Shown one piece after another: positions 1 to 63,821 of a DNA stretch of 63,821 nt. Numbering within the stretch: position 1 is the first letter of the stretch; each line of letters starts with the position of its first letter. The stretch lies in contig NZ_CALUYL010000018.1 of assembly GCF_944324995.1 (NCBI RefSeq), positions 1 to 63,821 of the forward strand. The letters are read 5' to 3'. A program made the translations under genes and the position numbers. The notes beneath the pieces are model-generated. The model was not told the DNA's origin. It saw only the letters and a list, made by a program, of their open reading frames with translations, and ran no database searches. The stretch is from an uncultured Mailhella sp. (GTDB lineage Bacteria > Desulfobacterota > Desulfovibrionia > Desulfovibrionales > Desulfovibrionaceae).

Positions 1-321
1 CCCGACTGCATCCTCACCTTCAACACGCAGTGCTACTCCGTGAAGAAGTACATCGGCGCGTACATGGCCGCCCTCGGTCATGTGGATCTCATCGCCTTCG
101 CCGGCGGCATCGGTGAAAACGCCGCGCCCGTCCGCGCCAAGATCCTTGAGAACCTCGAAGAATTCGGCATCGAACTCGATCCCGAACTCAACAACGTGCG
201 CCGCGGCGATCCTCACTTCATCAGCAAGGAAGGCTCCCGCGTGAAGGTGGCCGTCATTCCCACCGATGAAGAACTGGAAATCGCCCGCATCTCCGTGAGC
301 ATTGCCGAAGGCAAGGCGTAA
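1..321 (+). CDS. ackA: Acetate kinase, C-terminal part (cut by window edge)
   Basis: The reading frame is open from the first base and ends at a TAA. The 106 visible residues carry the AckA C-terminal signature FAGGIGENAAPVR (family form F-x-GGIGEN-x-x-x-VR), followed by the usual tail with VIPTDEELEIAR. Acetate kinases are about 400 aa, so roughly three quarters of the gene lies outside the window. The enzyme interconverts acetyl phosphate and acetate with ADP/ATP in the cytoplasm. In fermenting or lactate-oxidising anaerobes it makes ATP from acetyl-CoA together with phosphotransacetylase, which is often the upstream neighbour but cannot be seen here. A strong terminator follows directly, so this is the last gene of its transcript. 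Confidence 0.95.
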   Translation, partial: PDCILTFNTQCYSVKKYIGAYMAALGHVDLIAFAGGIGENAAPVRAKILENLEEFGIELDPELNNVRRGDPHFISKEGSRVKVAVIPTDEELEIARISVSIAEGKA

Positions 322-340
322 TTTCCGTCTCTGACGCATC

Positions 341-377
341 AAAAAGGCCCTGTCGGCTCTCCGGCAGGGCCTTTTTT
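341..377 (+). terminator. Rho-independent terminator after ackA
   Basis: A GC-rich stem (AAAAAGGCCCTG paired with CAGGGCCTTTTTT) around a 12-nt loop begins about 20 nt after the ackA stop and ends in a T-run. It is near-symmetric, so it could also terminate minus-strand transcripts. Confidence 0.9.
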
Positions 378-1019
378 CTGTCCGCCGCAAGGCAGGCGCA
401 AACGTGTGACCGGAGCGCGTTTGCCCGATCCGAAAGCCTTTGACGTGCCTTGCCTGCGGAGCCTGTGACCGACGTTCGCTTTCCTTCGCGCTCTCCTTTG
501 CGCTCTCCTTTGCGGCTGAGAGTCCGCCCCACGCCGACGCCCCGAACGACGCCGCGTCCGGCACGCCCTCCCCCATCCCCGCGCCTGACGAGTGTCCCCA
601 CTCAGCCGTAAAGTTCTGCCCCTTCCCCGTTCTCCCGCGTCTGCCGAGCGCCGGGCCGAAGCCCGGCTCCATTGCTCTTTCCCTCCCCAAAAACTGCGCG
701 ATGCGCCCGCCGGGATGTTCCGCCCGCCGCCGGAAAAGACAACGCCGAAACTCCCCCGACGCAGAAGACGCCGAGCGCGTTCCCCGCTCTTCCGTTTCAT
801 AATCGCCCGACGCAGACCGCAACTTTGCATCGTCCTCCCCCAAAAGTTCCGCAACACACGATTCCGCAACAAAAAACACGCCGCACTTCGCCCCGTCCGG
901 CAGCGCGTCCGCTCCTCCCCGACGCATGCTCCGGGTTTAATGTGAATTAAACCCCATAACTTGCGCTCCCCATCAGTTTTTTTTATGCTCAAGTCCTGCG
1001 TATCATCCCACCAAGAACC
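378..1019. other. Non-coding gap between ackA and dapB
   Basis: About 640 bases without a convincing gene. Open frames exist on both strands, but their translations are Arg/Pro/Ala-rich, lack recognisable domains and are typical of GC-rich spacer. A 12-bp unit, GCGCTCTCCTTT, is repeated twice in tandem at 488-511. The last 100 bases are more AT-rich and probably hold the dapB promoter, but I cannot assign -35/-10 boxes with confidence. Confidence 0.5.
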
Positions 1020-1030
1020 GGAGAAATCAT

Positions 1031-1822
1031 ATGGCTCTTTCCGTCATTGTCATGGGTGCCGCCGGCCGCATGGGTTCCACCATCGCCCGCCTCGTGGAAG
1101 AAGCGGACGATCTTGTCCTTGCCGCCGTGCTCGAACGTTCGGAAGCCGCGGACAGGCTCGCAGGCTTCAAGGCTTCCGGCGCGCTGGTTTCCAGCGATAT
1201 TTCCACGGTGCTGCCTCAGTGTCCCGGCGCGGTGGTCATAGACTTCACGGCTCCCGAGGCCACCCTGGCCACGGCTCGCGCCGCCGCGGAGCACGGCAAT
1301 CCCATCATCATCGGCACCACGGGCTTCTCCGAAGATCAGCTCGCACAGCTCGACGCCCTCGCCGCCCGCAGTCTCGTCTTCCGTTCCGCCAACATGAGCG
1401 TGGGCATCAACGTCATCATGGACATCCTTCCCCGCCTCACCGCCCTGCTCGGCGACGCCTATGACGTGGAAATGATGGAAATCCACCACAACAAGAAAAA
1501 GGACGCCCCCAGCGGCACCGCCCTGCTCCTGGCCGAACCCCTCCTGGCCGCCAAGGGCCTGAGCCGCGCCGACATCAACACCAACCGCTTCGACGTGCGC
1601 GAACCCCGCAAGCATGCGGAAATCGGCATTCAGTCCCTGCGCGGCGGCGACGTGGTCGGCGTTCACACCATCTATTACATGGGCCCCGGCGAACGCATAG
1701 AAATCACGCATCAGGCCCATTCCCGCGAAAACTTCGCCAACGGCGCGCTTCGCGCCGCGCGCTGGATTGTCTCCCAAAAGCCCGGCCGCGTGTACAACAT
1801 GCAGGACGTGCTGCACGATTAG
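1031..1822 (+). CDS. dapB: 4-hydroxy-tetrahydrodipicolinate reductase
   Basis: DapB reduces 4-hydroxy-tetrahydrodipicolinate with NAD(P)H in the diaminopimelate/lysine pathway, which supplies meso-DAP for peptidoglycan. The 263-aa length is normal for the family. The N-terminal nucleotide-binding motif GAAGRMG is at residues 9-15, GTTG at 95-98, and the family signature E150-I-H-H-x4-K-D-A-P-S-G-T-A covers the catalytic His/Lys region. The ATG is preceded by GGAGA at a good distance (accGGAGAaatcat). It stands alone, with a hairpin just downstream and nadE about 210 bp further on, so it may be a one-gene transcript. Confidence 0.95.
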   Translation: MALSVIVMGAAGRMGSTIARLVEEADDLVLAAVLERSEAADRLAGFKASGALVSSDISTVLPQCPGAVVIDFTAPEATLATARAAAEHGNPIIIGTTGFSEDQLAQLDALAARSLVFRSANMSVGINVIMDILPRLTALLGDAYDVEMMEIHHNKKKDAPSGTALLLAEPLLAAKGLSRADINTNRFDVREPRKHAEIGIQSLRGGDVVGVHTIYYMGPGERIEITHQAHSRENFANGALRAARWIVSQKPGRVYNMQDVLHD

Positions 1823-1835
1823 CTAAATAATTCAT

Positions 1836-1870
1836 GGTCCCGTTTCCGCGCTCCGTGCCGGAAACGGGCC
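1836..1870 (+). terminator. Hairpin after dapB
   Basis: A perfect 10-bp stem, CCCGTTTCCG / CGGAAACGGG, starts 17 nt after the dapB stop. No strong T-run follows, so it may be a weak or factor-assisted terminator or an mRNA 3'-end stabiliser. It also argues that the coding sequence of the next gene does not start at the in-frame upstream ATG at 1834. Confidence 0.5.
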
Positions 1871-2034
1871 GTTCTGTACCCGGCAGGAACCATGTTCCAC
1901 CCCCTGCGGAGCCGCTTCTCTCCGGCATGACGGCCTTCTCCGGCGTCTTTTCCCCGCCTTACGCTTCCTCACCGGGCGACCCTTTGCAAAAACGCTTCAA
2001 GATACATCCGGCCGAGCGGCCATCGAGGTTCTCC

Positions 2035-3648
2035 ATGCATATTATTCTTCTTCAGCACAATCCCGTTCCCGGCGACTTCCGCGGCAATGCGCACAAACTG
2101 GCCGACATGGCCCGAAAGGCCGCAGCCGCCCATCCCGCCGCTCCGGGCGAACGCACGCTGTGCGTCACCCCCGCCTACGCCCTCGCCGGCGTGCCGTGGG
2201 AACCGCTGAAGCACATCGGCGGCTTCTACCGCCGCTGCCGCGATGCCGCCCACGAACTCGCCGACATGCTCGCCGACGGCCCCGACATGCTGATTTCCCT
2301 CACCGGCGCGGAAGTGCCCCTCTATGTGCTGCTCTCGCAGGGCAGCCTCATCGCCCTCGCCAGACAGAGCAACGGCGTCATACGCATTCCCGGCGGCCCC
2401 GCCCTCTACCTGCCCGAAACCGAACCCGCCTGGGCCCATCAGGAAGCCCTCGGCCTGCTCAAGAGCGCCAAGGCCGCCGCGTCGGTCGATGCCGTGCTCT
2501 TCACTTCTCCCGAGCTCTTCCTGCCGGAAACGCAGGAAAAAAGCGAAATGCACTGCTCCGCCCTCGCCAGCCTGTGGAAACTTCCCGTGCTCACCGTGCA
2601 TCAGTGCGGCGCGGTGGACAGCCTCATTTATTCCGGCAGAAGCTTCGTGCTCGACGCCTCCGGCGAAGTCGTGGCCCGCACCTCTTCCTTTGAGGAAGCC
2701 GCGCTGGTCGTGGATCTCTCCAAGGAAGGCGTGACCGCCTCCGCCGTGGCTCTCGACGACGGCCCCGCTCCCGAAACCATTCAGCCCGTGCCCGAACGCG
2801 CCGAAGCGCTGTTCCGCGCGGCCGTGCTCGGCGTGCGCGACTACGTCCGCAAGTGCGGCATGACCGGCGTGGTGCTCGGCCTCTCCGGCGGCATGGATTC
2901 CGCTCTCGTGGCCTGCATCGCCACCGAAGCCCTCGGCGCAGAAAACGTGCTCGCCGTGCTCATGCCCTCGCGCTGGAGCACCGATCACAGCGAAAGCGAC
3001 GCCGACGTGCTGGCCCGAAATCTCGGCATTCAGGCAAGCACCGCGCGCATCACGCCCATCATGGACGCCTTCGACACCGTGCTCAATCCGCTCTTCGCCG
3101 AACTGCCCGCCGTGGACAACGATCTCACGGCCGACAACATTCAGCCCCGCATCCGCGGCACCCTGCTCATGGCCTTTGCCAACCGCCTCGGACGCGCCGT
3201 GCTGGGCACCGGCAACAAGTCGGAAAACGCCGCGGGCTACTGCACCCTCTACGGCGACACCGTGGGCGCCATCGAACCCATCGGCGATCTGTACAAGACC
3301 GAAGTGTACGAAGTCGCCCGCTGGTACAACAACATGCGCGGCGGAAACATCATTCCCGAGCATATTTTCACAAAGGCTCCTTCCGCCGAACTGCATCCCG
3401 GTCAGGTGGACGAGGACAACCTGCCTCCCTACGACGTGCTCGACGCCATTCTCCACGAACTTCTGGAAAACGGCGCGAATCCCGAAACTCTTGTGGTTCC
3501 CGGCGTTTCCGACGATGTGGTGCGCGGCGTGGTGCGCCGTCTGGCCGCATCGGAATTCAAGCGTCATCAGAGCGCGCCCGCGCTGAAGCTCAGCTCCTGC
3601 ACCCTCGGCATCGACTGGTGCGTGCCCGCCGTTTCCCGCGGACTCTGA
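2035..3648 (+). CDS. nadE: NAD+ synthetase with degenerate glutaminase (nitrilase-like) domain
   Basis: The enzyme amidates nicotinic acid adenine dinucleotide to NAD+, the last step of NAD biosynthesis. The protein is 537 aa, the length of glutamine-dependent NadE. The C-terminal synthetase half is intact: PP-loop SGGMDS at 284-289, then GTGNKSE at 391-397. The N-terminal half has the nitrilase-like layout but lacks the catalytic triad. The family's PE...TGYPPEDL segment reads PAYALAGVPWEPL, putting Ala at residue 47 where the catalytic Glu should be, and I cannot find the usual Lys and CED cysteine segments. It may therefore use free ammonia. I chose ATG 2035, behind GAGG, because the longer frame from 1834 overlaps a hairpin and adds no domain. 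Confidence 0.9.
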   Translation: MHIILLQHNPVPGDFRGNAHKLADMARKAAAAHPAAPGERTLCVTPAYALAGVPWEPLKHIGGFYRRCRDAAHELADMLADGPDMLISLTGAEVPLYVLLSQGSLIALARQSNGVIRIPGGPALYLPETEPAWAHQEALGLLKSAKAAASVDAVLFTSPELFLPETQEKSEMHCSALASLWKLPVLTVHQCGAVDSLIYSGRSFVLDASGEVVARTSSFEEAALVVDLSKEGVTASAVALDDGPAPETIQPVPERAEALFRAAVLGVRDYVRKCGMTGVVLGLSGGMDSALVACIATEALGAENVLAVLMPSRWSTDHSESDADVLARNLGIQASTARITPIMDAFDTVLNPLFAELPAVDNDLTADNIQPRIRGTLLMAFANRLGRAVLGTGNKSENAAGYCTLYGDTVGAIEPIGDLYKTEVYEVARWYNNMRGGNIIPEHIFTKAPSAELHPGQVDEDNLPPYDVLDAILHELLENGANPETLVVPGVSDDVVRGVVRRLAASEFKRHQSAPALKLSSCTLGIDWCVPAVSRGL

Positions 3649-3672
3649 TCCGTTTCTTCCCTGAACACCGTC

Positions 3673-3703
3673 AAAGGAGGCCTCAAAAAGGCCTCCTTTT
3701 TTT
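3673..3703 (+). terminator. Rho-independent terminator after nadE
   Basis: The stem AAAGGAGGCC / GGCCTCCTTT with a short A-rich loop is followed by a run of T. It lies 24 nt after the nadE stop. Confidence 0.9.
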
Positions 3704-3756
3704 GTCCGCAAGGGGGGAGCGCCCCCACTTTGTGCGTGACAGAACAGACAAGCAAC

Positions 3757-3788
3757 GTTAGAATAATCCTGTTTAATGTCATTCTAAC
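3757..3788. promoter_or_regulatory. Inverted repeat, candidate operator of the acyl-CoA ligase gene
   Basis: Perfect 8-bp arms GTTAGAAT (3757-3764) and ATTCTAAC (3781-3788) are separated by 16 bp and end 14 bp before the ATG. This lies within the expected core promoter or early transcript, fitting repressor control, possibly acyl-CoA responsive. The regulator cannot be named. Confidence 0.5.
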
Positions 3789-3802
3789 CCCGGATACGCT
3801 TC

Positions 3803-5509
3803 ATGAACGCCTCTACTCCCGCATGGCTGCCCCACATTGCCGATGGCGCTCCCGTGCATCTCAACCTCGTCCCCCGTTCCCTCCAGTCCTATCTGGACGA
3901 AGCTGCCGACCGTTTCGGCGACCACAAGGCCGTCATCTTCCAGAACCTGACCCTCAACTACCGGCAGCTCAGGGACAAGGCGGAAACCTTCGCCGCCGCC
4001 CTGCGCGAACACGGACTGAACACGGGCGACAGAGTGGCCATCATGCTGCCCAACCTGCCCCAGACCATCATTGCCTTCTGGGGCGCGCTCAAGGCCGGCG
4101 CCACCGTGGTCATGACCAATCCGCTCTACATGGAAAAGGAACTGACCCATCACTTCAGCGACGCCACGCCCAAATTTCTCATCACCCTCGATCTCTTCTG
4201 GAATAAAATAGAACCCCTGCGCGAACGTCTCGGCGTTCAGACCTGCGTCGTTTCCCGCATCGCCGACGCGCTGGCCTTCCCGCTCAACTTCCTCCAGCCC
4301 ATTCAGGCCAAACGTCAGGGACATCTGCCCGAAGTGCGCTTCAACGGCCAGTCCGTCATTCCGTGGAAGAGCATGTTCAAAACCCGTCGCCGCTACAGCG
4401 AAGAACCCGAACATCCCGAAGACACCCTCGCCCTTCTGCAATACACCGGCGGCACCACGGGCTTTTCCAAGGGCGCCATGCTCACCCACGGCAACCTTTC
4501 CGCGCAGATTCAGCAGCTTCTGGCCGTCATTCACTGCGACGCCTCCAATTCCTCGCACAGCTTTCTGAGCATCATGCCCTTCTTCCACGTGTTCGGACTC
4601 ATGGGCAACATCGTGCTCCCCGCCGTGCTCGCCGCCTCCACCATGCCCGTACCGCGCTATTCTCCCCACGACGTGCTGGAACTCATCAAGAAGCATCGTC
4701 CCACCTTCTTCGTGGGCGCGCCTTCCGTGTACATCTCCCTCATGCAGCAGAAGGACATCTCCCACTACGACCTCACCTGCATTCAGCTGTGCATCTCCGG
4801 CTCCTCGCCCTTCCCGCAGGCCAGCCTCAAGCAGTTCCAGGACATCACCCACGCCAACATCACCGAAGGCCTCGGCCTCACCGAAGCCTCTCCCGTGGTC
4901 ATCGCCAACCCCGTGTACGGCCTGCAGAAAATAGGCTCCATCGGCGTGCCCATTCCGGAAACCGAAGTCCGCATCGTCGATATCGAAACCGGCAAGACCG
5001 ATCTCGGCGACAACGAATGCGGCGAACTCATCATCCGCGGTCCGCAGGTCATGAAGGGCTACTGGAATCAGCCCGAAGAAACCGCCTCCACCCTCGCCGA
5101 CGGCTGGCTGCACACCGGCGACATCGCCTACCGCGACAGCGACGGCTACTACTTCATCGTCGATCGCAAGAAGGACATGGCCATTGTCGGCGGCTACAAC
5201 GTGTTCCCCCGCGAAATCGACGAAGTGCTGCACGAGTATCCCAAAATCAAGGAAGCCGTGTCGCTCTGCGTGCCGCACAAGGCCCGCGGCGAAACCCTCA
5301 AGGCCTACATCGTGCCCAAGGACGGCGAAAAGATCACCGTTTCCGAGCTGGCCGCCTTCTGCCGCACCAAGCTGGCGTCCTACAAAGTGCCGCGCATCTT
5401 TGAATTCCGCGACGAACTGCCCAAATCCATGGTGGGCAAGGTGCTGCGCCGCGCCCTGCGCGAGGAAGAAGAAAAGAAGCAGCACGAAGAAGAACAGAAA
5501 AAAGACTGA
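3803..5509 (+). CDS. Long-chain fatty acid-CoA ligase (AMP-binding family)
   Basis: Activates a carboxylic acid, probably a long-chain fatty acid, to its CoA thioester through an acyl-AMP intermediate. The 568 aa show the ANL-family motifs in order: P-loop YTGGTTGFSKG at 214-224, GLTEASPVV, HTGDIAYRDSDGYY around 436, the hinge DRKKD around 454, and GKVLRR near the C-terminus with the catalytic Lys around 546. The tail is Glu/Lys-rich and may be flexible. The gene is monocistronic between a terminator and a hairpin terminator, with an inverted repeat over its start region. The ribosome binding site is weak. Substrate chain length cannot be read from the sequence; FadD-like is the best fit. Confidence 0.9.
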   Translation: MNASTPAWLPHIADGAPVHLNLVPRSLQSYLDEAADRFGDHKAVIFQNLTLNYRQLRDKAETFAAALREHGLNTGDRVAIMLPNLPQTIIAFWGALKAGATVVMTNPLYMEKELTHHFSDATPKFLITLDLFWNKIEPLRERLGVQTCVVSRIADALAFPLNFLQPIQAKRQGHLPEVRFNGQSVIPWKSMFKTRRRYSEEPEHPEDTLALLQYTGGTTGFSKGAMLTHGNLSAQIQQLLAVIHCDASNSSHSFLSIMPFFHVFGLMGNIVLPAVLAASTMPVPRYSPHDVLELIKKHRPTFFVGAPSVYISLMQQKDISHYDLTCIQLCISGSSPFPQASLKQFQDITHANITEGLGLTEASPVVIANPVYGLQKIGSIGVPIPETEVRIVDIETGKTDLGDNECGELIIRGPQVMKGYWNQPEETASTLADGWLHTGDIAYRDSDGYYFIVDRKKDMAIVGGYNVFPREIDEVLHEYPKIKEAVSLCVPHKARGETLKAYIVPKDGEKITVSELAAFCRTKLASYKVPRIFEFRDELPKSMVGKVLRRALREEEEKKQHEEEQKKD

Positions 5510-5536
5510 TCCCGTCTCAGGATCAGAAAAGCATGA

Positions 5537-5567
5537 AAAGAGCGCCTGCGGGCGCTCTTTCCTTTTC
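5537..5567 (+). terminator. Rho-independent terminator after the acyl-CoA ligase gene
   Basis: The stem AAAGAGCGCC / GGCGCTCTTT with a TGCG loop is followed by a T-rich stretch, 27 nt after the stop. Confidence 0.85.
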
Positions 5568-6819
5568 TCCGCCCTGCGCTTCTACGCGCCGGGAGTAAAA
5601 TTCGCTGCGCTTGCTGATGAGAGCCGCCCTCCGTGCTTCTGCAGCGGCGCTGGGGGGGATTTTTTCGCCGCCCACGGAACAATCGAACTGCGCAAACATC
5701 AGCTAATGGATGAGGAGGGGAACCGCGCGCCCGCGGAACGCCCGTTGCCGCCCGGCAAAGACGCTTCACGGCCCGCAGACGGCGATGGCAGACCCGCGCG
5801 CGGTTACGGCTCTCCGGATTGCGAAAAACGCGTCCGAAAAGAGGGGACGGCCCGCGTGTCTTCGCGCACTGTCTCGAACGGGACGGCGCGGGGCGATGTG
5901 TGGGGGAATGTGTGGGGAGATGACGGGAGACAGGCGGTCGCCTCCGTACGGGTAGAGAAGAGGCGGCTGGAAGGCTGTGCGTTCTTGCCATGCGGTGTGT
6001 CGCTTCCGCGCGGACAGAGAAAAGACGGCAATCCGTTCAAGGCGCTGCATTATGGACTCGCCGCCTCCGTGCCGACAGAGGAAAAACAATTCACACAGCC
6101 CTGATCCGCCTGCTTTCGGTCGTCTCCGTACCGGAGGAAGAGAAGCTCCCACACGCCGAAAGCACGCCGCGAGCCCCTGCCCTGCGTGCGGCGTTGCGCT
6201 GTCGCGTTGTACCTTGATTGAGGGAAAGAATTTGTGTGTGCCCCGTACGGCGCTGTCCACGTTCGCCTGGTCTTGCAGGCGTTCGGGCAAGGATTCGTGC
6301 GCGCCTGCCGGTACTCTGCTCGGCTATGACGCGCCAGAAGTCGAATAACACGACCTGAGCGGCAGCGGATCGCTTTCGACGGGGCAGAAAGAGGGCCGCT
6401 GTTCAGGGCGCGGGGCCTGCCGTGACGAGCCGACCGGCGGCAGGAAGAAAACGCTTTTCCGGCACGGCGTAACAACCGGAAAGCCTCCGTCGCTTCCGCG
6501 CCCCGCAGGTTCTGCGCGAACACCTCCGCCCATGAGCCTATCGGAGCGTCCCGCCCGTGTGCCCGCTGCTCCTGCCCTCTTCCGCGGCCTGCTGCCTGCA
6601 AAACGCACCGAGCCTGGGCCGAGAGCTCTTTCCGAAGCCCACATGCAATGCTGGCAGAGCTTCTCTTGCTGCGGCCCGAGCAGGGCATCGCCTCTTGAAA
6701 AATCATGAAAAACGCCCATCCTTTCTTGGAATGCCGACAAAAAGCGCAACGGTCCGGCATTGTTCCGACGGATTTCCCTGCTCTGAAACAAAAAAATTCC
6801 CTGTCGGCCGTTTTTCCTG
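5568..6819. other. Long non-coding gap before the tRNA array
   Basis: About 1.25 kb in which I see no credible gene. Several frames stay open on both strands, but the translations are Arg/Ser/Pro-rich, overlap one another, have no ribosome binding sites and no recognisable motif. It could hold an unrecognised small RNA or a decayed gene. Confidence 0.5.
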
Positions 6820-6848
6820 TTGACACCTCAGCCTGAATCCCCTATAAG
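6820..6848 (+). promoter_or_regulatory. Sigma-70 promoter of the tRNA array
   Basis: TTGACA (6820-6825) and TATAAG (6843-6848) are separated by exactly 17 bp, 15 bp before the first tRNA. This is a near-consensus housekeeping promoter, as expected for stable RNA genes. Confidence 0.85.
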
Positions 6849-6858
6849 TTTCTTCACG

Positions 6859-6937
<79 letters not shown>

Positions 6938-6951
6938 GCACAAATTTTCGT

Positions 6952-7101
<150 letters not shown>

Positions 7102-7111
7102 CGAATGAATC

Positions 7112-7138
7112 AAGGCTTACCTTAAGTAAGCCTTTTTT
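7112..7138 (+). terminator. Terminator inside the tRNA array
   Basis: The hairpin AAGGCTTAC/GTAAGCCTT followed by TTTT lies between the third and fourth tRNA. The fourth tRNA may depend on read-through or its own promoter. Confidence 0.75.
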
Positions 7139-7143
7139 CGTAT

Positions 7144-7218
7144 GCGGGCATAACTCAACGGTAGAGTGTCAGCTTCCCAAGCTGAACGTTGCGGGTTCAA
7201 ATCCCGTTGCCCGCTCCA
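7144..7218 (+). tRNA. tRNA-Gly (CCC)
   Basis: 75 nt including CCA. The acceptor stem is GCGGGCA/TGCCCGC, and the anticodon loop TTCCCAA gives anticodon CCC. It decodes GGG, complementing the GCC isoacceptors upstream. Confidence 0.96.
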
Positions 7219-7227
7219 GATATTTCA

Positions 7228-7262
7228 AGGGGTTATAAGTAATGAGCTTATAACCCCTTTTC
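7228..7262 (+). terminator. Terminator after the tRNA array
   Basis: A perfect 13-bp stem, AAGGGGTTATAAG / CTTATAACCCCTT, with a 6-nt loop is followed by TTTTC. Confidence 0.9.
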
Positions 7263-7571
7263 TTTTTTCAACCGTATTTCCAATCTTCGGATGAAGAATC
7301 TTCCGATCCCCGGCAAAACAGCGGCAGAAATACGCGCACAAGACGCCCCGGCAGTACGGCGAGGCGTCTTTTTGCATGAGCATGCCTGCGTCTCTACTCC
7401 GGCTTGCCAGCATCTTCGGAAGAGGCCGTCGAAAAACATCACATCGAGACCTGTCCCTTCCGACGCCCCTTCCCTGCACATCGCGTCCCAGAGGCCATGA
7501 TCCAGGCTCAGCTCATTCCAGAAAAACATGCCGAAACGGAAGCAAACCTCGTCTCTCCCGGTCGGGCCCCG
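7263..7571. other. Spacer between tRNAs and the sigma-54 activator
   Basis: No gene is visible. A hairpin, AAGACGCC/GGCGTCTT (7340-7370) followed by TTT, could be a terminator for either strand. The rest is featureless. Confidence 0.45.
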
Positions 7572-9632
7572 CTAAGAGCCTTCCCGGTTGCGGCAAAGCT
7601 CACGGGCCAGTCCTGCCAGTGCCTCCATCTCTTCCGCGCGCAGACCGAGCAACGGATTGGTTTCGGCGGCGTTTTCCCACTTGGACATCCGCAGATCGTG
7701 ACGAAAGTCCGCAGGCCGTATGCCGTATCGCTTCAATCGGTAATAAAACGTGCTGCGATTCATGTTCAATAGTTTCAGAGCGTCGGCAATGCGGCCGCGG
7801 CTGGCCCGCAGCGCGGCTTCCAGGGCGTCTTTTTCCCCTCTGTCGCACGGACGCTCTTCAGCGCTTTTCTGCATATGCGTCGCTTCGCGTCCGGCAATGA
7901 CCTCCGGCAGTTCCTTCAGCGTCACTTCCGTGCCGGATGCCATATATACGGCCCGTTCCATAACGTTTTCCAGCTCGCGGATGTTTCCGGGCCAGGAATA
8001 GCGCTGAAGGGCATCAAGAGCGCTTCTGGAAATCCCCCGCAGCGTCTTTCCCGACTGACGGGAAAACTTCTCCATGAAATGCCGGGCCAGCAGCGCGACG
8101 TCGCCCTGCCGCTCCCTCAGCGGCGGAATGTGCAGAGGAAAAACGTTGAGCCGGTAATACAGGTCTTCCCGAAACGTCTTGCTCTGAACGGCGTTATAAA
8201 GATTCTTGTTGGTAGCCGCTATGATGCGGATATTGACGCGCCGGGTTCGCTGACCGCCGATGCGGACGACTTCACGATTCTGAAGCAGTCGCAGCAGATT
8301 GACCTGAACATCCAGCGGCATTTCTCCTATTTCGTCCAGAAAAATGGTTCCTCCGTCCGCCAGCTCAAACTTGCCCGGTTTCCCCTGACGACTGGCCCCG
8401 GTGAACGATCCTTCCGTATAGCCGAAAAGCTCGCTCTGAATGAGCTCCCTCGGCAGCGCTCCACAGTTGACCACCACAAAGGGCATCCCCCTGCGCGGAC
8501 TGGCATTGTGCAATGACTGTGCAAAAAGTTCCTTGCCCGTTCCGCTTTCTCCGAGAAGCAATACCGTCGTATCCGATCCGGCTATTCTTCTGGCGTTGTT
8601 CAGCACTTCAGAAATCGCCGCAGACCTGCCGAGAATGTCGTCAAAGGTAAACATGGCCTTGGCGCCGACCAGGCGCGTGGCGAATTCCCTCATGCGGGCA
8701 GTTTCACGCAATGTCAGAATCATGCCGCCCGTCGAATCGTTCACCGCCGCGGAAAGCACGCAGGGAATCGATTGTGCGGCATGTTCCAGCATCAGCGTGG
8801 TATCGACGTCATGAAAGGCCTTTCTCTCCTCCAGCAGGGGTCTGACCGCCTGACCGAAACGTATGACTTCGGCAATGTTCCGCCCGACGGCATTCTTTTG
8901 CAGGTGCAGCATCGTCATGGCCTTGGCATTGATGAACAGGATGGAGCCGCCGGCGTCCAGCGTAATGACGCCTTCATCCATAAGTTCCAGGAGCGCTTTG
9001 TATTCCCCCAGCACTTCCCGCAGCGCAAGCTGCTCCATGATGGCATAGACGGCAGCCCCGAGCATGCCGCTTGTATGAAGATGAAACGTCTCGCAGGGCG
9101 AGGTGACGCCGAGCACGCCTATGACATTCTGCTTCTTGTCCCGAATGGGAGCCGCGGAGCAGACAAAGTTATGATTTTCCGTGCAATAATGCTCCGCAGC
9201 AAAAATTTCCAGCTGCTTTTGTTCCTCAAGGCAGGTGGCCAGTCCCACGGTGCCTATGTACTCTTCCCTGGACAACGTGCCTCGCGTGCTGACTATGCCG
9301 CTCCCCGGAAGCGTGTGCAGAATCACGCCGTCGCGCGAGGCCAGAGATATAAGACTGTGCGAGTCGGCAATGAGCGAAAACATCTGCTCCATGACGGCCT
9401 TTGAACTTTCCAGAAGCATGGAGTTGCGCTCCAGCTCCGCGGCGATCTGTTCCGGCGGAAGCTTCCGATACATCACATGGTACGGATCCACATGAAGAGC
9501 ACGGCAGCGCAGCCACGAGCGATAGACGAAATCACGAACAATGGTGTGATCCACCTCTTCGCCGTTCTGGAACTTCCTCCATTCCTCGAAAATTTTTTCC
9601 CGATTGGCAAGCATGGCAGTGCTGTCCGACAT
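7572..9632 (-). CDS. Sigma-54-dependent activator, AcoR/DhaR type (GAF-PAS-AAA-Fis)
   Basis: A cytoplasmic enhancer-binding protein that would sense a small molecule and activate RNA polymerase with sigma-54. The 686 aa read as an N-terminal GAF-like sensor (about 60-200), a PAS domain (about 206-310), and an AAA+ domain with Walker A GESGTGKE (361-368), sigma-54 loop GSFTGA (408-413, a Ser variant of GAFTGA) and Walker B FLDE. It ends in a Fis-type helix-turn-helix that includes RSTFYYRLKRYGI. About 45 unusual residues continue after the HTH. GAGGGGG precedes the ATG. It is divergent from the nine-gene operon at 9999, which has a perfect -24/-12 promoter, so that operon is its likely target. 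Confidence 0.92.
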   Translation of the reverse strand: MSDSTAMLANREKIFEEWRKFQNGEEVDHTIVRDFVYRSWLRCRALHVDPYHVMYRKLPPEQIAAELERNSMLLESSKAVMEQMFSLIADSHSLISLASRDGVILHTLPGSGIVSTRGTLSREEYIGTVGLATCLEEQKQLEIFAAEHYCTENHNFVCSAAPIRDKKQNVIGVLGVTSPCETFHLHTSGMLGAAVYAIMEQLALREVLGEYKALLELMDEGVITLDAGGSILFINAKAMTMLHLQKNAVGRNIAEVIRFGQAVRPLLEERKAFHDVDTTLMLEHAAQSIPCVLSAAVNDSTGGMILTLRETARMREFATRLVGAKAMFTFDDILGRSAAISEVLNNARRIAGSDTTVLLLGESGTGKELFAQSLHNASPRRGMPFVVVNCGALPRELIQSELFGYTEGSFTGASRQGKPGKFELADGGTIFLDEIGEMPLDVQVNLLRLLQNREVVRIGGQRTRRVNIRIIAATNKNLYNAVQSKTFREDLYYRLNVFPLHIPPLRERQGDVALLARHFMEKFSRQSGKTLRGISRSALDALQRYSWPGNIRELENVMERAVYMASGTEVTLKELPEVIAGREATHMQKSAEERPCDRGEKDALEAALRASRGRIADALKLLNMNRSTFYYRLKRYGIRPADFRHDLRMSKWENAAETNPLLGLRAEEMEALAGLARELCRNREGS

Positions 9633-9751
9633 AATTCCCCCTCATTGACGCCTGAATAGATTGGACGTTTTTAAACAATTGAACAACGGCATTTATTCTT
9701 GTTTTATTTCAAATAATTATCATAAAGCAGCTTTCCTTTTTGCTTCATGTT

Positions 9752-9786
9752 GCTGATGTTTTGTACTGCTTCACAAAAAAATCAGC
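9752..9786. promoter_or_regulatory. Nested dyad, candidate activator binding site
   Basis: Two nested perfect inverted repeats share a centre: GCTGAT/ATCAGC (9752-9757, 9781-9786) and TTTTGT/ACAAAA (9759-9764, 9773-9778). The centre is about 167 bp upstream of the predicted sigma-54 start site, a normal distance for an enhancer. A second, smaller dyad, TTGAG-N9-CTCAA, is at 9853-9871. Assignment to the neighbouring activator is inference. Confidence 0.4.
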
Positions 9787-9908
9787 TGAACGGCGTCGCG
9801 AATTTTGAATAAAAATATCCTATTTTGTCCAAAAATTCCATCGTCTCGCATTTTGAGCATATTTTTCTCAACTTATTGAATATATTTATTTTTATCTTTC
9901 GTTCCATT

Positions 9909-9926
9909 TTGGCACAAATATTGCAT
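9909..9926 (+). promoter_or_regulatory. Sigma-54 promoter of the island 1 operon
   Basis: TTGGCAC (9909-9915), five bases, then TTGCA (9921-9925). The GG and GC dinucleotides are exactly 12 bp apart, a perfect -24/-12 element. The predicted start is near 9936, about 60 bp before the first ATG, and the divergent neighbour encodes a sigma-54 activator. Confidence 0.88.
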
Positions 9927-9998
9927 TATTGTATCCGACGGCTGTTCTTTGCTCGATAAAGGCCGTTTCCGACATCAAGCTTCACCTCAGAGGGCGAT

Positions 9999-11918
9999 AT
10001 GGAATACAATATGCTTTTTTCTCCCGTCACCATTAATGCGCTTACCCTGAAAAACCGCATCGTCATGTCTTCCATGGTCACGCAGTACGCGGCCAGCAAC
10101 GGGGAAGTCACCGATCAGATGATCCGCTATTATGCGGAACGAGCCCGTGGCGGCGTTGGTCTCATCATGATCGAAGCCACCTATGTGGAACGTCAGGGCG
10201 ACAGCTACAAGTTCGGACTCGGCGCGGACACGGACGAAATGCTTCCGGGGCTCACCAGGCTCGCCAACGCCATCCATGCCTGCGGCGGCAAAGTGGGACT
10301 CCAGCTCCAGCACGGAGGAAGAACCTCCAATCCGCTGACCAACGGCGGCCCCATCAAGCTTGTTTCCTACATTCCCGGAGTCACTCCTTATGAAGGCGCG
10401 CGCGTCCTTACGCGAGAAGACATTGCCGATCTTGTGAAACGCTATGCCGAAGCGGCGCTCCGCGCCAAAAAGGCCGGATTCGACCTTGTCGAACTTCACG
10501 GCGCCCACGGCTATCTTCTCAATCAGTTTCTCTCGCCCTTTACCAATCTCCGCGAGGATGAGTACGGCGGCAGCACGGAAAACCGTCTTCGTTTCCCCCT
10601 GGAAGTGCTCAGCGCCTGCCGCGAGGCCGTAGGCAAAGACTTCCCCCTCACCGTGCGCCTCAGCGTGGATGAATTCAACGGCACCGGTCTGACCCTGCAA
10701 ACCTCCCTGCCCATCGCCCAGGCCTTTGTGGACAACGGCATCGACGCGCTGAACATCAGCGTGGGCGCCTGCGAAACCAACCGCTACACCATTCCTCCGG
10801 CCGTGCTTCCCGAAGGATTCAACGCCGATCGCGCCGCCGCCGTGCGCAAGGCCGTGGAAGCGCGCGTGCCCGTGGCCGTGGCCGGTCGCATTCACAATGC
10901 GGCGCTGGCCGAATCCATCCTGACCGCAGGCAAGGCCGACATCATCGTCATGGGGCGTCCGCTCATCGCCGATCCGTACCTGCCCGTCAAAAGTCAGGCC
11001 GGCAGACTGGACGATGTGGCTCCATGCCTCTCCTGCAACGAGGGATGCGTAGGCATTCCCTTCGGAAACGTGACCTGCGCCGTGAATCCCAGAGCCGGTC
11101 AGGAGGCGAGATTCCCCCACATTAAAACGAACACCCCGAAGCGCATAGTCGTGATCGGCGCAGGCCCCGCCGGCATTCAGGCCGCTCTCACCGCCAGGGA
11201 AAAAGGACATCACGTCACGCTGATTGAACGCGAAAAGACCCTCGGCGGTCTCCTCCATGTGGCTTGCCGGCCGCCCCACAAGGAAGCCTTTGAAAAGCTG
11301 CGCCGCTACATGGAACACGCCGTGCGGCAGTCCGGCATGGAGGTGCGGCTCGGCACGGAAGCCGACGTGGACATGATCCGCGCTCTCAATCCCGACATGA
11401 CCGTCGTCGCCACGGGCAGCGAGCCCGTCGTGCCCGGATTCTGCAGAAACACCGGAGCCGTCACCGCCCAGGAAGTGCTTCTGGGACGGGAGACGGGGCA
11501 GAACGTGCTTATCCTCGGCGGCGGCCTTGTCGGCTGCGAAACCGCGGAAATGCTGGCGGAACAGGGCAAGAAGGTCACGATTCTGGAACTGCGGGACACC
11601 CTTGCTCCCGACATGGAAAAGCGCACCCGCATATTCATGATGGCCCGCCTGAAGGAACTCGACGTGCATGCGCTGCTCAACACCGAAGTGCTGGAAGTCT
11701 CCGGCCTCCATGTGCGCGTGCGCGGCCCTCTGCGCACCGAACGCTCGCTGGACGAGTTCGACTCGCTGGTCATGGCCTTCGGCTACCGTTCCCGCAACCT
11801 TCTTCAGCAGCAGCTTGCCGAAGCCGGCATTCCCTTCACGGCGGCAGGCGACTGCGTTCGTCCGAGCAAGGTCATCACCGCAGTGCGTCAGGGATTCCAG
11901 GCCGCATGGCCGCTGTAG
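9999..11918 (+). CDS. OYE-family NADH:flavin oxidoreductase / enoate reductase-like (copy 1)
   Basis: A multidomain ene-reductase of the 2-enoate reductase/2,4-dienoyl-CoA reductase group, which reduces an activated C=C bond using FMN, FAD and a 4Fe-4S cluster. In 639 aa: an FMN-binding TIM barrel with the OYE active-site pair HGAH (H167, H170) and GYLLNQFLSP; cluster cysteines C343, C346, C350 and C360; an FAD motif GAGPAG around 386; and a second dinucleotide motif GGGLVG around 506. The last Cys spacing (X9) is two residues shorter than in the other two copies here. RBS GAGGG precedes the ATG. It is the first gene after the sigma-54 promoter. BaiCD/FldZ-type enzymes are relatives, but the substrate cannot be told. 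Confidence 0.92.
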   Translation: MEYNMLFSPVTINALTLKNRIVMSSMVTQYAASNGEVTDQMIRYYAERARGGVGLIMIEATYVERQGDSYKFGLGADTDEMLPGLTRLANAIHACGGKVGLQLQHGGRTSNPLTNGGPIKLVSYIPGVTPYEGARVLTREDIADLVKRYAEAALRAKKAGFDLVELHGAHGYLLNQFLSPFTNLREDEYGGSTENRLRFPLEVLSACREAVGKDFPLTVRLSVDEFNGTGLTLQTSLPIAQAFVDNGIDALNISVGACETNRYTIPPAVLPEGFNADRAAAVRKAVEARVPVAVAGRIHNAALAESILTAGKADIIVMGRPLIADPYLPVKSQAGRLDDVAPCLSCNEGCVGIPFGNVTCAVNPRAGQEARFPHIKTNTPKRIVVIGAGPAGIQAALTAREKGHHVTLIEREKTLGGLLHVACRPPHKEAFEKLRRYMEHAVRQSGMEVRLGTEADVDMIRALNPDMTVVATGSEPVVPGFCRNTGAVTAQEVLLGRETGQNVLILGGGLVGCETAEMLAEQGKKVTILELRDTLAPDMEKRTRIFMMARLKELDVHALLNTEVLEVSGLHVRVRGPLRTERSLDEFDSLVMAFGYRSRNLLQQQLAEAGIPFTAAGDCVRPSKVITAVRQGFQAAWPL

Positions 11919-11968
11919 CCTGAAACTGCATCCGATTGTTCCGTCCTACCCCAACCATCGAGGAAACC

Positions 11969-12802
11969 ATGATTATCGACGTCAGACTCCGTCCTCCGTT
12001 CAAAGGCTTCAAACAGCAGTTCTCCCCCGCCGGCAACAAGGCTCTCAGCGCCAAATTCGGCCTGACCTCCCCGGAATCCGTTCAGCAGGTTTCCGAAGAG
12101 CTCATGCTCAAGGAAATGGACGAAGCCGGCATCACCTGCGGACTCGCGACCGGTCGTAACGGCCATTTCCGCTATAATATTCCCAACGACGATCTCGTGG
12201 ACATGACCGCCCATTACAAGGGACGCATTCTCGGCGCCGCAGGCCTGAACTGCGCCGACGTGCCGCAGGCCATGGCCGATGTGGAAAAATACGTGATCAA
12301 CGGACCGCTCAAGGCCGTTTCCATGGAACCCGGCGCATGCCCCGTTCCCCGCTACGCCAACGATCGCAGACTCTATCCCATCTACGAAATGTGCCAGGCG
12401 CACAAGATTCCCGTCATTCTCATGCTCGGCGGCCGCGCCGGCCCCGACGTTTCCTACAGCAATCCCGAAATCATCAGCCGCATAGCCGCAGACTTCCCCA
12501 ACGCCCGCTTCATGGTCTCCCACGGCGGATGGCCCTGGGTGCAGGCCGTGATCGGCGTCTGCTTCTGGCAGGAAAACATCTGGCTGTGCCCCGACATGTA
12601 CCTCATGAACAACTCCGGCGCGCAGGATTACGTTGCCGCAGCCAACACCTGGCTTCAGGATCGCTTTCTGTTCGGTTCCGCCTACCCGCTCATGCCCATC
12701 GGAGAAAGCCTTGCCATCTTCAAATCCATGTTCAAGGAAAGCGTACTTCCCAAACTGCTCTATAAAAATGCCGCAGAACTGTTCAATATAACCCTTTCCT
12801 GA
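11969..12802 (+). CDS. Amidohydrolase_2-fold protein lacking the metal ligands (AH1)
   Basis: 277 aa with the TIM-barrel layout of the Amidohydrolase_2/ACMSD family. The N-terminal HxH metal motif is replaced by D4-V-R6-L-R8-P-P, the mid-barrel His (after IPV) by Met, and the metal-binding Asp of the GSDYP motif by Ala238 (GSAYP). The catalytic-type His is kept in SHGGWPW (H185). Shared family marks are EPG near 120 and DRRLYPIY. GAGG lies 5 nt before the ATG, and an in-frame ATG at 11936 is less likely. It follows the enoate reductase by 50 bp in the same operon. Function unknown; lyase, hydratase or decarboxylase chemistry on a reduced product is possible. Confidence 0.82.
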   Translation: MIIDVRLRPPFKGFKQQFSPAGNKALSAKFGLTSPESVQQVSEELMLKEMDEAGITCGLATGRNGHFRYNIPNDDLVDMTAHYKGRILGAAGLNCADVPQAMADVEKYVINGPLKAVSMEPGACPVPRYANDRRLYPIYEMCQAHKIPVILMLGGRAGPDVSYSNPEIISRIAADFPNARFMVSHGGWPWVQAVIGVCFWQENIWLCPDMYLMNNSGAQDYVAAANTWLQDRFLFGSAYPLMPIGESLAIFKSMFKESVLPKLLYKNAAELFNITLS

Positions 12803-12897
12803 ATACGCCGATCCTCCGTGCCGCAGGGGGAACGCCCTTCCCCCTGCCGTTCACGCGGAACGCACCGAAAAAAACCACTCCGAAAAAAGGGAATAGT

Positions 12898-14289
12898 ATG
12901 TCCGTAACCATGGAAAAAGGAAAAATTATCGGATGGCTGGTTACCATACTCACAAGTATTGCCATCATGCTTATTCCGGTTTCCGAGACGTTCACGCCGG
13001 AAATACGCGCCTATCTCATGCTAAGCATATGCGTCATCAGCATCGTTGCTTTTGACCTCATGGATGTCATCATCCCATCCGTGCTGCTTCCCGTCGCCTA
13101 CTATATTTTCCATGTCGTTCCCATCCAGACGGCCTATGCGCCGTTTACCACCGACACCTTCTGGATGATTCTCGGCGCCTTCGTGCTCACCAACGCCCTT
13201 GACGAATGCGGCATTCTCAAGCGCATCGCGTACTGGATCATCAAAACCTGCGGCGGCACCTACAACAGAACGCTTTATGCCCTGTATCTCGTCGGCCTCA
13301 TTCTCGGCATCATCACCTTCTGCGGCCATTACCTTCTTCTCATCTCGCTGGCCTACGGCATATGCCGGGCCATGGGCTTCGGCAAATCCAAGGAGTCCCT
13401 TCTCATCATGATGGTCGGCGGCATAGCCGGACTCAACGTCAAGCTCTTTGCCTATCGTCCGTCCACCATGTCCATGATGGTCACGCAGGTCAAAACCATC
13501 GACCCCGGCTTTTCCGTCTCCTTCCTCGATCAGATGCTCTACAACAGCCCTTCCGTGCTCATGGCAATATCCTTCATCTGGCTGCTGACGAAGATTTATA
13601 AAAGCCACACCTTCGTTCTGCCCGGAGGAAAGCAGTACTTTGAGGAGGAATACAGAAATCTCGGCCCCATGTCTCCCGCGGAAAAGAAGGCCGCCGTTCT
13701 TCTTGCAATTCTGATGATATGGATCAGCACCGAACCTCTGCACGGCATTTCGGCAAACTACTCCTTCATGACCCTGCCCTGGCTCTGCTTTGTTCCCGGC
13801 ATCAACATAGGCACGCGAAAAAGCATCAACCAGATCAACCTCGGCGTCATATTCTTCGTGGCCGCCTGCCTCGGCATAGGCATAGTGGGAACCAAACTGG
13901 GCTTCACGCAGCTGCTTGCCGGAAAAATCGCCGAAAACATTTCCGGCATCGGCGTGAACTGCTTCCTGTTCCTCATGCTTTTCCTCAGCACCCTCGTCAA
14001 CCTCATTCTCTCCCCCGGCGCCATGATGGCCGTGCTCCCCGCACCCTTCGCCAGCCTCTCGCTGCAGCTCGGCATGAATCCGCTGCCCTCCCTTCTGACC
14101 ATCATCTACTCCACCGACTTCGTCTTTCTTCCTCATGAAGTGCCCGCCTATCTCATCATGTTCGGCTTCGGACTCATGACCATGAAGGACTTCATCAAAC
14201 TGCATCTCATGAAAATCGCCTGGTTCACCCTGCTGTTCGGTCTCATTCAGATTCCGTTCTGGTACGCCATGGGCATCATCATGCAGTAA
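12898..14289 (+). CDS. SLC13/DASS-family anion permease
   Basis: A polytopic inner-membrane protein of 463 aa with about 11-12 hydrophobic segments. The features resemble the divalent anion:Na+ symporter (CitT/DASS) family: two repeat halves, FTTDTFWMILGAFVL in the first and NQINLGVIFFVAACLGIG in the second. These carriers import di- or tricarboxylates or sulfate-like anions. It lies between two amidohydrolase-like genes in the sigma-54 operon, so it probably imports or exchanges the pathway substrate or product. Its presence together with a complete TRAP transporter in one operon is unusual and suggests two related anions or a substrate/product antiport. Confidence 0.85.
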   Translation: MSVTMEKGKIIGWLVTILTSIAIMLIPVSETFTPEIRAYLMLSICVISIVAFDLMDVIIPSVLLPVAYYIFHVVPIQTAYAPFTTDTFWMILGAFVLTNALDECGILKRIAYWIIKTCGGTYNRTLYALYLVGLILGIITFCGHYLLLISLAYGICRAMGFGKSKESLLIMMVGGIAGLNVKLFAYRPSTMSMMVTQVKTIDPGFSVSFLDQMLYNSPSVLMAISFIWLLTKIYKSHTFVLPGGKQYFEEEYRNLGPMSPAEKKAAVLLAILMIWISTEPLHGISANYSFMTLPWLCFVPGINIGTRKSINQINLGVIFFVAACLGIGIVGTKLGFTQLLAGKIAENISGIGVNCFLFLMLFLSTLVNLILSPGAMMAVLPAPFASLSLQLGMNPLPSLLTIIYSTDFVFLPHEVPAYLIMFGFGLMTMKDFIKLHLMKIAWFTLLFGLIQIPFWYAMGIIMQ

Positions 14290-14398
14290 TCCCCTTCCCT
14301 TTCCATCCCTTGCATCGGCAACGCCGCGGGCCCGCCCGCCGGCGAATCCTCAAACACGTCCTCAAAACCATTTTTCATCCTTCAAAAGGAGCTTTCTC

Positions 14399-15217
14399 AT
14401 GGCCATCATCGACTGCCGCTTCCGTCCCCTGACCCCTGAATTTGAATGCTACATCAACCCCGAACCCGCCAACTTCTGGATTACCCAGACCCGTCCGCTC
14501 AAGCCTGAACCGCTTGACGTGACCATGAAGTATTTCAAAAAAATGGGCATCACCGGCGCGGTCTGTTCCGGACGCGACATGCGCTCCACCGGCGGAGCCT
14601 ATGTTTCCAATGAATACATCGCCGACCTCGTCGCCAAGTATCCCGTCTTCATCGGCGTTGCCGGTGCCGATCCGCTGAACGCACACGTGAAGGACGACAT
14701 TGAACACGCCGTCAAGGATCTCGGCCTCAAGGGCGTTTCCGTGGATCCCTTCTCCCTGAAAACCACCGCCGACGACAAGCGCTTCTACCCCATCTATGAA
14801 AAGTGCGCCGAACTGAACGTTCCGGTCATCATCACCATCGGCCCCCTGCCCATCCGCTGCGGCTCCTATCTGGAATGGGGCAGCCCGCTTCCCGTGGATC
14901 ATATCTGCGCAGACCTGCCCGACCTCAAGGTGCTGCTCTCCCACGCCGGATTCCCCTTCACGCAGGAACTCATCGCCATCGTCTGGCGTCACGAAAACCT
15001 GTACTTTGAAAGCTCCATCTACCGCCATCTCCCCGGCGCCGATCTGCTGGTCGAGGCCGTGAACACCTGCATCGGCGACAAGATGTGCTACGCCTCGGCC
15101 TATCCCTATGCCGACTACACGCAGGCGCTGCCCAAGTTCCTGGCGCAGGGATACAATCCCATCGTTCTTCCCAAGATTCTGCATGAAAACGCCGAACGCC
15201 TGTTCGGACTGAACTAA
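14399..15217 (+). CDS. Amidohydrolase_2-fold protein lacking the metal ligands (AH2)
   Basis: 272 aa, the most divergent of the five paralogues. The N-terminus is MAIIDCRFRPL (RxR at residues 7-9 instead of HxH). The mid-barrel segment VPVIITIG has Thr at the metal-His position, the SHAGFP motif keeps the His, and SAYPY has Ala234 in place of the Asp. It also keeps DKRFYPIYEKC. The expected EPG is VDPF here. AGGAG precedes the ATG. It is co-transcribed between the SLC13 permease and the TRAP genes. The divergence from AH1 in the same operon suggests a second step or a second substrate. Confidence 0.8.
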   Translation: MAIIDCRFRPLTPEFECYINPEPANFWITQTRPLKPEPLDVTMKYFKKMGITGAVCSGRDMRSTGGAYVSNEYIADLVAKYPVFIGVAGADPLNAHVKDDIEHAVKDLGLKGVSVDPFSLKTTADDKRFYPIYEKCAELNVPVIITIGPLPIRCGSYLEWGSPLPVDHICADLPDLKVLLSHAGFPFTQELIAIVWRHENLYFESSIYRHLPGADLLVEAVNTCIGDKMCYASAYPYADYTQALPKFLAQGYNPIVLPKILHENAERLFGLN

Positions 15218-15297
15218 CTTCCCATGTGGCCGGTCTTTCGGGATCGGCCACATGCGCACGGTAAGATTTTCAAAATATTCTGACGATCGGAGGAGGC

Positions 15298-15798
15298 ATG
15301 CTGAAACCCCTGTTCAAAGGCATTGACCGCATGACGAGCGCACTGATCATCCTGACGTTCTCCATGATGTGCATTGTCATCTTCGCGCAGGTCATCACAC
15401 GATATATATTCAGTTTTTCCCTGCCCTGGGCCGAAGAAGTCGGACGTTTTCTTTTTCTGGCGCTCTCCTACCTCGGAGTATCCATGGGCATGAAGCGCCA
15501 GGCGCACCTTCGCGTGGACATCGTTCTTTTATACATGCCGCCTTTCATGAAAAAAGTATTTGAAGTCCTTTCTCAGGCAATATGCGCGGGATTTTTCATC
15601 TTTATTGTTTATGAAGGAATCTCCATGACCATGAAGGTATGGCGAATCGAACAGATGGCCGTCTCCCTTCCTCTTCCCATATGGGTGGTATGGGCATGCA
15701 TTCCCTTCAGCGCCTTTCTTACAACGCTGCAGTGCTTCAAAAACATTTATGAACTTCTTTCCGGAACTGTTCCGGACGGCGCGGGGGAACAGGCATGA
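15298..15798 (+). CDS. TRAP transporter small permease, DctQ type
   Basis: 166 aa with the four transmembrane helices expected of DctQ and the characteristic LPWAEEVGRFLF segment after the second helix (usually W-x-E-E-x-x-R-F-x-F). In the membrane it pairs with the large DctM subunit and assists Na+-driven uptake of organic acids delivered by DctP. GGAGGAGG is immediately upstream of the ATG. Its stop overlaps the dctM start (ATGA), showing translational coupling. Confidence 0.93.
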   Translation: MLKPLFKGIDRMTSALIILTFSMMCIVIFAQVITRYIFSFSLPWAEEVGRFLFLALSYLGVSMGMKRQAHLRVDIVLLYMPPFMKKVFEVLSQAICAGFFIFIVYEGISMTMKVWRIEQMAVSLPLPIWVVWACIPFSAFLTTLQCFKNIYELLSGTVPDGAGEQA

Positions 15799-17063
15799 AT
15801 GAACTGACGCTCATGTTCACGATCATCGTGGGACTGCTGGTCATCGGCGTTCCCATCGGCGTATCCCTCGGCATCGGCGTCGTCGGGGCGCTGTGGTGGG
15901 CCGACGAATCCATGATGTTCTTCACTCAGAAGCTTTTCAACAACTTCGACTCCTTCCCCCTTCTGGCCATTCCCTTCTTTCTGCTCTCCGGCGACATCAT
16001 GGCGCGCGGAACCCTTGCCGACACGCTGCTGAACTTCTGCCGAAGCATGCTCGGTCACAGAAAGGCCGGCATGGCCTACATCACCATCGTCACCTGCCTG
16101 TTCTACGGCGCGCTCTGCGGCTCCGCCGTGGCCACCACCGCCGCCGTCGGCGCCACCATGATTCCCGCCATGGAAAAGGAAGGATATCCGAAATCCTTCG
16201 CCACGGCCGTCAACGCCTCTTCCGGAGCCCTCGGCATCATCATTCCGCCCAGCATTCCCATGATTCTGTACGGCGCCTTCGGCGGGGTATCCGTTTCCAA
16301 CATGTTTCTTGCCGGCATCATTCCCGGCTGCTTCGTCGCTCTCATGCTCATGGTCACGGCAGGCTTCATCTGCGCCAAAAACCACTACGGCAACGTGCTC
16401 CCCAAGGCCAGCGCCAGGGAACGCTGGGCGAGCTTCCGCGAAGCAAAATGGGCTCTCGGCGTGCCGGTCATCATTCTCGGCGGCATCTACGGCGGCATCA
16501 CCACGCCTACCGAAGCCGGCGTCGTGGCCGTGGTCTATTCCTTCATTGTGGAAAAATTCATCCGCAAGTCCATGACCATGGCCGTCTTCCGCAAAATCAT
16601 GGTGGATTCCGCCACCACGCTCGGCCTCATCATGCTGGTTCTTGTCACCGCCAACGCGCTCGGCAACATCATGATGCTGGCCAATATTCAGGATTCCCTT
16701 CTGCACTGGGTACAGTCCCTCACCACGAGTCCCTACGTGCTGACGGCCGTGCTGCTGATCATGCTTTTCATTCTCGGCATGTTCGTGGAAGTGTCCGCCA
16801 TCATTCTCATCTTTGCCCCGCTTCTGGTTCCCATAGTAACGAGCTACGGCATCGATCCCGTGCATTTCGGCATCGCCTTCATCGTCTCCATGTGCCTCGG
16901 CGGCCTCACGCCTCCCGTCGGCGTCAATCTGTTCATCGGATGCAGCATCAGCGGACTGAACATCGCCATACTCACCAAGGCCATTCTGCCCTTCATCGGA
17001 GCCATCATAGCGGCAAACTTCATCCTGGCCTATGTTCCGTTCCTCAGTCTGTGCCTCTTGTAA
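15795..17063 (+). CDS. TRAP transporter large permease, DctM type
   Basis: 422 aa, about 12 transmembrane segments, the usual length for DctM. Family marks include FPLLAIPFFLLSG, the segment SGSAVATTAAVG-like (here CGSAVATTAAVG), PTEAGVVAVVY and GGLTPPVGVNLF near the C-terminus. It forms the Na+-coupled transport channel of the TRAP system. The 4-base overlap with dctQ and the 27-bp gap to dctP give the standard order Q-M-P. Confidence 0.94.
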   Translation: MNELTLMFTIIVGLLVIGVPIGVSLGIGVVGALWWADESMMFFTQKLFNNFDSFPLLAIPFFLLSGDIMARGTLADTLLNFCRSMLGHRKAGMAYITIVTCLFYGALCGSAVATTAAVGATMIPAMEKEGYPKSFATAVNASSGALGIIIPPSIPMILYGAFGGVSVSNMFLAGIIPGCFVALMLMVTAGFICAKNHYGNVLPKASARERWASFREAKWALGVPVIILGGIYGGITTPTEAGVVAVVYSFIVEKFIRKSMTMAVFRKIMVDSATTLGLIMLVLVTANALGNIMMLANIQDSLLHWVQSLTTSPYVLTAVLLIMLFILGMFVEVSAIILIFAPLLVPIVTSYGIDPVHFGIAFIVSMCLGGLTPPVGVNLFIGCSISGLNIAILTKAILPFIGAIIAANFILAYVPFLSLCLL

Positions 17064-17090
17064 TCCTGTTTCATGCTACGGAGTACAACC

Positions 17091-18095
17091 ATGAAAATTC
17101 GTCTTGCTTCCCTTGCCCTGGCCCTTGCTCTGAGTCTTGCCGGCACCGCCTTCGTGACCGACGGCATGGCCGCTCCCAAAAAAATCAAGGTCTGGACCGG
17201 CAACCCGGAAGGCGATCCCATTCTCGCAGGCATGAAGGACGCCTTCAAACCGTTCGTGGAAAAGGAATCCAAGGGAAAATATGTGGTGGAAATCTACCCG
17301 GCAGCATCACTCGGAGCTTCCGATACGGCCTTTCAGGGAGTCCAGTTCGGCAGCATTCAGATCGTTGTCGATGCCGTAAACAATATCAGTCAGTTTATCC
17401 CTCAGTTCTCCGCCTTTGACGTGCCCTATCTGCTGCCGGACGAGGAAAAGCTGAACAGGGCCTTCCATTCCAAGGCCGTGGAACGCCTCTGGACCTTCGC
17501 CGAAAAGAAGGGCATCAAGCCTCTCAACGTCGTTCTGGCCACCTACCGCGGCATTCTCTCCAACAAGCCCATTCTCAAGCTGGAAGACGCGCGCGGCCTC
17601 AAGGACAGAACCTCTTCCTCCAAATATCACATTGCGGCCATGGAATCGCTCGGCTTCATTCCCACGCCCATGGCTGCCTCGGAAGTGCTTACCGCCATGC
17701 AGCAGGGCGTCATCGACTCCGTGGACTTTGAATGGCACGCCTTCGTCAATCAGAGAATCGTCGATGTGGCCAAGAACCTGCTTCTCTCCGACCATCTGCC
17801 CGTGCTGTACATGGCCTACACGAGCTCCGAGTGGTGGGACGGCCTTTCCAGAGCCGACCGGGAAATGTTCACGAAGGCGCTGGAAGCCTACCGTCAGCAC
17901 GTCATCAACATCTATAAGGAACGCAACGCCCAGGTGCTTGAAACCATGGAAAAGGATTTCGGCGTCACGATCACCCGCCTGAGTCCCGAAGAAAAGGCCC
18001 GCTGGATCGAAGCTTCCAAATCCGCCGTCAAGAGCTTCCCTGAAGACATCGCCGCCCTGGCCGAAGAAATCCGCGCCGCCGGCGAAGGCAAGTAA
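17091..18095 (+). CDS. TRAP transporter substrate-binding protein, DctP type
   Basis: A periplasmic binding protein that captures a carboxylate and delivers it to DctQM. 334 aa with a Sec signal peptide (MKIRLASLALALALSLAG..., cleavage after about residue 30). It keeps the family's Gly-Leu-Lys-x-Arg segment (GLKDR), which normally carries the Arg that binds the substrate carboxylate, and QQGVIDSVDFEWHA. The start at 17091 is behind GGAG and gives a clean signal peptide; the ATG-like start at 17073 would add six polar residues. The substrate is unknown, but context suggests an unsaturated or aromatic organic acid. Confidence 0.93.
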   Translation: MKIRLASLALALALSLAGTAFVTDGMAAPKKIKVWTGNPEGDPILAGMKDAFKPFVEKESKGKYVVEIYPAASLGASDTAFQGVQFGSIQIVVDAVNNISQFIPQFSAFDVPYLLPDEEKLNRAFHSKAVERLWTFAEKKGIKPLNVVLATYRGILSNKPILKLEDARGLKDRTSSSKYHIAAMESLGFIPTPMAASEVLTAMQQGVIDSVDFEWHAFVNQRIVDVAKNLLLSDHLPVLYMAYTSSEWWDGLSRADREMFTKALEAYRQHVINIYKERNAQVLETMEKDFGVTITRLSPEEKARWIEASKSAVKSFPEDIAALAEEIRAAGEGK

Positions 18096-18174
18096 TCACG
18101 TTTTCCCCTCGGAGCGGAACAGGGCATCCCTGCCGACGCCGCTCATCCTTTATCCGTCCAACGGAGAGAGCATC

Positions 18175-20109
18175 ATGAAATGTCTTGAACCTGCGCGCCT
18201 CGGCAACGTGGAACTGCGCAACCGCATCATCTGCCCCCCCATGGTGACCCGCTTTGCCTCGGAAGAAGGCCTCGTCACCGACCGTCTCATCGCATACGCC
18301 TCCGAAAGAGCCCGCGGCGGCGTGGGCCTCTACACGCTGGAAGCCACCTACGTCACCCCTCAGGGCAAGGGCTTTGAACACGGCGTGGGCATTGACGACG
18401 ACAACAAGATTCCCGGCCTCAGGCGTCTCACCGACGCCGTCCACGCTCAGGGCGGCAAAATTTCCGTTCAGATTCATCACGCGGGCCGGGAAACCTGGAG
18501 CTCCATCAGCGGACTGCCCGTGGTGGCCCCTTCCGACTGCCCCGTCGCCTATTCGGAAGAACCCGTTCACGTGCTGACGAAGGAAGAAATCGCCGTCATC
18601 GTCGGACAGTTCGGCGCAGCCGCCCGGCGCGCCAGAGAGGCCGGGTTCGACGCCGTGGAAATTCACGGCGCTCACGGCTATCTGCTCACGCAGTTTCTCT
18701 CGCCCTACACCAACAAGCGACAGGACGAATACGGCGGTTCGCTGGAAAACCGCGCAAGACTCAGTCTTGAAGTCATACGGGCCGTGCGCGCGGCCGTGGG
18801 CAGAGATTTCACCGTGACCTTCCGCATGAGCGTGGAAGAAAGCCTGCCCGGCGGTCTGCCGCTGCAGGACGGCGCAGCGGCAGCGGCGCTCTTTGCCGCC
18901 ACGGGCGACATCGACGCCATCCACATCGTGTCCGGCAACTACGCCACGCATCATACCGTCATTCCTCCGGCGAGCGAGGGCTACATCATCAACAGAGCGC
19001 GCGCCATTGCCGTGCGTCAGGCCGTGGGGCCGGACTTTCCCCTCATTCTTGCCGGGCGCATCAAGACCGTGTTTCAGGCCGAAGAAATCATTCAGAGCGG
19101 CATTGCCGACTTCGTGGCCATGGGACGCGCCCTCATTGCCGATCCCGAACTGCCCAGGCTGTGCGCCGAAGGCAAGTTCAACGCCGTGCGCAACTGCCTC
19201 GGCTGCAACGACGGCTGCGCCATGCGCACCGGCGTGGGCCTCGACACGCTCTGCGCCGTGAACCCCTTCATGGGCTTCGAGGGCGAATTCCGTTCGGACG
19301 AAAAAGCAAAAACGTCTCTTCGCGTGCTCATTGTCGGCGGCGGCCCCGCCGGCATGGAGGCCGCATGGTACGCCGCCCGCCGCGGACACCGCGTCACCCT
19401 GTGCGAAAAGCGCTTCCGCCTGGGCGGACAGTTCTTCCTCGCCTCACTGCCGCCGTTCAAGACCGATCTGGCCATCTACCTGTTCAACATGTTCCATCGA
19501 CTGGAAAACGTCGGCGTCGAGATTCGCCTGAACTGCCCCGTGGACGCAGACTTCATCCGCAGCTTCAACGCCGACAGAGTCATCGTCGCCACCGGCAGCC
19601 TTCCCCTCTCCATTCCCTTCAGGGGACTGGAAAACGTGCCGCATCTTTCCGCCGATGAAGTGCTCGACGGTCATCTCGACGACACCGGAGCCCGGGTGGC
19701 CGTCATCGGCGGCGGGCTCGTGGGCGCGGAAACGGCCGAATACATCGCCCGCACGGGACGCAGCGTCAGCATCGTGGAAATGGCGGACGACATTGCGCAG
19801 GGCATTCACCCCGTCATGCAGGACTTCATGAAAAAACGTCTGGCAGCGCTCAACGTTTCCGTGTTTACCGGGCACAAGGTGCAGGCCTTTGAAGGCAACA
19901 GCATTTCCGCCTCCCGCGCGGACGGGTCAACGGTCGATCTCGGTCCGTTCGACACCGTGGTCATCGCCCTCGGCTCCAGAGCCGACAAAAAGCTCTGCGA
20001 CGAACTCGACGCCGCTGGCATCCCCTACTCCGCCGCGGGCGACTGCGTGAAGGCAGGCAGAGTGCTTGCGGCCGTAAGTTCCGCCATGCACGCCGTTCAC
20101 GATCTCTAA
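18175..20109 (+). CDS. OYE-family NADH:flavin oxidoreductase / enoate reductase-like (copy 2)
   Basis: 644 aa with the same architecture as copy 1: FMN TIM barrel with HGAH (H164, H167), 4Fe-4S cysteines C341, C344, C348 and C360 with the standard X11 last gap, then GGGPAG and GGGLVG dinucleotide folds. GGAGAGAG precedes the ATG. Two divergent enoate reductases in one operon imply either two successive C=C reductions or related substrates. As in the other copies, the FMN domain opens with a K/R-N-R-segment (ELRNRIICPPMVT), typical of OYE enzymes. Confidence 0.92.
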   Translation: MKCLEPARLGNVELRNRIICPPMVTRFASEEGLVTDRLIAYASERARGGVGLYTLEATYVTPQGKGFEHGVGIDDDNKIPGLRRLTDAVHAQGGKISVQIHHAGRETWSSISGLPVVAPSDCPVAYSEEPVHVLTKEEIAVIVGQFGAAARRAREAGFDAVEIHGAHGYLLTQFLSPYTNKRQDEYGGSLENRARLSLEVIRAVRAAVGRDFTVTFRMSVEESLPGGLPLQDGAAAAALFAATGDIDAIHIVSGNYATHHTVIPPASEGYIINRARAIAVRQAVGPDFPLILAGRIKTVFQAEEIIQSGIADFVAMGRALIADPELPRLCAEGKFNAVRNCLGCNDGCAMRTGVGLDTLCAVNPFMGFEGEFRSDEKAKTSLRVLIVGGGPAGMEAAWYAARRGHRVTLCEKRFRLGGQFFLASLPPFKTDLAIYLFNMFHRLENVGVEIRLNCPVDADFIRSFNADRVIVATGSLPLSIPFRGLENVPHLSADEVLDGHLDDTGARVAVIGGGLVGAETAEYIARTGRSVSIVEMADDIAQGIHPVMQDFMKKRLAALNVSVFTGHKVQAFEGNSISASRADGSTVDLGPFDTVVIALGSRADKKLCDELDAAGIPYSAAGDCVKAGRVLAAVSSAMHAVHDL

Positions 20110-20239
20110 CACGTACTCTCCCCTGTTCCGGCGGACAGAGGGCAGCGCTCTCTTCCGCCGGACTCCCTCCACAACGCGGCCGCGACAGAATCGGGAGATG
20201 CTCACGCCGTCGTGACCGCCAGATCCTTGAGGAATCGGC

Positions 20240-20932
20240 ATGCCCCTCTACCAGTATCCCTGCTGCAAAAACAAAATCATCGTCCTTATCGGAAAGACCT
20301 CCGGCACGCCCCTGAAACGCTGGTACCTGGAACGCCACGTGAAGGATCTTGCGTCTCTTCCCGACATGCGGGAATACCGGGCCAACATGCTTTCCGAACA
20401 GACGTTGAACTGCCTCACTCAGGAGACCAACGGCGATGATCCCTACGGCGTTGCAGCCGTGGACGAGATCAAGGGGCCGGACTGGAACGCCATCCGGCAT
20501 CTGTACGAGGAGGCGCGCATTCTCGGAGCCTATCGGGTGACGGAATACATGATACGGGAACTGCATACCGACAGACCCGTCGGCATGCGGACGCCTGAAA
20601 TCAAACGCATCGCCATGCTGACCAAACCTGAAGGCGTGACGCATGAAGAGGCCATGACCTACTGGCTGGAGCGCCACCCCGCCTTCTGTTTCCGCCATCA
20701 CAGCGGCATGGCGTCCTATTCCCAAAACCACATCGACGAGCTTCTGACGGAAAACTCCATCCCTCTGGACGGATTTCCCATCCTCACCTACTGGAACGAA
20801 GACGCTTTCCGCTTCGGCCATTTCAGCATGAAGGATTCGAGAAAACTCATGCTCGAGGACTGCCGTCATTTCCGATCCACGTCTTTTGTCATCACTGTTG
20901 ATGAATACATCATGAAGCAGGAAGAATCCTGA
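20240..20932 (+). CDS. Tandem EthD-like (dimeric alpha/beta barrel) protein
   Basis: 230 aa made of two ferredoxin-like halves of the EthD type. Both carry the hallmark W/Y-x-E-R-H near the helix: WYLERHVKDL in the first and YWLERHPAF in the second. The second half also has the typical helix end SYSQNHI, resembling the Y-x-x-N-x-x motif. EthD-like domains bind small hydrophobic or polyketide-type compounds and sometimes catalyse ring modification. Tandem copies can form a pseudo-dimer in one chain. GAGG precedes the ATG. It is the last gene of the sigma-54 operon, 130 bp after the second enoate reductase. The catalytic role is unknown. Confidence 0.75.
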   Translation: MPLYQYPCCKNKIIVLIGKTSGTPLKRWYLERHVKDLASLPDMREYRANMLSEQTLNCLTQETNGDDPYGVAAVDEIKGPDWNAIRHLYEEARILGAYRVTEYMIRELHTDRPVGMRTPEIKRIAMLTKPEGVTHEEAMTYWLERHPAFCFRHHSGMASYSQNHIDELLTENSIPLDGFPILTYWNEDAFRFGHFSMKDSRKLMLEDCRHFRSTSFVITVDEYIMKQEES

Positions 20933-21067
20933 TTGAACCTCTTCCTCGGATATCTTATCCGCAGCACCAATACTATGTTATGCATATAAAATTAACGTTA
21001 TAATATATTATTATCATTAATTTATACTCCCACACAAATACTGTTGCAATTTATTATTTCAACTAAT

Positions 21068-21102
21068 AAGGCGTCGACCAGCAATCCAAGTCGACGCCTT
21101 TA
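21068..21102. terminator. Bidirectional terminator between islands 1 and 2
   Basis: A perfect 11-bp stem, AAGGCGTCGAC / GTCGACGCCTT, around an 11-nt loop, with A-rich and T-rich flanks. It sits in the AT-rich gap (20933-21199) where the two sigma-54 operons converge. A dyad TTATTA-N7-TAATAA (21051-21069) touches its left side. No gene is visible in this gap. Confidence 0.8.
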
Positions 21103-21199
21103 AGGCATTTAAGAAGTAATCAGCATGTCCGTATATTGCTGAACAGCGTGCCTGCTGTTTATGACTGCAATGCCGACCTATGCTCCAAACGAAAAACAG

Positions 21200-23119
21200 C
21201 TACAGACTGCTGCCCACGGCAAAGCCCTGAGAAGTTGCGTCCATAACGAGGCCGACCTTTCGGGCGTCTCCGATGACATGCACGTCAAATCCGGCAGAGA
21301 CAAGTTCGTCGGCGAGAGCGTGCTCGGGTCTGGAGCCCGTGGCAACAACGACCGTGTCGGCGGGAATCGTCAGCGTCTGATTTTGATGTTCCACAGTGAC
21401 GTGTTGCTCGGTGATCTGCTTTACCTTGGTCTCCGTCAATATACGGACGTGATACTTTTCCAGGGCCCGCATCAGATGCCACTTGGGGGCAAGCGCTTCT
21501 CCGGCGGCAATTTCGGAAAGCATTTCCACCAGCGTGACCTGCTTGAGCTGCACGGCCAGATGGTGAGCCGTTTCCGCTCCGACCAGTCCGCCGCCGATGA
21601 CGACGTTGCGCAGACCAACGTTGACCGCTCCAGAGAGGACATCATGCGCCGTGACCACATGAGGAAGATCGATGCCCGGAACCGGAGGCATGGCCGGTGT
21701 TGCTCCGGTGGCGATGATCACCACGTCCGGCGCCATTTTTTTCATCATATCGAGGTTCGCTTCCGTATTGTACCATATGGAAACCCCGAGCTTCTTCAAC
21801 TGCGTGGTCTGCCAGGCAATGAAGTCGGCAATTTCCCCCTTGCAGGGAGGCACCGCCGCCAGACGGAACTGTCCTCCCGGGCGGGAGCTCTTTTCCAGCA
21901 CCTCGACGTGATGACCGGCTTTGGCCGCGGCTATGGCTGCCTCCAGACCGGCGGGCCCGGCTCCGACCACAACGACCTTCTTTGCCTTGACGGCTTTCTT
22001 TATTTCGCATTCTGCTTCCCGGCCCAGAGTCGGGTTCAGCACACAGCTGATGGGCTTGTCCTCGAACAGCAGGCCCAGGCAGCCGAAATTGCAGGCTATG
22101 CAATGACGAATGTCTTCAAATCGGCCTTCCTGCGCCTTCTTCGGCATTGCGGGATCGACAAGCGAGGCGCGTCCCATGCCGACGAAGTCCGCTTTGCCTG
22201 TCTTGATGAGCATGTCGGCAATGCGCGGATCGTTGACTCGTCCGACCGTGATGACGGGAATGGAACAGATGCGCTTTACCGCCTCCGCCATATGACAGGT
22301 CCAGGCGTGAGCCGTATGGGCAGGCGGCACAATGGCGTCGCAGGAAGCGTAGCATCCGGCGGAAACATGAATGATGTCGATGCCCGCCTCTTCCAGTACG
22401 GGCACGATGACCAGCGTGTCGGCGAGCGTCCGGCCGCCGTCTATGTATTCATCGGCGGAAATACGGAATCCTATGATGAAGTCGTCGCCGCACTTCTTGC
22501 GGATGTTTTTGATGACTTCCACGGGAAAACGAAGACGGGAGGCAAGATCTCCCCCGAATTCATCACTTCTTTTGTTCGCATAGGGCGACATGAATTCTGC
22601 GATGAGATAGCCGTGACCGCCATGAATTTCCACGCCGTCGAAGCCGCATTTCTTGGCGCGAAGCGCGCAGTCTCCGAAATCTTCTATGAGAGCATGGATT
22701 TTTTCCACGGAAAGCTCTTCGGGCATGTCGGGACTGAACGGACAGGGAATGGCCGAAGGGGCGTACGGCGCCCGGCCGATGACATTGTGATTCGTCTGTC
22801 TGCCGCAGTGATATATCTGAGCAAGAATGGTTGATCCGTGGGCATGAACTCTTCTGGTGAGCTCCGAGTGTCCCGGGATCTGTTCATCGCACCAGAGGCC
22901 GGCCACATTGCTGAATCCGCGTCCCGTAGGCTCGACGACGTAGTCTTCCGTGATGATGAGGCCCCAGCCGCCTTCCGCTTTTGTTTCATGGTACTTTATG
23001 AAACGTTCCGTGGCCTTGCCGTCGGTAGTGCAGAAATTTGTCACCATGGCGGTGACCGTGCAGCGATTCTTGATGGTTTTTCCGCGGAGCGTGAAAGGAG
23101 AAAAAAGATGATTCAGCAT
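21200..23119 (-). CDS. OYE-family NADH:flavin oxidoreductase / enoate reductase-like (copy 3)
   Basis: 639 aa, the last gene of the minus-strand island 2 operon. The TIM barrel has the H-x-x-H pair HGGH (H166, H169) in IHGGHGYLIAEFMSPY, the cluster cysteines are C340, C343, C347 and C359, and GAGPAG and GGGLVG follow. The frame is open to 23263, but ATG 23119 is preceded by GGAAGG and gives the family N-terminus MLNHLFSPFTL; the extra upstream residues would overlap the intergenic hairpin. It is paired with an amidohydrolase-like gene as in island 1, which strengthens the idea of a shared pathway. Confidence 0.92.
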   Translation of the reverse strand: MLNHLFSPFTLRGKTIKNRCTVTAMVTNFCTTDGKATERFIKYHETKAEGGWGLIITEDYVVEPTGRGFSNVAGLWCDEQIPGHSELTRRVHAHGSTILAQIYHCGRQTNHNVIGRAPYAPSAIPCPFSPDMPEELSVEKIHALIEDFGDCALRAKKCGFDGVEIHGGHGYLIAEFMSPYANKRSDEFGGDLASRLRFPVEVIKNIRKKCGDDFIIGFRISADEYIDGGRTLADTLVIVPVLEEAGIDIIHVSAGCYASCDAIVPPAHTAHAWTCHMAEAVKRICSIPVITVGRVNDPRIADMLIKTGKADFVGMGRASLVDPAMPKKAQEGRFEDIRHCIACNFGCLGLLFEDKPISCVLNPTLGREAECEIKKAVKAKKVVVVGAGPAGLEAAIAAAKAGHHVEVLEKSSRPGGQFRLAAVPPCKGEIADFIAWQTTQLKKLGVSIWYNTEANLDMMKKMAPDVVIIATGATPAMPPVPGIDLPHVVTAHDVLSGAVNVGLRNVVIGGGLVGAETAHHLAVQLKQVTLVEMLSEIAAGEALAPKWHLMRALEKYHVRILTETKVKQITEQHVTVEHQNQTLTIPADTVVVATGSRPEHALADELVSAGFDVHVIGDARKVGLVMDATSQGFAVGSSL

Positions 23120-23158
23120 GATGTTCCTTCCTGTAGTCAGGCGGATGAAAAGAAGTGC

Positions 23159-23188
23159 GCTGCCCCGGGAAAGGCTCCGCGGGGCAGC
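23159..23188 (-). terminator. Intercistronic hairpin between AH3 and enoate reductase 3
   Basis: A perfect 8-bp GC arm pair, GCTGCCCC / GGGGCAGC, with a 14-nt loop lies in the 82-bp gap. Reading minus, it is followed by only a weak T-rich stretch. It may attenuate or stabilise the mRNA rather than fully terminate it. Confidence 0.45.
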
Positions 23189-23201
23189 CTTCAGGAATAG
23201 G

Positions 23202-24065
23202 TTAGAGTCCGAGGAGAGTCTTGGCGTTCCAGTAAAGCTGGCGGGTGATGGCGTCGTCATCAAGGCCGCTTCCCGCCCACTGTTCGACGGCCTGCTTCAG
23301 ACCGCAGACCGGGTAGCTGCTGTTGAAGACGATGCGGTGACGCATCCAGCTGTTGCCCGCGCGGACAAGCTGATCGGCAAAGGGCATGTTGCGGCTGTAG
23401 AAATAATAGTCAGGGGCCAGATAGACATTGGGATGCAGCAGGCAGACGGCAAGCATGCGGTCAAAGTCCGGCCAGGCGGCGTGGCTGACGAGGATTTTCA
23501 GATTGGGGAAGGCCTGCGCCACATGCTGAACATGTACAGGATTGGCGTAGGAGATGTCGGGACCGACAAAGCAGCTGATGTTGAGGGTCAGCACCATGCC
23601 GAGTTCATTGACGAGCTCATACACGGGATAAAGACGCTTGTCGTCGCTGAACACGCTGGGATTCAACATGCCGGGCTCGACGCTGATGCCCTTGAAGCCC
23701 CAGGCGTGGCAGCGGCGAATATCGTCGAGACAGCCTTCCTCCAGAGGGTTGATGCCGGCAAAGCCAATGAAGCGATCGGGATACTGTTCAACGATGTCAT
23801 GTACTTCGGCGTTGTCGATCTGACCGGAGCAGATGCCGGTATCATTCGTGCGGCGCCCCATGACCACGGCCTTCACGATGCCGGCGTCATCCATTTCGTG
23901 CAGGAATTCGTCCATGGAGCCATGTCGCTGCGAAGGAACGGCCTTGCGGAACCACTGCGGAGCCGTAATGCTTTCGGCGGAAATGGGATCCCAGCCCTTG
24001 AAAATACCGGCCGTAAGAAAGCTCTTGTACGGAGGACGAATGCGGCAGTCGATAACGTAACTCAT
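23202..24065 (-). CDS. Amidohydrolase_2-fold protein lacking the metal ligands (AH3)
   Basis: 287 aa. The N-terminus MSYVIDCRIRPPY has R8-I-R10 in place of HxH, the segment GMVLTLNI has no His, SHAAWP keeps the His at 195, and NSSYP puts Ser250 where the family has Asp. It retains SVEPG and DKRLYPVY. GAGG lies before the ATG. It is the fourth gene of the minus-strand operon, 92 bp after dctM. Loss of the same metal-ligand positions as in its relatives in islands 1 and 3 argues for selection on a metal-free function rather than decay. Confidence 0.82.
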   Translation of the reverse strand: MSYVIDCRIRPPYKSFLTAGIFKGWDPISAESITAPQWFRKAVPSQRHGSMDEFLHEMDDAGIVKAVVMGRRTNDTGICSGQIDNAEVHDIVEQYPDRFIGFAGINPLEEGCLDDIRRCHAWGFKGISVEPGMLNPSVFSDDKRLYPVYELVNELGMVLTLNISCFVGPDISYANPVHVQHVAQAFPNLKILVSHAAWPDFDRMLAVCLLHPNVYLAPDYYFYSRNMPFADQLVRAGNSWMRHRIVFNSSYPVCGLKQAVEQWAGSGLDDDAITRQLYWNAKTLLGL

Positions 24066-24101
24066 AATGAACCTCTACAGTTTAAGGTGTTTTTGAAAAC
24101 A

Positions 24102-24124
24102 ATTGAAATAACAATTATTTCAAT
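24102..24124. promoter_or_regulatory. Perfect 10-bp inverted repeat in the dctM-AH3 gap
   Basis: ATTGAAATAA (24102-24111) and TTATTTCAAT (24115-24124) are separated by 3 bp. They lie in an AT-rich 91-bp gap inside the minus-strand operon. It could be an operator, an internal promoter control site or simply an mRNA hairpin. Confidence 0.4.
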
Positions 24125-24156
24125 GTGGTGCCGTTGATGTTGAAATGATGTCGCAA

Positions 24157-25428
24157 CTACAGAAGAAAGAGCGTCAACTGGGGAATAAATCCGATGGCAA
24201 GGCCGACGACAAGCATGATGATGCAGTAGGGAATACATCTGGCAGCGATGATGGAGACGGGAAGATCCGACAGCCCAGCGGCGACGAACAGATTCAGTCC
24301 CACAGGAGGGGTCAGGAATCCGGTAGCCAGAATGACCAGCATGAACAGACCGAACTGAACCTGATTCATCTGAATGATGTCCAGAAGGGGCATAAGCATG
24401 GGGCTGAGCACCAGAATGACTATGGAAACCTCAACGAATGTGCCGAGAACCATGAACACGACGGCCAGGGTGAGAATGATGCCGACCTTCGTGGAGCTTA
24501 TGGCGGTAATGAGGTTGCACAGCATTTCGTGGGCATTGAAGTACACAAGCACGATGCTCAGGGCATTGGCGGTGGCAACAACGAAGAAGATGGTTCCCGT
24601 AGTTTTCAGCGAGGTGAACAGGATGCTCCGAAGCAGGGTCGGCGTCATGGACTTCGTGATGAAGCATTCGACAAACAGGGCGTAAACTACGGCGAGGGCT
24701 CCGGCTTCCGTGGGAGTGACGATGCCTCCGTAAATGCCGCCCAGCACGATGACGGGCACCATCAGGGCCCAGCGAGCCTCCCAAAGAGCCTGAAAGCGTT
24801 CCCTGGCGCTGGTTTTGGGATGCACGACGCCGTACTTTCTTTTTTTTGCGGTTACATAGCAGAGCACCATGAAGATGCTGCCGACCACCAGACCGGGAAT
24901 GATGCCCGCAAGAAACAGATCGGAAATGGAACAGCCGACGGATGATCCGTACAGAATAAGCGGAACGCTGGGCGGAATGAGCACACCGAGGCAACCGCCC
25001 GCCGCATTAAGAGCTGTTGCATAGGATTTCGGATAGTTATCCTTTTCCATGGCGGGAATCATGATGCCGCCGACGGCTGCCGTGGTCGCCGGAGCGGAAC
25101 CGGAAAGCGCTCCGTAGAAGAGGCAGGTGAGCACGGATACATGGCTGAGCGCTCCGGTGAGATGTCCGGTAAGGGTGCGGCAGAAGTTCAGAAGACTTCC
25201 GGCAATGGTGCCCTGCTGCATGATATCCCCGGCCAGGACAAAGAATGGAACAGCGAGCAGAGGAAAGGAATCAAAGGTGCTGTACAGACGCTGTATGAAC
25301 ATGGTGAAGTCCATATTTCCCATGTACATGCCTACCAGAGCGGCAATGCCGAGAGAAACACCAATGGGAACAGCCAGAGCAAGAAGAATAATCAGCGTGG
25401 AAAATACAGAAATGAGTACTATATCCAT
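24157..25428 (-). CDS. TRAP transporter large permease, DctM type (island 2)
   Basis: 423 aa, about 12 transmembrane segments. FPLLAVPFFVLAGDIM, SGSAPATTAAVGGIM, PTEAGALAVVY and GFLTPPVGLNLF match the family. It is clearly related to but distinct from the island 1 DctM. The start is 2 bp after the dctQ stop, so it is translationally coupled. It forms the Na+-driven organic acid channel with the preceding small subunit. Confidence 0.94.
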   Translation of the reverse strand: MDIVLISVFSTLIILLALAVPIGVSLGIAALVGMYMGNMDFTMFIQRLYSTFDSFPLLAVPFFVLAGDIMQQGTIAGSLLNFCRTLTGHLTGALSHVSVLTCLFYGALSGSAPATTAAVGGIMIPAMEKDNYPKSYATALNAAGGCLGVLIPPSVPLILYGSSVGCSISDLFLAGIIPGLVVGSIFMVLCYVTAKKRKYGVVHPKTSARERFQALWEARWALMVPVIVLGGIYGGIVTPTEAGALAVVYALFVECFITKSMTPTLLRSILFTSLKTTGTIFFVVATANALSIVLVYFNAHEMLCNLITAISSTKVGIILTLAVVFMVLGTFVEVSIVILVLSPMLMPLLDIIQMNQVQFGLFMLVILATGFLTPPVGLNLFVAAGLSDLPVSIIAARCIPYCIIMLVVGLAIGFIPQLTLFLL

Positions 25429-25430
25429 GG

Positions 25431-25913
25431 CTAATTTTCCTTTTTGTAAATATAGTTATAAATGTTATTCATGCAATATATTCCAGACAATATGAATGTA
25501 AAAGGAATGGAAAACCATATTATCCATAACGGTACAGGCAAAGACAAAGCCGTTTCTTCTGATTCTACAACAATCTCGAGCATGACTATTCCATAGTAGG
25601 CAAGGAAAAGCATGAACACCAAGGTGACAATTTCGCCAGATATAAGAAGAATATTTTTAACTTTGCGATTGACTACAGAAAAAATGATATCGACTTTAAG
25701 ATGATCTCTGCTGTAAGTGCTGTACGCCACACCAAGATAGGAGAGCCAGATAAAGAGGAATCTGGAAGCTTCTTCCGGCCAGGCCATGGCACTGTGAAAA
25801 CAGTATCGGGCAATGACCTGTGCGACGCAGATGACTGTCATCAGCAGAAAAAAGATGGAACCGACGGTTGAGCACACTTCATTGAGCAGAAAAAAGATAT
25901 TTTTTTCTTTCAT
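25431..25913 (-). CDS. TRAP transporter small permease, DctQ type (island 2)
   Basis: 160 aa, four hydrophobic helices, with AWPEEASRFLFIWLSYLG as the family signature. It is much more AT-rich than the neighbouring genes on either side of the islands, which suggests different ancestry. It is located between dctP and dctM in the order P-Q-M. Confidence 0.92.
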   Translation of the reverse strand: MKEKNIFFLLNEVCSTVGSIFFLLMTVICVAQVIARYCFHSAMAWPEEASRFLFIWLSYLGVAYSTYSRDHLKVDIIFSVVNRKVKNILLISGEIVTLVFMLFLAYYGIVMLEIVVESEETALSLPVPLWIIWFSIPFTFILSGIYCMNNIYNYIYKKEN

Positions 25914-25967
25914 AGTCTCTCCATGGAGGGAGAAGCTCTCAGATGACCAGCCCCTCCCCCAGAGGTA

Positions 25968-26969
25968 TCAGAGCAGGCCGGCAGCGCTCAGTTCTTTCTG
26001 AATGTCGCCGTAAAGGGCCTTCTGTGCGTCAGACATTGTCGTCAAACTTGTCTTGGCCGCATCGTGCCAAAGTTTGAGCTCTTTTTCGTCGGGAGCAACA
26101 ATGGTGTTGCCTGCGTCTTCACATATTTTTTTGCAGCGGAGAGTTTCTTCGGCAACGAGTTCGGAACAGCGTTTCTGCCAGAGCTGCACGGCTTTGGTGA
26201 ACAGGGCTCTGTCTTCAGCAGAAAGTTTGTTCCACCATCTTGTACCTGTCACAATAAGCTGCGGAGAGTACAGGTGACGGGATTCAAAGATGTACGGAGT
26301 GACTTCATAAAGCCGCATGGATGCCGCATAGGAATAGTCAAGATCGAGACCATCCACGACTCCCTGCTGGAGTCCCGTATAGACTTCGGAAAAAGGCATG
26401 GGCGTTGCGGCGATGCCCAGACTTTTCAGCGCCTCAATGTGGATTTTGCTCTGCGTACACCGAATTTTCATGGACTGCACATCGGAGAGATGGCGTACAG
26501 GCTTCGTCGTCAGAATATTTCGGAACGAGTTGTCGGCAACACCGAGATAGGTCAGCGTTTTACTGTTGAATCTTTTCAACAGGCTGTCGGTATAGGCGCT
26601 GTTGAAGATACGCGCTACCTGCTTTTCGTTGTAAAAAACGTACGGATAGTCGAACAGACCAAGAACCTTGGTGAACGTGGACAGATTGCTCGTACTGTCA
26701 TGTACGAAGTGAATCATGGAAGTCTGCAGACCCTGTACGACGGTGCTGGTATTTCCAAGCTTATACTGAGGGTAAACAGTGGCATGATATTTTCCGTTGG
26801 ATGAGGTATTGATAAATTCAACCATATCGTTGAAGGCAAGATGATATGGCATACCTTCGTTGCTTCCAGAAGCAATTTTTATCTCGATTGGGGCGGAATA
26901 AGCCTGAGGTATGGAAATGGCAATACCCAAAAGTAACGATAAGGCAGCGATTCCAGCTTGCTTCAACAT
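25968..26969 (-). CDS. TRAP transporter substrate-binding protein, DctP type (island 2)
   Basis: 333 aa starting MLKQAGIAALSLLLG, a clear Sec signal peptide ending near AYSA. The Lys-x-Arg carboxylate-binding segment is present (SMKIRCTQSK), followed by QQGVVDGLDLDYS. The frame is open back to 27068, but the ATG at 26969 is preceded by GGAG at a good distance, and the predicted sigma-54 start site (about 27053) lies inside the longer frame, so 26969 is the real start. It is the first gene of the minus-strand operon. Confidence 0.92.
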   Translation of the reverse strand: MLKQAGIAALSLLLGIAISIPQAYSAPIEIKIASGSNEGMPYHLAFNDMVEFINTSSNGKYHATVYPQYKLGNTSTVVQGLQTSMIHFVHDSTSNLSTFTKVLGLFDYPYVFYNEKQVARIFNSAYTDSLLKRFNSKTLTYLGVADNSFRNILTTKPVRHLSDVQSMKIRCTQSKIHIEALKSLGIAATPMPFSEVYTGLQQGVVDGLDLDYSYAASMRLYEVTPYIFESRHLYSPQLIVTGTRWWNKLSAEDRALFTKAVQLWQKRCSELVAEETLRCKKICEDAGNTIVAPDEKELKLWHDAAKTSLTTMSDAQKALYGDIQKELSAAGLL

Positions 26970-27063
26970 AGAATATGCTCCTGTTTTGCTGTGCGTTGCA
27001 TGATGGATTTCTGAACAACCTGCCTGAGAAGCAGGGAGCTCAGTGATTTCATGCCTTTTATTG

Positions 27064-27079
27064 AGCAAGAATCATGCCA
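27064..27079 (-). promoter_or_regulatory. Sigma-54 promoter of the island 2 operon
   Basis: On the minus strand the sequence is TGGCAT-N5-TTGCT with GG and GC 12 bp apart, a good -24/-12 match (one or two deviations from TGGCAC-N5-TTGCA). The predicted start is near 27053, giving an 84-nt leader before dctP. The divergent gene encodes a sigma-54 activator. Confidence 0.75.
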
Positions 27080-27091
27080 TTTTTTTAATTA

Positions 27092-27112
27092 TTAATTATT
27101 TCAATTAATTAA
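27092..27112. promoter_or_regulatory. AT-rich dyad, possible IHF-type bending site
   Basis: TTAATTA-N7-TAATTAA, with an internal TTTCAA-N4-TTA that is one mismatch from the IHF consensus. It sits between the candidate activator sites and the -24/-12 promoter, where IHF usually binds. Weak evidence in such AT-rich DNA. Confidence 0.3.
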
Positions 27113-27144
27113 TATAATTTTAAGAATATATTTTGCTATTTTTT

Positions 27145-27234
27145 GGTAGTTTTTATTACCAAAATATGGTAATAATTCTTACCAAAGCAACGCATGCAGG
27201 TGCATAGTGGTCAAAACTGGTAACTTTTCTTACC
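27145..27234. promoter_or_regulatory. Three GGTAA-N6-TTACC sites, candidate activator enhancers
   Basis: Three 16-bp dyads: 27145-27160 (first arm GGTAG), 27168-27183 and 27219-27234. Centres are about 100, 122 and 173 bp upstream of the predicted dctP start, with spacings of 23 and 51 bp (close to two and five helical turns). The third overlaps the region just before the activator's own RBS, so it could also give autorepression. No other copies were noticed in the window. Confidence 0.7.
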
Positions 27235-27241
27235 GGAGGGG

Positions 27242-28591
27242 ATGATGTCGGAATATGATGCCGATCTCTTGATCGATATTTTGAACCGTCTCAATGTAGG
27301 CGTGAGTGTCTATAATAGGGAACAGCGTTTTGAGTACGGCAACAGCACGGTTTATTCCATGCTCAATTTGTCGGAAGATCAGCTGGGGCAGACATGGATG
27401 GATTTAAAAAATAACGGCTTCTTTTACGGAAAGGCGGCCTATGACGCTTTTTTATATAAAAAACGTGAAGTGTCAGAATATATTACAAAATATGGAAAGC
27501 ACCTCATATCGATAGCTTCTCCTGTCATTGACGAAAAGGGCCATATCGCCCGTGTAGTCTCCACGACCATAGATCTTTCTGAACTTATGGAGGCAAGAAA
27601 AAAACATCTGGAGGAAAGTTTAGATACTGATGAGGAAAATACTGTTGATGTCAAAATGCAGAATAATCAGAAAAATTTTATTTATGTAAGCAAGGCGATG
27701 CAGGATGTCATAAGTATCAGCAGAAAGGTTGCAAAAACGAATTTGCCGATCATCATTTACGGAGAGACCGGAGTAGGAAAAAGCGATCTTGCGGAATATA
27801 TTCATCAGATGAGTCTCCGCTCGGCCAATGGTCTCACGGTCATCAATTGCGGAGCCATTCCGCCCACACTCTGTGAAGCGGAATTCTTCGGCTACGAAAA
27901 GGGAGCGTTTACCGGAGCGTATAATAAGAAGCCGGGAATTTTTGAACTGGCCGACAACGGCACGCTCTTTCTGGATGAGATAGGCGAGCTCCCGCTGTTC
28001 ATGCAGGCCAAACTTTTGCGCACGCTGCAAACCAACACCATAAAGCGGATAGGAGGTACGCGGGAAATAAAGGTGAACGTTCGCATCATCGCCGCCTCCA
28101 ACAAAAATCTGGAAAGCATGCTGGAAACGAAGGAGTTTCGGGAAGATCTGTTTCACAGGCTGAACGGAATCACCATAACCATTCCTCCGCTGCGCGACAG
28201 GCCGGATGACATTCGTCTGCTGCTCACATACTTTCTTCAGATTTTCAATGCAAAATATTCCACCAGCAAAATACTAAGTGCCGGTCTCATGAAATACCTT
28301 GAAGAATACAGTTATCCAGGAAACACGAGAGAGCTTTCCTATCTTATTGAGAGACTTGTTATTCTCTGTCCATCTAATACGATAACGGAGCAGTTTCTTC
28401 CGCATCAGTTTAATGTTGTTCATCGCAAAGAAGATGATGAACTCATTCCTTTAAAAGATGCCGTAGAATTGACAGAGCGTAATTTGCTTATTCTTGCAAA
28501 GAAAAAATACAAAACAACACGGGAAATGGCAAAAGTTCTCAAAGTAAGTCATGTCACTATAGGAAAAAAGCTAAAACAATATAATATATAA
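27242..28591 (+). CDS. Sigma-54-dependent activator, PAS-AAA-HTH type
   Basis: 449 aa (448 if the second Met at 27245 is used, which has better spacing to GGAGG). An N-terminal PAS-like sensor (about 8-115), a linker, and an AAA+ domain with Walker A GETGVGKS (174-181), an exact GAFTGA loop (221-226) and FLDEIGE, end in a short C-terminal HTH (TTREMAKVLKVSHVTIGKKL). It would sense an effector through PAS and drive the divergent minus-strand TRAP-amidohydrolase-reductase operon. The gene is visibly AT-richer than the core genome. Confidence 0.92.
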   Translation: MMSEYDADLLIDILNRLNVGVSVYNREQRFEYGNSTVYSMLNLSEDQLGQTWMDLKNNGFFYGKAAYDAFLYKKREVSEYITKYGKHLISIASPVIDEKGHIARVVSTTIDLSELMEARKKHLEESLDTDEENTVDVKMQNNQKNFIYVSKAMQDVISISRKVAKTNLPIIIYGETGVGKSDLAEYIHQMSLRSANGLTVINCGAIPPTLCEAEFFGYEKGAFTGAYNKKPGIFELADNGTLFLDEIGELPLFMQAKLLRTLQTNTIKRIGGTREIKVNVRIIAASNKNLESMLETKEFREDLFHRLNGITITIPPLRDRPDDIRLLLTYFLQIFNAKYSTSKILSAGLMKYLEEYSYPGNTRELSYLIERLVILCPSNTITEQFLPHQFNVVHRKEDDELIPLKDAVELTERNLLILAKKKYKTTREMAKVLKVSHVTIGKKLKQYNI

Positions 28592-29037
28592 ATAGGATTA
28601 TCGCGTTGAACTCATCTATAAGGCAAAACTTCCCCTGAACATCCGAAATCATGATGGTTTACCTGAGCCACGAAGCCGACGGGCAGATCTTGCTGTTGAT
28701 ACTCGCGAGACAAAAGTCCGATACAAAACAGCTCTTGTGAAAGCGCTGGATAGAATCAATATGATATGACTCATGGTCGCCACGCCATCCATGATATCGC
28801 AGAGGTACTGAAGCAGAGGAGAATGTGCCTATGAAACAGAAAAAAACGCCGACTGCCTGAAAAGGCGGCGACAGCACACGGTAAAGATTAATGTCAATGC
28901 CGACCGGACTCCAAGGGAAACGTGAGGAGATGATGCTTGCCTGAGTGTCTCCAAGGGGCATTTCGTTTGTGCTTGCGGCGGCAATTCCTGGAATCCCACG
29001 GCATGACATGCCGTATGTCTTCTTGAATATCACAAGC
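28592..29037. other. Gap after the activator, possible decayed sequence
   Basis: About 450 bp with short broken frames on both strands and none that I recognise. One plus-strand stretch (about 28660-28765) reads like a coding fragment (VDTRETKVRYKTALVKALDR) but is stopped at both ends. A small hairpin, CGCCGACTG...GGCGGCG, lies near 28845-28875. It may be a remnant of a lost gene. Confidence 0.35.
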
Positions 29038-29074
29038 AAAAGGCGGATGAACGACCTGCGTCCATCCGCCTTTT
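29038..29074. terminator. Strong terminator hairpin between converging genes
   Basis: A perfect 12-bp stem, AAAAGGCGGATG / CATCCGCCTTTT. A/T runs on both sides make it bidirectional. It ends the alpha/beta hydrolase transcript on the minus strand and any read-through from the left. Confidence 0.88.
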
Positions 29075-29157
29075 GTTTGCCGGAATATCGGCTCCGGCAG
29101 GAACGACTCGGGAAGATCCGGGCCGCTCCCGCATCGTTTTTTATTGCCGCTTCCGCA

Positions 29158-30120
29158 TCAGTTCTTATTGAGGAAGGCCATGACCTTGTTGCGGAAATCC
29201 TTGTAGAACGGCTTTTCCATCATCATGGCATGGGCAGCGCCCTTGATTTCCACCACTTCAGAGCCCGCGGGGAGCTTCGGCTGAAGGGCGTGGAACAGAG
29301 TCTTGTTGATGTACGGATCCTTGTCGCCCGCAATGACGAACGTCGGAACCTTCAGCTGTTCCGGGAAAATGAGCAGATTGGACGGATCCGAAACGAGATC
29401 GCGGCGGCCGCCGTTGGGGCTGCTGCTGCCGTCGTAGCGCCAGCAGTTGGACTGAAATTCCGCCACCACCGCAGGTTCCACGAGGCTGTAATCGATGTCG
29501 CCCTTGTCGGTCATCTGAAAGTCGCCCGCGGCGTGTATCCAGGTGTTGTTGTTGAACGGCGAAGTCACGTTGCCCGCGCCGAGTCCGCTCAGAATGGGCG
29601 CGTACAGCACAAGACGACGAACCATGTCGGGATGCTTTGCCACAAAACGACTGCTGGTCACCGTGCCCCAGCTCCAGCCGAGCACGTCTATCTTCTTCTG
29701 TCCGCTCTGCTTCACCACCGCCTCGGCTGCGGCCGCCACGTCTTCCGCGGCATAGTCCGAATTGGGCAGGAATCCGTCTTCCACCGCCTGCGACTGGCCG
29801 TATCCGGCCACGTCCAGACGCCACACGGCATAGCCCTGATCGGCAAGGAAACGGGCCAGGCTGTAATCGCCGTAATTCACGTCGAATTCATGCGAAGAAT
29901 AGGTCAGTCCGTGGACGAGCAGAATATTCTTTTTCGGCGAAGAGCCCGCGCGCTTCATGCAGTCAAAATGCAGCTTGTAGCCGTTGCGCTCCAGAGGAAG
30001 CACGGCGTAGTCGTAGGCGCGCTCGCTCTGATCGGCGGCAAGCGCGGGAGAAAAACCGGAAACAGGGAAGAATGCCAGCTGCAACGCCAGTGCAGCACAG
30101 GCCAGCAGACGGAGAAACAT
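29158..30120 (-). CDS. Secreted alpha/beta hydrolase
   Basis: 320 aa with a Sec signal peptide (MFLRLLACAALALQLAFF..., cleavage near SPALA-A). The alpha/beta hydrolase fold has a complete catalytic triad: nucleophile Ser150 in GWSWG, Asp268 in GDKDP and His297 in GAAHAM. An oxyanion-type HGLTYSS follows strand 3. It probably cleaves an ester, amide or lipid in the periplasm. AAGGAG precedes the ATG. It is divergent from the island 3 TRAP-TAXI transporter, so it might release the compound that the transporter takes up; that link is inference only. Confidence 0.85.
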   Translation of the reverse strand: MFLRLLACAALALQLAFFPVSGFSPALAADQSERAYDYAVLPLERNGYKLHFDCMKRAGSSPKKNILLVHGLTYSSHEFDVNYGDYSLARFLADQGYAVWRLDVAGYGQSQAVEDGFLPNSDYAAEDVAAAAEAVVKQSGQKKIDVLGWSWGTVTSSRFVAKHPDMVRRLVLYAPILSGLGAGNVTSPFNNNTWIHAAGDFQMTDKGDIDYSLVEPAVVAEFQSNCWRYDGSSSPNGGRRDLVSDPSNLLIFPEQLKVPTFVIAGDKDPYINKTLFHALQPKLPAGSEVVEIKGAAHAMMMEKPFYKDFRNKVMAFLNKN

Positions 30121-30854
30121 ACAAGAACTCCTTAGTTCAACATGAACAGAAATACAGAACCGCAGTTCCGCATATGACAGCCTTCATCTTACTAGACTCC
30201 CGGAAGATGATTTTTGTCAACACATCGCGTCTGATTCATTTTTGTATCATTATGGGCATATTTATAATATTTCATAATAAAACTTCATAACATCCGCATT
30301 CAGCAATACATATTTATAAAAAATGCATACATATTTTGAATAATCAGAATACGAATCCATATAAAAACAAGAACATTTTACCATTAACAGTGATTTTTTA
30401 AATTTATACTTTCCCCCCTGTCTGTTCGTTATTTCAGCTTCTCCCCCTCTCGGAGCGTTGATCGTCTTTTCGACATAACGATGACGAAAGCCCGTTATGC
30501 GCCGCTCGAACAGCCCCCGTTCAGGCGGCAGATATTTTTAATATGTCTGCCATATCGAAAACCCGTTTTCTTTGACTTCCCTCCCCCGCAGCCTTGTTCA
30601 ACCCATTGAAAAATAAATAATTATTTTTTTCCTTTGACGCTTCCTCCATGTTCCGCTTTGCCGTAAAAACCGGGTTGTTCACCGGTAACCATTTGAAATA
30701 TCAAATAATATAATGTATTCATATTAAAAATATATACGGAGAAGATGATAAAGGTATTAGCATAATTTTTCTCTTGTCATGTATATATTGAGTATCTCCC
30801 GAAAAGGAAAACATGCCATCCTTTTCATCGACATTTTTTACTGGGGGAGGACCC
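30121..30854. promoter_or_regulatory. AT-rich divergent control region before the TAXI transporter
   Basis: About 730 bp without a gene. Notable elements are ATTTGA-AATA-TCAAAT (30691-30706, perfect 6-bp arms) and a TATAAT box at 30709-30714, but no good -35 box at the right distance. The region is strongly AT-rich, unlike the coding DNA around it. Confidence 0.45.
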
Positions 30855-32732
30855 ATGTTGACACGAGCATCTCTCAAGCCTGTGGCAACCGCCATAGCGA
30901 TACTGTTCACCCTGTTCCAGATCTACTTTACCGCCTTCGGCGTGCTGGAAGGCACGACCATGCGGGCCGACTTCCTCGGTTTCGTCATGGTGCTTATTTT
31001 CCTTCTCTACCCTCCGTTCAAGCCGGTTGAAGGAAAAAAAGAGCCGGTGATTCTCGTGCTTCTCGACATCTGTCTGTGTATTCTGGCCATTGCCATTTCG
31101 GCCTACATTACCCTGCACAGCGACGAAATCATGATGCGCATGCGCTACGCCGAAGAAGTGCCGCCCCTGGCGTTTTTCCTCGGCTCCTGCGCCATTGCCC
31201 TTACTCTTGAAGCCACGCGCCGAACCACGGGCTTTCCGCTGGTCATCATAGCGCTCGTCTTCCTCGCCTACGCCTTCTGGGGCGACGTGCTCCCTTCCGC
31301 ACTCAAGCGTATGCCCATCACCCCGGACATGATCCTCGAATGCATGTATCTTTCCAACGAAGGACTGTACGGTATTCCCACCTCCGTGGCCACGGGCACC
31401 ATTTTCGGCTTCATCATGTTCGGCGCGTTTCTTGAACGCTCCAACATGACGAACATCTTCATGGACATCGCCTGCCTTCTCACCAAAAACTCGCAGGGCG
31501 GGCCCGCCAAGGTGGCCATCTTCGCTTCCGGCATGTTCGGTACCTTCTCCGGTTCGGCCGTGGCCAACGTGTACGGCACGGGCATCTTCACCATTCCGCT
31601 CATGAAGAAGGTCGGCTATCAGCCTCACTTCGCGGGCGCCGTGGAAGCCGTGGCCTCCACCGGCGGGCAGATCATGCCCCCCATCATGGGCGCGGCGGCC
31701 TTCCTCATGGCCGATCTCGCAGGCGTGCCCTATCTCGAAGTCGCCAAGGCCGCCCTGCTGCCCGCCATCCTCTACTACCTCTCCCTCTGGAGCATGATCC
31801 ACTTCGAGGCCGTCAGAACCAATCTCGGCTACATCGACGCCTCGCTCGTTCCTCCCGTTTCCCGCGTCGTCAGGAGACTGTACTACCTGCTTCCCATCGT
31901 CATACTCGTCGCCATCATGTGCATGGGCAAGAGCGTCAGTCTCTGCGCCAACGCGGCCACGCTTTCCGTGCCCTTCATCGCACTGCTCAGCTCCGAAACC
32001 CGCTTCACCTTCCGCAGCTTCTGCGAAGCACTGGAACTCTCCGCGAAAAACGTGCTCATGATCGGCAGCTGCTGCGCCTGCGCCGGCATCATCATCGGCG
32101 TCATCTCCCTCACAGGCGTCGGCTACAAGCTCATGGCCGTCATCACCTCGTTTGCCGGCAACAATCTCTTCCTGTTGTGCGTCTGCCTCATGATCACCTG
32201 CCTCGTGCTGGGCATGGGAGTGCCCACCGCTCCCGCCTACATCATCGTGGCCACCCTCGGCGCTCCCGCCCTCATCAAAGCCGGATGCCTGCCCATCGTC
32301 GCCCACATGTTCTGCTTCTACTTCGCCATTCTCTCCGTCATCACGCCGCCGGTGTGTCAGGCCGCCTTCGCAGGCGCGGCCATCGCCGAAGCTCCGGCCA
32401 TGAAGACCGGCTTCACCGCGGCCAAGCTCGGCACCATCGCCTTCATCGTTCCCTTCATGTTCATCTACGCGCCGGAACTGGCCGCGCAGGGCAGCGGACC
32501 CGCCATTGCCATGGCCGTCGTCACCAGCATCATCGGCGTGGTGATTCTGGCAGGCGGCGTGCAGGGATACCTGCTCGTGCCCGCGAGCATCGTCGAAAGA
32601 CTCATGCTCATCGGCGGCGGTCTGTGCATGGTCATGCCCGGATCGATCACCGACCTGCTCGGCATCGCCCTTGCCGCCGTCGTCATTCTCTTCCAGATCA
32701 TGAAGAAGCGCCGGAACAGCATTCCTGCCTGA
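30855..32732 (+). CDS. TRAP transporter fused permease (DctQM fusion, TAXI type)
   Basis: 625 aa. An N-terminal four-helix DctQ-like part is followed by the large DctM-like channel part, the fused organisation typical of TAXI TRAP systems. Marks include SGSAVANVYGTGIFTIP, ASTGGQIMPPIMGAAAF and GMGVPTAPAYIIVATL. The start is ATG 30855 behind GGGGGAGG; a frame opening at 30813 is less likely. It works with the TAXI binding protein encoded next, importing an organic anion driven by Na+ or H+. Confidence 0.93.
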   Translation: MLTRASLKPVATAIAILFTLFQIYFTAFGVLEGTTMRADFLGFVMVLIFLLYPPFKPVEGKKEPVILVLLDICLCILAIAISAYITLHSDEIMMRMRYAEEVPPLAFFLGSCAIALTLEATRRTTGFPLVIIALVFLAYAFWGDVLPSALKRMPITPDMILECMYLSNEGLYGIPTSVATGTIFGFIMFGAFLERSNMTNIFMDIACLLTKNSQGGPAKVAIFASGMFGTFSGSAVANVYGTGIFTIPLMKKVGYQPHFAGAVEAVASTGGQIMPPIMGAAAFLMADLAGVPYLEVAKAALLPAILYYLSLWSMIHFEAVRTNLGYIDASLVPPVSRVVRRLYYLLPIVILVAIMCMGKSVSLCANAATLSVPFIALLSSETRFTFRSFCEALELSAKNVLMIGSCCACAGIIIGVISLTGVGYKLMAVITSFAGNNLFLLCVCLMITCLVLGMGVPTAPAYIIVATLGAPALIKAGCLPIVAHMFCFYFAILSVITPPVCQAAFAGAAIAEAPAMKTGFTAAKLGTIAFIVPFMFIYAPELAAQGSGPAIAMAVVTSIIGVVILAGGVQGYLLVPASIVERLMLIGGGLCMVMPGSITDLLGIALAAVVILFQIMKKRRNSIPA

Positions 32733-32773
32733 TGCGCTTTCCATCCACCCTCATTACCTTCAAGGAGATTGTC

Positions 32774-33751
32774 ATGCACACCAAGTTCGGAACCGTTGCC
32801 CTGACCTTACTGCTTTCGCTCGTCACCTCCGCCTCCGCGCTCGCGGCCGACAAAATTGAAATCAACGCTGCGGCCGGCAATCAGGGCGGCGTATTCTATG
32901 TCGGCATGGGCGCCGTGGGCAATGCCATCATGAAGGACAACCCCGACATCGACTACTCCATGTTTCCCTCGGCAGGACTCACCAACGTCATCCGCGTGCA
33001 AAACAACCAGAGTCAGATAGGCGTCATCCAGTCCAACAACGGATACATGGCCGTCAAGGGCATCGCTCCGTTCAAAAAGCCGCAGACCAACATCGCCGGC
33101 CTCGTCAACATGAACACCAGGGCGCACACCCACATTGTGGTGTCCGAAGCGTCGGGTATCAAATCCATGGAAGAAATCAGAGATAAAAAGCTGCCCATAC
33201 GCATCAACATCAACCCCACCGGCGGCAACAACGAAATGGTGCCCCGCCTGATCTTTGAAGCCTACGGCATCGGCTGGAAGCAGCTGCGGGAAAACGGCGC
33301 CAAGCTGTTCCCCCTGTCCATTCCCGACTCCATCGACATGATGAAGGACGGTCGCATCGACGTGGACGTGTATCACGGCGAAGAGCCCGCTTACAAGTAC
33401 ACGGACATCATGTCCACCGTGGACATCCGCTTCCTCGACGTGGATCCCGCCGTGGTGCAGAAGGTCGCCGACGACTACGGCATGACCATAACCGAATTCT
33501 CTCCCGAAGCCTACAACGGCAAAGCCAAGGGCATCCGCGGCCTCACCTCGCACACGGAAATCATAGTGAACGCCGGCATGTCCGAAGACCTGGCATATCG
33601 GCTCACCAAGTCCATCATCGAGCACAGGGAAGACATCGCCACCGCCGTTCCGCTGTGGAGCACCATGACTCCCGAAGTCGCCTGCCAGACCACAGTTCCC
33701 CTGCATCCCGGCGCGGCAAAGTACTACCGGGAAATCGGCGTTCTCAAGTAA
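32774..33751 (+). CDS. TAXI-family TRAP solute-binding protein
   Basis: 325 aa with a signal peptide (MHTKFGTVALTLLLSLVTSASA). TAXI features: NAAAGNQGGVFYVGMGAVG at the start of the mature domain and PINP-like segment (here RININPTGGNNEM). Periplasmic receptor for the fused permease, 41 bp downstream of it, RBS AAGGAG. TAXI ligands known from other bacteria include glutamate-like anions, but the ligand here is unknown. Confidence 0.92.
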   Translation: MHTKFGTVALTLLLSLVTSASALAADKIEINAAAGNQGGVFYVGMGAVGNAIMKDNPDIDYSMFPSAGLTNVIRVQNNQSQIGVIQSNNGYMAVKGIAPFKKPQTNIAGLVNMNTRAHTHIVVSEASGIKSMEEIRDKKLPIRININPTGGNNEMVPRLIFEAYGIGWKQLRENGAKLFPLSIPDSIDMMKDGRIDVDVYHGEEPAYKYTDIMSTVDIRFLDVDPAVVQKVADDYGMTITEFSPEAYNGKAKGIRGLTSHTEIIVNAGMSEDLAYRLTKSIIEHREDIATAVPLWSTMTPEVACQTTVPLHPGAAKYYREIGVLK

Positions 33752-33774
33752 ATCCCCCTATGATCTGAAACCGG

Positions 33775-33803
33775 CGGCGGAGTTCTTCTCCGCCGTCTTT
33801 TCA
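33775..33803 (+). terminator. Terminator after the TAXI gene
   Basis: The stem CGGCGGAG / CTCCGCCG with a 5-nt loop is followed by TCTTTT. It separates the transporter pair from the dehydrogenase gene, though some read-through is likely. Confidence 0.75.
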
Positions 33804-33814
33804 CGGAAGACATC

Positions 33815-34543
33815 ATGACCAGACCCGTTCTCATCGTTACCGGCTCCGCCACGGGCATAGGACTTGCCGCCGCCCGCCTGCTCAGCTCCCGCTACCTTGT
33901 CGTCACCACCTGGAACCGCACGCCTCCCGCACAGACGGATCTCGACTTCATCAACGGCGCGAGCGTGCAGTGCGACCTCTCCAGGGAAGAAGACTGCGCG
34001 CACCTCGTGCAGGAAGCCTGCAAACTCGGCTCTCTGCGCGGACTCGTGCATTCGGCCGCCGTCAATCCCACGCCCGCGCCTTCCGTGGCGGAAATGTCGC
34101 TGGAATTCTGGAACCGCATTCTCACCAACAATCTCACCAGCACGTTCCTGCTGTGTCGGGCCGTGCTGCCCGAACTGCGCAAGAATGGCGGCGGCTCCAT
34201 CGTGCTCGTCAGCTCCACGGCCGGACGCAACGGATTTTCCCTGGCCGGCGGGCAGCCCGGCCACGCCAAGACGGCCTACGCCACCAGCAAGGCGGGCATC
34301 ATCGCCTTCACCCGCGGTCTGGCCAGAGAAGTGGCCGGAGAAAACATCCGGGTGAACTGCGTGGCTCCCGGCCCCATAGACACGCGCATGCTGCCGAACC
34401 GTGAAGCCACGGAAAAACGGGTGCCCATGGGCCGCATCGGAACCCCGGAAGAATGCGCCAAAGCCATTTCCTTCATGCTGGACGAAGCCACCTTCACTAC
34501 AGGCTGCACCTTCGACGTTTGCGGCGGACAGTACATGAACTGA
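33815..34543 (+). CDS. SDR-family oxidoreductase
   Basis: 242 aa classical short-chain dehydrogenase/reductase. The NAD(P)-binding TGSATGIG is at 9-16, NNLTST at the usual Asn position, Ser133/134, and YATSK with catalytic Tyr155 and Lys159. It would interconvert an alcohol and ketone or reduce an enoyl/keto group on the imported compound. CGGAAGA precedes the ATG, and the ABM-like gene follows after 7 bp, so they are co-transcribed. Confidence 0.9.
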   Translation: MTRPVLIVTGSATGIGLAAARLLSSRYLVVTTWNRTPPAQTDLDFINGASVQCDLSREEDCAHLVQEACKLGSLRGLVHSAAVNPTPAPSVAEMSLEFWNRILTNNLTSTFLLCRAVLPELRKNGGGSIVLVSSTAGRNGFSLAGGQPGHAKTAYATSKAGIIAFTRGLAREVAGENIRVNCVAPGPIDTRMLPNREATEKRVPMGRIGTPEECAKAISFMLDEATFTTGCTFDVCGGQYMN

Positions 34544-34550
34544 GGCAACC

Positions 34551-34907
34551 ATGAGTGCATACGCCATCACTTCCCGCATGCGGGCGAAAGAGGGCATGGA
34601 AGAGGAGTTCGCCGAGCTGCTCGCAGCCTACGAAAAGTCGTGCGCCGGACATCCGGGACTTATTTCACACTGCCTTCAGCGCAACATCGACGATCCCCGG
34701 GAATTTCTCTTTCACGAAATCTACGACTCCAAAGAACATCTGATTCAGCACAGGGCTGCGCCCGAAAACAAGCGCTGGGCTCCGGTACGAGACGCCCACA
34801 TCGACGAAAGGCATGTCCATACCTGGGAGCTTCTGAATATGGAAGGGCCCGCCGCCCTGGCGTGGAAAAAGCACGACCGGCCTTTCCCGAACCGGAACAG
34901 CTCCTGA
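34551..34907 (+). CDS. ABM-domain (antibiotic biosynthesis monooxygenase-like) protein
   Basis: 118 aa single ferredoxin-like domain of the ABM type: AKEGMEEEFAELL, then HPGLISHCLQR and EFLFHEIYDSKEHL, the usual strand/helix order. Such proteins dimerise to form an alpha/beta barrel and can be cofactor-free monooxygenases, isomerases or quinone-handling proteins. In an anaerobe, oxygenase activity is unlikely. It echoes the tandem EthD protein of island 1, which has the same fold class. It is translationally close to the SDR gene and to the LysR gene. Confidence 0.82.
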   Translation: MSAYAITSRMRAKEGMEEEFAELLAAYEKSCAGHPGLISHCLQRNIDDPREFLFHEIYDSKEHLIQHRAAPENKRWAPVRDAHIDERHVHTWELLNMEGPAALAWKKHDRPFPNRNSS

Positions 34908-34933
34908 AGGATGTTCCGAAACGCGGAGACATT

Positions 34934-35821
34934 ATGGATCTGAAAGACATGCTGTACTTCTGCACCATTGTGGAGGAAGGACAGATAAGCAAGGCCGCAA
35001 AGCGGCTGAACATCAGTCAGCCGCCGCTGAGCCTGCGCCTCAAGGAACTGGAAGAAGAGGTGGGCTGTTCCCTCATTTCCCGCTCCAGCGGAAAATGGAA
35101 GGTCACCAAGGAAGGACAGCTTCTCTACCACAAGAGTCAGCAGATTCTCAGCCACATCGAAGGGCTGGCCGAAAGCATCCGGCATATCGGCTCGGAGTTC
35201 AGCGGAGAGGTGCGCATAGGCATAGGAACGCACTGCATATCCTACTTTCGGAGCATCGTGCCCACGCTCATCGAAAAGTATCCCCGCATTTCCTGCCGAA
35301 CGGTCGTGGCCGATTCTCCCACCATCGAGCGCTATCTTCAGGAGCGATCCATCGAGCTCGCCGTGCTCAGACTCAACCTTTCACACAATTGCTACACCAC
35401 GTTCAATCTTCCCCCGCAGCACATGGTGGCCGTATATTCCAATCTGGTGGAGCCCCCCTCCCACGAGGGGCAGGTTACTTTTGAGGAACTGGTAAAATAT
35501 CCTCTGCTGCTCTCCCGGCGCTGGGCCAACGCCGACGGCTTCCGTCCCATCGTGGCGGCCTTTCAGGCCAAGCATCTGCGCCCGCAGATGGTGCTCGACA
35601 CACAGACCCCGTCGCTGCTCTTTGAGCTTCTCTATACCACGCCGGCCGTGGCGCTCATTCCCAACACCGAAATACCGCCGCACGCTGCGCACATCTTTCC
35701 CGTCAGGGACATCGAGCACTTCGTCGTCTTTCAACCCGTGCTCGCCTATCTCAACGACTCCTATCTCAGCCCTCAGACAACAGCCGTCATGGAACTTCTC
35801 AAAGAACAGTGTATCGAGTAA
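34934..35821 (+). CDS. LysR-family transcriptional regulator
   Basis: 295 aa with the N-terminal winged HTH (MDLKDMLYFCTIVEEGQISK, then AAKRLNISQPPLS) and a C-terminal LysR substrate domain (GEVRIGIGTHCISY onward). GGAGA precedes the ATG at 34934; the longer open frame from 34640 overlaps the ABM gene and is an artefact. The gene is 26 bp after the ABM gene and 128 bp upstream of the flavoprotein operon, where an ATAC-N7-GTAT site is found. It probably activates that operon and possibly its own in response to the imported anion. Confidence 0.92.
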   Translation: MDLKDMLYFCTIVEEGQISKAAKRLNISQPPLSLRLKELEEEVGCSLISRSSGKWKVTKEGQLLYHKSQQILSHIEGLAESIRHIGSEFSGEVRIGIGTHCISYFRSIVPTLIEKYPRISCRTVVADSPTIERYLQERSIELAVLRLNLSHNCYTTFNLPPQHMVAVYSNLVEPPSHEGQVTFEELVKYPLLLSRRWANADGFRPIVAAFQAKHLRPQMVLDTQTPSLLFELLYTTPAVALIPNTEIPPHAAHIFPVRDIEHFVVFQPVLAYLNDSYLSPQTTAVMELLKEQCIE

Positions 35822-35868
35822 TACATATTTATTTTTTATATATTCTATGAATAAAAAAAGTCTTTGTT

Positions 35869-35883
35869 ATACACAATAAGTAT
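35869..35883 (+). promoter_or_regulatory. LysR-type operator overlapping a promoter
   Basis: ATAC-N7-GTAT is the classical T-N11-A LysR box with perfect arms. It overlaps a weak promoter TTGTTA (35864-35869) - N18 - TATACA (35888-35893), 67 bp before the flavoprotein ATG. Confidence 0.6.
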
Positions 35884-35949
35884 GAACTATACATAAAGAC
35901 AGGCATCATTGTTCAAAAGTCCGTCATCATCTATTCAAAAGGATTCATC

Positions 35950-36579
35950 ATGAAAGTTCTCGCTCTCAATGGAAGTCAGAATCCCCGCGGAGTCACCTGG
36001 CACGCCATCAATCTTGTCGGAGAAGAGCTCGCCAAGGAAAACATCGGCCTCGACATCATCCACATCGGAGCCAAGGCCGTGGCCGGATGCGTGGACTGCC
36101 GCAAATGCCGCACCAACGGGCATCACTGCATTCACAACGACATCGTCAACGAGATCATCGACAAACTTCCCGAATATGACGGTCTGATTCTGGGATGCCC
36201 CGTACACTACATGGGCATTCCCGGCACATTCAAGGCCTGTCTCGACAGGCTTCTCTACGCCACGGAGCATCTCGAAGGCTGGGGGCCCAAGCCCGCCACG
36301 GCCATTGCCGTCTGCCGCAGGGCCGGAGCCGTAAGCGCCGCGCAGCAGCTCGGCAACTACCTCAACTGCTCCAACCTCATTACGGTGAACAGCCAGTACT
36401 GGAACATCGCCTTCGGCTGGAAGCCTGAAGAATTTCTCTCGCAGGACGCGGAAGGCGTTCAGACCATGCAGGTGCTGGGACGCAATATGGCATGGCTGCT
36501 CAAGGTCATTGAAGCCGGACGGGCCAGCGTTCCCGCGCCCGTGTACGAAAAGCGCGTGCGCGCCAATTTCTGCCGCTAG
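35950..36579 (+). CDS. Iron-sulfur flavoprotein / NADPH-dependent FMN reductase-like
   Basis: 209 aa flavodoxin-fold protein (MKVLALNGSQNPRG start with the FMN phosphate loop) with a compact cysteine motif C47-X2-C50-X2-C53-X6-C60. This matches the CX2CX2CX4-7C cluster motif described for archaeal iron-sulfur flavoproteins. GCPVHYMGIPGTFKACLDRL is the usual second flavin-contact region. It would pass electrons to, or reduce, the compound processed by the two amidohydrolase-like proteins that follow, taking the place the enoate reductases hold in islands 1 and 2. AAAGGA precedes the ATG. Confidence 0.85.
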   Translation: MKVLALNGSQNPRGVTWHAINLVGEELAKENIGLDIIHIGAKAVAGCVDCRKCRTNGHHCIHNDIVNEIIDKLPEYDGLILGCPVHYMGIPGTFKACLDRLLYATEHLEGWGPKPATAIAVCRRAGAVSAAQQLGNYLNCSNLITVNSQYWNIAFGWKPEEFLSQDAEGVQTMQVLGRNMAWLLKVIEAGRASVPAPVYEKRVRANFCR

Positions 36580-36705
36580 ACCGCCGTCCGCCGCGTCGCC
36601 GACCCGGCGGACGGGCGCTTCCCTGCTCAGCAGATCCTCCTCGACGGCGCACGGCGCATGCCGGGCCGCCCCTCCTTTTTTCCACCATGCAGGAGGACTC
36701 CTTTC

Positions 36706-37554
36706 ATGGTCATCGATTTCCGCCTTCGCCCTCCCTTCGGGGACTATGTCAAACTCGGCATGTACACCAACAAGGCGCGCTGCGCGAGCTACGCGTCCAA
36801 CATCGGCAAGGGACTGGCCCCGTCCATCGCAGAAGAAAGCATGGAACTGCTTCTTCAGGACATGGACAGAAACGGCATCGACATGGGCGTGGCCACCGGA
36901 CGCGTGGCTCACTTTGCCGGAGGCATGAGCAACGACAACATCCTTGAACTGGTGCAGACCTGGCCCGATCGCTTCGTGGGCTTTGCCGGACTCAATCCGC
37001 TGGACTGGCGCTGGTCACTGAAGGAAATTCACAGAACCGTCGTGGACGGACCGCTCAAAGGCGTAGTGCTCGAACCGGGAGCCGTGCGGCCTCCCATGTA
37101 CGGCGACGACGCCCTGCTCTATCCCCTGTATGCGGAATGCGAAAAGTACGACATTCCCGTCATGGTCATGCTCGGCGGAAACGCGGGCCCCAACGTGGAC
37201 TACAGCTTCCCCCGAATCATCCACAAGATAGCCTCGGATTTTCCCACCGTAAAATTCATCGTGTCGCACGGCGGCTGGCCGTGGGTGCAGGCCGTGCTCG
37301 GCGTGTGCTTCGTGCAGCCGAACATCTATCTGAGTCCGGATCTCTACCTCTTCAATCAGCCGGGCTGGCAGGACTACGTCACGGCCGCGCACACCTACAT
37401 GCGCAAACGCATTCTGTACGCTTCCGCCTACCCCTTCCTGCCTCTGGACTGCGTTCACGCCTTCCGCAAACTGTTCAAGCCGGAAATTCTTCCCGATCTC
37501 ATGTGCAACAACGCCGCCGAAATCCTCAAGCTCGACATCAGGGGGAAAGAGTAA
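36706..37554 (+). CDS. Amidohydrolase_2-fold protein lacking the metal ligands (AH4)
   Basis: 282 aa. MVIDFRLRPPFG (R6-L-R8 instead of HxH), IPVMVMLGG with Met at the metal-His position, SHGGWPW retaining the His at 188, and ASAYPF with Ala241 instead of Asp. VLEPGAV and DALLYPLY are conserved with its relatives. AGGAGG precedes the ATG; an upstream in-frame ATG (36658) would add a Pro-rich stretch and is rejected. It is adjacent to AH5, which shares its N-terminal segments and is probably a tandem duplicate. Confidence 0.84.
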   Translation: MVIDFRLRPPFGDYVKLGMYTNKARCASYASNIGKGLAPSIAEESMELLLQDMDRNGIDMGVATGRVAHFAGGMSNDNILELVQTWPDRFVGFAGLNPLDWRWSLKEIHRTVVDGPLKGVVLEPGAVRPPMYGDDALLYPLYAECEKYDIPVMVMLGGNAGPNVDYSFPRIIHKIASDFPTVKFIVSHGGWPWVQAVLGVCFVQPNIYLSPDLYLFNQPGWQDYVTAAHTYMRKRILYASAYPFLPLDCVHAFRKLFKPEILPDLMCNNAAEILKLDIRGKE

Positions 37555-37557
37555 CTC

Positions 37558-38388
37558 ATGGTCATCGACTTTCGTCTCCGCCCTCCGTTCGGGGGATTTC
37601 TCCATGTCGGCATGTACGCGGACAAGGCCGCCGCAGACTTCTACGCCGACAACATAGGATTGCAGCGTTCGCCGTCCGCCCGGCAGGAATCCATGGAGCT
37701 GCTGCTCCAGGAAATGGAGGAAAACGGCATCGACATGGGCGTGGCCACCGGACGCGTCGGCCACCGCAAGGGCAACGTGCCCAACGATGAAATCATACGC
37801 CTCATGAAGGAATATCCCGGAAAGTTCGTGGGCCTTGCTGGCATCGACGCCTCCGACCCCAAGGAAGGCGTCAGGGAAATGCACCGCGTGTGCGTGGACG
37901 GGCCGCTCAAGGGCGTAGTTCTCGAACCGGGAGCCCTCGAACGATCCCGCTACGTGGACGACGCGCGCCTTTATCCCTTCTATGCCGAATGCGAACGTCA
38001 TCACATTCCCGTCATTCTCATGATCGGCGGCCGGGCCGGGCCCGACAGAACCTACTCCGATCCGCAGCGCCTGAGCAGAATCGCCTTCGACTTTCCGGAG
38101 GTCAACTTCGTCGCCGCCCACGGCTGCTGGCCCTTCGTGCAGGAAATACTCGGCATCTGCTTCTATCAGAAAAACATCTACGTCTGCCCCGATCTCTACT
38201 TCTTCCACCTCCCCGGACAGGACGACTACATCCGGGCGGGCAACTTCTACATGCAGGATCGCATGCTCTTCGGCTCCGCCTATCCCTTCACCCCGCTCTC
38301 CTGCGTCCATGAATTCCGGGAGAGCTTCAGGCCGGACGTGCAGGACAAGCTGCTCTACCGCAACGCCGCCGCGCTGCTGGGCCTCTAG
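37558..38388 (+). CDS. Amidohydrolase_2-fold protein lacking the metal ligands (AH5)
   Basis: 276 aa, the tandem partner of AH4 (3-bp gap). They share MVIDFRLRPPFG, SMELLLQ-M, NGIDMGVATGRV and DGPLKGVVLEPGA. RxR replaces HxH, IPVILMIGG has Met at the His position, AHGCWPF keeps His188, and GSAYPF has Ala241 for Asp. AH4 and AH5 may form a heteromer or handle two related substrates. It is the last gene of island 3, and no strong terminator is seen directly after it. Confidence 0.84.
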   Translation: MVIDFRLRPPFGGFLHVGMYADKAAADFYADNIGLQRSPSARQESMELLLQEMEENGIDMGVATGRVGHRKGNVPNDEIIRLMKEYPGKFVGLAGIDASDPKEGVREMHRVCVDGPLKGVVLEPGALERSRYVDDARLYPFYAECERHHIPVILMIGGRAGPDRTYSDPQRLSRIAFDFPEVNFVAAHGCWPFVQEILGICFYQKNIYVCPDLYFFHLPGQDDYIRAGNFYMQDRMLFGSAYPFTPLSCVHEFRESFRPDVQDKLLYRNAAALLGL

Positions 38389-39273
38389 GGAGCAGGCCGC
38401 AGCGCTGCCGCGACTCAGGCCCCCAGCGAAACGCGCGCCGAAGATGCCGCGCCCCCGTCGGCAGCTGGCAAGGCACGAATGCGCCGGAGCACAGGGCATT
38501 GCACCAGAGTCGCCCCCGCTCTCCGGCAAGCCGGACACGAATCCGAACAGTCGTTCTTCTCCGGCGTCCGCCTCATCCGGCGCGTGCGCATCGCGCAAGG
38601 CCGAAGTCCTGCGCCTTTGGCAGTACGCCATTGCCCCCAATTGCCCCCCATCCCCTGTCGATCCCGGGCAGGCCGCTCCGCCCCACAGAGCCGCCTGCCC
38701 GGACGCGTTTCTGCGCCCTCCCCCGGACGAAAACGCTGTTGGCGCGTTCCGCGGCCCGGGTTCCTGCATCCGGGAAAGCCTGCGGGACCTTCGACAGCTT
38801 TGCACATCGCGCAAGGCCGATGTCCGCCGCACGGCGGTCGCGCCTTCCCGCACTCCTGCCCGGCATTCCTCACTGCAACACCCGCGCGTTCCGCCGCCCC
38901 GGCCCTGTGGCTCTTCTCAAACGGCGAACCTGACGCCTCCATGCGTCCGCCGTTGAAAGAAAACAGGCGGCATGACGCGCCCGCCTCTCGACAAAACAGG
39001 TAAAAATATCTTTTTTGTTAATTTTTCTCTCCGTAAAAAGTTGTTTCCGCCCTCCGTTCGCTTTTTTATTTTTCCTGCCATTCCGGCATATTAATCCTAT
39101 TTTTCCGTGTTGCTCTCCTTCTTTTTTTCCTTTTCGCGCGTCAATCCTCAAAATGGTGGACTTTTCAAAAAATGTACATACTGAAAGAAGTTGCATAACA
39201 TTGCATAAAAACTGCATATTTTTATTCTCTTTCACTTTATTTTCAAATTGCGCCGCCAGCGGCATGAACAAGA
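38389..39273. other. Non-coding gap after island 3
   Basis: About 0.9 kb. The first 600 bp is GC-rich with overlapping low-information open frames (Arg/Pro/Ala-rich); the last 270 bp is T-rich. I see no gene, RNA or repeat that I can defend. Confidence 0.5.
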
Positions 39274-39302
39274 TTGACAAAAAATATCGGCCCTGCTAGC
39301 TT
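39274..39302 (+). promoter_or_regulatory. Sigma-70 promoter of the amino acid ABC operon
   Basis: TTGACA (39274-39279), 17-bp spacer, TAGCTT (39297-39302) with an extended TGC just before the -10. It gives a leader of roughly 90 nt before the first gene. Confidence 0.65.
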
Positions 39303-39401
39303 TTACATTATTGTTAATTCGTTGATGAAGAAAAAACGAAAATCTCAAAACAATACAGTGCGGTAAGAGTCCTCAGCGGCCCGCCGCTCAGGAGAATGAA
39401 C

Positions 39402-40127
<726 letters not shown>

Positions 40128-40295
40128 TCGCAGACAACGCCGTGTTCGCAGGCTGCGGGCGAACTCCCGCAAGCCTGTGCAGGCGCGTCCGCACGGCGCG
40201 GCCATTTGCCGGGCTTTTTCGTCAGCAAACCTCGCGTTCCCCCCGCGCAAGGCAAAAACAATCGCCAGCCGGCACTCAACAAGGAGGCAGACACA

Positions 40296-41117
40296 ATGAA
40301 CAAACTTCACCGCATGGGAGCCCTTCTTCTCTCGGCCCTCGCCATCCTGACCTTCGCCACCACCGCCTCGGCCGCCACCCTGCCCGACGACGTGCAGGCC
40401 ATCGTCAAGCGCGGCGAACTGCACGTGGGCGTCAAGTCCGACGTTCCGGGCTTCAGCATGCAGGATCTGTCCGGCAACTACGCCGGCATGGAAGTGGATC
40501 TCTCCAAGAAGCTCGCCGAAGCCATGGGCCTCAAGGCCGACAAGGTGGTCTTCACCGCCGTGACCGCCAAGACCCGCGGCCAGCTCCTCGACACCGGCGA
40601 CATCGACATGGTGCTCGCCACCTTCACCATCACCCCGGACCGCAAGAAGATCTGGAACTTCTCCACCCCCTACTACACCGACGCCGTCTCCCTGCTCGTG
40701 AAGAAGAATTCCGGCATCGCCAACTACGGCGATCTCGTGAAGAAGCGCGTGGGCGTGGCTGAAGGCTCCACCTCCAAGGACGCCCTCATCAAGGCTGCCG
40801 CCGAAAACGGCGTCACCCTCACCGACACCGCCAACATCCAGACCTTCCCCGACTATCCCTCCATCAAGGCCGCGCTCGACGCCGGTCAGGTGCAGGCCTT
40901 CTGCGTGGACGGCTCCATTCTTTCCGGCTATCTTGATCCGAGCACCGAAATCCTGAGCACCGTGCGCTTCGCTCCCCAGGATTACGGCGTGGCCACCAAG
41001 CTCTCCAACAAGGGCCTGGCCGAATTCGTCGAAAAGCAGATTTCCGCCTGGCTCGCCGACGGCACCATAGACAAGATCATTGCCAAGAACGGCGTCACGC
41101 CTTCCTTCAAGAAATAA
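40296..41117 (+). CDS. Polar amino acid ABC transporter, substrate-binding protein
   Basis: 273 aa with a signal peptide (MNKLHRMGALLLSALAILTF..., cleavage at TASA-A). Family 3 solute-binding protein: RGELHVGVKSDVPGF, GMEVDLSKKLAEAMG and the carboxylate-binding ATFTITPDR segment. It resembles glutamate/aspartate/glutamine binders of the PEB1 type. AAGGAGG precedes the ATG; the frame is open from 40206 but the signal peptide fixes the start. The second gene of the operon, it is separated from the ATPase by 168 bp. Confidence 0.92.
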   Translation: MNKLHRMGALLLSALAILTFATTASAATLPDDVQAIVKRGELHVGVKSDVPGFSMQDLSGNYAGMEVDLSKKLAEAMGLKADKVVFTAVTAKTRGQLLDTGDIDMVLATFTITPDRKKIWNFSTPYYTDAVSLLVKKNSGIANYGDLVKKRVGVAEGSTSKDALIKAAAENGVTLTDTANIQTFPDYPSIKAALDAGQVQAFCVDGSILSGYLDPSTEILSTVRFAPQDYGVATKLSNKGLAEFVEKQISAWLADGTIDKIIAKNGVTPSFKK

Positions 41118-41169
41118 CACTCCCAAGAGCGGCGCGGCACTGCCGCGCCGCCAGCCACAGGTTTGAATC

Positions 41170-41892
41170 GTGATTGAACAAATACTGTCACCCGCATGCT
41201 GGATGGTGTTTCTGGCCGACTGGACCCTGTTTCTGCAGGCCTTCGGCGTGACCGTCATGGTCTCCATCGCGGCGCTGGCCCTCGCGCTGGCGCTCGGCGT
41301 CGTGTTCGGCGTCATGTCCACGTCGCACTTCGCCGTTCCCAGAAGCATCGCCCGCGCCTATGTGGAAGCCATACAGAATACGCCGCTCGTTCTTCAGGCC
41401 TACGTGTTCTATCTCGCCCTCCCCTATGTGGGCGTCATGATGGGACAGGTCAGCGTGGGCATCTTTGCCGTGGGCATCTACCACGGCGCCTACATCGCCG
41501 AAGTGGTGCGCGCCGGCATCCAGTCCATTCCGCGCGGCCAGGCCGAAGCGGCCGCCTCTCAGGGCTTCACCTACGTGCAGACCATGCGCTGGGTCATCCT
41601 GCCCCAGACGGTGAAAATCATCCTGCCCCCGCTGGTCAACCAGATGGTCAACCTCATCAAGAACACCTCCGTCATCGCGCTCATCGGCGGCACGGACCTC
41701 ATGAACCGCACCAACGACTGGGCCACCAGCGGCGCCAGCATCTACGGGCCGCCCTTCCTGGTGTGCGGCATCCTGTATTTTCTGCTGTGCTTCCCCCTTT
41801 CCACCTGGGGTCGCCGCTATGAGGAACGCCTGAAGCGCCAGGACAGCCGCGCCGGGCAGGAAATGAAAAAAATAGAGGAAGAATTGTCGTGA
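41170..41892 (+). CDS. Polar amino acid ABC transporter, permease 1
   Basis: 240 aa HisM/GlnP-type membrane protein with the EAA loop segment QAEAAASQGFTYVQTMRWVILPQ. GTG start at 41170. It forms the channel with the next permease, whose start overlaps this stop (GTGA), ensuring equal production. Confidence 0.93.
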   Translation: MIEQILSPACWMVFLADWTLFLQAFGVTVMVSIAALALALALGVVFGVMSTSHFAVPRSIARAYVEAIQNTPLVLQAYVFYLALPYVGVMMGQVSVGIFAVGIYHGAYIAEVVRAGIQSIPRGQAEAAASQGFTYVQTMRWVILPQTVKIILPPLVNQMVNLIKNTSVIALIGGTDLMNRTNDWATSGASIYGPPFLVCGILYFLLCFPLSTWGRRYEERLKRQDSRAGQEMKKIEEELS

Positions 41893-42590
41893 TCGAGGTC
41901 ATTACCCGCACATTTACGCCCGAAATTCTCACCTATCTTCTGGGCGGCGCGTGGCTCGTCATCGAGCTTTCCGTCGTCATCGTGATATGCAGCATCTTTT
42001 TCGGGCTCATTCTGGCGCTTCTGCGCAGCTACGACAAATTCGTCCTCGGCAAACTCGCAGGCGTCTACATCGAAATTTTCCGCAACACCCCCAACCTCAT
42101 GTGGGTGCTCATCTGCTACGTGTACGCGCCCATGCCCACGGCCTTTCTGCGCTGCTCCTTCGCCTTCGTGCTGTTCACCTCCGCCACCATTGCGGAAATC
42201 ATCCGCGGCGGCCTGAACTCCATTCCCAGAGGACAGTTTGAAGCCGCCGCCTCCCAGGGCTTCAACTTCGTGCAGACGCTCGTGTACATCATTCTGCCGC
42301 AGTGCTTCCAGAACATCGTTCCCACCCTGCTCAGTCAGGTCATCACCGTGGTCAAGGACACCTCGTTCCTTTCCATGGTGGCCGTGGCCGAACTCATGTT
42401 CCGCTCCCGCAACGCCCTCGCCCTGCTGCCGCGCTACACCGGGCAGACCGTAGGCATTGCACAGGTGGCCGTCATCTTCGGCTTTGCGGCGCTCATCTAC
42501 TTTGTCATCAACTTCACCCTCTCCTGCGTGGTCCGTCACATGCAGAAGCGCAGACACGCCGCCGCGCGGAACCTGGGTGAAGCCGCCTGA
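41889..42590 (+). CDS. Polar amino acid ABC transporter, permease 2
   Basis: 233 aa, second HisM/GlnP-type subunit. The EAA loop reads FEAAASQGFNFVQTLVYIILPQ-like. GTG start overlapping the previous stop by 4 bases. A terminator hairpin follows, closing the four-gene operon (ATPase, binding protein, permease, permease). Confidence 0.93.
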   Translation: MIEVITRTFTPEILTYLLGGAWLVIELSVVIVICSIFFGLILALLRSYDKFVLGKLAGVYIEIFRNTPNLMWVLICYVYAPMPTAFLRCSFAFVLFTSATIAEIIRGGLNSIPRGQFEAAASQGFNFVQTLVYIILPQCFQNIVPTLLSQVITVVKDTSFLSMVAVAELMFRSRNALALLPRYTGQTVGIAQVAVIFGFAALIYFVINFTLSCVVRHMQKRRHAAARNLGEAA

Positions 42591-42627
42591 TCCGCAGAAA
42601 CATTTTCTGCAACGTTTCCCTCCTAGG

Positions 42628-42662
42628 AAAGGGCCCGTCCGGCACGTGTCGGCGGGCCTTTT
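42628..42662 (+). terminator. Terminator of the amino acid ABC operon
   Basis: A GC-rich stem, AAAGG(G)CCCG...CGGGCCTTTT with one bulge, followed by TTTTCTCTTT, 37 nt after the last stop. Confidence 0.85.
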
Positions 42663-43329
42663 CTCTTTCATGCGAGTCTCGCGCCGACGTTTCCCCGGCC
42701 ACAAGACAGCATGCGCGCGACATCTTGCGCGGCAACGACCGACGCCCTTCGGCCCGCATCGCACGCGAAGTTCCCCCGAAAACTGGGGGAACAGCCTTCG
42801 TGCATGCACGGCCCGCACCGGGCGCTCCTGCGTCGCGCTCCCGGCTTGCGCGTTTCTCTCCTCTCCCGCTTGCGGCGCGTCCCCTGTCTGCGCACATCCC
42901 CGCCCGCTTCCAGCCAAGACACGGCCCGCGCCGCAACTTTCTCTTTCCGGCGGCCTTCTTCACGCTCTTTTCCGAAAAGTCATGCCGAAATCACGCTTGT
43001 TTCGGCCGCGCGGGGCTTTTGTCATGCATCTTTTTTCACGAATAAAGAACAACACGCCCCCACTTTCCCGAAAGAAACAATGTGAATGAAAGAATAGGCT
43101 TGATAACAGGCATGATTTAGGATACTCACGAAAGTTAAATATATATTGTCATAAAAATGTAATGTTCAGCAGCAATGATGCCCGCACCCCGCCGCAACGG
43201 GCGCGGTTACGAAAAACGAGGGCAAGCCTCTTTTCGCGAACATTTCTTCATGCGGATCGCCGTTGATTCCGCATGAAGCCGCGACGCGTTGCCGCGGATC
43301 AAAACACACATGGATACAGGACATCCGCC
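42663..43329. other. Gap before the glycerophosphodiesterase operon
   Basis: About 670 bp. The first 400 bp is GC-rich spacer with no credible gene; the last part (43085-43200) is AT-rich and carries the Pho-box-like site described separately. No clear ORF with an RBS was found. Confidence 0.5.
43146..43163 (+). promoter_or_regulatory. Pho-box-like sequence upstream of the Ugp operon
   Basis: TTGTCAT-AAAA-ATGTAAT matches 16 of 18 positions of the enterobacterial Pho box (CTGTCATAWAWCTGTMAY), with the two 7-bp repeats in the right phase. It is 167 bp before the glycerophosphodiesterase ATG. In E. coli the ugp genes are PhoB-controlled, so phosphate-starvation control is plausible. Confidence 0.6.
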
Positions 43330-44178
43330 ATGAAAAACACTGTTGAACTGCATGCTCGCGCTTCCATGCCCCTTGTCATCGCCCATCGCGGCGCCAGAGG
43401 ACACGCCCCTGAAAACACGCTGACCTCCGCCGCCCTCGGCCACGCCGTGAAGGCCGATCTCTGGGAGCTGGACGTCAACTATACCAAGGACTACAAGCTC
43501 GTGGTCGTTCACGACGACACCCTCGTGCGCACCACCAACGTGGAAGAAGTCTATCCCGGCCGCCCCTCCTACCGCGTGTGCGACTTCACGCTTGAGGAAC
43601 TCGGCAGACTGGACGCCGGTTCCTGGTACGAAGGCCGCGATCAGTTCGGCCGCGTGGCCGCCGGAGAACTGAGCGCCGAAACCCTCGCCTCCTTCAAGGG
43701 TCTGCGCATTCCCACGCTGGAACAGGCGCTCGAACTCACGAAGCGCTTCGACTGGGCCGTGAACGTGGAAATTAAAAACCACGCACACCTCATCGGTCAT
43801 GATACTGTAACAAAAGACGTGTTAGAGATGATCCGCCGTTTCGACATGGTGGAGCAGGTCATCATTTCCTCGTTCCAGCACCGCTATCTGCTGGAATGTC
43901 ACGATCTGTGCCCCGAAATCGCCACGGGCGCCCTCGTGGAAAACACCCGCCCCGACGATCCCGTCGAACTGTGCCGCAGTCTCGGCGTGAACGCCTACCA
44001 TCCGGACAGGCTGATTCTCGCCCCCGGCGATCTTGCCGCCCTCCGCGACGCCGGCTTTGCCGTCAACGTCTGGACCGTCAACGACATGGACGAAGCCAAA
44101 AAGCTGGTCGAAGACGGCGCAAGCGGCATCATCACCGACTTCCCGGCCGCGTGCCGGGCGGCGCTGGGCAGAGACTGA
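43330..44178 (+). CDS. ugpQ: Glycerophosphodiester phosphodiesterase
   Basis: 282 aa with the GDPD signature HRGARGHAPENT (residues 19-30), the metal ligands E46/D48 in ELDV, and VVVHDDTLVRTT. It hydrolyses glycerophosphodiesters to glycerol-3-phosphate and an alcohol. No signal peptide is visible, so it acts in the cytoplasm on imported diesters, as UgpQ does. The frame is open from 43273; ATG 43330 fits family length, preceded by AGGA. It is followed by the Ugp transporter genes in the same direction, giving the order Q-B-A-E-C. Confidence 0.9.
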   Translation: MKNTVELHARASMPLVIAHRGARGHAPENTLTSAALGHAVKADLWELDVNYTKDYKLVVVHDDTLVRTTNVEEVYPGRPSYRVCDFTLEELGRLDAGSWYEGRDQFGRVAAGELSAETLASFKGLRIPTLEQALELTKRFDWAVNVEIKNHAHLIGHDTVTKDVLEMIRRFDMVEQVIISSFQHRYLLECHDLCPEIATGALVENTRPDDPVELCRSLGVNAYHPDRLILAPGDLAALRDAGFAVNVWTVNDMDEAKKLVEDGASGIITDFPAACRAALGRD

Positions 44179-44199
44179 ACCGTCAGCAGCGCGCCCTGA

Positions 44200-44220
44200 G
44201 AGGGGACTTGCCGTCCCCTC
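44200..44220 (+). terminator. Hairpin between ugpQ and ugpB
   Basis: Perfect arms GAGGGGAC / GTCCCCTC with a 5-nt loop and no T-run. Probably partial termination or mRNA processing inside the operon. Confidence 0.45.
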
Positions 44221-44304
44221 CTTCCGGGCGCGTGAATATAGTTCCTTCCGGGATTTTCCCGGAGACTCCAACCGGACGACACGTCCGCAAAGGCAGGAGA
44301 ACTT

Positions 44305-45621
44305 ATGCGTTCACTCCGATCTGTGGCCCTTCTGGCCGTTTCTCTGATGCTCCTGGCGAGTCCCGTGCAGGCGAAAACCACCATCACCTTCTGGCACGGC
44401 ATGGGCGGCGAGCTCGGTGAAATCACCGACAACATCATCAAGGACTTCAACGCCTCCCAGGACAAGTACGAAGTCAAGGGCGTGTACAAGGGCAACTACG
44501 ACGAAGCCATGACCGCCGCCATTGCCGCCTTCCGCGCCAAGCAGCATCCGAACATCATCCAGATCTTTGAAGTGGGCACCGCCAGCATGATGGCCGCCAA
44601 GGGCGCCATCCGTCCCGTCTGGGAAATCATGGACGCCGCGGGCACGCCGCTCGACATGTCCAAGTTCCTGCCTTCCGTCACGAGCTACTACTCCACCAGC
44701 GACGGCAAGCTCATCGCCATGCCCTTCAACGCCTCCACCACGGTGCTCTACTACAACAAGGACGCCGTGAAGAAGGCCGGCGGCGATCCCGAAAACTTCC
44801 CCCGCACCTGGCCCGAAGTGGCCGACCTCGCCCGCAAGATCAAGGAATCCGGCGCGTGCAAGTACGGCATGACCAGCGGCTGGCAGTCCTGGGTGCAGCT
44901 TGAAAGCTTCTCCGCCTGGCACAACGTTCCCTTTGCCTCCAACAACAACGGCTTCGACGGCCTGAACACCGAACTGCTCTTCAACGGTCCGCTGCAGGTC
45001 CGCCACATCGACTTCCTCTCCAAGCTCAACAAGGAAGGCGTTTCCGTGTACGTAGGCCGCAAGTCCGAAGCCATCAACACCTTCACCGCCGGTGAAGCGG
45101 GCATTCTCATGAACTCCTCCGGTTCCTACGCCGCCGTCAAGGCCGGCGCCAAGTTCAACTGGGGCGTCATGGTGCTGCCCTACTGGCCCGACGTGAAGGG
45201 CGCTCCTCAGAACACCGTGATCGGCGGCGCCGCCATCTGGGCCATGGCCGGTCATTCCAAGGATTCCGAAAACGGCGTGGCCGCCTTCATCAACTACATT
45301 CTGAAGCCTGAAGTGCAGGCCGCCTTCCATCAGGCCACCGGCTACGTGCCCGTCACCCTCGCCGGCTACGAGCTCACCAAGCAGCAGGGCTTCTACGACA
45401 AGAACCCCGGCACCGACGTGGCCGTGAAGGCCCTCTCCGACAAGAAGCCCACCATCAACACCCTCGGTCTGCGCCTCGGCAACTTCGTCCAGATCCGCAA
45501 CATCATCGACGAAGAACTCGAAGCCGTCTGGGCCGGCAAGAAGACCGCCAAGGAAGCCCTCGACTCCGCCGTGAAGCGCGGCAACGTCGAACTGCGCCGC
45601 TTTGAGCGCGCCAACAGCTGA
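44305..45621 (+). CDS. ugpB: sn-glycerol-3-phosphate ABC transporter, binding protein UgpB
   Basis: 438 aa with a signal peptide ending near VQA-K. It follows E. coli UgpB closely along its length: ITFWHGMGGELGE, YKGNYDEAMTAAIAAFRAK, EVGTASMMAAKGAI, QSWVQLESFSAW, VGRKSEA and GLRLGNFVQIRNIIDEELE. It binds glycerol-3-phosphate and glycerophosphodiesters in the periplasm. A strong terminator directly after it suggests that binding protein is made in excess over the membrane subunits. Confidence 0.95.
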   Translation: MRSLRSVALLAVSLMLLASPVQAKTTITFWHGMGGELGEITDNIIKDFNASQDKYEVKGVYKGNYDEAMTAAIAAFRAKQHPNIIQIFEVGTASMMAAKGAIRPVWEIMDAAGTPLDMSKFLPSVTSYYSTSDGKLIAMPFNASTTVLYYNKDAVKKAGGDPENFPRTWPEVADLARKIKESGACKYGMTSGWQSWVQLESFSAWHNVPFASNNNGFDGLNTELLFNGPLQVRHIDFLSKLNKEGVSVYVGRKSEAINTFTAGEAGILMNSSGSYAAVKAGAKFNWGVMVLPYWPDVKGAPQNTVIGGAAIWAMAGHSKDSENGVAAFINYILKPEVQAAFHQATGYVPVTLAGYELTKQQGFYDKNPGTDVAVKALSDKKPTINTLGLRLGNFVQIRNIIDEELEAVWAGKKTAKEALDSAVKRGNVELRRFERANS

Positions 45622-45637
45622 TCCGCTCATCTAACAC

Positions 45638-45666
45638 AAAAGGGGAGAGACCGACTCTCCCCTTTT
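45638..45666 (+). terminator. Terminator between ugpB and ugpA
   Basis: A perfect 12-bp stem, AAAAGGGGAGAG / CTCTCCCCTTTT, with a 5-nt loop and T-run. Its position within the operon would lower expression of the permease genes relative to ugpB. Confidence 0.88.
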
Positions 45667-45694
45667 TTCAACCACAGCCGTCAAAGGAGTTCTC

Positions 45695-46588
45695 ATGCAG
45701 GATGAGCGCTACGCGTTCCGGGGCAAAAAGCATCTGCTGCTGCCCATTCTCTTCCTGCTGCCCCAGCTTGTCATCACGGTGGTGTTCTTCTTCTACCCCG
45801 CCGGAGAGGCTCTGCTCGGGTCGGTATACATGGAAGACTCTTTCGGCCTTTCCAGAGAGTTCGTCGGACTGGACAACTTTGTCGTTCTTTTCTCCGATCC
45901 CAGCTATCTTGAAACGCTGTATCTCACCTTCATCTTCAGCATCGCCACCATCACCCTCACCATGACGGTTTCCCTGCTCATGGCCGTCGTCGCCGATCAG
46001 GTAAGTTTCGGCGGCACGCTCTACAAGTCGATGCTCATCATTCCCTACGCCGTGGCTCCGCCCCTCGCCGGCGTGCTCTGGCTCTTTCTGTTCAACCCTT
46101 CCGTAGGCGTGCTCTCCTCGCTGCTCGACAGCCTGGGATACACCTGGAACCACAAGCTCAACGGCAATCAGGCCCTGCTGCTGCTCATCATATCTGCCTC
46201 CTGGAAGCAGATTTCCTATAATTTCCTGTTCTTCCTTGCGGGACTCCAGGCCATTCCGCGTTCGCTCATCGAGGCCGCCGCCATCGACGGCGCCAGCCCC
46301 TGGCAGCGCTTCCGCAACATCATCTTCCCCCTGCTCTCGCCCACGACCTTCTTCCTGCTCGTGGTCAACACCATCTACACCCTGTTCGAAACCTTCGGCA
46401 TCGTGCACGCGGTCACGCAGGGCGGCCCTTCACGCGCAACGGAAACACTCATCTACAAGGTCTTCAACGACGGGTTCATCGGCCTCGACTTCGGCGGTTC
46501 CTCCGCGCAGTCGGTGGTGCTCATGTTCATCGTCATGATTCTGACCTTCCTCCAGTTCCGCTACGTCGAACGCAAGGTCAACTACTAG
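45695..46588 (+). CDS. ugpA: sn-glycerol-3-phosphate ABC transporter, permease UgpA
   Basis: 297 aa, six predicted transmembrane segments, with the EAA loop PRSLIEAAAIDGASPWQRFRNIIFP-type motif of MalF/UgpA permeases. AAAGGAG precedes the ATG. It pairs with UgpE to form the channel. Confidence 0.94.
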   Translation: MQDERYAFRGKKHLLLPILFLLPQLVITVVFFFYPAGEALLGSVYMEDSFGLSREFVGLDNFVVLFSDPSYLETLYLTFIFSIATITLTMTVSLLMAVVADQVSFGGTLYKSMLIIPYAVAPPLAGVLWLFLFNPSVGVLSSLLDSLGYTWNHKLNGNQALLLLIISASWKQISYNFLFFLAGLQAIPRSLIEAAAIDGASPWQRFRNIIFPLLSPTTFFLLVVNTIYTLFETFGIVHAVTQGGPSRATETLIYKVFNDGFIGLDFGGSSAQSVVLMFIVMILTFLQFRYVERKVNY

Positions 46589-46609
46589 CCGCAACAGGAG
46601 AAGATTCGT

Positions 46610-47455
46610 ATGGTAGAAAAGAAAGGACTCGGAAGAGCGCTCAGTCACGCCGTGCTCCTGTTCGGCGCGGCCGTCGTTCTCTTTCCCCTGTACGTGGCTC
46701 TCGTGGCCACCTCACACAGCTACGACGTGCTCATAGGCACCACGCCCCTGTGGTTCGGTCAGGAGCTCGTCAAGAACTTCACCACCGTGCTCACCCAGGG
46801 CCTCAAGGCCGCCGGCGGCATTCCCGTGTGGGTCATGATGGGCAACAGCCTCATCATGGCGCTCGGCATCGCCCTCGGAAAAATCGCCATTTCCATCACC
46901 GCGGCCTACGCCATCGTGTTCTTCCGCTTCCGCGGACGCGAGCTGTGCTTCGTGCTCATCTTCATCACGCTCATGATGCCCGTGGAAGTGCGCATCGTGC
47001 CCACCTTCCAGGTGGCCGCCAACCTGAACTTCATCGACAGCTACCCCGGCCTCATTCTGCCGCTCATCGCCTCGGCCACGGCCACGTTCCTGTACCGTCA
47101 GATGTTCATGACCATTCCCCAGGAACTGCTCGAAGCCGCGCGCATCGACGGCGCAGGCCCCTGGCGCTTCTTCGTGGACGTGGTGCTCCCGCTCTCCCGC
47201 ACGAACACCGCCGCGCTCTTCGTGGTGCTGTTCATCTACGGCTGGAACCAGTACCTCTGGCCCCTGCTCGTCACCAATCAGGAAAGCATGTACACCGTGG
47301 TCATGGGCATTCAGCGCATGGTGAACATTCCCGACGCCGTTCCGGAATGGAACCTCATCATGGCCGTGGCCCTTCTGGGCATGCTGCCGCCGCTGCTCGT
47401 GGTGCTCGGCATGCAGAAGCTCTTTGTCCGCGGACTTGTGGAAACCGAGAAGTAG
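46610..47455 (+). CDS. ugpE: sn-glycerol-3-phosphate ABC transporter, permease UgpE
   Basis: 281 aa MalG/UgpE-type permease. The EAA loop is PQELLEAARIDGAGPWRFFVDVV-like, and PLLVTNQESMYTVVMGIQ is typical of UgpE. It starts 21 bp after ugpA with AGGAGA before the ATG. Confidence 0.94.
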   Translation: MVEKKGLGRALSHAVLLFGAAVVLFPLYVALVATSHSYDVLIGTTPLWFGQELVKNFTTVLTQGLKAAGGIPVWVMMGNSLIMALGIALGKIAISITAAYAIVFFRFRGRELCFVLIFITLMMPVEVRIVPTFQVAANLNFIDSYPGLILPLIASATATFLYRQMFMTIPQELLEAARIDGAGPWRFFVDVVLPLSRTNTAALFVVLFIYGWNQYLWPLLVTNQESMYTVVMGIQRMVNIPDAVPEWNLIMAVALLGMLPPLLVVLGMQKLFVRGLVETEK

Positions 47456-47470
47456 TACAAGGATCAGACA

Positions 47471-48562
<1,092 letters not shown>

Positions 48563-48581
48563 ACCTCCCGACATTCCACAC

Positions 48582-48616
48582 AAAGGGCGGAAGCTTCGGC
48601 TCCCGCCCTTTTTTTT
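48582..48616 (+). terminator. Terminator of the ugp operon
   Basis: The stem AAAGGGCGG...CCGCCCTTT with a small loop is followed by eight T, 20 nt after the ugpC stop. Confidence 0.9.
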
Positions 48617-48682
48617 GCGCCCATCAAAGGCAGGCTTCCCCAAGCCTTTCCACGCCGCTTCCGCCGACTTCTTGTTACCGGC

Positions 48683-48717
48683 TGGACAAGACGCCGGAAA
48701 GTGATAGGTTCAACCTA
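48683..48717 (+). promoter_or_regulatory. Candidate promoter and operator of the MATE gene
   Basis: TGGACA (48683-48688), a 16-bp spacer and TAGGTT (48705-48710). The -10 overlaps a perfect palindrome TAGGTT-C-AACCTA (48705-48717), a position that suits a repressor. The assignment is tentative. Confidence 0.45.
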
Positions 48718-48781
48718 GTTCCCCGCTGGCTTTCCGGCGAAACATCCTTTGTACTCACCCCCCTGCATGAAGGAGAAAACG

Positions 48782-50161
48782 ATGGGACATGCCCAGCACG
48801 TTGACATGCTGCACGGTCCGCTCTTGGGCAAGATCATTCTCTTTGCCCTGCCCATTGCCATGAGCAGCATTCTGCAGCAGCTGTTCATTTCCGCGAACGT
48901 CGCCGTGGTCGGACACTTCGTCGGAGCTCAGGCCGTGGCCGCCGTCGGCGGAAACGGACCTATCGTCAATCTCATCATCAACCTCTTTCTCGGGCTTTCC
49001 GTCGGCGCAAACGTCGTCATCGCCCGCTACGTCGGCAGAGAGGATCAGCAGGCCTGCCAGTCCGCCGTTCACACGGTCATGGCCGTGTCCATACTGAGCG
49101 GCTTCTTCCTGCTCGTGGCGGGACAGTTCCTTGCGCCCATGCTGCTGCGCTTCGTGGACGTGCCGCACGACGTCATGGATCTGGCCGTGCTGTACCTGCG
49201 CATCTACTTCGTCGGCATGCCGTGCATCATGATCTACAACTTCGGCGCGGCCGTGCTGCGCAGCGTGGGCGACACCAAGCGCCCCATGTACAGCCTCATG
49301 GCCGCAGGCGTGGTCAACGTTTCGCTGAGCGTGGTGTTCGTGCTCTTCTGCGACATGGGCGTCGCGGGCGTGGGCCTCGCCACCTTCATGGGCAACCTCG
49401 TCAGCGCCGCGCTCGTCCTGTACTTTCTGCTCACCGAAGACGACATGATCCGCCTGAACCTCCGCAAGCTCGCCATCGCCCGCATTCACCTGCTGCGCGT
49501 CATCAGAATCGGCGCTCCCGCCGGACTGCAGGGCATGATCTTTTCGCTCTCCAACGTGTGCATTCTCTCGGGCATCAACGGCTTCGGCTCCGGCACCGCC
49601 GCCGGTTCGGCCGCGGCCATCAACTTCGAGTTCATCTCCTATTTCTTCGTCAACGCCTTCTGTCAGGCCACCGTGACCTTCACCAGCCAGAACTACGCCA
49701 TGTGCCAGCTCGACCGCTGCAAGAAGATCTTCCGCGAAAACATGGCCTGCGCCGTCGTGCTCGCCGGTCTCACCTGCCTCACCTTCACCATAGGCGCCGC
49801 CTTCTTCTCCGGCATGTACACCAGCGATCCCGAAGTCATTCGCCACGCCGTCACCCGCGTGACCATCGTCGAAAGCATGGAATGGCTCTGCGCCACCTAC
49901 GAAATCAGCGGCGCTGCGCTGCGCGGCATGGGCATCTCCATGCTGCCCGCCATGGTCACGCTCGTGGGCTCGTGTCTGCTGCGCATCGTGTGGGTCTATA
50001 CCGTGTTCCGCATGTTCCCCACCTACGAAACCCTGCTCTACGTCTATCCCGTCTCGTGGATCATCACGGGCGTCATCATGCTTGTCGTGTACTTCGTCAT
50101 CCGCAACAGGCTGTTCCGCGAGCGCGAACGCGGCGGAATCTGCAAGCCACTGGAATTCTGA
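48782..50161 (+). CDS. MATE-family efflux transporter
   Basis: 459 aa, 12 predicted transmembrane segments in two similar halves, typical for MATE (NorM/DinF-like) antiporters: LPIAMSSILQQLFISANVAVVG, GNGPIVNLIINLFLGLSVGANVV and, in the second half, IGAPAGLQGMIFSLSNV. It exports drugs or metabolites using Na+ or H+. AGGAG lies 8 nt before ATG 48782; earlier in-frame ATGs at 48749 and 48767 are less well placed. It stands alone between the ugp operon and an 83-bp hairpin element. Confidence 0.93.
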   Translation: MGHAQHVDMLHGPLLGKIILFALPIAMSSILQQLFISANVAVVGHFVGAQAVAAVGGNGPIVNLIINLFLGLSVGANVVIARYVGREDQQACQSAVHTVMAVSILSGFFLLVAGQFLAPMLLRFVDVPHDVMDLAVLYLRIYFVGMPCIMIYNFGAAVLRSVGDTKRPMYSLMAAGVVNVSLSVVFVLFCDMGVAGVGLATFMGNLVSAALVLYFLLTEDDMIRLNLRKLAIARIHLLRVIRIGAPAGLQGMIFSLSNVCILSGINGFGSGTAAGSAAAINFEFISYFFVNAFCQATVTFTSQNYAMCQLDRCKKIFRENMACAVVLAGLTCLTFTIGAAFFSGMYTSDPEVIRHAVTRVTIVESMEWLCATYEISGAALRGMGISMLPAMVTLVGSCLLRIVWVYTVFRMFPTYETLLYVYPVSWIITGVIMLVVYFVIRNRLFRERERGGICKPLEF

Positions 50162-50413
50162 TCGCCTGCGTTCCAGGACGAAGAGGACGCCGCGTCTTTG
50201 CGCATGATCGCGCCGACCGCGCCCGAAGATGCTCTGCGCTCTCTCGACGCAGCCTGGCCAAAACCCGGACGAAATGCCCGCCGCGTTCCGCCCTGCGGCC
50301 GGAGTTTCCCCAAGGCCCGACCTCCTGCCGCATGCCGCACCCTGAAATCTCCCATAAAAAGCAACCCGCCGAAAAGCCCCCTCCCCCCCAAAAAAACGCC
50401 GCACCGCCCCAAA

Positions 50414-50496
50414 AATTAAAAAGTTTTGAAAGAGAGGATGGGGGCCCGGGGGAAGGAGGGAAAACTTTTTCAAAAGTTTTCCCTCCTTCCCCCGTC
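50414..50496 (+). repeat. 83-bp hairpin element, copy A
   Basis: Identical over 83 bp, in the opposite orientation, to 58533-58615. It contains a 46-nt near-perfect hairpin (22-bp arms GGGGGAAGGAGGG AAAACTTTT and its complement, 2-nt centre). It lies about 250 bp after the MATE stop. It could act as a bidirectional terminator or be a REP/MITE-like interspersed repeat. Confidence 0.85.
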
Positions 50497-50712
50497 GCTT
50501 CCCCCGTCGCCTCCCCGGCTCTCTCCCTTCCTCCGATTTTCCGCGGGGCGGAAGGGTTTTCGAGGCTTGAAGAGCGCATGATAATGGGTTAGAGTTCTTT
50601 TTTTACCGGCGGGGAGCTGTCGTTTTTTTCGGCGCTGCGGGCCCGCGAGCTTGTGGCGCGCCTGCATGGGCGGGGGCGTCGGTCATCATTTTTTAACACG
50701 GGAGAGTTCGGG

Positions 50713-51798
50713 ATGCGTTTTCTCAACTATGCCGCGGCATGCCTTGCCGTTTGCGGTATGGCCCTTTCTCCGCTGGTTTCCTCCGCGCATGCGGAAGAGG
50801 CCGCGAAGAAGATCAAGGTGGGCTTCATCTATGTTTCCCCTGTGGGCGACGAGGGCTGGTCGTGGACGCACGATCAGGGCCGCAAGATGATGGACGCCAT
50901 GCATGACGTGGAAACCACCATGATGGAAAGCGTGCCTGAAGGCCCCGACGCCGAGCGCGCCATCAAGAACATGTGCTCCAAGGGCTACAACGTCATTGTG
51001 GCCACGAGCTTCGGCTACATGGACGCCATGGCCAAGATGGCCAAGCGCAACCCCGACATCACGTTCCTGCACTGCTCGGGCTACAAGCACAGCAAGAACA
51101 TGACCTGCTATTTCGGCAGAATGTATCAGGCCCGCTACCTTACCGGCATGGTGGCCGGCTCCATGACCAAGAAAAACGAAATCGGCTATGTGGCGTCGTT
51201 CCCCATTCCCGAAGTGGTGCGCGGCATCAACGCCTTCACGCTCGGCGTTCGCGCCGTGAACCCCGACGCCAAGGTGCGCGTGGTCTGGACCCGCACCTGG
51301 TACAGCCCCGACGATGAAAAGAAGGCCGCCGAAGGTCTGCTCGACGTGGGCGTGGACGTCATTGCCCAGCATCAGGATTCCGCAGGCCCGCAGACCGCCG
51401 CCGAAGCGCGCGGCGCGTATTCCGTGGGCTACAACACCGACATGTCCGCCGCCGCGCCCAAGGCGCATCTTGTGGCGGCCGTGTGGGACTGGAACAAGTT
51501 CTACAAGAAGTTCATCGACGAATACCGCGCCGGAACCTGGAAGAACGGCAACTACTGGTACGGCATCGGCGACGGCATTGTGGACATCTCCCGCTACGGC
51601 GACATGGTGCCCGCCGACGTGCGCGCCAAGGTGGACGCCGTGAAGGCCGACATCGTGTCCGGCAAGTATCAGGTGTTCACCGGCCCGGTGAAGGATCAGG
51701 AAGGCAAGGTGCGCGTGGCCGAAGGTCAGGTTGCGCCCGACGACATGCTGCTCTCCATGGACTGGTTCGTGGAAGGCGTGGTGGGAACGACCAAGTAA
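50713..51798 (+). CDS. BMP-family ABC transporter substrate-binding protein
   Basis: 361 aa with a signal peptide (MRFLNYAAACLAVCGMALSP..., cleavage near AHA-E). Basic membrane protein/PnrA-type fold: KVGFIYVSPVGDEGWSWTHDQG, ATSFGYMDAMAKMAKRNPDI and GYVASFPIPEVVRGINAFTLG. Relatives bind purine nucleosides or other small solutes. GGGAGAG precedes the ATG 50713; the frame is open from 50653. It is followed by a terminator and then the permeases, a low-to-high subunit ratio pattern like that of the ugp operon. Confidence 0.92.
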   Translation: MRFLNYAAACLAVCGMALSPLVSSAHAEEAAKKIKVGFIYVSPVGDEGWSWTHDQGRKMMDAMHDVETTMMESVPEGPDAERAIKNMCSKGYNVIVATSFGYMDAMAKMAKRNPDITFLHCSGYKHSKNMTCYFGRMYQARYLTGMVAGSMTKKNEIGYVASFPIPEVVRGINAFTLGVRAVNPDAKVRVVWTRTWYSPDDEKKAAEGLLDVGVDVIAQHQDSAGPQTAAEARGAYSVGYNTDMSAAAPKAHLVAAVWDWNKFYKKFIDEYRAGTWKNGNYWYGIGDGIVDISRYGDMVPADVRAKVDAVKADIVSGKYQVFTGPVKDQEGKVRVAEGQVAPDDMLLSMDWFVEGVVGTTK

Positions 51799-51807
51799 CA
51801 TTGCAGG

Positions 51808-51838
51808 AAAGCTCCGTCCGGTGAGGACGGGGCTTTTT
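51808..51838 (+). terminator. Terminator between the BMP protein gene and its permeases
   Basis: The stem AAAGCTCCGTCC / GGACGG-GGCTTTTT with a GGTGA loop is followed by T-rich DNA, 9 nt after the stop. It probably sets a higher level of binding protein. Confidence 0.8.
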
Positions 51839-52155
51839 ATTTTCCGGTCCGTGGCGATGCGTCCGGCCCTGCGGGGCGGGCGCTCCCGCGGACTTCCGCT
51901 CTTGCCGGACGCGCAAGGCAACGGTTCGGCATCCGACGCCGCGCCGAGCGTCCGGCGGCGTATCAAAAAGCGCTGCCGACCGCCTTGCGGGCCGCACGGC
52001 AAAAAACGCGGACTGCCTGCGCCCCGGCGGACGCCGGACTCGCGCAAACATCCCTCGCAGAAGCGAAAGGCCGACGTTCCGCTCTGCGGCATTATGACAT
52101 GCAACCGCGCCGGAAGCATAGCCATCCGGGGCATCAAGGTATTTTCGGAGGAATC
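51839..52155. other. Spacer before the BMP permeases
   Basis: 317 bp, GC-rich, no gene or RNA motif recognised. An in-frame open stretch leads into the permease but has no RBS or transmembrane logic. Confidence 0.5.
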
Positions 52156-53232
52156 ATGGACGGTTTCAGAGTCGTCAGACGGCAGACCCCTCATCGCTGG
52201 GCCGGGCTTGTCGTGCTGCCGGCGGCGCTTCTCATCGCCCTGGCGTTCTGTTCCCTGCTGCTGATGATTCAGGACAAGTCGCCCGTCGAAGCCGCCGTGG
52301 TGCTGTTTCAGGGCGGGTTCGGAAGCCTGCACGCGCTTCAGGACACCATGCTCAAGGCCATTCCCATTTTTCTGTGCTCGCTCGGCGTGTCCATCGCCTT
52401 CCGCATGAAGGTGTGGAACATCGGCGCGGAAGGACAGTTCGCCCTCGGCGGCGTGGGAGCCACCTGGGCCGTGCTCACCTTTCCCGATCTGCCCATGCCG
52501 GCCATGCTCCTCACCATGCTGGCGTGCGCGGCCGTCGCCGGCGGCCTGTGGGGCATGCTGCCCGGTCTGCTCAAGCTCAAGTTCGGCCTCAATGAAATCA
52601 TTTCCACGCTCATGCTCAACTACATAGGCATCGAGTTCATGCGCTATCTCGTGTACGGCCCGTGGAAGGATCCCGGAAGCATGGGCTTCCCCATGACGGC
52701 CATGTTCCCCGACGAAGCCATCTTCCCCGAGGTCATCGGCTACGTGCATGCGGGCATTCTGGTGTGCCTCGCGGCGGCCGTGGCGGTTTCCATATTTTTG
52801 CAGCGCACGAGGCTCGGCTTTGAACTGTGCGCCGCGGGCGAAAATCCGCGGGCGGCAAGGTACGCGCGCATTCCCTACGGCTTTCTGCTGGTCTTCGTGC
52901 TCACGCTTTCCGGCGCGCTCGCGGGCATGGCCGGATGCGTGGAGGTTTCGGCCACGTTCAACCGGCTCCAGCCCAGCCTCTGCACGGGCTACGGCTACAC
53001 CGCCATCGTGGTGGCGTGGCTCTCGCGCCTGCGCACCCCTTCCATCGCGCTCTTTTCCATATTCCTGGCCGGGCTTCTCGTGGGCACGGACAACCTGCAG
53101 GTGGACATGCAGGTGCCCGCGGCCTTCGGCGGCATTCTCGAAGGCTGCATTCTGCTCTGCGTGCTCGCCGGACAATTCTTCTACACCTACACCTTTGTGA
53201 GAACGGGTCGCAGCCAGGGAGGTGCGGCATGA
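52156..53232 (+). CDS. BMP-type (nucleoside) ABC transporter, permease 1
   Basis: 358 aa branched-chain/nucleoside-type permease (YufP-like). Marks: FRMKVWNIGAEGQFALGGVGA, KFGLNEIISTLMLNYIG and TAIVVAWLSRLRTPSIALFS. CGGAGG precedes ATG 52156. It overlaps the next permease by 4 bases (ATGA). Confidence 0.93.
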   Translation: MDGFRVVRRQTPHRWAGLVVLPAALLIALAFCSLLLMIQDKSPVEAAVVLFQGGFGSLHALQDTMLKAIPIFLCSLGVSIAFRMKVWNIGAEGQFALGGVGATWAVLTFPDLPMPAMLLTMLACAAVAGGLWGMLPGLLKLKFGLNEIISTLMLNYIGIEFMRYLVYGPWKDPGSMGFPMTAMFPDEAIFPEVIGYVHAGILVCLAAAVAVSIFLQRTRLGFELCAAGENPRAARYARIPYGFLLVFVLTLSGALAGMAGCVEVSATFNRLQPSLCTGYGYTAIVVAWLSRLRTPSIALFSIFLAGLLVGTDNLQVDMQVPAAFGGILEGCILLCVLAGQFFYTYTFVRTGRSQGGAA

Positions 53233-54149
53233 CCTGGGATATCTTCGTCGCGCTGCTGGCCGCCACGGTGCTCGCCGGCACGCCGCTTCTGTACGCCACC
53301 ATGGGCGAACTCATCACCGAACGCTCGGGCGTGCTCAACCTCGGCGTGGAAGGCATGATGATCATGGGCGCGTTCTTCGCCTTCATCGTGCAGTTCAAAA
53401 CGGGCAATCCGTGGCTGGCAGCGCTGGCCGCAGGCCTCGGCGCAGGCTGCCTCGGTCTGATTCACGGCGTGGTCTGCCTGATCTTTCAGGGCAATCAGAC
53501 CGTGTCCGGTCTTGCGCTCACCATCTTCGGCGTGGGCCTTTCCGACTACCTCGGCGCGCCCTTCATCGGCGAAAAGACCGTGGGCTTCCAGCCCTTCGAC
53601 ATTCCGCTGCTTTCCGACATTCCCGTGATCGGTCAGGTGCTCTTTCAGCACGATCCGCTCGTGTACCTCTCCTATATTCTGCCGTGGGCGGTCATGTGGT
53701 TCTTCCGCCGAACCTCGCTCGGCCTTGCGCTCTGCGCTTCCGGCGAATCGCCCGACGCCGTGCAGGCCGCAGGTCTCGATCCCGTCAAGATGCGCTGGCT
53801 CGGCATTTTTGCCGGAGCCTTCTTCGTGGGCATAGGCGGAGCCTATCTTTCCCTCTGCGCCACGCACATGTGGACCCACAACCTCACCGCGGGCAAGGGC
53901 TGGATTGCCGTGGCGCTGGTCATTTTCGCGTTCTGGCGGCCGGGCCGCGCCATGTTCGGCGCGTATCTGTTCGGCGGCATCATGGCCTTTCAGCTCAGGC
54001 TCCAGGCGCTCGGCACCACCATTCCCTCGTCGCTCATGATGATGCTGCCCTACGCGCTCACCATTCTTGCGCTGCTGTTCTCCTCGGCCAGAGGCAAGGG
54101 CAGAAACGCTCCGGCCGCGCTCGGCGAGAACATCGCTCCCGGCGCGTAG
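53229..54149 (+). CDS. BMP-type (nucleoside) ABC transporter, permease 2
   Basis: 306 aa YufQ-like permease: TERSGVLNLGVEGMMIMGAFFAF and GNQTVSGLALTIFGVGLS are diagnostic of this subfamily. The ATG overlaps the previous stop, so synthesis is coupled. The cognate ATPase is found not next but 2.1 kb further on, after an MFS gene. Confidence 0.93.
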   Translation: MTWDIFVALLAATVLAGTPLLYATMGELITERSGVLNLGVEGMMIMGAFFAFIVQFKTGNPWLAALAAGLGAGCLGLIHGVVCLIFQGNQTVSGLALTIFGVGLSDYLGAPFIGEKTVGFQPFDIPLLSDIPVIGQVLFQHDPLVYLSYILPWAVMWFFRRTSLGLALCASGESPDAVQAAGLDPVKMRWLGIFAGAFFVGIGGAYLSLCATHMWTHNLTAGKGWIAVALVIFAFWRPGRAMFGAYLFGGIMAFQLRLQALGTTIPSSLMMMLPYALTILALLFSSARGKGRNAPAALGENIAPGA

Positions 54150-54816
54150 CAAGCGCCTGAAGCGCCGAACGTCCGCGCTCCCGGCGTCTTTTTCGTCGGG
54201 TCGCGGGGCGAAAAGCGCGGGGCCAGAAGGGCGCGCTGCGGCAGCAAAGCGCGCCGAGGCGACGCGAGGAAGGACGACTCGCCCGCAGGGAACAAGCCGA
54301 CGCCGGGAAGGACTCAGGCCCCCGGAAGAACAGGACGCCCCGGCGCAGCCCGGACGGCAACGGACGGCGCGGCGCAAAGCGGACGCGGTTCCGGGCGGAG
54401 CGAGACGGCAAACGCCCGGGCACAGGCCCCACGCGCACCGACCAGCCCTCCCGCGGGGACGAGACGCACCAAACGACGAGGACTCCGGCAAGGGACGCGC
54501 CGCGCGAACCGACCATCGCCTTCGTTCCGGCTCCGCAGCGAATGCGCCTTCCGCAGGGCCCGGCGGGAAAGACGGAAAGACGCCGCCTCCGACCGGCGCG
54601 CCGAGTCGGCCCGCAAAAAGCGTCGCCCGCCTGCCGAAAGTCTCGACGCCGCGCAGGATCGCGCGGCGGACGCGCCCCGCATCGGAGCCTTTCATCCGGC
54701 AGGAAAGAACCGGGGGAATGATATTGTAAGGGGGTTGCAACTCTTTTCTTTTTTGGTGAAAATTCCCGGAGAATCGACCTGTTATCACAACAGGCCCGAA
54801 AGCCAAGGATACTCCC
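54150..54816. other. GC-rich spacer between permease and MFS gene
   Basis: About 670 bp. Very GC-rich with long but meaningless open frames on both strands. A GTTGCAAC palindrome near 54734 and T-rich DNA just after it may belong to a promoter of the MFS gene. No gene recognised. Confidence 0.5.
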
Positions 54817-56229
54817 ATGCTGACTTCCCGCGACATGCTTACCGGGCTTCCCATGATTACGGCTGCGGCCTTCTTCATGCAGATGCTCGACTCCACCATT
54901 CTCAACACGGCGCTTCCCTCCATAGCCGCGTCCATGCATCGGGCTCCCTTCACCATGCAGCTTGCGGTCATCAGTTATGCGCTGACCGTGGCCATGCTCA
55001 TTCCCCTCAGCGGCTGGCTGGCCGACACCTTCGGCACGCGACGCGTGTTTCTCTCGGCCGTGGCCCTCTTCGTGGCCGGATCGGTGTTCTGCGCCATGTC
55101 CCATTCCCTGCCGCAGCTCGTGGCCGCCCGCGTGGTGCAGGGCGTGGGCGGGGCCATGATGGTGCCCGTCTCCCGCCTCACCCTCATGCGCGCCTACTCC
55201 CGCGCAGACTTCGTGCGGGTGTTCAACTTCATCACCATTCCCGGGCTGGTGGGGCCCGTGGTGGGGCCCATCATCGGCGGCTGGCTCGTCACCTACGCCT
55301 CGTGGCACTGGATATTCCTCATCAACGTGCCGCTCGGCCTCATCGGCTTTCTCTACTCCCTGAAATGCTTTCCCGACTTCCGCCAGCCCCGCGGACGCTT
55401 CGACGCCCTGGGCTTCTGCATCATCGGCGCAAGCGTGATTTCCATGACCGCCGGGCTGGAACTCACCGGCGGCAAAACTTCTTCCCCCACGCTTGCCGCA
55501 ACCCTCATCGTTCTGGGCTTCGCGGCCGTGGCGCTGTACGTCTTCCACGCCCGCCGCTCGCCCTCGCCGCTCATTTCGCTCAAGGTCTTCCGCACCCGCA
55601 CCTTCCGGGTGGGCATCGCCGGCAACATGGTCGCCCGTCTGGGCACGGGAAGCATTCCCTTCCTCGTGCCGCTCATGCTTCAGGTGGGCCTCGGCTATTC
55701 CGCCGACGTGGCCGGTCTCATCATGCTGGCCCCGGCCATCGGCTCCATCATGACAAAAACCGTGGTGCTGCGCCTGCTCCACCGCTTCGGCTACCGCCAC
55801 GTGCTGCTCTTTCTCACCCTCGCCATCGCAGGCATGTACCTCTTCATGAGTCTCCAGCGCCCCGGCTGGCCCCTCACGCTGCTCGTGATTCAGCTTCTCA
55901 TTCAGGGCATGTTCATGTCCGGACAGTTCACCTCCATGAACACCATCACCCTGGGCGAGCTGCCCGCAGAAACGGCCAGCGACGGCAACAGTCTGCTTTC
56001 CGTCACGCAGAATCTCACCGTCAGCTTCGGCGTGGCCATCAGCACCGCGCTGCTGCGCTTCTTCTCCGGCCCTTCCGGAGAACTGCACGCCCTGCACTGC
56101 ACCTTCGTGGCCGTGGGCCTCATCACCGCGGCCTCGGCCTTCGTGTTCGTCCTTCTGCGCAAGGACGACGGCGAAAATCTTCTGGAAAAAAACAATACCG
56201 GCGGCCGCGCGCAGCCGAAAGGAAACTAG
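54817..56229 (+). CDS. MFS drug/metabolite exporter, DHA2 (EmrB-like) family
   Basis: 470 aa, about 14 hydrophobic segments. FFMQMLDSTILNTALPSIA (motif in helix 1 of DHA2), GWLADTFGTRRVF (motif A) and GPIIGGWLVTYASWHWIF-like motif C region fit proton-driven multidrug or metabolite exporters. It is placed between the permeases and ATPase of a nucleoside-type ABC importer; its stop is 2 bp before the ATPase start, so the two are co-translated. It could be a recent insertion or export a product or analogue of the imported nucleoside. Confidence 0.92.
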   Translation: MLTSRDMLTGLPMITAAAFFMQMLDSTILNTALPSIAASMHRAPFTMQLAVISYALTVAMLIPLSGWLADTFGTRRVFLSAVALFVAGSVFCAMSHSLPQLVAARVVQGVGGAMMVPVSRLTLMRAYSRADFVRVFNFITIPGLVGPVVGPIIGGWLVTYASWHWIFLINVPLGLIGFLYSLKCFPDFRQPRGRFDALGFCIIGASVISMTAGLELTGGKTSSPTLAATLIVLGFAAVALYVFHARRSPSPLISLKVFRTRTFRVGIAGNMVARLGTGSIPFLVPLMLQVGLGYSADVAGLIMLAPAIGSIMTKTVVLRLLHRFGYRHVLLFLTLAIAGMYLFMSLQRPGWPLTLLVIQLLIQGMFMSGQFTSMNTITLGELPAETASDGNSLLSVTQNLTVSFGVAISTALLRFFSGPSGELHALHCTFVAVGLITAASAFVFVLLRKDDGENLLEKNNTGGRAQPKGN

Positions 56230-56231
56230 CC

Positions 56232-57797
56232 ATGGCACAAACGCCTTCTTTTGCAGCGAAAAAGAGCGCGGACGGCACCCCGCCCCTGATTCGTCTGGAA
56301 AACATCTGCAAGAGCTACGGCCCCGTCCGGGCCAACCGCAACATCTCCCTGGAAATCCGTTCCGGCGAAATCCTCGCCCTGCTCGGCGAAAACGGCGCGG
56401 GCAAGTCCACGCTCATGTCCATACTTTCGGGCAAGTCGCGGCAGGATTCCGGCACCATCTTCGTGGACGGCCTGCCTTCGCCGTTCCGCTCCCCCCGCGA
56501 CGCCCTGGCCGCGGGCATCGGCATGGTGTATCAGCACTTCATGCTCGTCGAGGCCATGACCGTGACGCAGAATCTCATGCTCGGTCAGGCGCACGGCATT
56601 CTGAATCCTGCGGCCATGCGCGCCAAAGTGCTCGATCTTGCCGAACGCTACGGTTTTGAAATCAATCCCGACGCCATGATTTCCGATCTTTCCATGGGCG
56701 AGCGCCAGCGGGTGGAAATTCTCAAGCTGCTCTACCGCGACTGCCGCGTGCTCATTCTCGACGAACCCACCGCCGTGCTCACGCCGCCGGAAATCAGTCA
56801 GCTTTTCTCCGCGCTGCGGCGCATGGCGGCCGACGGCAAAGCCATCGTGTTCATCAGTCACAAGATGAAGGAAGTGCTGGACCTCGCCACCGAAATAAGC
56901 ATTCTGCGCCGGGGCGAGATTGTGGAGCATTTTCTGCGCTCCGAAGTGCCGGGCGAACGGGAGCTCGCCGAACGCATGGTGGGCCGTCAGATGGAAACCG
57001 AAGTGGAACAGACCCCCGTGGAAAAGGGCGAAGTGCTGCTGGAACTCGACAACGCGTGCTGCGGCATGGCGCAGTCTCTCAGCTGCACGCTGCGGCGCGG
57101 CGAAGTGCTCGCCGTGGTGGGCGTGGCCGGCAACGGTCAGCGCGAGCTCGTGGAAATGGTCACGGGCGGAGCAAAGCCCGAAGGCGGTTCCGTACGCATT
57201 CTCGGCAAGAACTGGAGCGAGTTCATGCGCACGCGCATGGGGCGTCGGAGCATGGTGTACATTCCCGAAGACAGAAAGGGGCTTGCCACCTGCCCGTCGC
57301 TGGATCTCCTGGACAACTTCCTTCTCACCAACCGCAACGGCTTTCAGAATTTCGGATTTCTGGACAGGCGTCATTCGGCCACGGCGGCCGCGGACATCAT
57401 GGAGGAATACCAGGTGGTGGCCGACGGCCTGCACGCCACGGCCGGATCGCTTTCCGGCGGCAATCTGCAAAAAATGGTGCTCGGACGGGAATTTTTCCGT
57501 GAGCCAAGTCTGATTGTGGCGGAGAATCCCACGCAGGGGCTGGACATCGGAGCCATGGAGGAAGTGTGGCGGCGCATTCTGGACGCGCGCGACCACGCGG
57601 GCGTGCTGCTCGTGACAAGCGATCTGCGCGAAGCCATGACCCTGGCCGACACCTTTGCCGTCATGTACCGGGGCCGCTTCATCGACGTGTTTCCCCGTTC
57701 CGACGAAGCGCGCGTGGAGTCCATCGGTCTCATGATGGCGGGCATACGCTTCGGCGAGGATACGGAAGAAAAACCGGCCAAGGCGCAGGAAAAATAA
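56232..57797 (+). CDS. BMP-type (nucleoside) ABC transporter, ATP-binding protein
   Basis: 521 aa with two fused ABC domains (RbsA/YufO-like). Domain 1: Walker A GENGAGKST (52-60), LSMGERQR, LDEPTAVLTP. Domain 2: degenerate Walker A GVAGNGQREL, LSGGNLQKM, ENPTQGLD, as usual for this subfamily. A start at ATG 56232 follows AGGA; the larger open frame running back to 54735 is read out of frame with the MFS gene. It energises the permeases encoded at 52156 and 53229. Confidence 0.93.
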   Translation: MAQTPSFAAKKSADGTPPLIRLENICKSYGPVRANRNISLEIRSGEILALLGENGAGKSTLMSILSGKSRQDSGTIFVDGLPSPFRSPRDALAAGIGMVYQHFMLVEAMTVTQNLMLGQAHGILNPAAMRAKVLDLAERYGFEINPDAMISDLSMGERQRVEILKLLYRDCRVLILDEPTAVLTPPEISQLFSALRRMAADGKAIVFISHKMKEVLDLATEISILRRGEIVEHFLRSEVPGERELAERMVGRQMETEVEQTPVEKGEVLLELDNACCGMAQSLSCTLRRGEVLAVVGVAGNGQRELVEMVTGGAKPEGGSVRILGKNWSEFMRTRMGRRSMVYIPEDRKGLATCPSLDLLDNFLLTNRNGFQNFGFLDRRHSATAAADIMEEYQVVADGLHATAGSLSGGNLQKMVLGREFFREPSLIVAENPTQGLDIGAMEEVWRRILDARDHAGVLLVTSDLREAMTLADTFAVMYRGRFIDVFPRSDEARVESIGLMMAGIRFGEDTEEKPAKAQEK

Positions 57798-58027
57798 GAC
57801 GGCGACGTGCTGTTTCAAAACAGGGCGGTCTGTTCTGCGGGCCCGCCGCCCGCGCCTCCGCGCACGCCGGGCAAAAAACCGCCCGCAAGGCGGGAGTCCG
57901 CGGCAAGATGCGGGAAACGTCGGCAAGCTGACGGGCGCCCGGAGATGCGCGCGTGCCTGCGCCGCGTTTCCGGCCCTGCCTGAGCGGCCCTCTTTTGCAG
58001 CGCATGCCGTCCCGCAAGGAAGGAAGC

Positions 58028-58519
58028 ATGAAAAAGAAACTTGACGTAGCCACGGCCGTGCAGGCCGCAGGCATACTTTTTGAGCTGAACACCGGAGAAA
58101 ACGGCGTGCTGGCTATGGCGCAGAAAGCCCAGCTGCCCTGCGCTACGGACGAGGAAAAAAAGAGGCTCATGCTGGAATGGCGGGCCTACGTTCACGCCGC
58201 CGTGCTCTACGGACTCATGGTGCAGGCCCCCAACGTCGTGGTGGTGGAATACCTGCGCGTCACGCAGAGCATGCTGCAAAAGCTGGGCTACAGCCCCAAA
58301 GAGGCCGAAGACTTCGTGGACGGAGCCTTCCGCGCCTACGTGGATCCCATGGTCAGAACCAAAACCCAGGAGTGCCCGGACGTGTTCTTCCGCCGCCTCC
58401 TGAACCGCGGCGTCTCCGAAGTCCCGACGGAAACCGCCGCCGTGGTCTCCGGCGTCATGGCCATGGTCATGTCCGCCATCCTCGACAAGCTCGAACAGTA
58501 TGAGTTTGGGATAGAATAA
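58028..58519 (+). CDS. Small protein of unknown function
   Basis: 163 aa, mostly alpha-helical by composition, no signal peptide or clear membrane helix. AAGGAAGG precedes the ATG, and codon use looks like the neighbours, so it is a genuine gene. I do not recognise the family. Visible features: an N-terminal helix MKKKLDVATAVQAAG, a middle hydrophobic helix with APNVVVVEYLR, and a Cys in ECPDVFF. It lies 230 bp after the BMP ATPase and before the second 83-bp hairpin, so it may be the last gene of that transport unit. Confidence 0.7.
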   Translation: MKKKLDVATAVQAAGILFELNTGENGVLAMAQKAQLPCATDEEKKRLMLEWRAYVHAAVLYGLMVQAPNVVVVEYLRVTQSMLQKLGYSPKEAEDFVDGAFRAYVDPMVRTKTQECPDVFFRRLLNRGVSEVPTETAAVVSGVMAMVMSAILDKLEQYEFGIE

Positions 58520-58532
58520 GAATAGAATAGAG

Positions 58533-58615
58533 GACGGGGGAAGGAGGGAAAACTTTTGAAAAAGTTTTCCCTCCTTCCCCCGGGCCCCCATCCTCTCTTT
58601 CAAAACTTTTTAATT
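58533..58615 (-). repeat. 83-bp hairpin element, copy B
   Basis: Reverse complement, base for base, of copy A (50414-50496). It starts 13 bp after the stop of the unknown gene and its 46-nt hairpin could terminate that transcript. Together the two copies frame an 8-kb transport block as inverted repeats. Confidence 0.85.
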
Positions 58616-58840
58616 GGGGGGCGCAGCGCAAGGCGACGCTGCGCGACTCCGAACGGCTCGGCAGAACGTCGGGCAACGCGCTGAATAACGTTCGGGCGCA
58701 ATGGCTCCGCGCGTTCTCCGTCAGCTGCGCAGAAGACGCAGAACAGCTCATTCGGATGTCGAGCCACTCCGCAGGAAACACGCGAGCGGAGTTTCAGCGG
58801 CACGCAACGCGCCGGTGCAGGAAGCGTCAAAGAGCGCTCG

Positions 58841-59533
58841 TCAGCGGATGCAGCACTCGCCGTTCAGGCCGCAGGCCGAGCCCGACACCGCATTCAGCGA
58901 TTCGCCGGAAGCAAGCGCGGCCTCGATTTTGGCTTCCACCTCGTCGAAGGGCGCAAAGCCCCGCGCCACGGCGTGCAGTTCTCCGTCGTCCGTCTTCACG
59001 AAAAGCGTGGGGTACACCACGAAATCGCCGAGAATCTCTTCGGCCTCGTCCATTTCCTTCTGCGCCTTTTTCTGCACGGCCTCGGAAGCGAGAGCCTGCG
59101 AAAGCGCCTGTGCCGTCACGCCCCAGCGCGCCGCCACGTCGGCCTGCACGTCGAGAGCGAGCACGTCGCGCCCGTCTTCATAAAAGGCGTTTTGAAACGC
59201 TTCCATCTGCTCCAGCGCGTGGCCGGGAGCCAGCTTCTTGAGCGCGGCCATGAGCAGCGCGGAGCGCGAGGAGTCCATGAGTACGCTGCCCGACTCCTCC
59301 AGCAGTCCGAAAAAGCCGCTGCCGAGCTTGCGGCCCGTGGTGTCGGAAAGGCGCTGGAAAAACGCCCGCAGACGCGGCGTGCCCATGCCCGAAGTCTGCT
59401 CGGGCTCGTCCACAAGATTGCCGCACAGAACGCGCACGGGAAAGGAATGCTTCGCAACAAGCTTCTCCATGACCGGAGCAAAGCCGAAACACCAGGGACA
59501 AAAAACGTCGGTAATATAAATGAAGGATGGCAT
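58841..59533 (-). CDS. DsbA-family thiol oxidoreductase (FrnE-like)
   Basis: 230 aa thioredoxin-fold protein with helical insertion. Redox motif C12-P-W-C15 directly after strand 1 (YITDVFCPWCFGF) and a cis-Pro region VYPTLFV. No signal peptide, so it is cytoplasmic like FrnE. The C-terminus is Cys-rich (SACGLNGECCIR), which may form an extra redox or metal site. It could help refold proteins after oxidative stress or act in polyketide-like chemistry; the precise role is unknown. Confidence 0.88.
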   Translation of the reverse strand: MPSFIYITDVFCPWCFGFAPVMEKLVAKHSFPVRVLCGNLVDEPEQTSGMGTPRLRAFFQRLSDTTGRKLGSGFFGLLEESGSVLMDSSRSALLMAALKKLAPGHALEQMEAFQNAFYEDGRDVLALDVQADVAARWGVTAQALSQALASEAVQKKAQKEMDEAEEILGDFVVYPTLFVKTDDGELHAVARGFAPFDEVEAKIEAALASGESLNAVSGSACGLNGECCIR

Positions 59534-59967
59534 GGCGTTCCCTTACCGCAATCCGCGCCGCTCGCCAAGAAAAAAGTTCCGCAGAGGCCCGGTGCCCGCG
59601 GGCCTTGCAGGCCCTCAAACGTATCGGGAACCTGTGGGAAACCTTTATGTTTTCCCTTGAACATCGCCCCTTCCGGCCGACGAACACGACGGCAGGCGGA
59701 AAGGCCGTGCCGCTTTTCCCGCCGCCCCCGCCCTTGCCGCCCTTCCGGATCAGCGATGCGCCCCGCGCCTGTCCTTGCCGCCCTTCCGGATCAGCGATGC
59801 GCCCCGCGCCTGTCCTTGCCCGAAAGCGCGGACGCCGCGTCCGGCAGAGCGCATTTTCCCCTCTTCCCCGGGCCCGCGCCGCAAAGGAACTTGACGAAGG
59901 GGAGAAGTTTCCCTAGAAATATGAATTCCCCGGCATATCCACGCTTTTGTATCAGAAGGCAGCACCC
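59534..59967. other. Intergenic region with a tandem repeat
   Basis: About 430 bp between divergent genes, no ORF recognised. Holds the 41-bp tandem repeat listed separately, which could form secondary structure or recombine. Confidence 0.5.
59732..59820. repeat. 41-bp tandem direct repeat (2.2 copies)
   Basis: Unit starts CCTTGCCGCCCTTCCG and has period 41: copies at 59732-59772 and 59773-59813, then a 7-bp partial third. The two full copies are identical by eye, implying recent origin. The length may vary between strains. Confidence 0.85.
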
Positions 59968-60840
59968 ATGCTTCAGAGCGAGCTTATCAGCATCATTGAA
60001 CAGACGGCTCCCCTTTCGCTTATGGCGGAATGGGATCATTCCGGCGTTCAGGTGGCCTCGGCCCGCGCCGACATACGCCATCTTGCCGTGTGTCTCGACC
60101 CTGCGCCCGAACAGCTGCGCGCCGCCGTGGAAGCCGGAGCGGACATGGTGCTCACGCATCATCCGCTCGCCATGCGCCCCGCCTGGACGAGTGCACTGAA
60201 CGGCTACACCGACGCGCTCTCCATTCTGTACCGCAACGACGTGCCCCTCTACGCAAGCCACACCACGCTCGACGCCAATCCCCTCGGCCCGAGCGCCTGG
60301 CTGCCCGATCTGCTCGGCCTTGAAGACCGCGTGATTCTGGAAAAGACGGGCACGTTCACCGCGCCGGACGGCTCCGTGATCGAAGGCGGCTTCGGCTGCG
60401 CGGGCAGGCTGCCCGAAGCCATGTCCCTTGCGCGCCTTTGCGCCGTCATGCGCGAAGCGCTGCCGCTTGAGAGAATGTGCGGCGTGGCCCGTCTCATCGG
60501 CGATCCCGACCGGGAAATCCGCCGCGTGGCGGTGTGCACGGGATCCGGCTCCTCGCTGCTTGAGGAAGCCGCGGCCACGGGCGCGGATGTGTTCATCACC
60601 GGCGACGTGAAGTATCACGACGCCCTGGCCCTGGCCTCGCGCCACGATGCGCGCAGCCCGAATTTCTGCCCCATGGCAATTCTTGATGTGGGGCATTTTT
60701 CCCTGGAAGAAGAAATGATACGCCGCTTCGCGCTGCTTCTGGACAGGAAGCTTGACGACGTGACGGTGACGTTTTTGCCGGGCAGGGATCCCTTCCTGCC
60801 CTTGACCTTTCTTTCTGAAGTACCGGAGGTACTGTCGTGA
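59968..60840 (+). CDS. Nif3-like dinuclear metal-centre protein
   Basis: 290 aa. NIF3/YbgI family: THH (H64, H65) in MVLTHHPLAM, SHTTLDANP (H98, D102) and a C-terminal DVGHFSLEE giving the second metal-site His/Glu. These toroidal proteins bind two metal ions; the reaction is unsettled (GTP cyclohydrolase I-like, or a chaperone of nucleotides). ATG 59968 follows GAAGG; a TTG-started longer frame (59947) is less likely. Its stop overlaps the next start, a frequent arrangement in deltaproteobacteria. Confidence 0.88.
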   Translation: MLQSELISIIEQTAPLSLMAEWDHSGVQVASARADIRHLAVCLDPAPEQLRAAVEAGADMVLTHHPLAMRPAWTSALNGYTDALSILYRNDVPLYASHTTLDANPLGPSAWLPDLLGLEDRVILEKTGTFTAPDGSVIEGGFGCAGRLPEAMSLARLCAVMREALPLERMCGVARLIGDPDREIRRVAVCTGSGSSLLEEAAATGADVFITGDVKYHDALALASRHDARSPNFCPMAILDVGHFSLEEEMIRRFALLLDRKLDDVTVTFLPGRDPFLPLTFLSEVPEVLS

Positions 60841-61607
60841 GCCTCTATATTGAACAGATCCGCCAGCTTGTGGCTCTCCAGCACGTGGACGACGGCATTC
60901 ACGCCGTGCAGGCCGAAATGGAAGCCGCTCCCAAGGAAGTGGAATCTCTGCAGAAGCGTTTCAACTCGCAGGACACCCAGCGCAACTGGATTCTGGACAA
61001 GCTCCAGCACCTGCAGGAACAGCAGAAGCGCCTCGACGCCGACATTCAGGACGACGAATCCCGCCTGAACAACAGCAAGAACAAGCTGATGCAGGTGGAA
61101 AACGACCGCGAATATCAGGCCATGATCCGCGAAATGGACAGCATGGAACGCCAGAACCAGACCCGCGAGGAAGAGCGCATGGCCCTGCAGGAAGAACGTT
61201 CCCTGCAGGAGAGCAATCTTCAGTCCGTGGAGGAAACCTGGAACGAACTCAAGGCCGAGCTCGAAAGCCAGCAGGAAAATCTGGAAAAGCGCATCGCCGA
61301 ATGCCGCACCCGTCTTGAAGCGCTGGAAGCCCAGCGTGCCGAAGTGGCGGCCCTCATTTCCCCGCCCGTGCTGAGCCGCTACGAATTCATCCGCAACCGT
61401 CTGCGTCATCCGGTGATCGTGCCCGTGGAAGCGGGCATCTGCTCGGGCTGCCACATTGCCATTCCGCCGCAGGTGTTCATTGATCTGCAGCGCGGCAACC
61501 ACATCATGAGCTGCCCGAACTGCCAGCGTCTCATGTACTGGGCCCACGACTATCAGGATCCCAACGCGCCCAAGCCCGAAGCCAAGGCTGCGGAAAGCGC
61601 GGAATAG
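60837..61607 (+). CDS. Coiled-coil zinc-ribbon protein
   Basis: 256 aa. A long coiled coil (about 1-175, Glu/Gln/Leu-rich) and a C-terminal zinc ribbon with C202-x2-C205 and C226-x2-C229 (C4-type). GTG start overlapping the Nif3 gene. Proteins of this family often accompany nif3 and may bind RNA or nucleotides; the specific role is unknown. Confidence 0.88.
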   Translation: MSLYIEQIRQLVALQHVDDGIHAVQAEMEAAPKEVESLQKRFNSQDTQRNWILDKLQHLQEQQKRLDADIQDDESRLNNSKNKLMQVENDREYQAMIREMDSMERQNQTREEERMALQEERSLQESNLQSVEETWNELKAELESQQENLEKRIAECRTRLEALEAQRAEVAALISPPVLSRYEFIRNRLRHPVIVPVEAGICSGCHIAIPPQVFIDLQRGNHIMSCPNCQRLMYWAHDYQDPNAPKPEAKAAESAE

Positions 61608-61662
61608 GCGTCGGAGCTCAGCCGCATTTGGCGCGGCTGAACGCTGCAACGCGCACGAATTC

Positions 61663-62018
61663 GGAGTCGGACGGGCTGTCGCTGCGGATCGCAGGATCCG
61701 GGGAGGAAAGTCCGGGCTTCGCAGGGCAGGATGCTGGCTAACGGCCAGAGCGGGCGACCGCTGGAAAGCGCAACAGAAAGCAGACCGCCGTTCTTCGGAA
61801 CGGCAAGGGTGAAACGGTGAGGCAAGAGCTCACCGGCTGACGTGGCGACACGTCAGGCCAGGCAAGCCCCATCCGAAGCAAAACCAAATAGGGAAACCGG
61901 CCGGCCCGGCCCATGGTTTCCGGGTAGGTTGCTTGAAGGCGCGGGCAACCGCGTCTCTAGAGGAATGACAGCCGCCGTTCTTCGGAACGGTACAAAACCC
62001 GGCTTATAGTCCGACTCC
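61663..62018 (+). ncRNA. rnpB: RNase P RNA (type A)
   Basis: About 356 nt. The 5' GGAGTCGGAC pairs with GTCCGACTCC at the 3' end (P1). The universal core GAGGAAAGTCCGGGCT follows, the AGAGGAATGACAGCC region is near the 3' end, and the P4 strand CAAAACCCGGCTTATAG precedes the 3' end. The two GCCGTTCTTCGGAACGG hairpins are internal stem-loops. It cleaves the 5' leader of tRNA precursors with RnpA. It lies between the zinc-ribbon gene and ispDF. Confidence 0.96.
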
Positions 62019-62025
62019 TTTTATC

Positions 62026-62055
62026 ATGGGGAGGGAGCGCAAGTTCCCTCCCCAT
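62026..62055 (+). terminator. Hairpin after rnpB
   Basis: A perfect 11-bp stem, ATGGGGAGGGA / TCCCTCCCCAT, with an 8-nt loop begins 8 nt after rnpB. The T-run is poor (CCTGTTAT), so it may be a weak terminator shared with the ispDF leader. Confidence 0.6.
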
Positions 62056-62076
62056 CCTGTTATCCGCGAGGTGAGC

Positions 62077-63270
62077 ATGCATAACGAATGCTGGGGCGTC
62101 ATTCTCGCCGCCGGTCAGGGCCGCCGCATGGCCGAGGCCACGGGCGGCGAAGCCAAGCAGTTTCTGCCCTACCAGGGCGCGCCGCTCTGGTGGCATTCGG
62201 CGCGCGCCATGGCCGCGTCGCCGCTGATTCACGGTCTGGTGTTCGTGTTTCCCGAAGAGCGTCTGGAAAGGGCCCGTCAGGAAGCGCTCGAGCTCAACGC
62301 CAAAGAATCCTGCGGCGTGCCCCTTCGTTTTGCCGCGGGCGGAGAGCGGCGTCAGGATTCCGTGCGCCACGCGCTCGCCGCGCTGCCGGAGGCCTGCCGC
62401 ACCGTGCTCATTCACGACGGCGCGCGGCCCTTTCTGCGCACCGCTCTCGTGACCAGGCTTGCCGACGCGCTGCGGGAAGGTTCGGTTTCCGGCGTGATTC
62501 CGGGCGTGCCCGTCACCGACACCGTGAAGGAAACCGACGCGCGCGGCTTTGTCACGCGCACGCCGGAGCGCGCGACCCTGCGCGCCGTGCAGACGCCGCA
62601 GGCCTTCGAGCTCGCCGCGCTGCGCGAAGCCCACGAACGCGCCGACCGCGAAGGCTGGAACGTCACCGACGACGCCTCGCTCATGGAGCGCGTCGGCTCT
62701 CCCGTGCTCGTCGTGGAAGGCGACCGGGACAACGTCAAGATCACCAACCCACAGGATCTCGCCTTGCTTGCCGAACACAAACCTTCTCTGCCCTGCTGCG
62801 GCTACGGCTACGACGTTCACGCCTACGGCGGCAATCGTCCGCTCATGCTGGGCGGCGTGGAAATAGGCGGCGAATACCTCATCCGCGCCCACTCCGACGG
62901 CGACGTGCTGCTCCACGCCCTCATGGACGCCGTGCTCGGCTGCTTTGCCGGGGGCGACATCGGCCAGCTGTTCCCGGACAACGATCCCGCCTTCGACAAC
63001 ATTTCCTCGGTGGTGCTGCTCGATCAGGTGCTCGCGAAGGCCGCCGAAGCCCACGTGCGCCTCGTGCACGCCGACCTCACCGTGATAGCCCAGAAGCCGA
63101 AGCTCGCCCCCCGCGCCGACGCCATCCGCCGCAACGTGGCAAGGCTGCTCGATCTGCCCCTCGATCACGTGGCCTTCAAGGCCACCACGGAAGAGAAGCT
63201 GGGCTTCACTGGCGCGCTTCAGGGCATCAAGGCCGTGGCGCTCGTCACGGCGCTGCGCGCCGAGCGCTGA
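62077..63270 (+). CDS. ispDF: Bifunctional IspD-IspF enzyme of the MEP isoprenoid pathway
   Basis: 397 aa fusion. IspD half (about 1-235): GVILAAGQGRRM nucleotide-binding start and the conserved D-G-A-R-P (HDGARPF). IspF half (from about 240): GYGYDVHAYG with metal-binding Asp/His, IRAHSDGDVLLHALMDAV, and KATTEEKLGF at the end. It makes CDP-methylerythritol from MEP and CTP, and later the cyclic diphosphate. The IspE step in between is separate. The start after GAGGTGA is preferred over the in-frame 62026 start, which lies in the rnpB hairpin. Confidence 0.95.
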   Translation: MHNECWGVILAAGQGRRMAEATGGEAKQFLPYQGAPLWWHSARAMAASPLIHGLVFVFPEERLERARQEALELNAKESCGVPLRFAAGGERRQDSVRHALAALPEACRTVLIHDGARPFLRTALVTRLADALREGSVSGVIPGVPVTDTVKETDARGFVTRTPERATLRAVQTPQAFELAALREAHERADREGWNVTDDASLMERVGSPVLVVEGDRDNVKITNPQDLALLAEHKPSLPCCGYGYDVHAYGGNRPLMLGGVEIGGEYLIRAHSDGDVLLHALMDAVLGCFAGGDIGQLFPDNDPAFDNISSVVLLDQVLAKAAEAHVRLVHADLTVIAQKPKLAPRADAIRRNVARLLDLPLDHVAFKATTEEKLGFTGALQGIKAVALVTALRAER

Positions 63271-63336
63271 TCCGGCGCTTTCCGGGCCCCTCTTTCCTTT
63301 GTCGGGCCGCGCGCCCACGCCTTTTCAGGAGACCTC

Positions 63337-63821
63337 ATGTTCCTTTACGACGTCGCCATTATCGGAGCCGGCCCCGCAGGACTTCTCTGCGCCAGAAACG
63401 CGGCCCGTCGCGGGCTTTCCGTGGCGCTTGTGGACAGTCACGACAGGCCGGGCGTCAAGCTTTCCCTGGCCGGGGGCGGACGCGGCAACTTCACCAACCG
63501 CACCGTCACGGAAGCGCACTACCTCACCGACGCTCCCGACGTGGTGCGCGCCGTGCTGCGTTCCTTTCCCTGCGAGAGTGTGCTCGATCTGCTGCGCGAA
63601 CTGCGCCTGCCCTTCGAGGAACGGGACTTCGGGCAGATCTTCGGTCTGCGCCCGGCCGCGTTTCTGGCCGACAGGCTGGCCGTGCAGTGCGACGACGAAC
63701 GCGTGGACTTCTATCTCGGCTGCACGGCCCGCGGCTTTTCCCTGCCCGCGTCCTCGCCGTCCTTCGGCAGAAGCGGCGAAGAGGCCGCCTTCACCTTTGC
63801 CGCCGGAGAGGAACGGGTAAG
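63337..63821 (+). CDS. HI0933-like (YhiN/BaiN) flavoprotein, N-terminal part (cut by window edge)
   Basis: Frame open from ATG 63337 (AGGAGA upstream) to the window end, about 161 aa visible of an expected 390-430 aa. N-terminal FAD motif GAGPAG in VAIIGAGPAGLLCARNAARRG, and the family motif LAGGGRGNFTN (usually SGGGRCNLTN; here Gly replaces Cys). A cytoplasmic FAD-dependent oxidoreductase; some relatives are involved in bile-acid or other ene-reductions, but the role is unclear. Note that a different frame on this strand is also open here and is not real. Confidence 0.88.
   Translation, partial: MFLYDVAIIGAGPAGLLCARNAARRGLSVALVDSHDRPGVKLSLAGGGRGNFTNRTVTEAHYLTDAPDVVRAVLRSFPCESVLDLLRELRLPFEERDFGQIFGLRPAAFLADRLAVQCDDERVDFYLGCTARGFSLPASSPSFGRSGEEAAFTFAAGEERV

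Follow-up and report, generated by a model that had tools for sequence, protein, structure and literature searches.

RxR amidohydrolase-fold proteins of a Mailhella-like gut bacterium: putative lyases lacking the canonical metal site, with links to sulfonate genes in several subclades

ACMSD, LigW, LigJ and gamma-resorcylate decarboxylase are metal-dependent members of the PF04909 (Amidohydro_2) family. The ACMSD-type site consists of an HxH motif after beta-1, a His after beta-5 (mid-barrel) and an Asp after beta-8 (GSDYP motif), and the catalytic His belongs to an SHGG motif. Residues of beta-4 and beta-6 are metal ligands in binuclear amidohydrolases. Catalysis without metal has precedents in the superfamily among lactonases and isomerases, notably LigI, a known metal-independent enzyme that, unlike the proteins described here, keeps the HxH-type His residues and the Asp. 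The closest described protein is BB4693 of Bordetella bronchiseptica, which differs from ours in having a solved structure (PDB 3IRS and 3K4W, "uncharacterized TIM-barrel protein") with no function assigned. The open-licence literature that we searched yielded no paper on BB4693 and no function for the group to which it belongs.

We analyzed a 63,821-nt stretch of DNA (the window) from a Mailhella-like bacterium, which contains five such genes, AH1 to AH5, in the following setting:

9999 to 11918, plus strand: OYE/BaiCD-like flavoenzyme (ene-reductase type), 5' of AH1
11969 to 12802, plus strand: AH1, RxR amidohydrolase, 277 aa (motifs IDVRLRP, PVILMLGG, SHGGWP, GSAYP)
12898 to 14289, plus strand: DASS-type anion symporter (score under the family cut-off)
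14399 to 15217, plus strand: AH2, RxR amidohydrolase, 272 aa (IDCRFRP, PVIITIGP, SHAGFP, ASAYP)
15298 to 18095, plus strand: TRAP transporter DctQ-DctM-DctP, 3' of AH2
18175 to 20109, plus strand: OYE/BaiCD-like flavoenzyme, after the AH2 TRAP genes
21200 to 23119, minus strand: OYE-type flavoenzyme adjoining AH3
23202 to 24065, minus strand: AH3, RxR amidohydrolase, 287 aa (IDCRIRP, VLTLNISC, SHAAWP, NSSYP)
24157 to 27068, minus strand: TRAP transporter DctM-DctQ-DctP adjoining AH3
27242 to 28591, plus strand: sigma-54-dependent activator
30813 to 33751, plus strand: TRAP large permease (DctM, extended) and NMT1-like binding protein
33815 to 34543, plus strand: SDR, in the block 33815 to 36579 ahead of AH4-AH5
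34640 to 35821, plus strand: LysR regulator, same block
35950 to 36579, plus strand: FMN reductase, same block
36706 to 37554, plus strand: AH4, RxR amidohydrolase, 282 aa (IDFRLRP, PVMVMLGG, SHGGWP, ASAYP)
37558 to 38388, plus strand: AH5, RxR amidohydrolase, 276 aa (IDFRLRP, PVILMIGG, AHGCWP, GSAYP), 3 bp after AH4

All five reading frames are intact, the start codons proposed earlier being the likely ones, and in a profile search their products passed PF04909 at 90.8 to 114.4 bits (cut-off 26.4). A preliminary description of this DNA had proposed that HxH is RxR in all five, that the mid-barrel His is replaced and the GSDYP Asp is Ala or Ser, so that the four ACMSD-type zinc ligands are lost, and that the SHGG-type His is retained. 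Our data agree: RxR and the SHGG-type His are present in every translation, and in the HMM alignment of AH1 to AH5 the mid-barrel column reads M, T, N, M, M, whereas A, A, S, A, A stand in the column of the GSDYP Asp. In the non-RxR sequences of the same alignment, the former column is mostly His and the latter is Asp in 14 of 26 filled positions. The metal-dependent PF04909 enzymes named above share the fold (Foldseek TM about 0.6 to 0.7), and ACMSD and related lyases and decarboxylases are weak sequence matches for AH2, with the SHGG-motif His in common. The RxR proteins differ from them in the replacement of the four metal-ligand positions and the addition of a third Arg and an acid after beta-4. 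LigI was not among the sequence-search matches or the 50 Foldseek matches listed.

The similarity of BB4693 to AH1 is far stronger (phmmer E value of 9.7e-63; Foldseek TM of 0.93 with 39% identity), and sequence alignment showed that it has the same residues as AH1 at the key positions R6, R8, R63, E120, M152, H185, D209, Y211 and A238. Likewise, AH1 to AH5 all have R6, R8, R63, an acid at 120 and H185, and lack H152 and D238. The chemistry was presented earlier as new, but the group already has a representative of deposited structure and LigI is a metal-independent precedent. The search for relatives suggested at that time retrieved BB4693 and members of several phyla, which rules out a novelty confined to this genome. 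In a census of 110 sequences defined by RxR and the SHGG-type His, R63 was present in 109, an acid at position 120 in all 110 and Asp209 in 102, a position at which the 16 AH2-like loci of other genera have Ser or Ala; the beta-5 His and the GSDYP Asp were found in none of the 110. The near-invariance of R63 reinforces the proposal that the paired Arg residues are a likely anion site. An AlphaFold2 model of AH1 (mean pLDDT of 94.1) places these positions at strand ends or immediately beyond them, R6 and R8 after beta-1, R63 after beta-2, E/D120 after beta-4 and H185 after beta-6.

The five genes are real, but the number of paralogues is larger than first reported. The RxR pattern occurs in 19 of the 21 PF04909 matches of the 2.9-Mb genome, all with H185, the other two being an HxH protein and, by inspection, a TatD-like protein. 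Comparison with 13 close relatives, including one paralogue, gave dN/dS values of 0.075 to 0.191, and the group is under purifying selection. The prevalence of the pattern, the low dN/dS values and its recurrence in other phyla argue that it results from neither chance nor decay, and intact frames, selection and the invariant pattern rule out decay of AH1 to AH5, as the preliminary description had argued. Stretches that reach up to 10 kb from RxR genes, which make up 8.8% of the genome, contain seven of its eight sulfite-lyase-type glycyl radical enzyme (GRE) genes and seven of its 14 OYE-type genes; SDR, MmgE/PrpD, HpcH and lactonase-like genes are also among the RxR neighbors.

The association with GREs extends to the family Desulfovibrionaceae. 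Among 199 genomes, 63 have an RxR gene and 63 a GRE over the curated NF048011 cut-off (89 at a laxer E value of ≤1e-180). Both were found in 58 genomes, RxR alone in 5, GRE alone in 5 and neither in 131 (Fisher test, 4.7e-38, which ignores kinship between genomes and loci that are not phylogenetically independent); with 12 RxR and 4 GRE candidates scored per genome, absences are uncertain. Outside the bacterium's own genus, the corresponding figures, drawn likewise from the matches listed, are 44 with both, 5 and 3 with one, and 131 with neither (5.9e-33, with the same proviso), and counting by genus gives 20 with both, none with RxR only, 1 with GRE only and 23 with neither. A GRE lies within 20 kb of 33 of the 50 RxR genes listed outside the genus and, conversely, 33 of 67 GREs over the cut-off have a listed RxR gene at that distance, the listed RxR positions being a lower bound.

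We inspected 20 hand-picked loci from other genera, 16 of which carry an AH2-like gene and four another type. A GRE was present in 8 of the 16 AH2-like loci in the first stretch examined and in 13 once six of them were extended, and in none of the four others in the first stretch. A TauE/SafE-family gene accompanies 8 of the 16 (all seven tested pass PF01925), and 14 of the 16 AH2-like copies, most of them near HpsG/IslA-type enzymes, have a residue signature identical to that of AH2, D-R-R-R-D-T-H-S-Y-S-A. An OYE-linked paralogue of the Mailhella-like genome shares this signature, and the putative link of AH2 to GRE-type loci is solely through the signature. Six of the 16 loci combine Pta, RnfC, PduT and aldehyde dehydrogenase genes, and they resemble the isethionate microcompartment cluster of Bilophila (PMC8667426). 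In that cluster, gene 00649 of Bilophila wadsworthia, after RnfC, is listed as a "hypothetical protein, predicted amidohydrolase function"; it stands beside RnfC/PduS and PduT in the IslA locus, a layout like that of one of our loci (L171), and from this synteny 00649 may belong to the RxR group.

Sulfur genes also adjoin some RxR genes in alpha- and betaproteobacteria. Genes for sulfite or sulfonate metabolism, searched with probes derived from RxR loci, were found at 10 of 34 RxR loci and 0 of 40 non-RxR PF04909 loci hand-picked as controls among the matches listed (P = 1.8e-4). To arrive at the 34 loci we took 40 regions, which account for 45 of the 54 listed matches, and set aside six that belong to a divergent clade (L078 to L083; sulfur genes in none). 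Two of the genomes sampled (G019 and G022) were search centers whose RxR genes had been identified beforehand. The controls came from 24 of 27 genomes; G615, G645 and G663 carry SsuD-linked copies and no further PF04909 match. The RxR profile recovered a sequence at 17 control loci, none of them RxR. An Azospirillum SsuA probe fused to a sigma-54 activator matched falsely and was excluded from the comparison. At five loci (L098, L101, L102, L105 and L106), ssuD, the RxR gene and ssuA are consecutive, with a 4-bp overlap between the first two, whereas other subclades of these aerobes adjoin sulfite dehydrogenase genes (SorA at L060 and L066 and SoxC at L103, all over the cut-off) or genes for fumarase and sulfite exporters. 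Sixteen plasmid loci were chosen among the matches listed, with a partial gene table. None of the sulfur genes searched occurs at the other 24 of the 34 proteobacterial loci, and the window as a whole gave no match to GRE, SorA, YeiH, TauE, SsuA or SsuD, so that the idea of every RxR gene being a sulfonate gene is not sustained.

The link of some subclades to sulfonates is well supported. The explanation that we prefer, with a probability of about 0.38, is that the RxR proteins are an old, functional set within the Amidohydro_2 fold that has lost the ACMSD-type metal site, and that they are lyases, several subclades of which take part in organosulfonate catabolism. The reaction, the absence of metal and the type of substrate ascribed to each of AH1 to AH5 are inferred. 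The Arg cluster would grip the sulfonate and E/D120 and His185 would shuttle protons, so that acid/base chemistry without the canonical metal strips (bi)sulfite from the sulfonate carbon. The simplest common substrate would be an alpha-hydroxysulfonate, i.e., a carbonyl-bisulfite adduct formed where a desulfonating enzyme frees sulfite beside an aldehyde or ketone, and RxR enzymes perhaps split such adducts; a beta-sulfo acid could be cleaved likewise by retro-addition. In the Mailhella-like bacterium, which has dsrA, the sulfite would pass to DsrAB. Where the operon is OYE-linked, the flavoenzyme might reduce an unsaturated product. Points against this reading are that desulfonation is already accounted for by the known HpsG, IslA and SsuD pathways, and that AH1 to AH5 have TRAP and DASS transporters, OYE, SDR and FMN reductase as neighbors.

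Alternatively, and tentatively at less than even odds, the group may act broadly on small organic anions, chiefly carboxylates, as hydratases, lactonases, isomerases or decarboxylases whose Arg cluster binds carboxylates. Sulfonates would then concern a few specialized subclades, and the window copies would process carboxylates ahead of the OYE flavoenzymes. The transporters and the lack of sulfur-gene matches in the window suit this idea, as do the TctC or TRAP transporters and the lack of sulfur genes at most proteobacterial loci (TctC at 24 of the 34, although also at 17 of the 40 controls), the OYE, SDR, MmgE/PrpD, HpcH and lactonase-like neighbors in the genome, and the Sdh and fumarase partners of one subclade. 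By itself, however, it does not explain the near-complete co-occurrence of RxR genes and GREs, nor the coupling to ssuD or the sulfite dehydrogenase and TauE neighbors.

Two further possibilities concern the site itself. A metal might have moved to a beta-site-like position, bound by E/D120, His185 and often D209. The invariant acid, the conserved His and the frequency of D209 would allow it, as would the beta-4 and beta-6 ligands of binuclear enzymes, but the beta-5 His is always missing, only two ligands are left in the 16 AH2-like loci with Ser or Ala at 209, and three Arg residues nearby disfavor a cation, making relocation improbable. Of the earlier claim of metal-free chemistry, the loss of the canonical ligands stands, but a metal could conceivably be bound elsewhere by acid 120, H185 and D209, and the RxR proteins are possibly metal-free. 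We give even less credence to a non-catalytic role in sulfonate or sulfite binding, sensing or scaffolding. It would accord with the loss of the canonical ligands and with desulfonation pathways that have no obvious gap, but the conserved acid, His and Arg at strand ends, the 19 diverged copies and the low dN/dS speak against it.

A bolder version of the lyase reading, which we regard as doubtful, is that of a widespread metal-free C-S lyase family that cleaves alpha-hydroxysulfonates and similar adducts of sulfite and is the missing partner of the enzymes of desulfonation. Such lyases would open the bisulfite adducts of acetaldehyde and hydroxyacetone where they adjoin IslA and HpsG, aldehyde-bisulfite where they adjoin SsuD, and hydroxymethanesulfonate in Methylobacterium. 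Opening of oxaloacetate-bisulfite would end a predicted sulfosuccinate pathway (Sdh-like enzyme, fumarase-like enzyme, RxR enzyme, sulfite exporter), and the some 19 copies in Mailhella-like gut bacteria would serve to harvest sulfite from diverse sulfonates.

The residue group was already known, and it is the gene context of the RxR relatives that looks new. Organosulfonate respiration by Desulfovibrionaceae gives rise to H2S in the gut, and if most sulfite-lyase genomes carry a companion RxR enzyme, the pathways as now described may be incomplete. In this gut sulfite-reducing bacterium, some RxR enzymes may represent an unrecognized, possibly metal-free step of sulfonate breakdown. If so, an Arg cluster can replace the metal site of a classic metalloenzyme fold, and the BB4693 structure deposited in 2009 would gain a function.

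In a quick tree, the RxR lineages are interspersed with a divergent clade of SxR/GxR/GxT sequences and with forks of weak support. The sulfur contexts fall into a 12-member clade, a four-member clade and an isolated sequence, with L093 counted solely for its Sdh/fumarase genes. Six or eight candidates were scored per genome in the proteobacterial searches, making absences uncertain, and a further 398 genomes searched in this way added two RxR loci, one with SsuD and one with fumarase directly upstream.

The window spans a complete contig (C18) of a 2.92-Mb genome; its proteins have their closest named relatives in Mailhella and other Desulfovibrionaceae, and the assignment to this family rests on that. 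The five amidohydrolase-fold genes AH1 to AH5 have open reading frames, pass PF04909 and encode RxR after beta-1, in agreement with the preliminary description of five paralogues lacking the expected metal ligands. In the alignment, the mid-barrel His column (position 152, AH1 numbering) holds Met, Thr, Asn, Met and Met, respectively, the GSDYP Asp column (position 238) holds Ala, Ala, Ser, Ala and Ala, and the SHGG-type His (H185) is retained in all five, as had been described. In the genome, PF04909 has 21 matches: 19 with the RxR pattern, one canonical HxH protein and one protein that is TatD-like by reading. D4, R6, R8, R63, P166, H185, P189, P240 and N267 are invariant across the aligned 19 RxR paralogues. 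The earlier argument against decay held, with dN/dS ratios of 0.075 to 0.191 relative to close relatives (13 comparisons, the AH3 values being rough because the synonymous distances are large).

As the preliminary description had suggested, AH1 was compared with known structures, its structure was predicted and RxR proteins were sought in other genomes. AH1 matches PDB 3IRS/3K4W (BB4693, uncharacterised; E 9.7e-63), and its AlphaFold2 model (mean pLDDT 94.1) superposes on 3IRS with a TM of 0.93 in Foldseek; the other 49 Foldseek rows shown, ACMSD and aromatic decarboxylases among them, have a TM of 0.72 or less. The RxR group is not new as a group. Relatives with RxR occur in Betaproteobacteria, Rhodospirillales, Roseomonas, Hyphomicrobiales, Peptococcaceae and two Oscillospiraceae; in a Streptomyces relative the motif reads RxC. 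They are not common: matches were found in 9/385 genomes of an alphaproteobacterial-class draw (six of the nine being a divergent clade), 22/300 of a betaproteobacterial-order draw and 4/398 of a phylum draw. The divergent clade (L078-L083, L067, L069 and L071) has SxR, NxR, GxR or GxT after beta-1, keeps H152 and has Pro for H185, a mirror image of the RxR pattern. This clade falls among RxR lineages in a quick tree, so RxR need not have a single origin. The expansion in the genus of this genome looks like a genus trait, with up to 29 matches per genome at E<=1e-3 (RxR checked in some of them), whereas most other genera of the family have a single copy or a few.

A wider census comprised 152 aligned rows, including some genes twice via overlapping loci; all six key columns were filled in 121, and R6, R8 and H185 were present together in 110. 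R63 is kept in 109 of those 110 rows; the residue at 120 is Glu in 91 and Asp in 19, His at 152 and Asp at 238 occur in none, and D209 and Y211 are found in 102 and 104. In most rows without RxR, position 152 is His and position 120 is Asn, Gln or His; Asp occupies 238 in 14 of 26 filled. Residues 8, 63, 120, 152, 185 and 209 lie at or just past the ends of beta-1, 2, 4, 5, 6 and 7 in the AH1 model, on the side of the barrel where catalysis usually takes place in this fold. The reading that we prefer is that the RxR proteins are lyases without a canonical metal site, several of them acting on sulfonates; a relocated metal site is less likely. The sole RxR row of this census with R63 replaced (L100, row 15822) has Leu, and a TGA lies inside this match at G465:C51:125909. 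Asn replaces R63 in L174 and L175, two RxR proteins adjoining DASS-like transporters.

Anion transporters and flavoenzymes accompany the RxR genes of the window (OYE, OYE-type flavoenzyme), in the following orders:

AH1 (11969): OYE-AH1-DASS
AH2 (14399): AH2-DctQMP-OYE
AH3 (23202, minus strand): DctP-DctQ-DctM-AH3-OYE
AH4 and AH5 (36706 and 37558): TRAP/NMT1-like-SDR-LysR-FMN reductase-AH4-AH5

No match to a glycyl radical enzyme (GRE), SorA, YeiH, TauE, SsuA or SsuD was found anywhere in the window by tblastn. In the genome, 7/8 PFL-like GREs (binomial 3e-7) and 7/14 OYE-type genes (8e-5) have an RxR gene no more than 10 kb away; zones of this size around the RxR genes represent 8.8% of the genome, and the binomial values treat clustered genes as independent. 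Six of the GREs were scanned against NF048011 (cut-off 1000 bits), of which four pass (1502.9, 1490.5, 1329.0 and 1284.7) and two fall below (879.2 and 744.0). NCBI names this model (2S)-3-sulfopropanediol dehydratase (HpsG). HpsG is described in PMC8397734 and PMC12890257 as a DHPS sulfite-lyase that shares 60.6% identity with the isethionate sulfite-lyase IslA, and the model may therefore not separate the two. The genome also has dsrA above its cut-off. The stretch with the top-scoring GRE of those scanned holds an RxR gene and a TauE-like gene (L049:3531-4286, minus strand; 33% identity).

Across the same 199 family genomes, RxR (alignment A3, E<=1e-60) and GRE above the NF048011 cut-off were each found in 63. 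Both were present in 58, RxR only in 5 (G1053, G1081, G1140, G1151, G1162), GRE only in 5 (G010, G012, G1091, G1092, G1093) and neither in 131 (Fisher 4.7e-38, kinship ignored). Removal of the 16 genomes that belong to the genus of the window left 44, 5, 3 and 131 (5.9e-33, kinship ignored), and counting by genus gave 20, 0, 1 and 23 (1.2e-11, kinship ignored). Where a genus is variable, presence and absence of the two tend to go together in the listed genomes (both in 16, neither in 19, one alone in 5 and 2). Outside the genus, a GRE lies within 20 kb of 33/50 listed RxR places, and 33/67 GREs are at most that far from a listed RxR gene.

Twenty loci were picked from other genera of the family, 16 of the AH2-like type (D120, T152, S209 or A209) and 4 of other types. 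A GRE was present in 8/16 AH2-like loci in the first stretches and in 13/16 once six of the 16 were lengthened; none was found in the four other-type loci, in stretches of the first length. TauE/SafE-family genes occur in 8/16 AH2-like loci (7/7 tested pass PF01925). The signature D-R-R-R-D-T-H-S-Y-S-A is shared by AH2, the GRE-adjacent paralogue in L049, the OYE-linked paralogue in L051 and 14/16 AH2-like loci. Pta, RnfC, PduT and aldehyde dehydrogenase genes in six AH2-like loci (L161, L164, L165, L171, L176, L177) match the B. wadsworthia isethionate microcompartment cluster as tabulated in PMC8667426, whose table ends, after RnfC, with 00649, "hypothetical protein, predicted amidohydrolase function". 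By synteny with that table, 00649 would belong to the RxR group.

Among aerobic relatives, sulfite/sulfonate genes occur in 6/9 RxR plasmid loci inspected (Cupriavidus, M. nodulans, Aliarcobacter, Azospirillum, M. bullatum, Methylocystis), are absent from three (Desulfolutivibrio, Hydrogenophaga, Caballeronia), and are listed in none of 7 non-RxR plasmid loci inspected. SorA is above cut-off in both M. nodulans and M. bullatum, as is SoxC in L103. The M. bullatum locus reads MFS, RxR gene, SorA, cytochrome, YeiH, with no match to SsuD in the retrieved stretch. We compared 34 RxR loci from alpha- and betaproteobacterial genomes with 40 non-RxR PF04909 loci of the same genome set. SorA, YeiH, TauE, SsuA or SsuD was found in 10/34 versus 0/40 (p=1.8e-4), SsuD alone in 7/34 versus 0/40 (p=0.003), and TctC in 24/34 versus 17/40. 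The order is ssuD, RxR gene, ssuA in five loci, with a 4-bp overlap between ssuD and the RxR gene. In the quick tree, sulfur-linked rows form a clade of 12, a clade of four and one single row. A further 398-genome draw yielded RxR genes in four genomes; of the two that were new, one has SsuD directly upstream and the other both fumarase halves.

Sulfite released next to an aldehyde or ketone forms carbonyl-bisulfite adducts (alpha-hydroxysulfonates). Going beyond gene neighbourhoods, we infer that HpsG, IslA and SsuD contexts have in common a sulfonate substrate and, as products, sulfite and a carbonyl. Cleavage of such an adduct would need proton transfer and a stabilised leaving sulfite; both could be provided, without a metal, by an Arg cluster together with an acid and a His. 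In the Sdh-fumarase subclade, the RxR step would end a predicted route from sulfosuccinate via sulfofumarate and 2-hydroxy-2-sulfosuccinate to oxaloacetate and sulfite; hydroxymethanesulfonate is a candidate substrate of the M. bullatum enzyme; and in the OYE-linked operons, the flavoenzyme would act on an unsaturated acid produced by retro-addition. Because the window has no sulfur gene around AH1 to AH5, a serious rival, almost as probable, is a broader family of anion lyases in which some members are sulfonate specialists.

A 542-aa Amidohydro_3 protein (L050:10622-12250), whose gene precedes a TRAP cluster and is close to an RxR gene of this genome, is possibly related to the metal-dependent amidohydrolase-superfamily bile salt hydrolases of Desulfovibrionaceae described in PMC13081902. 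Proteins of ~230 aa, with no Pfam match in either copy and no NCBIfam match for the window copy, are encoded 3' of OYE genes (window 20240-20932, plus strand; paralogue L051:17174-17878, plus strand). Four clustered tRNA genes (Gly, Cys, Gly, Gly) lie at 6863-7218 on the plus strand of the window.
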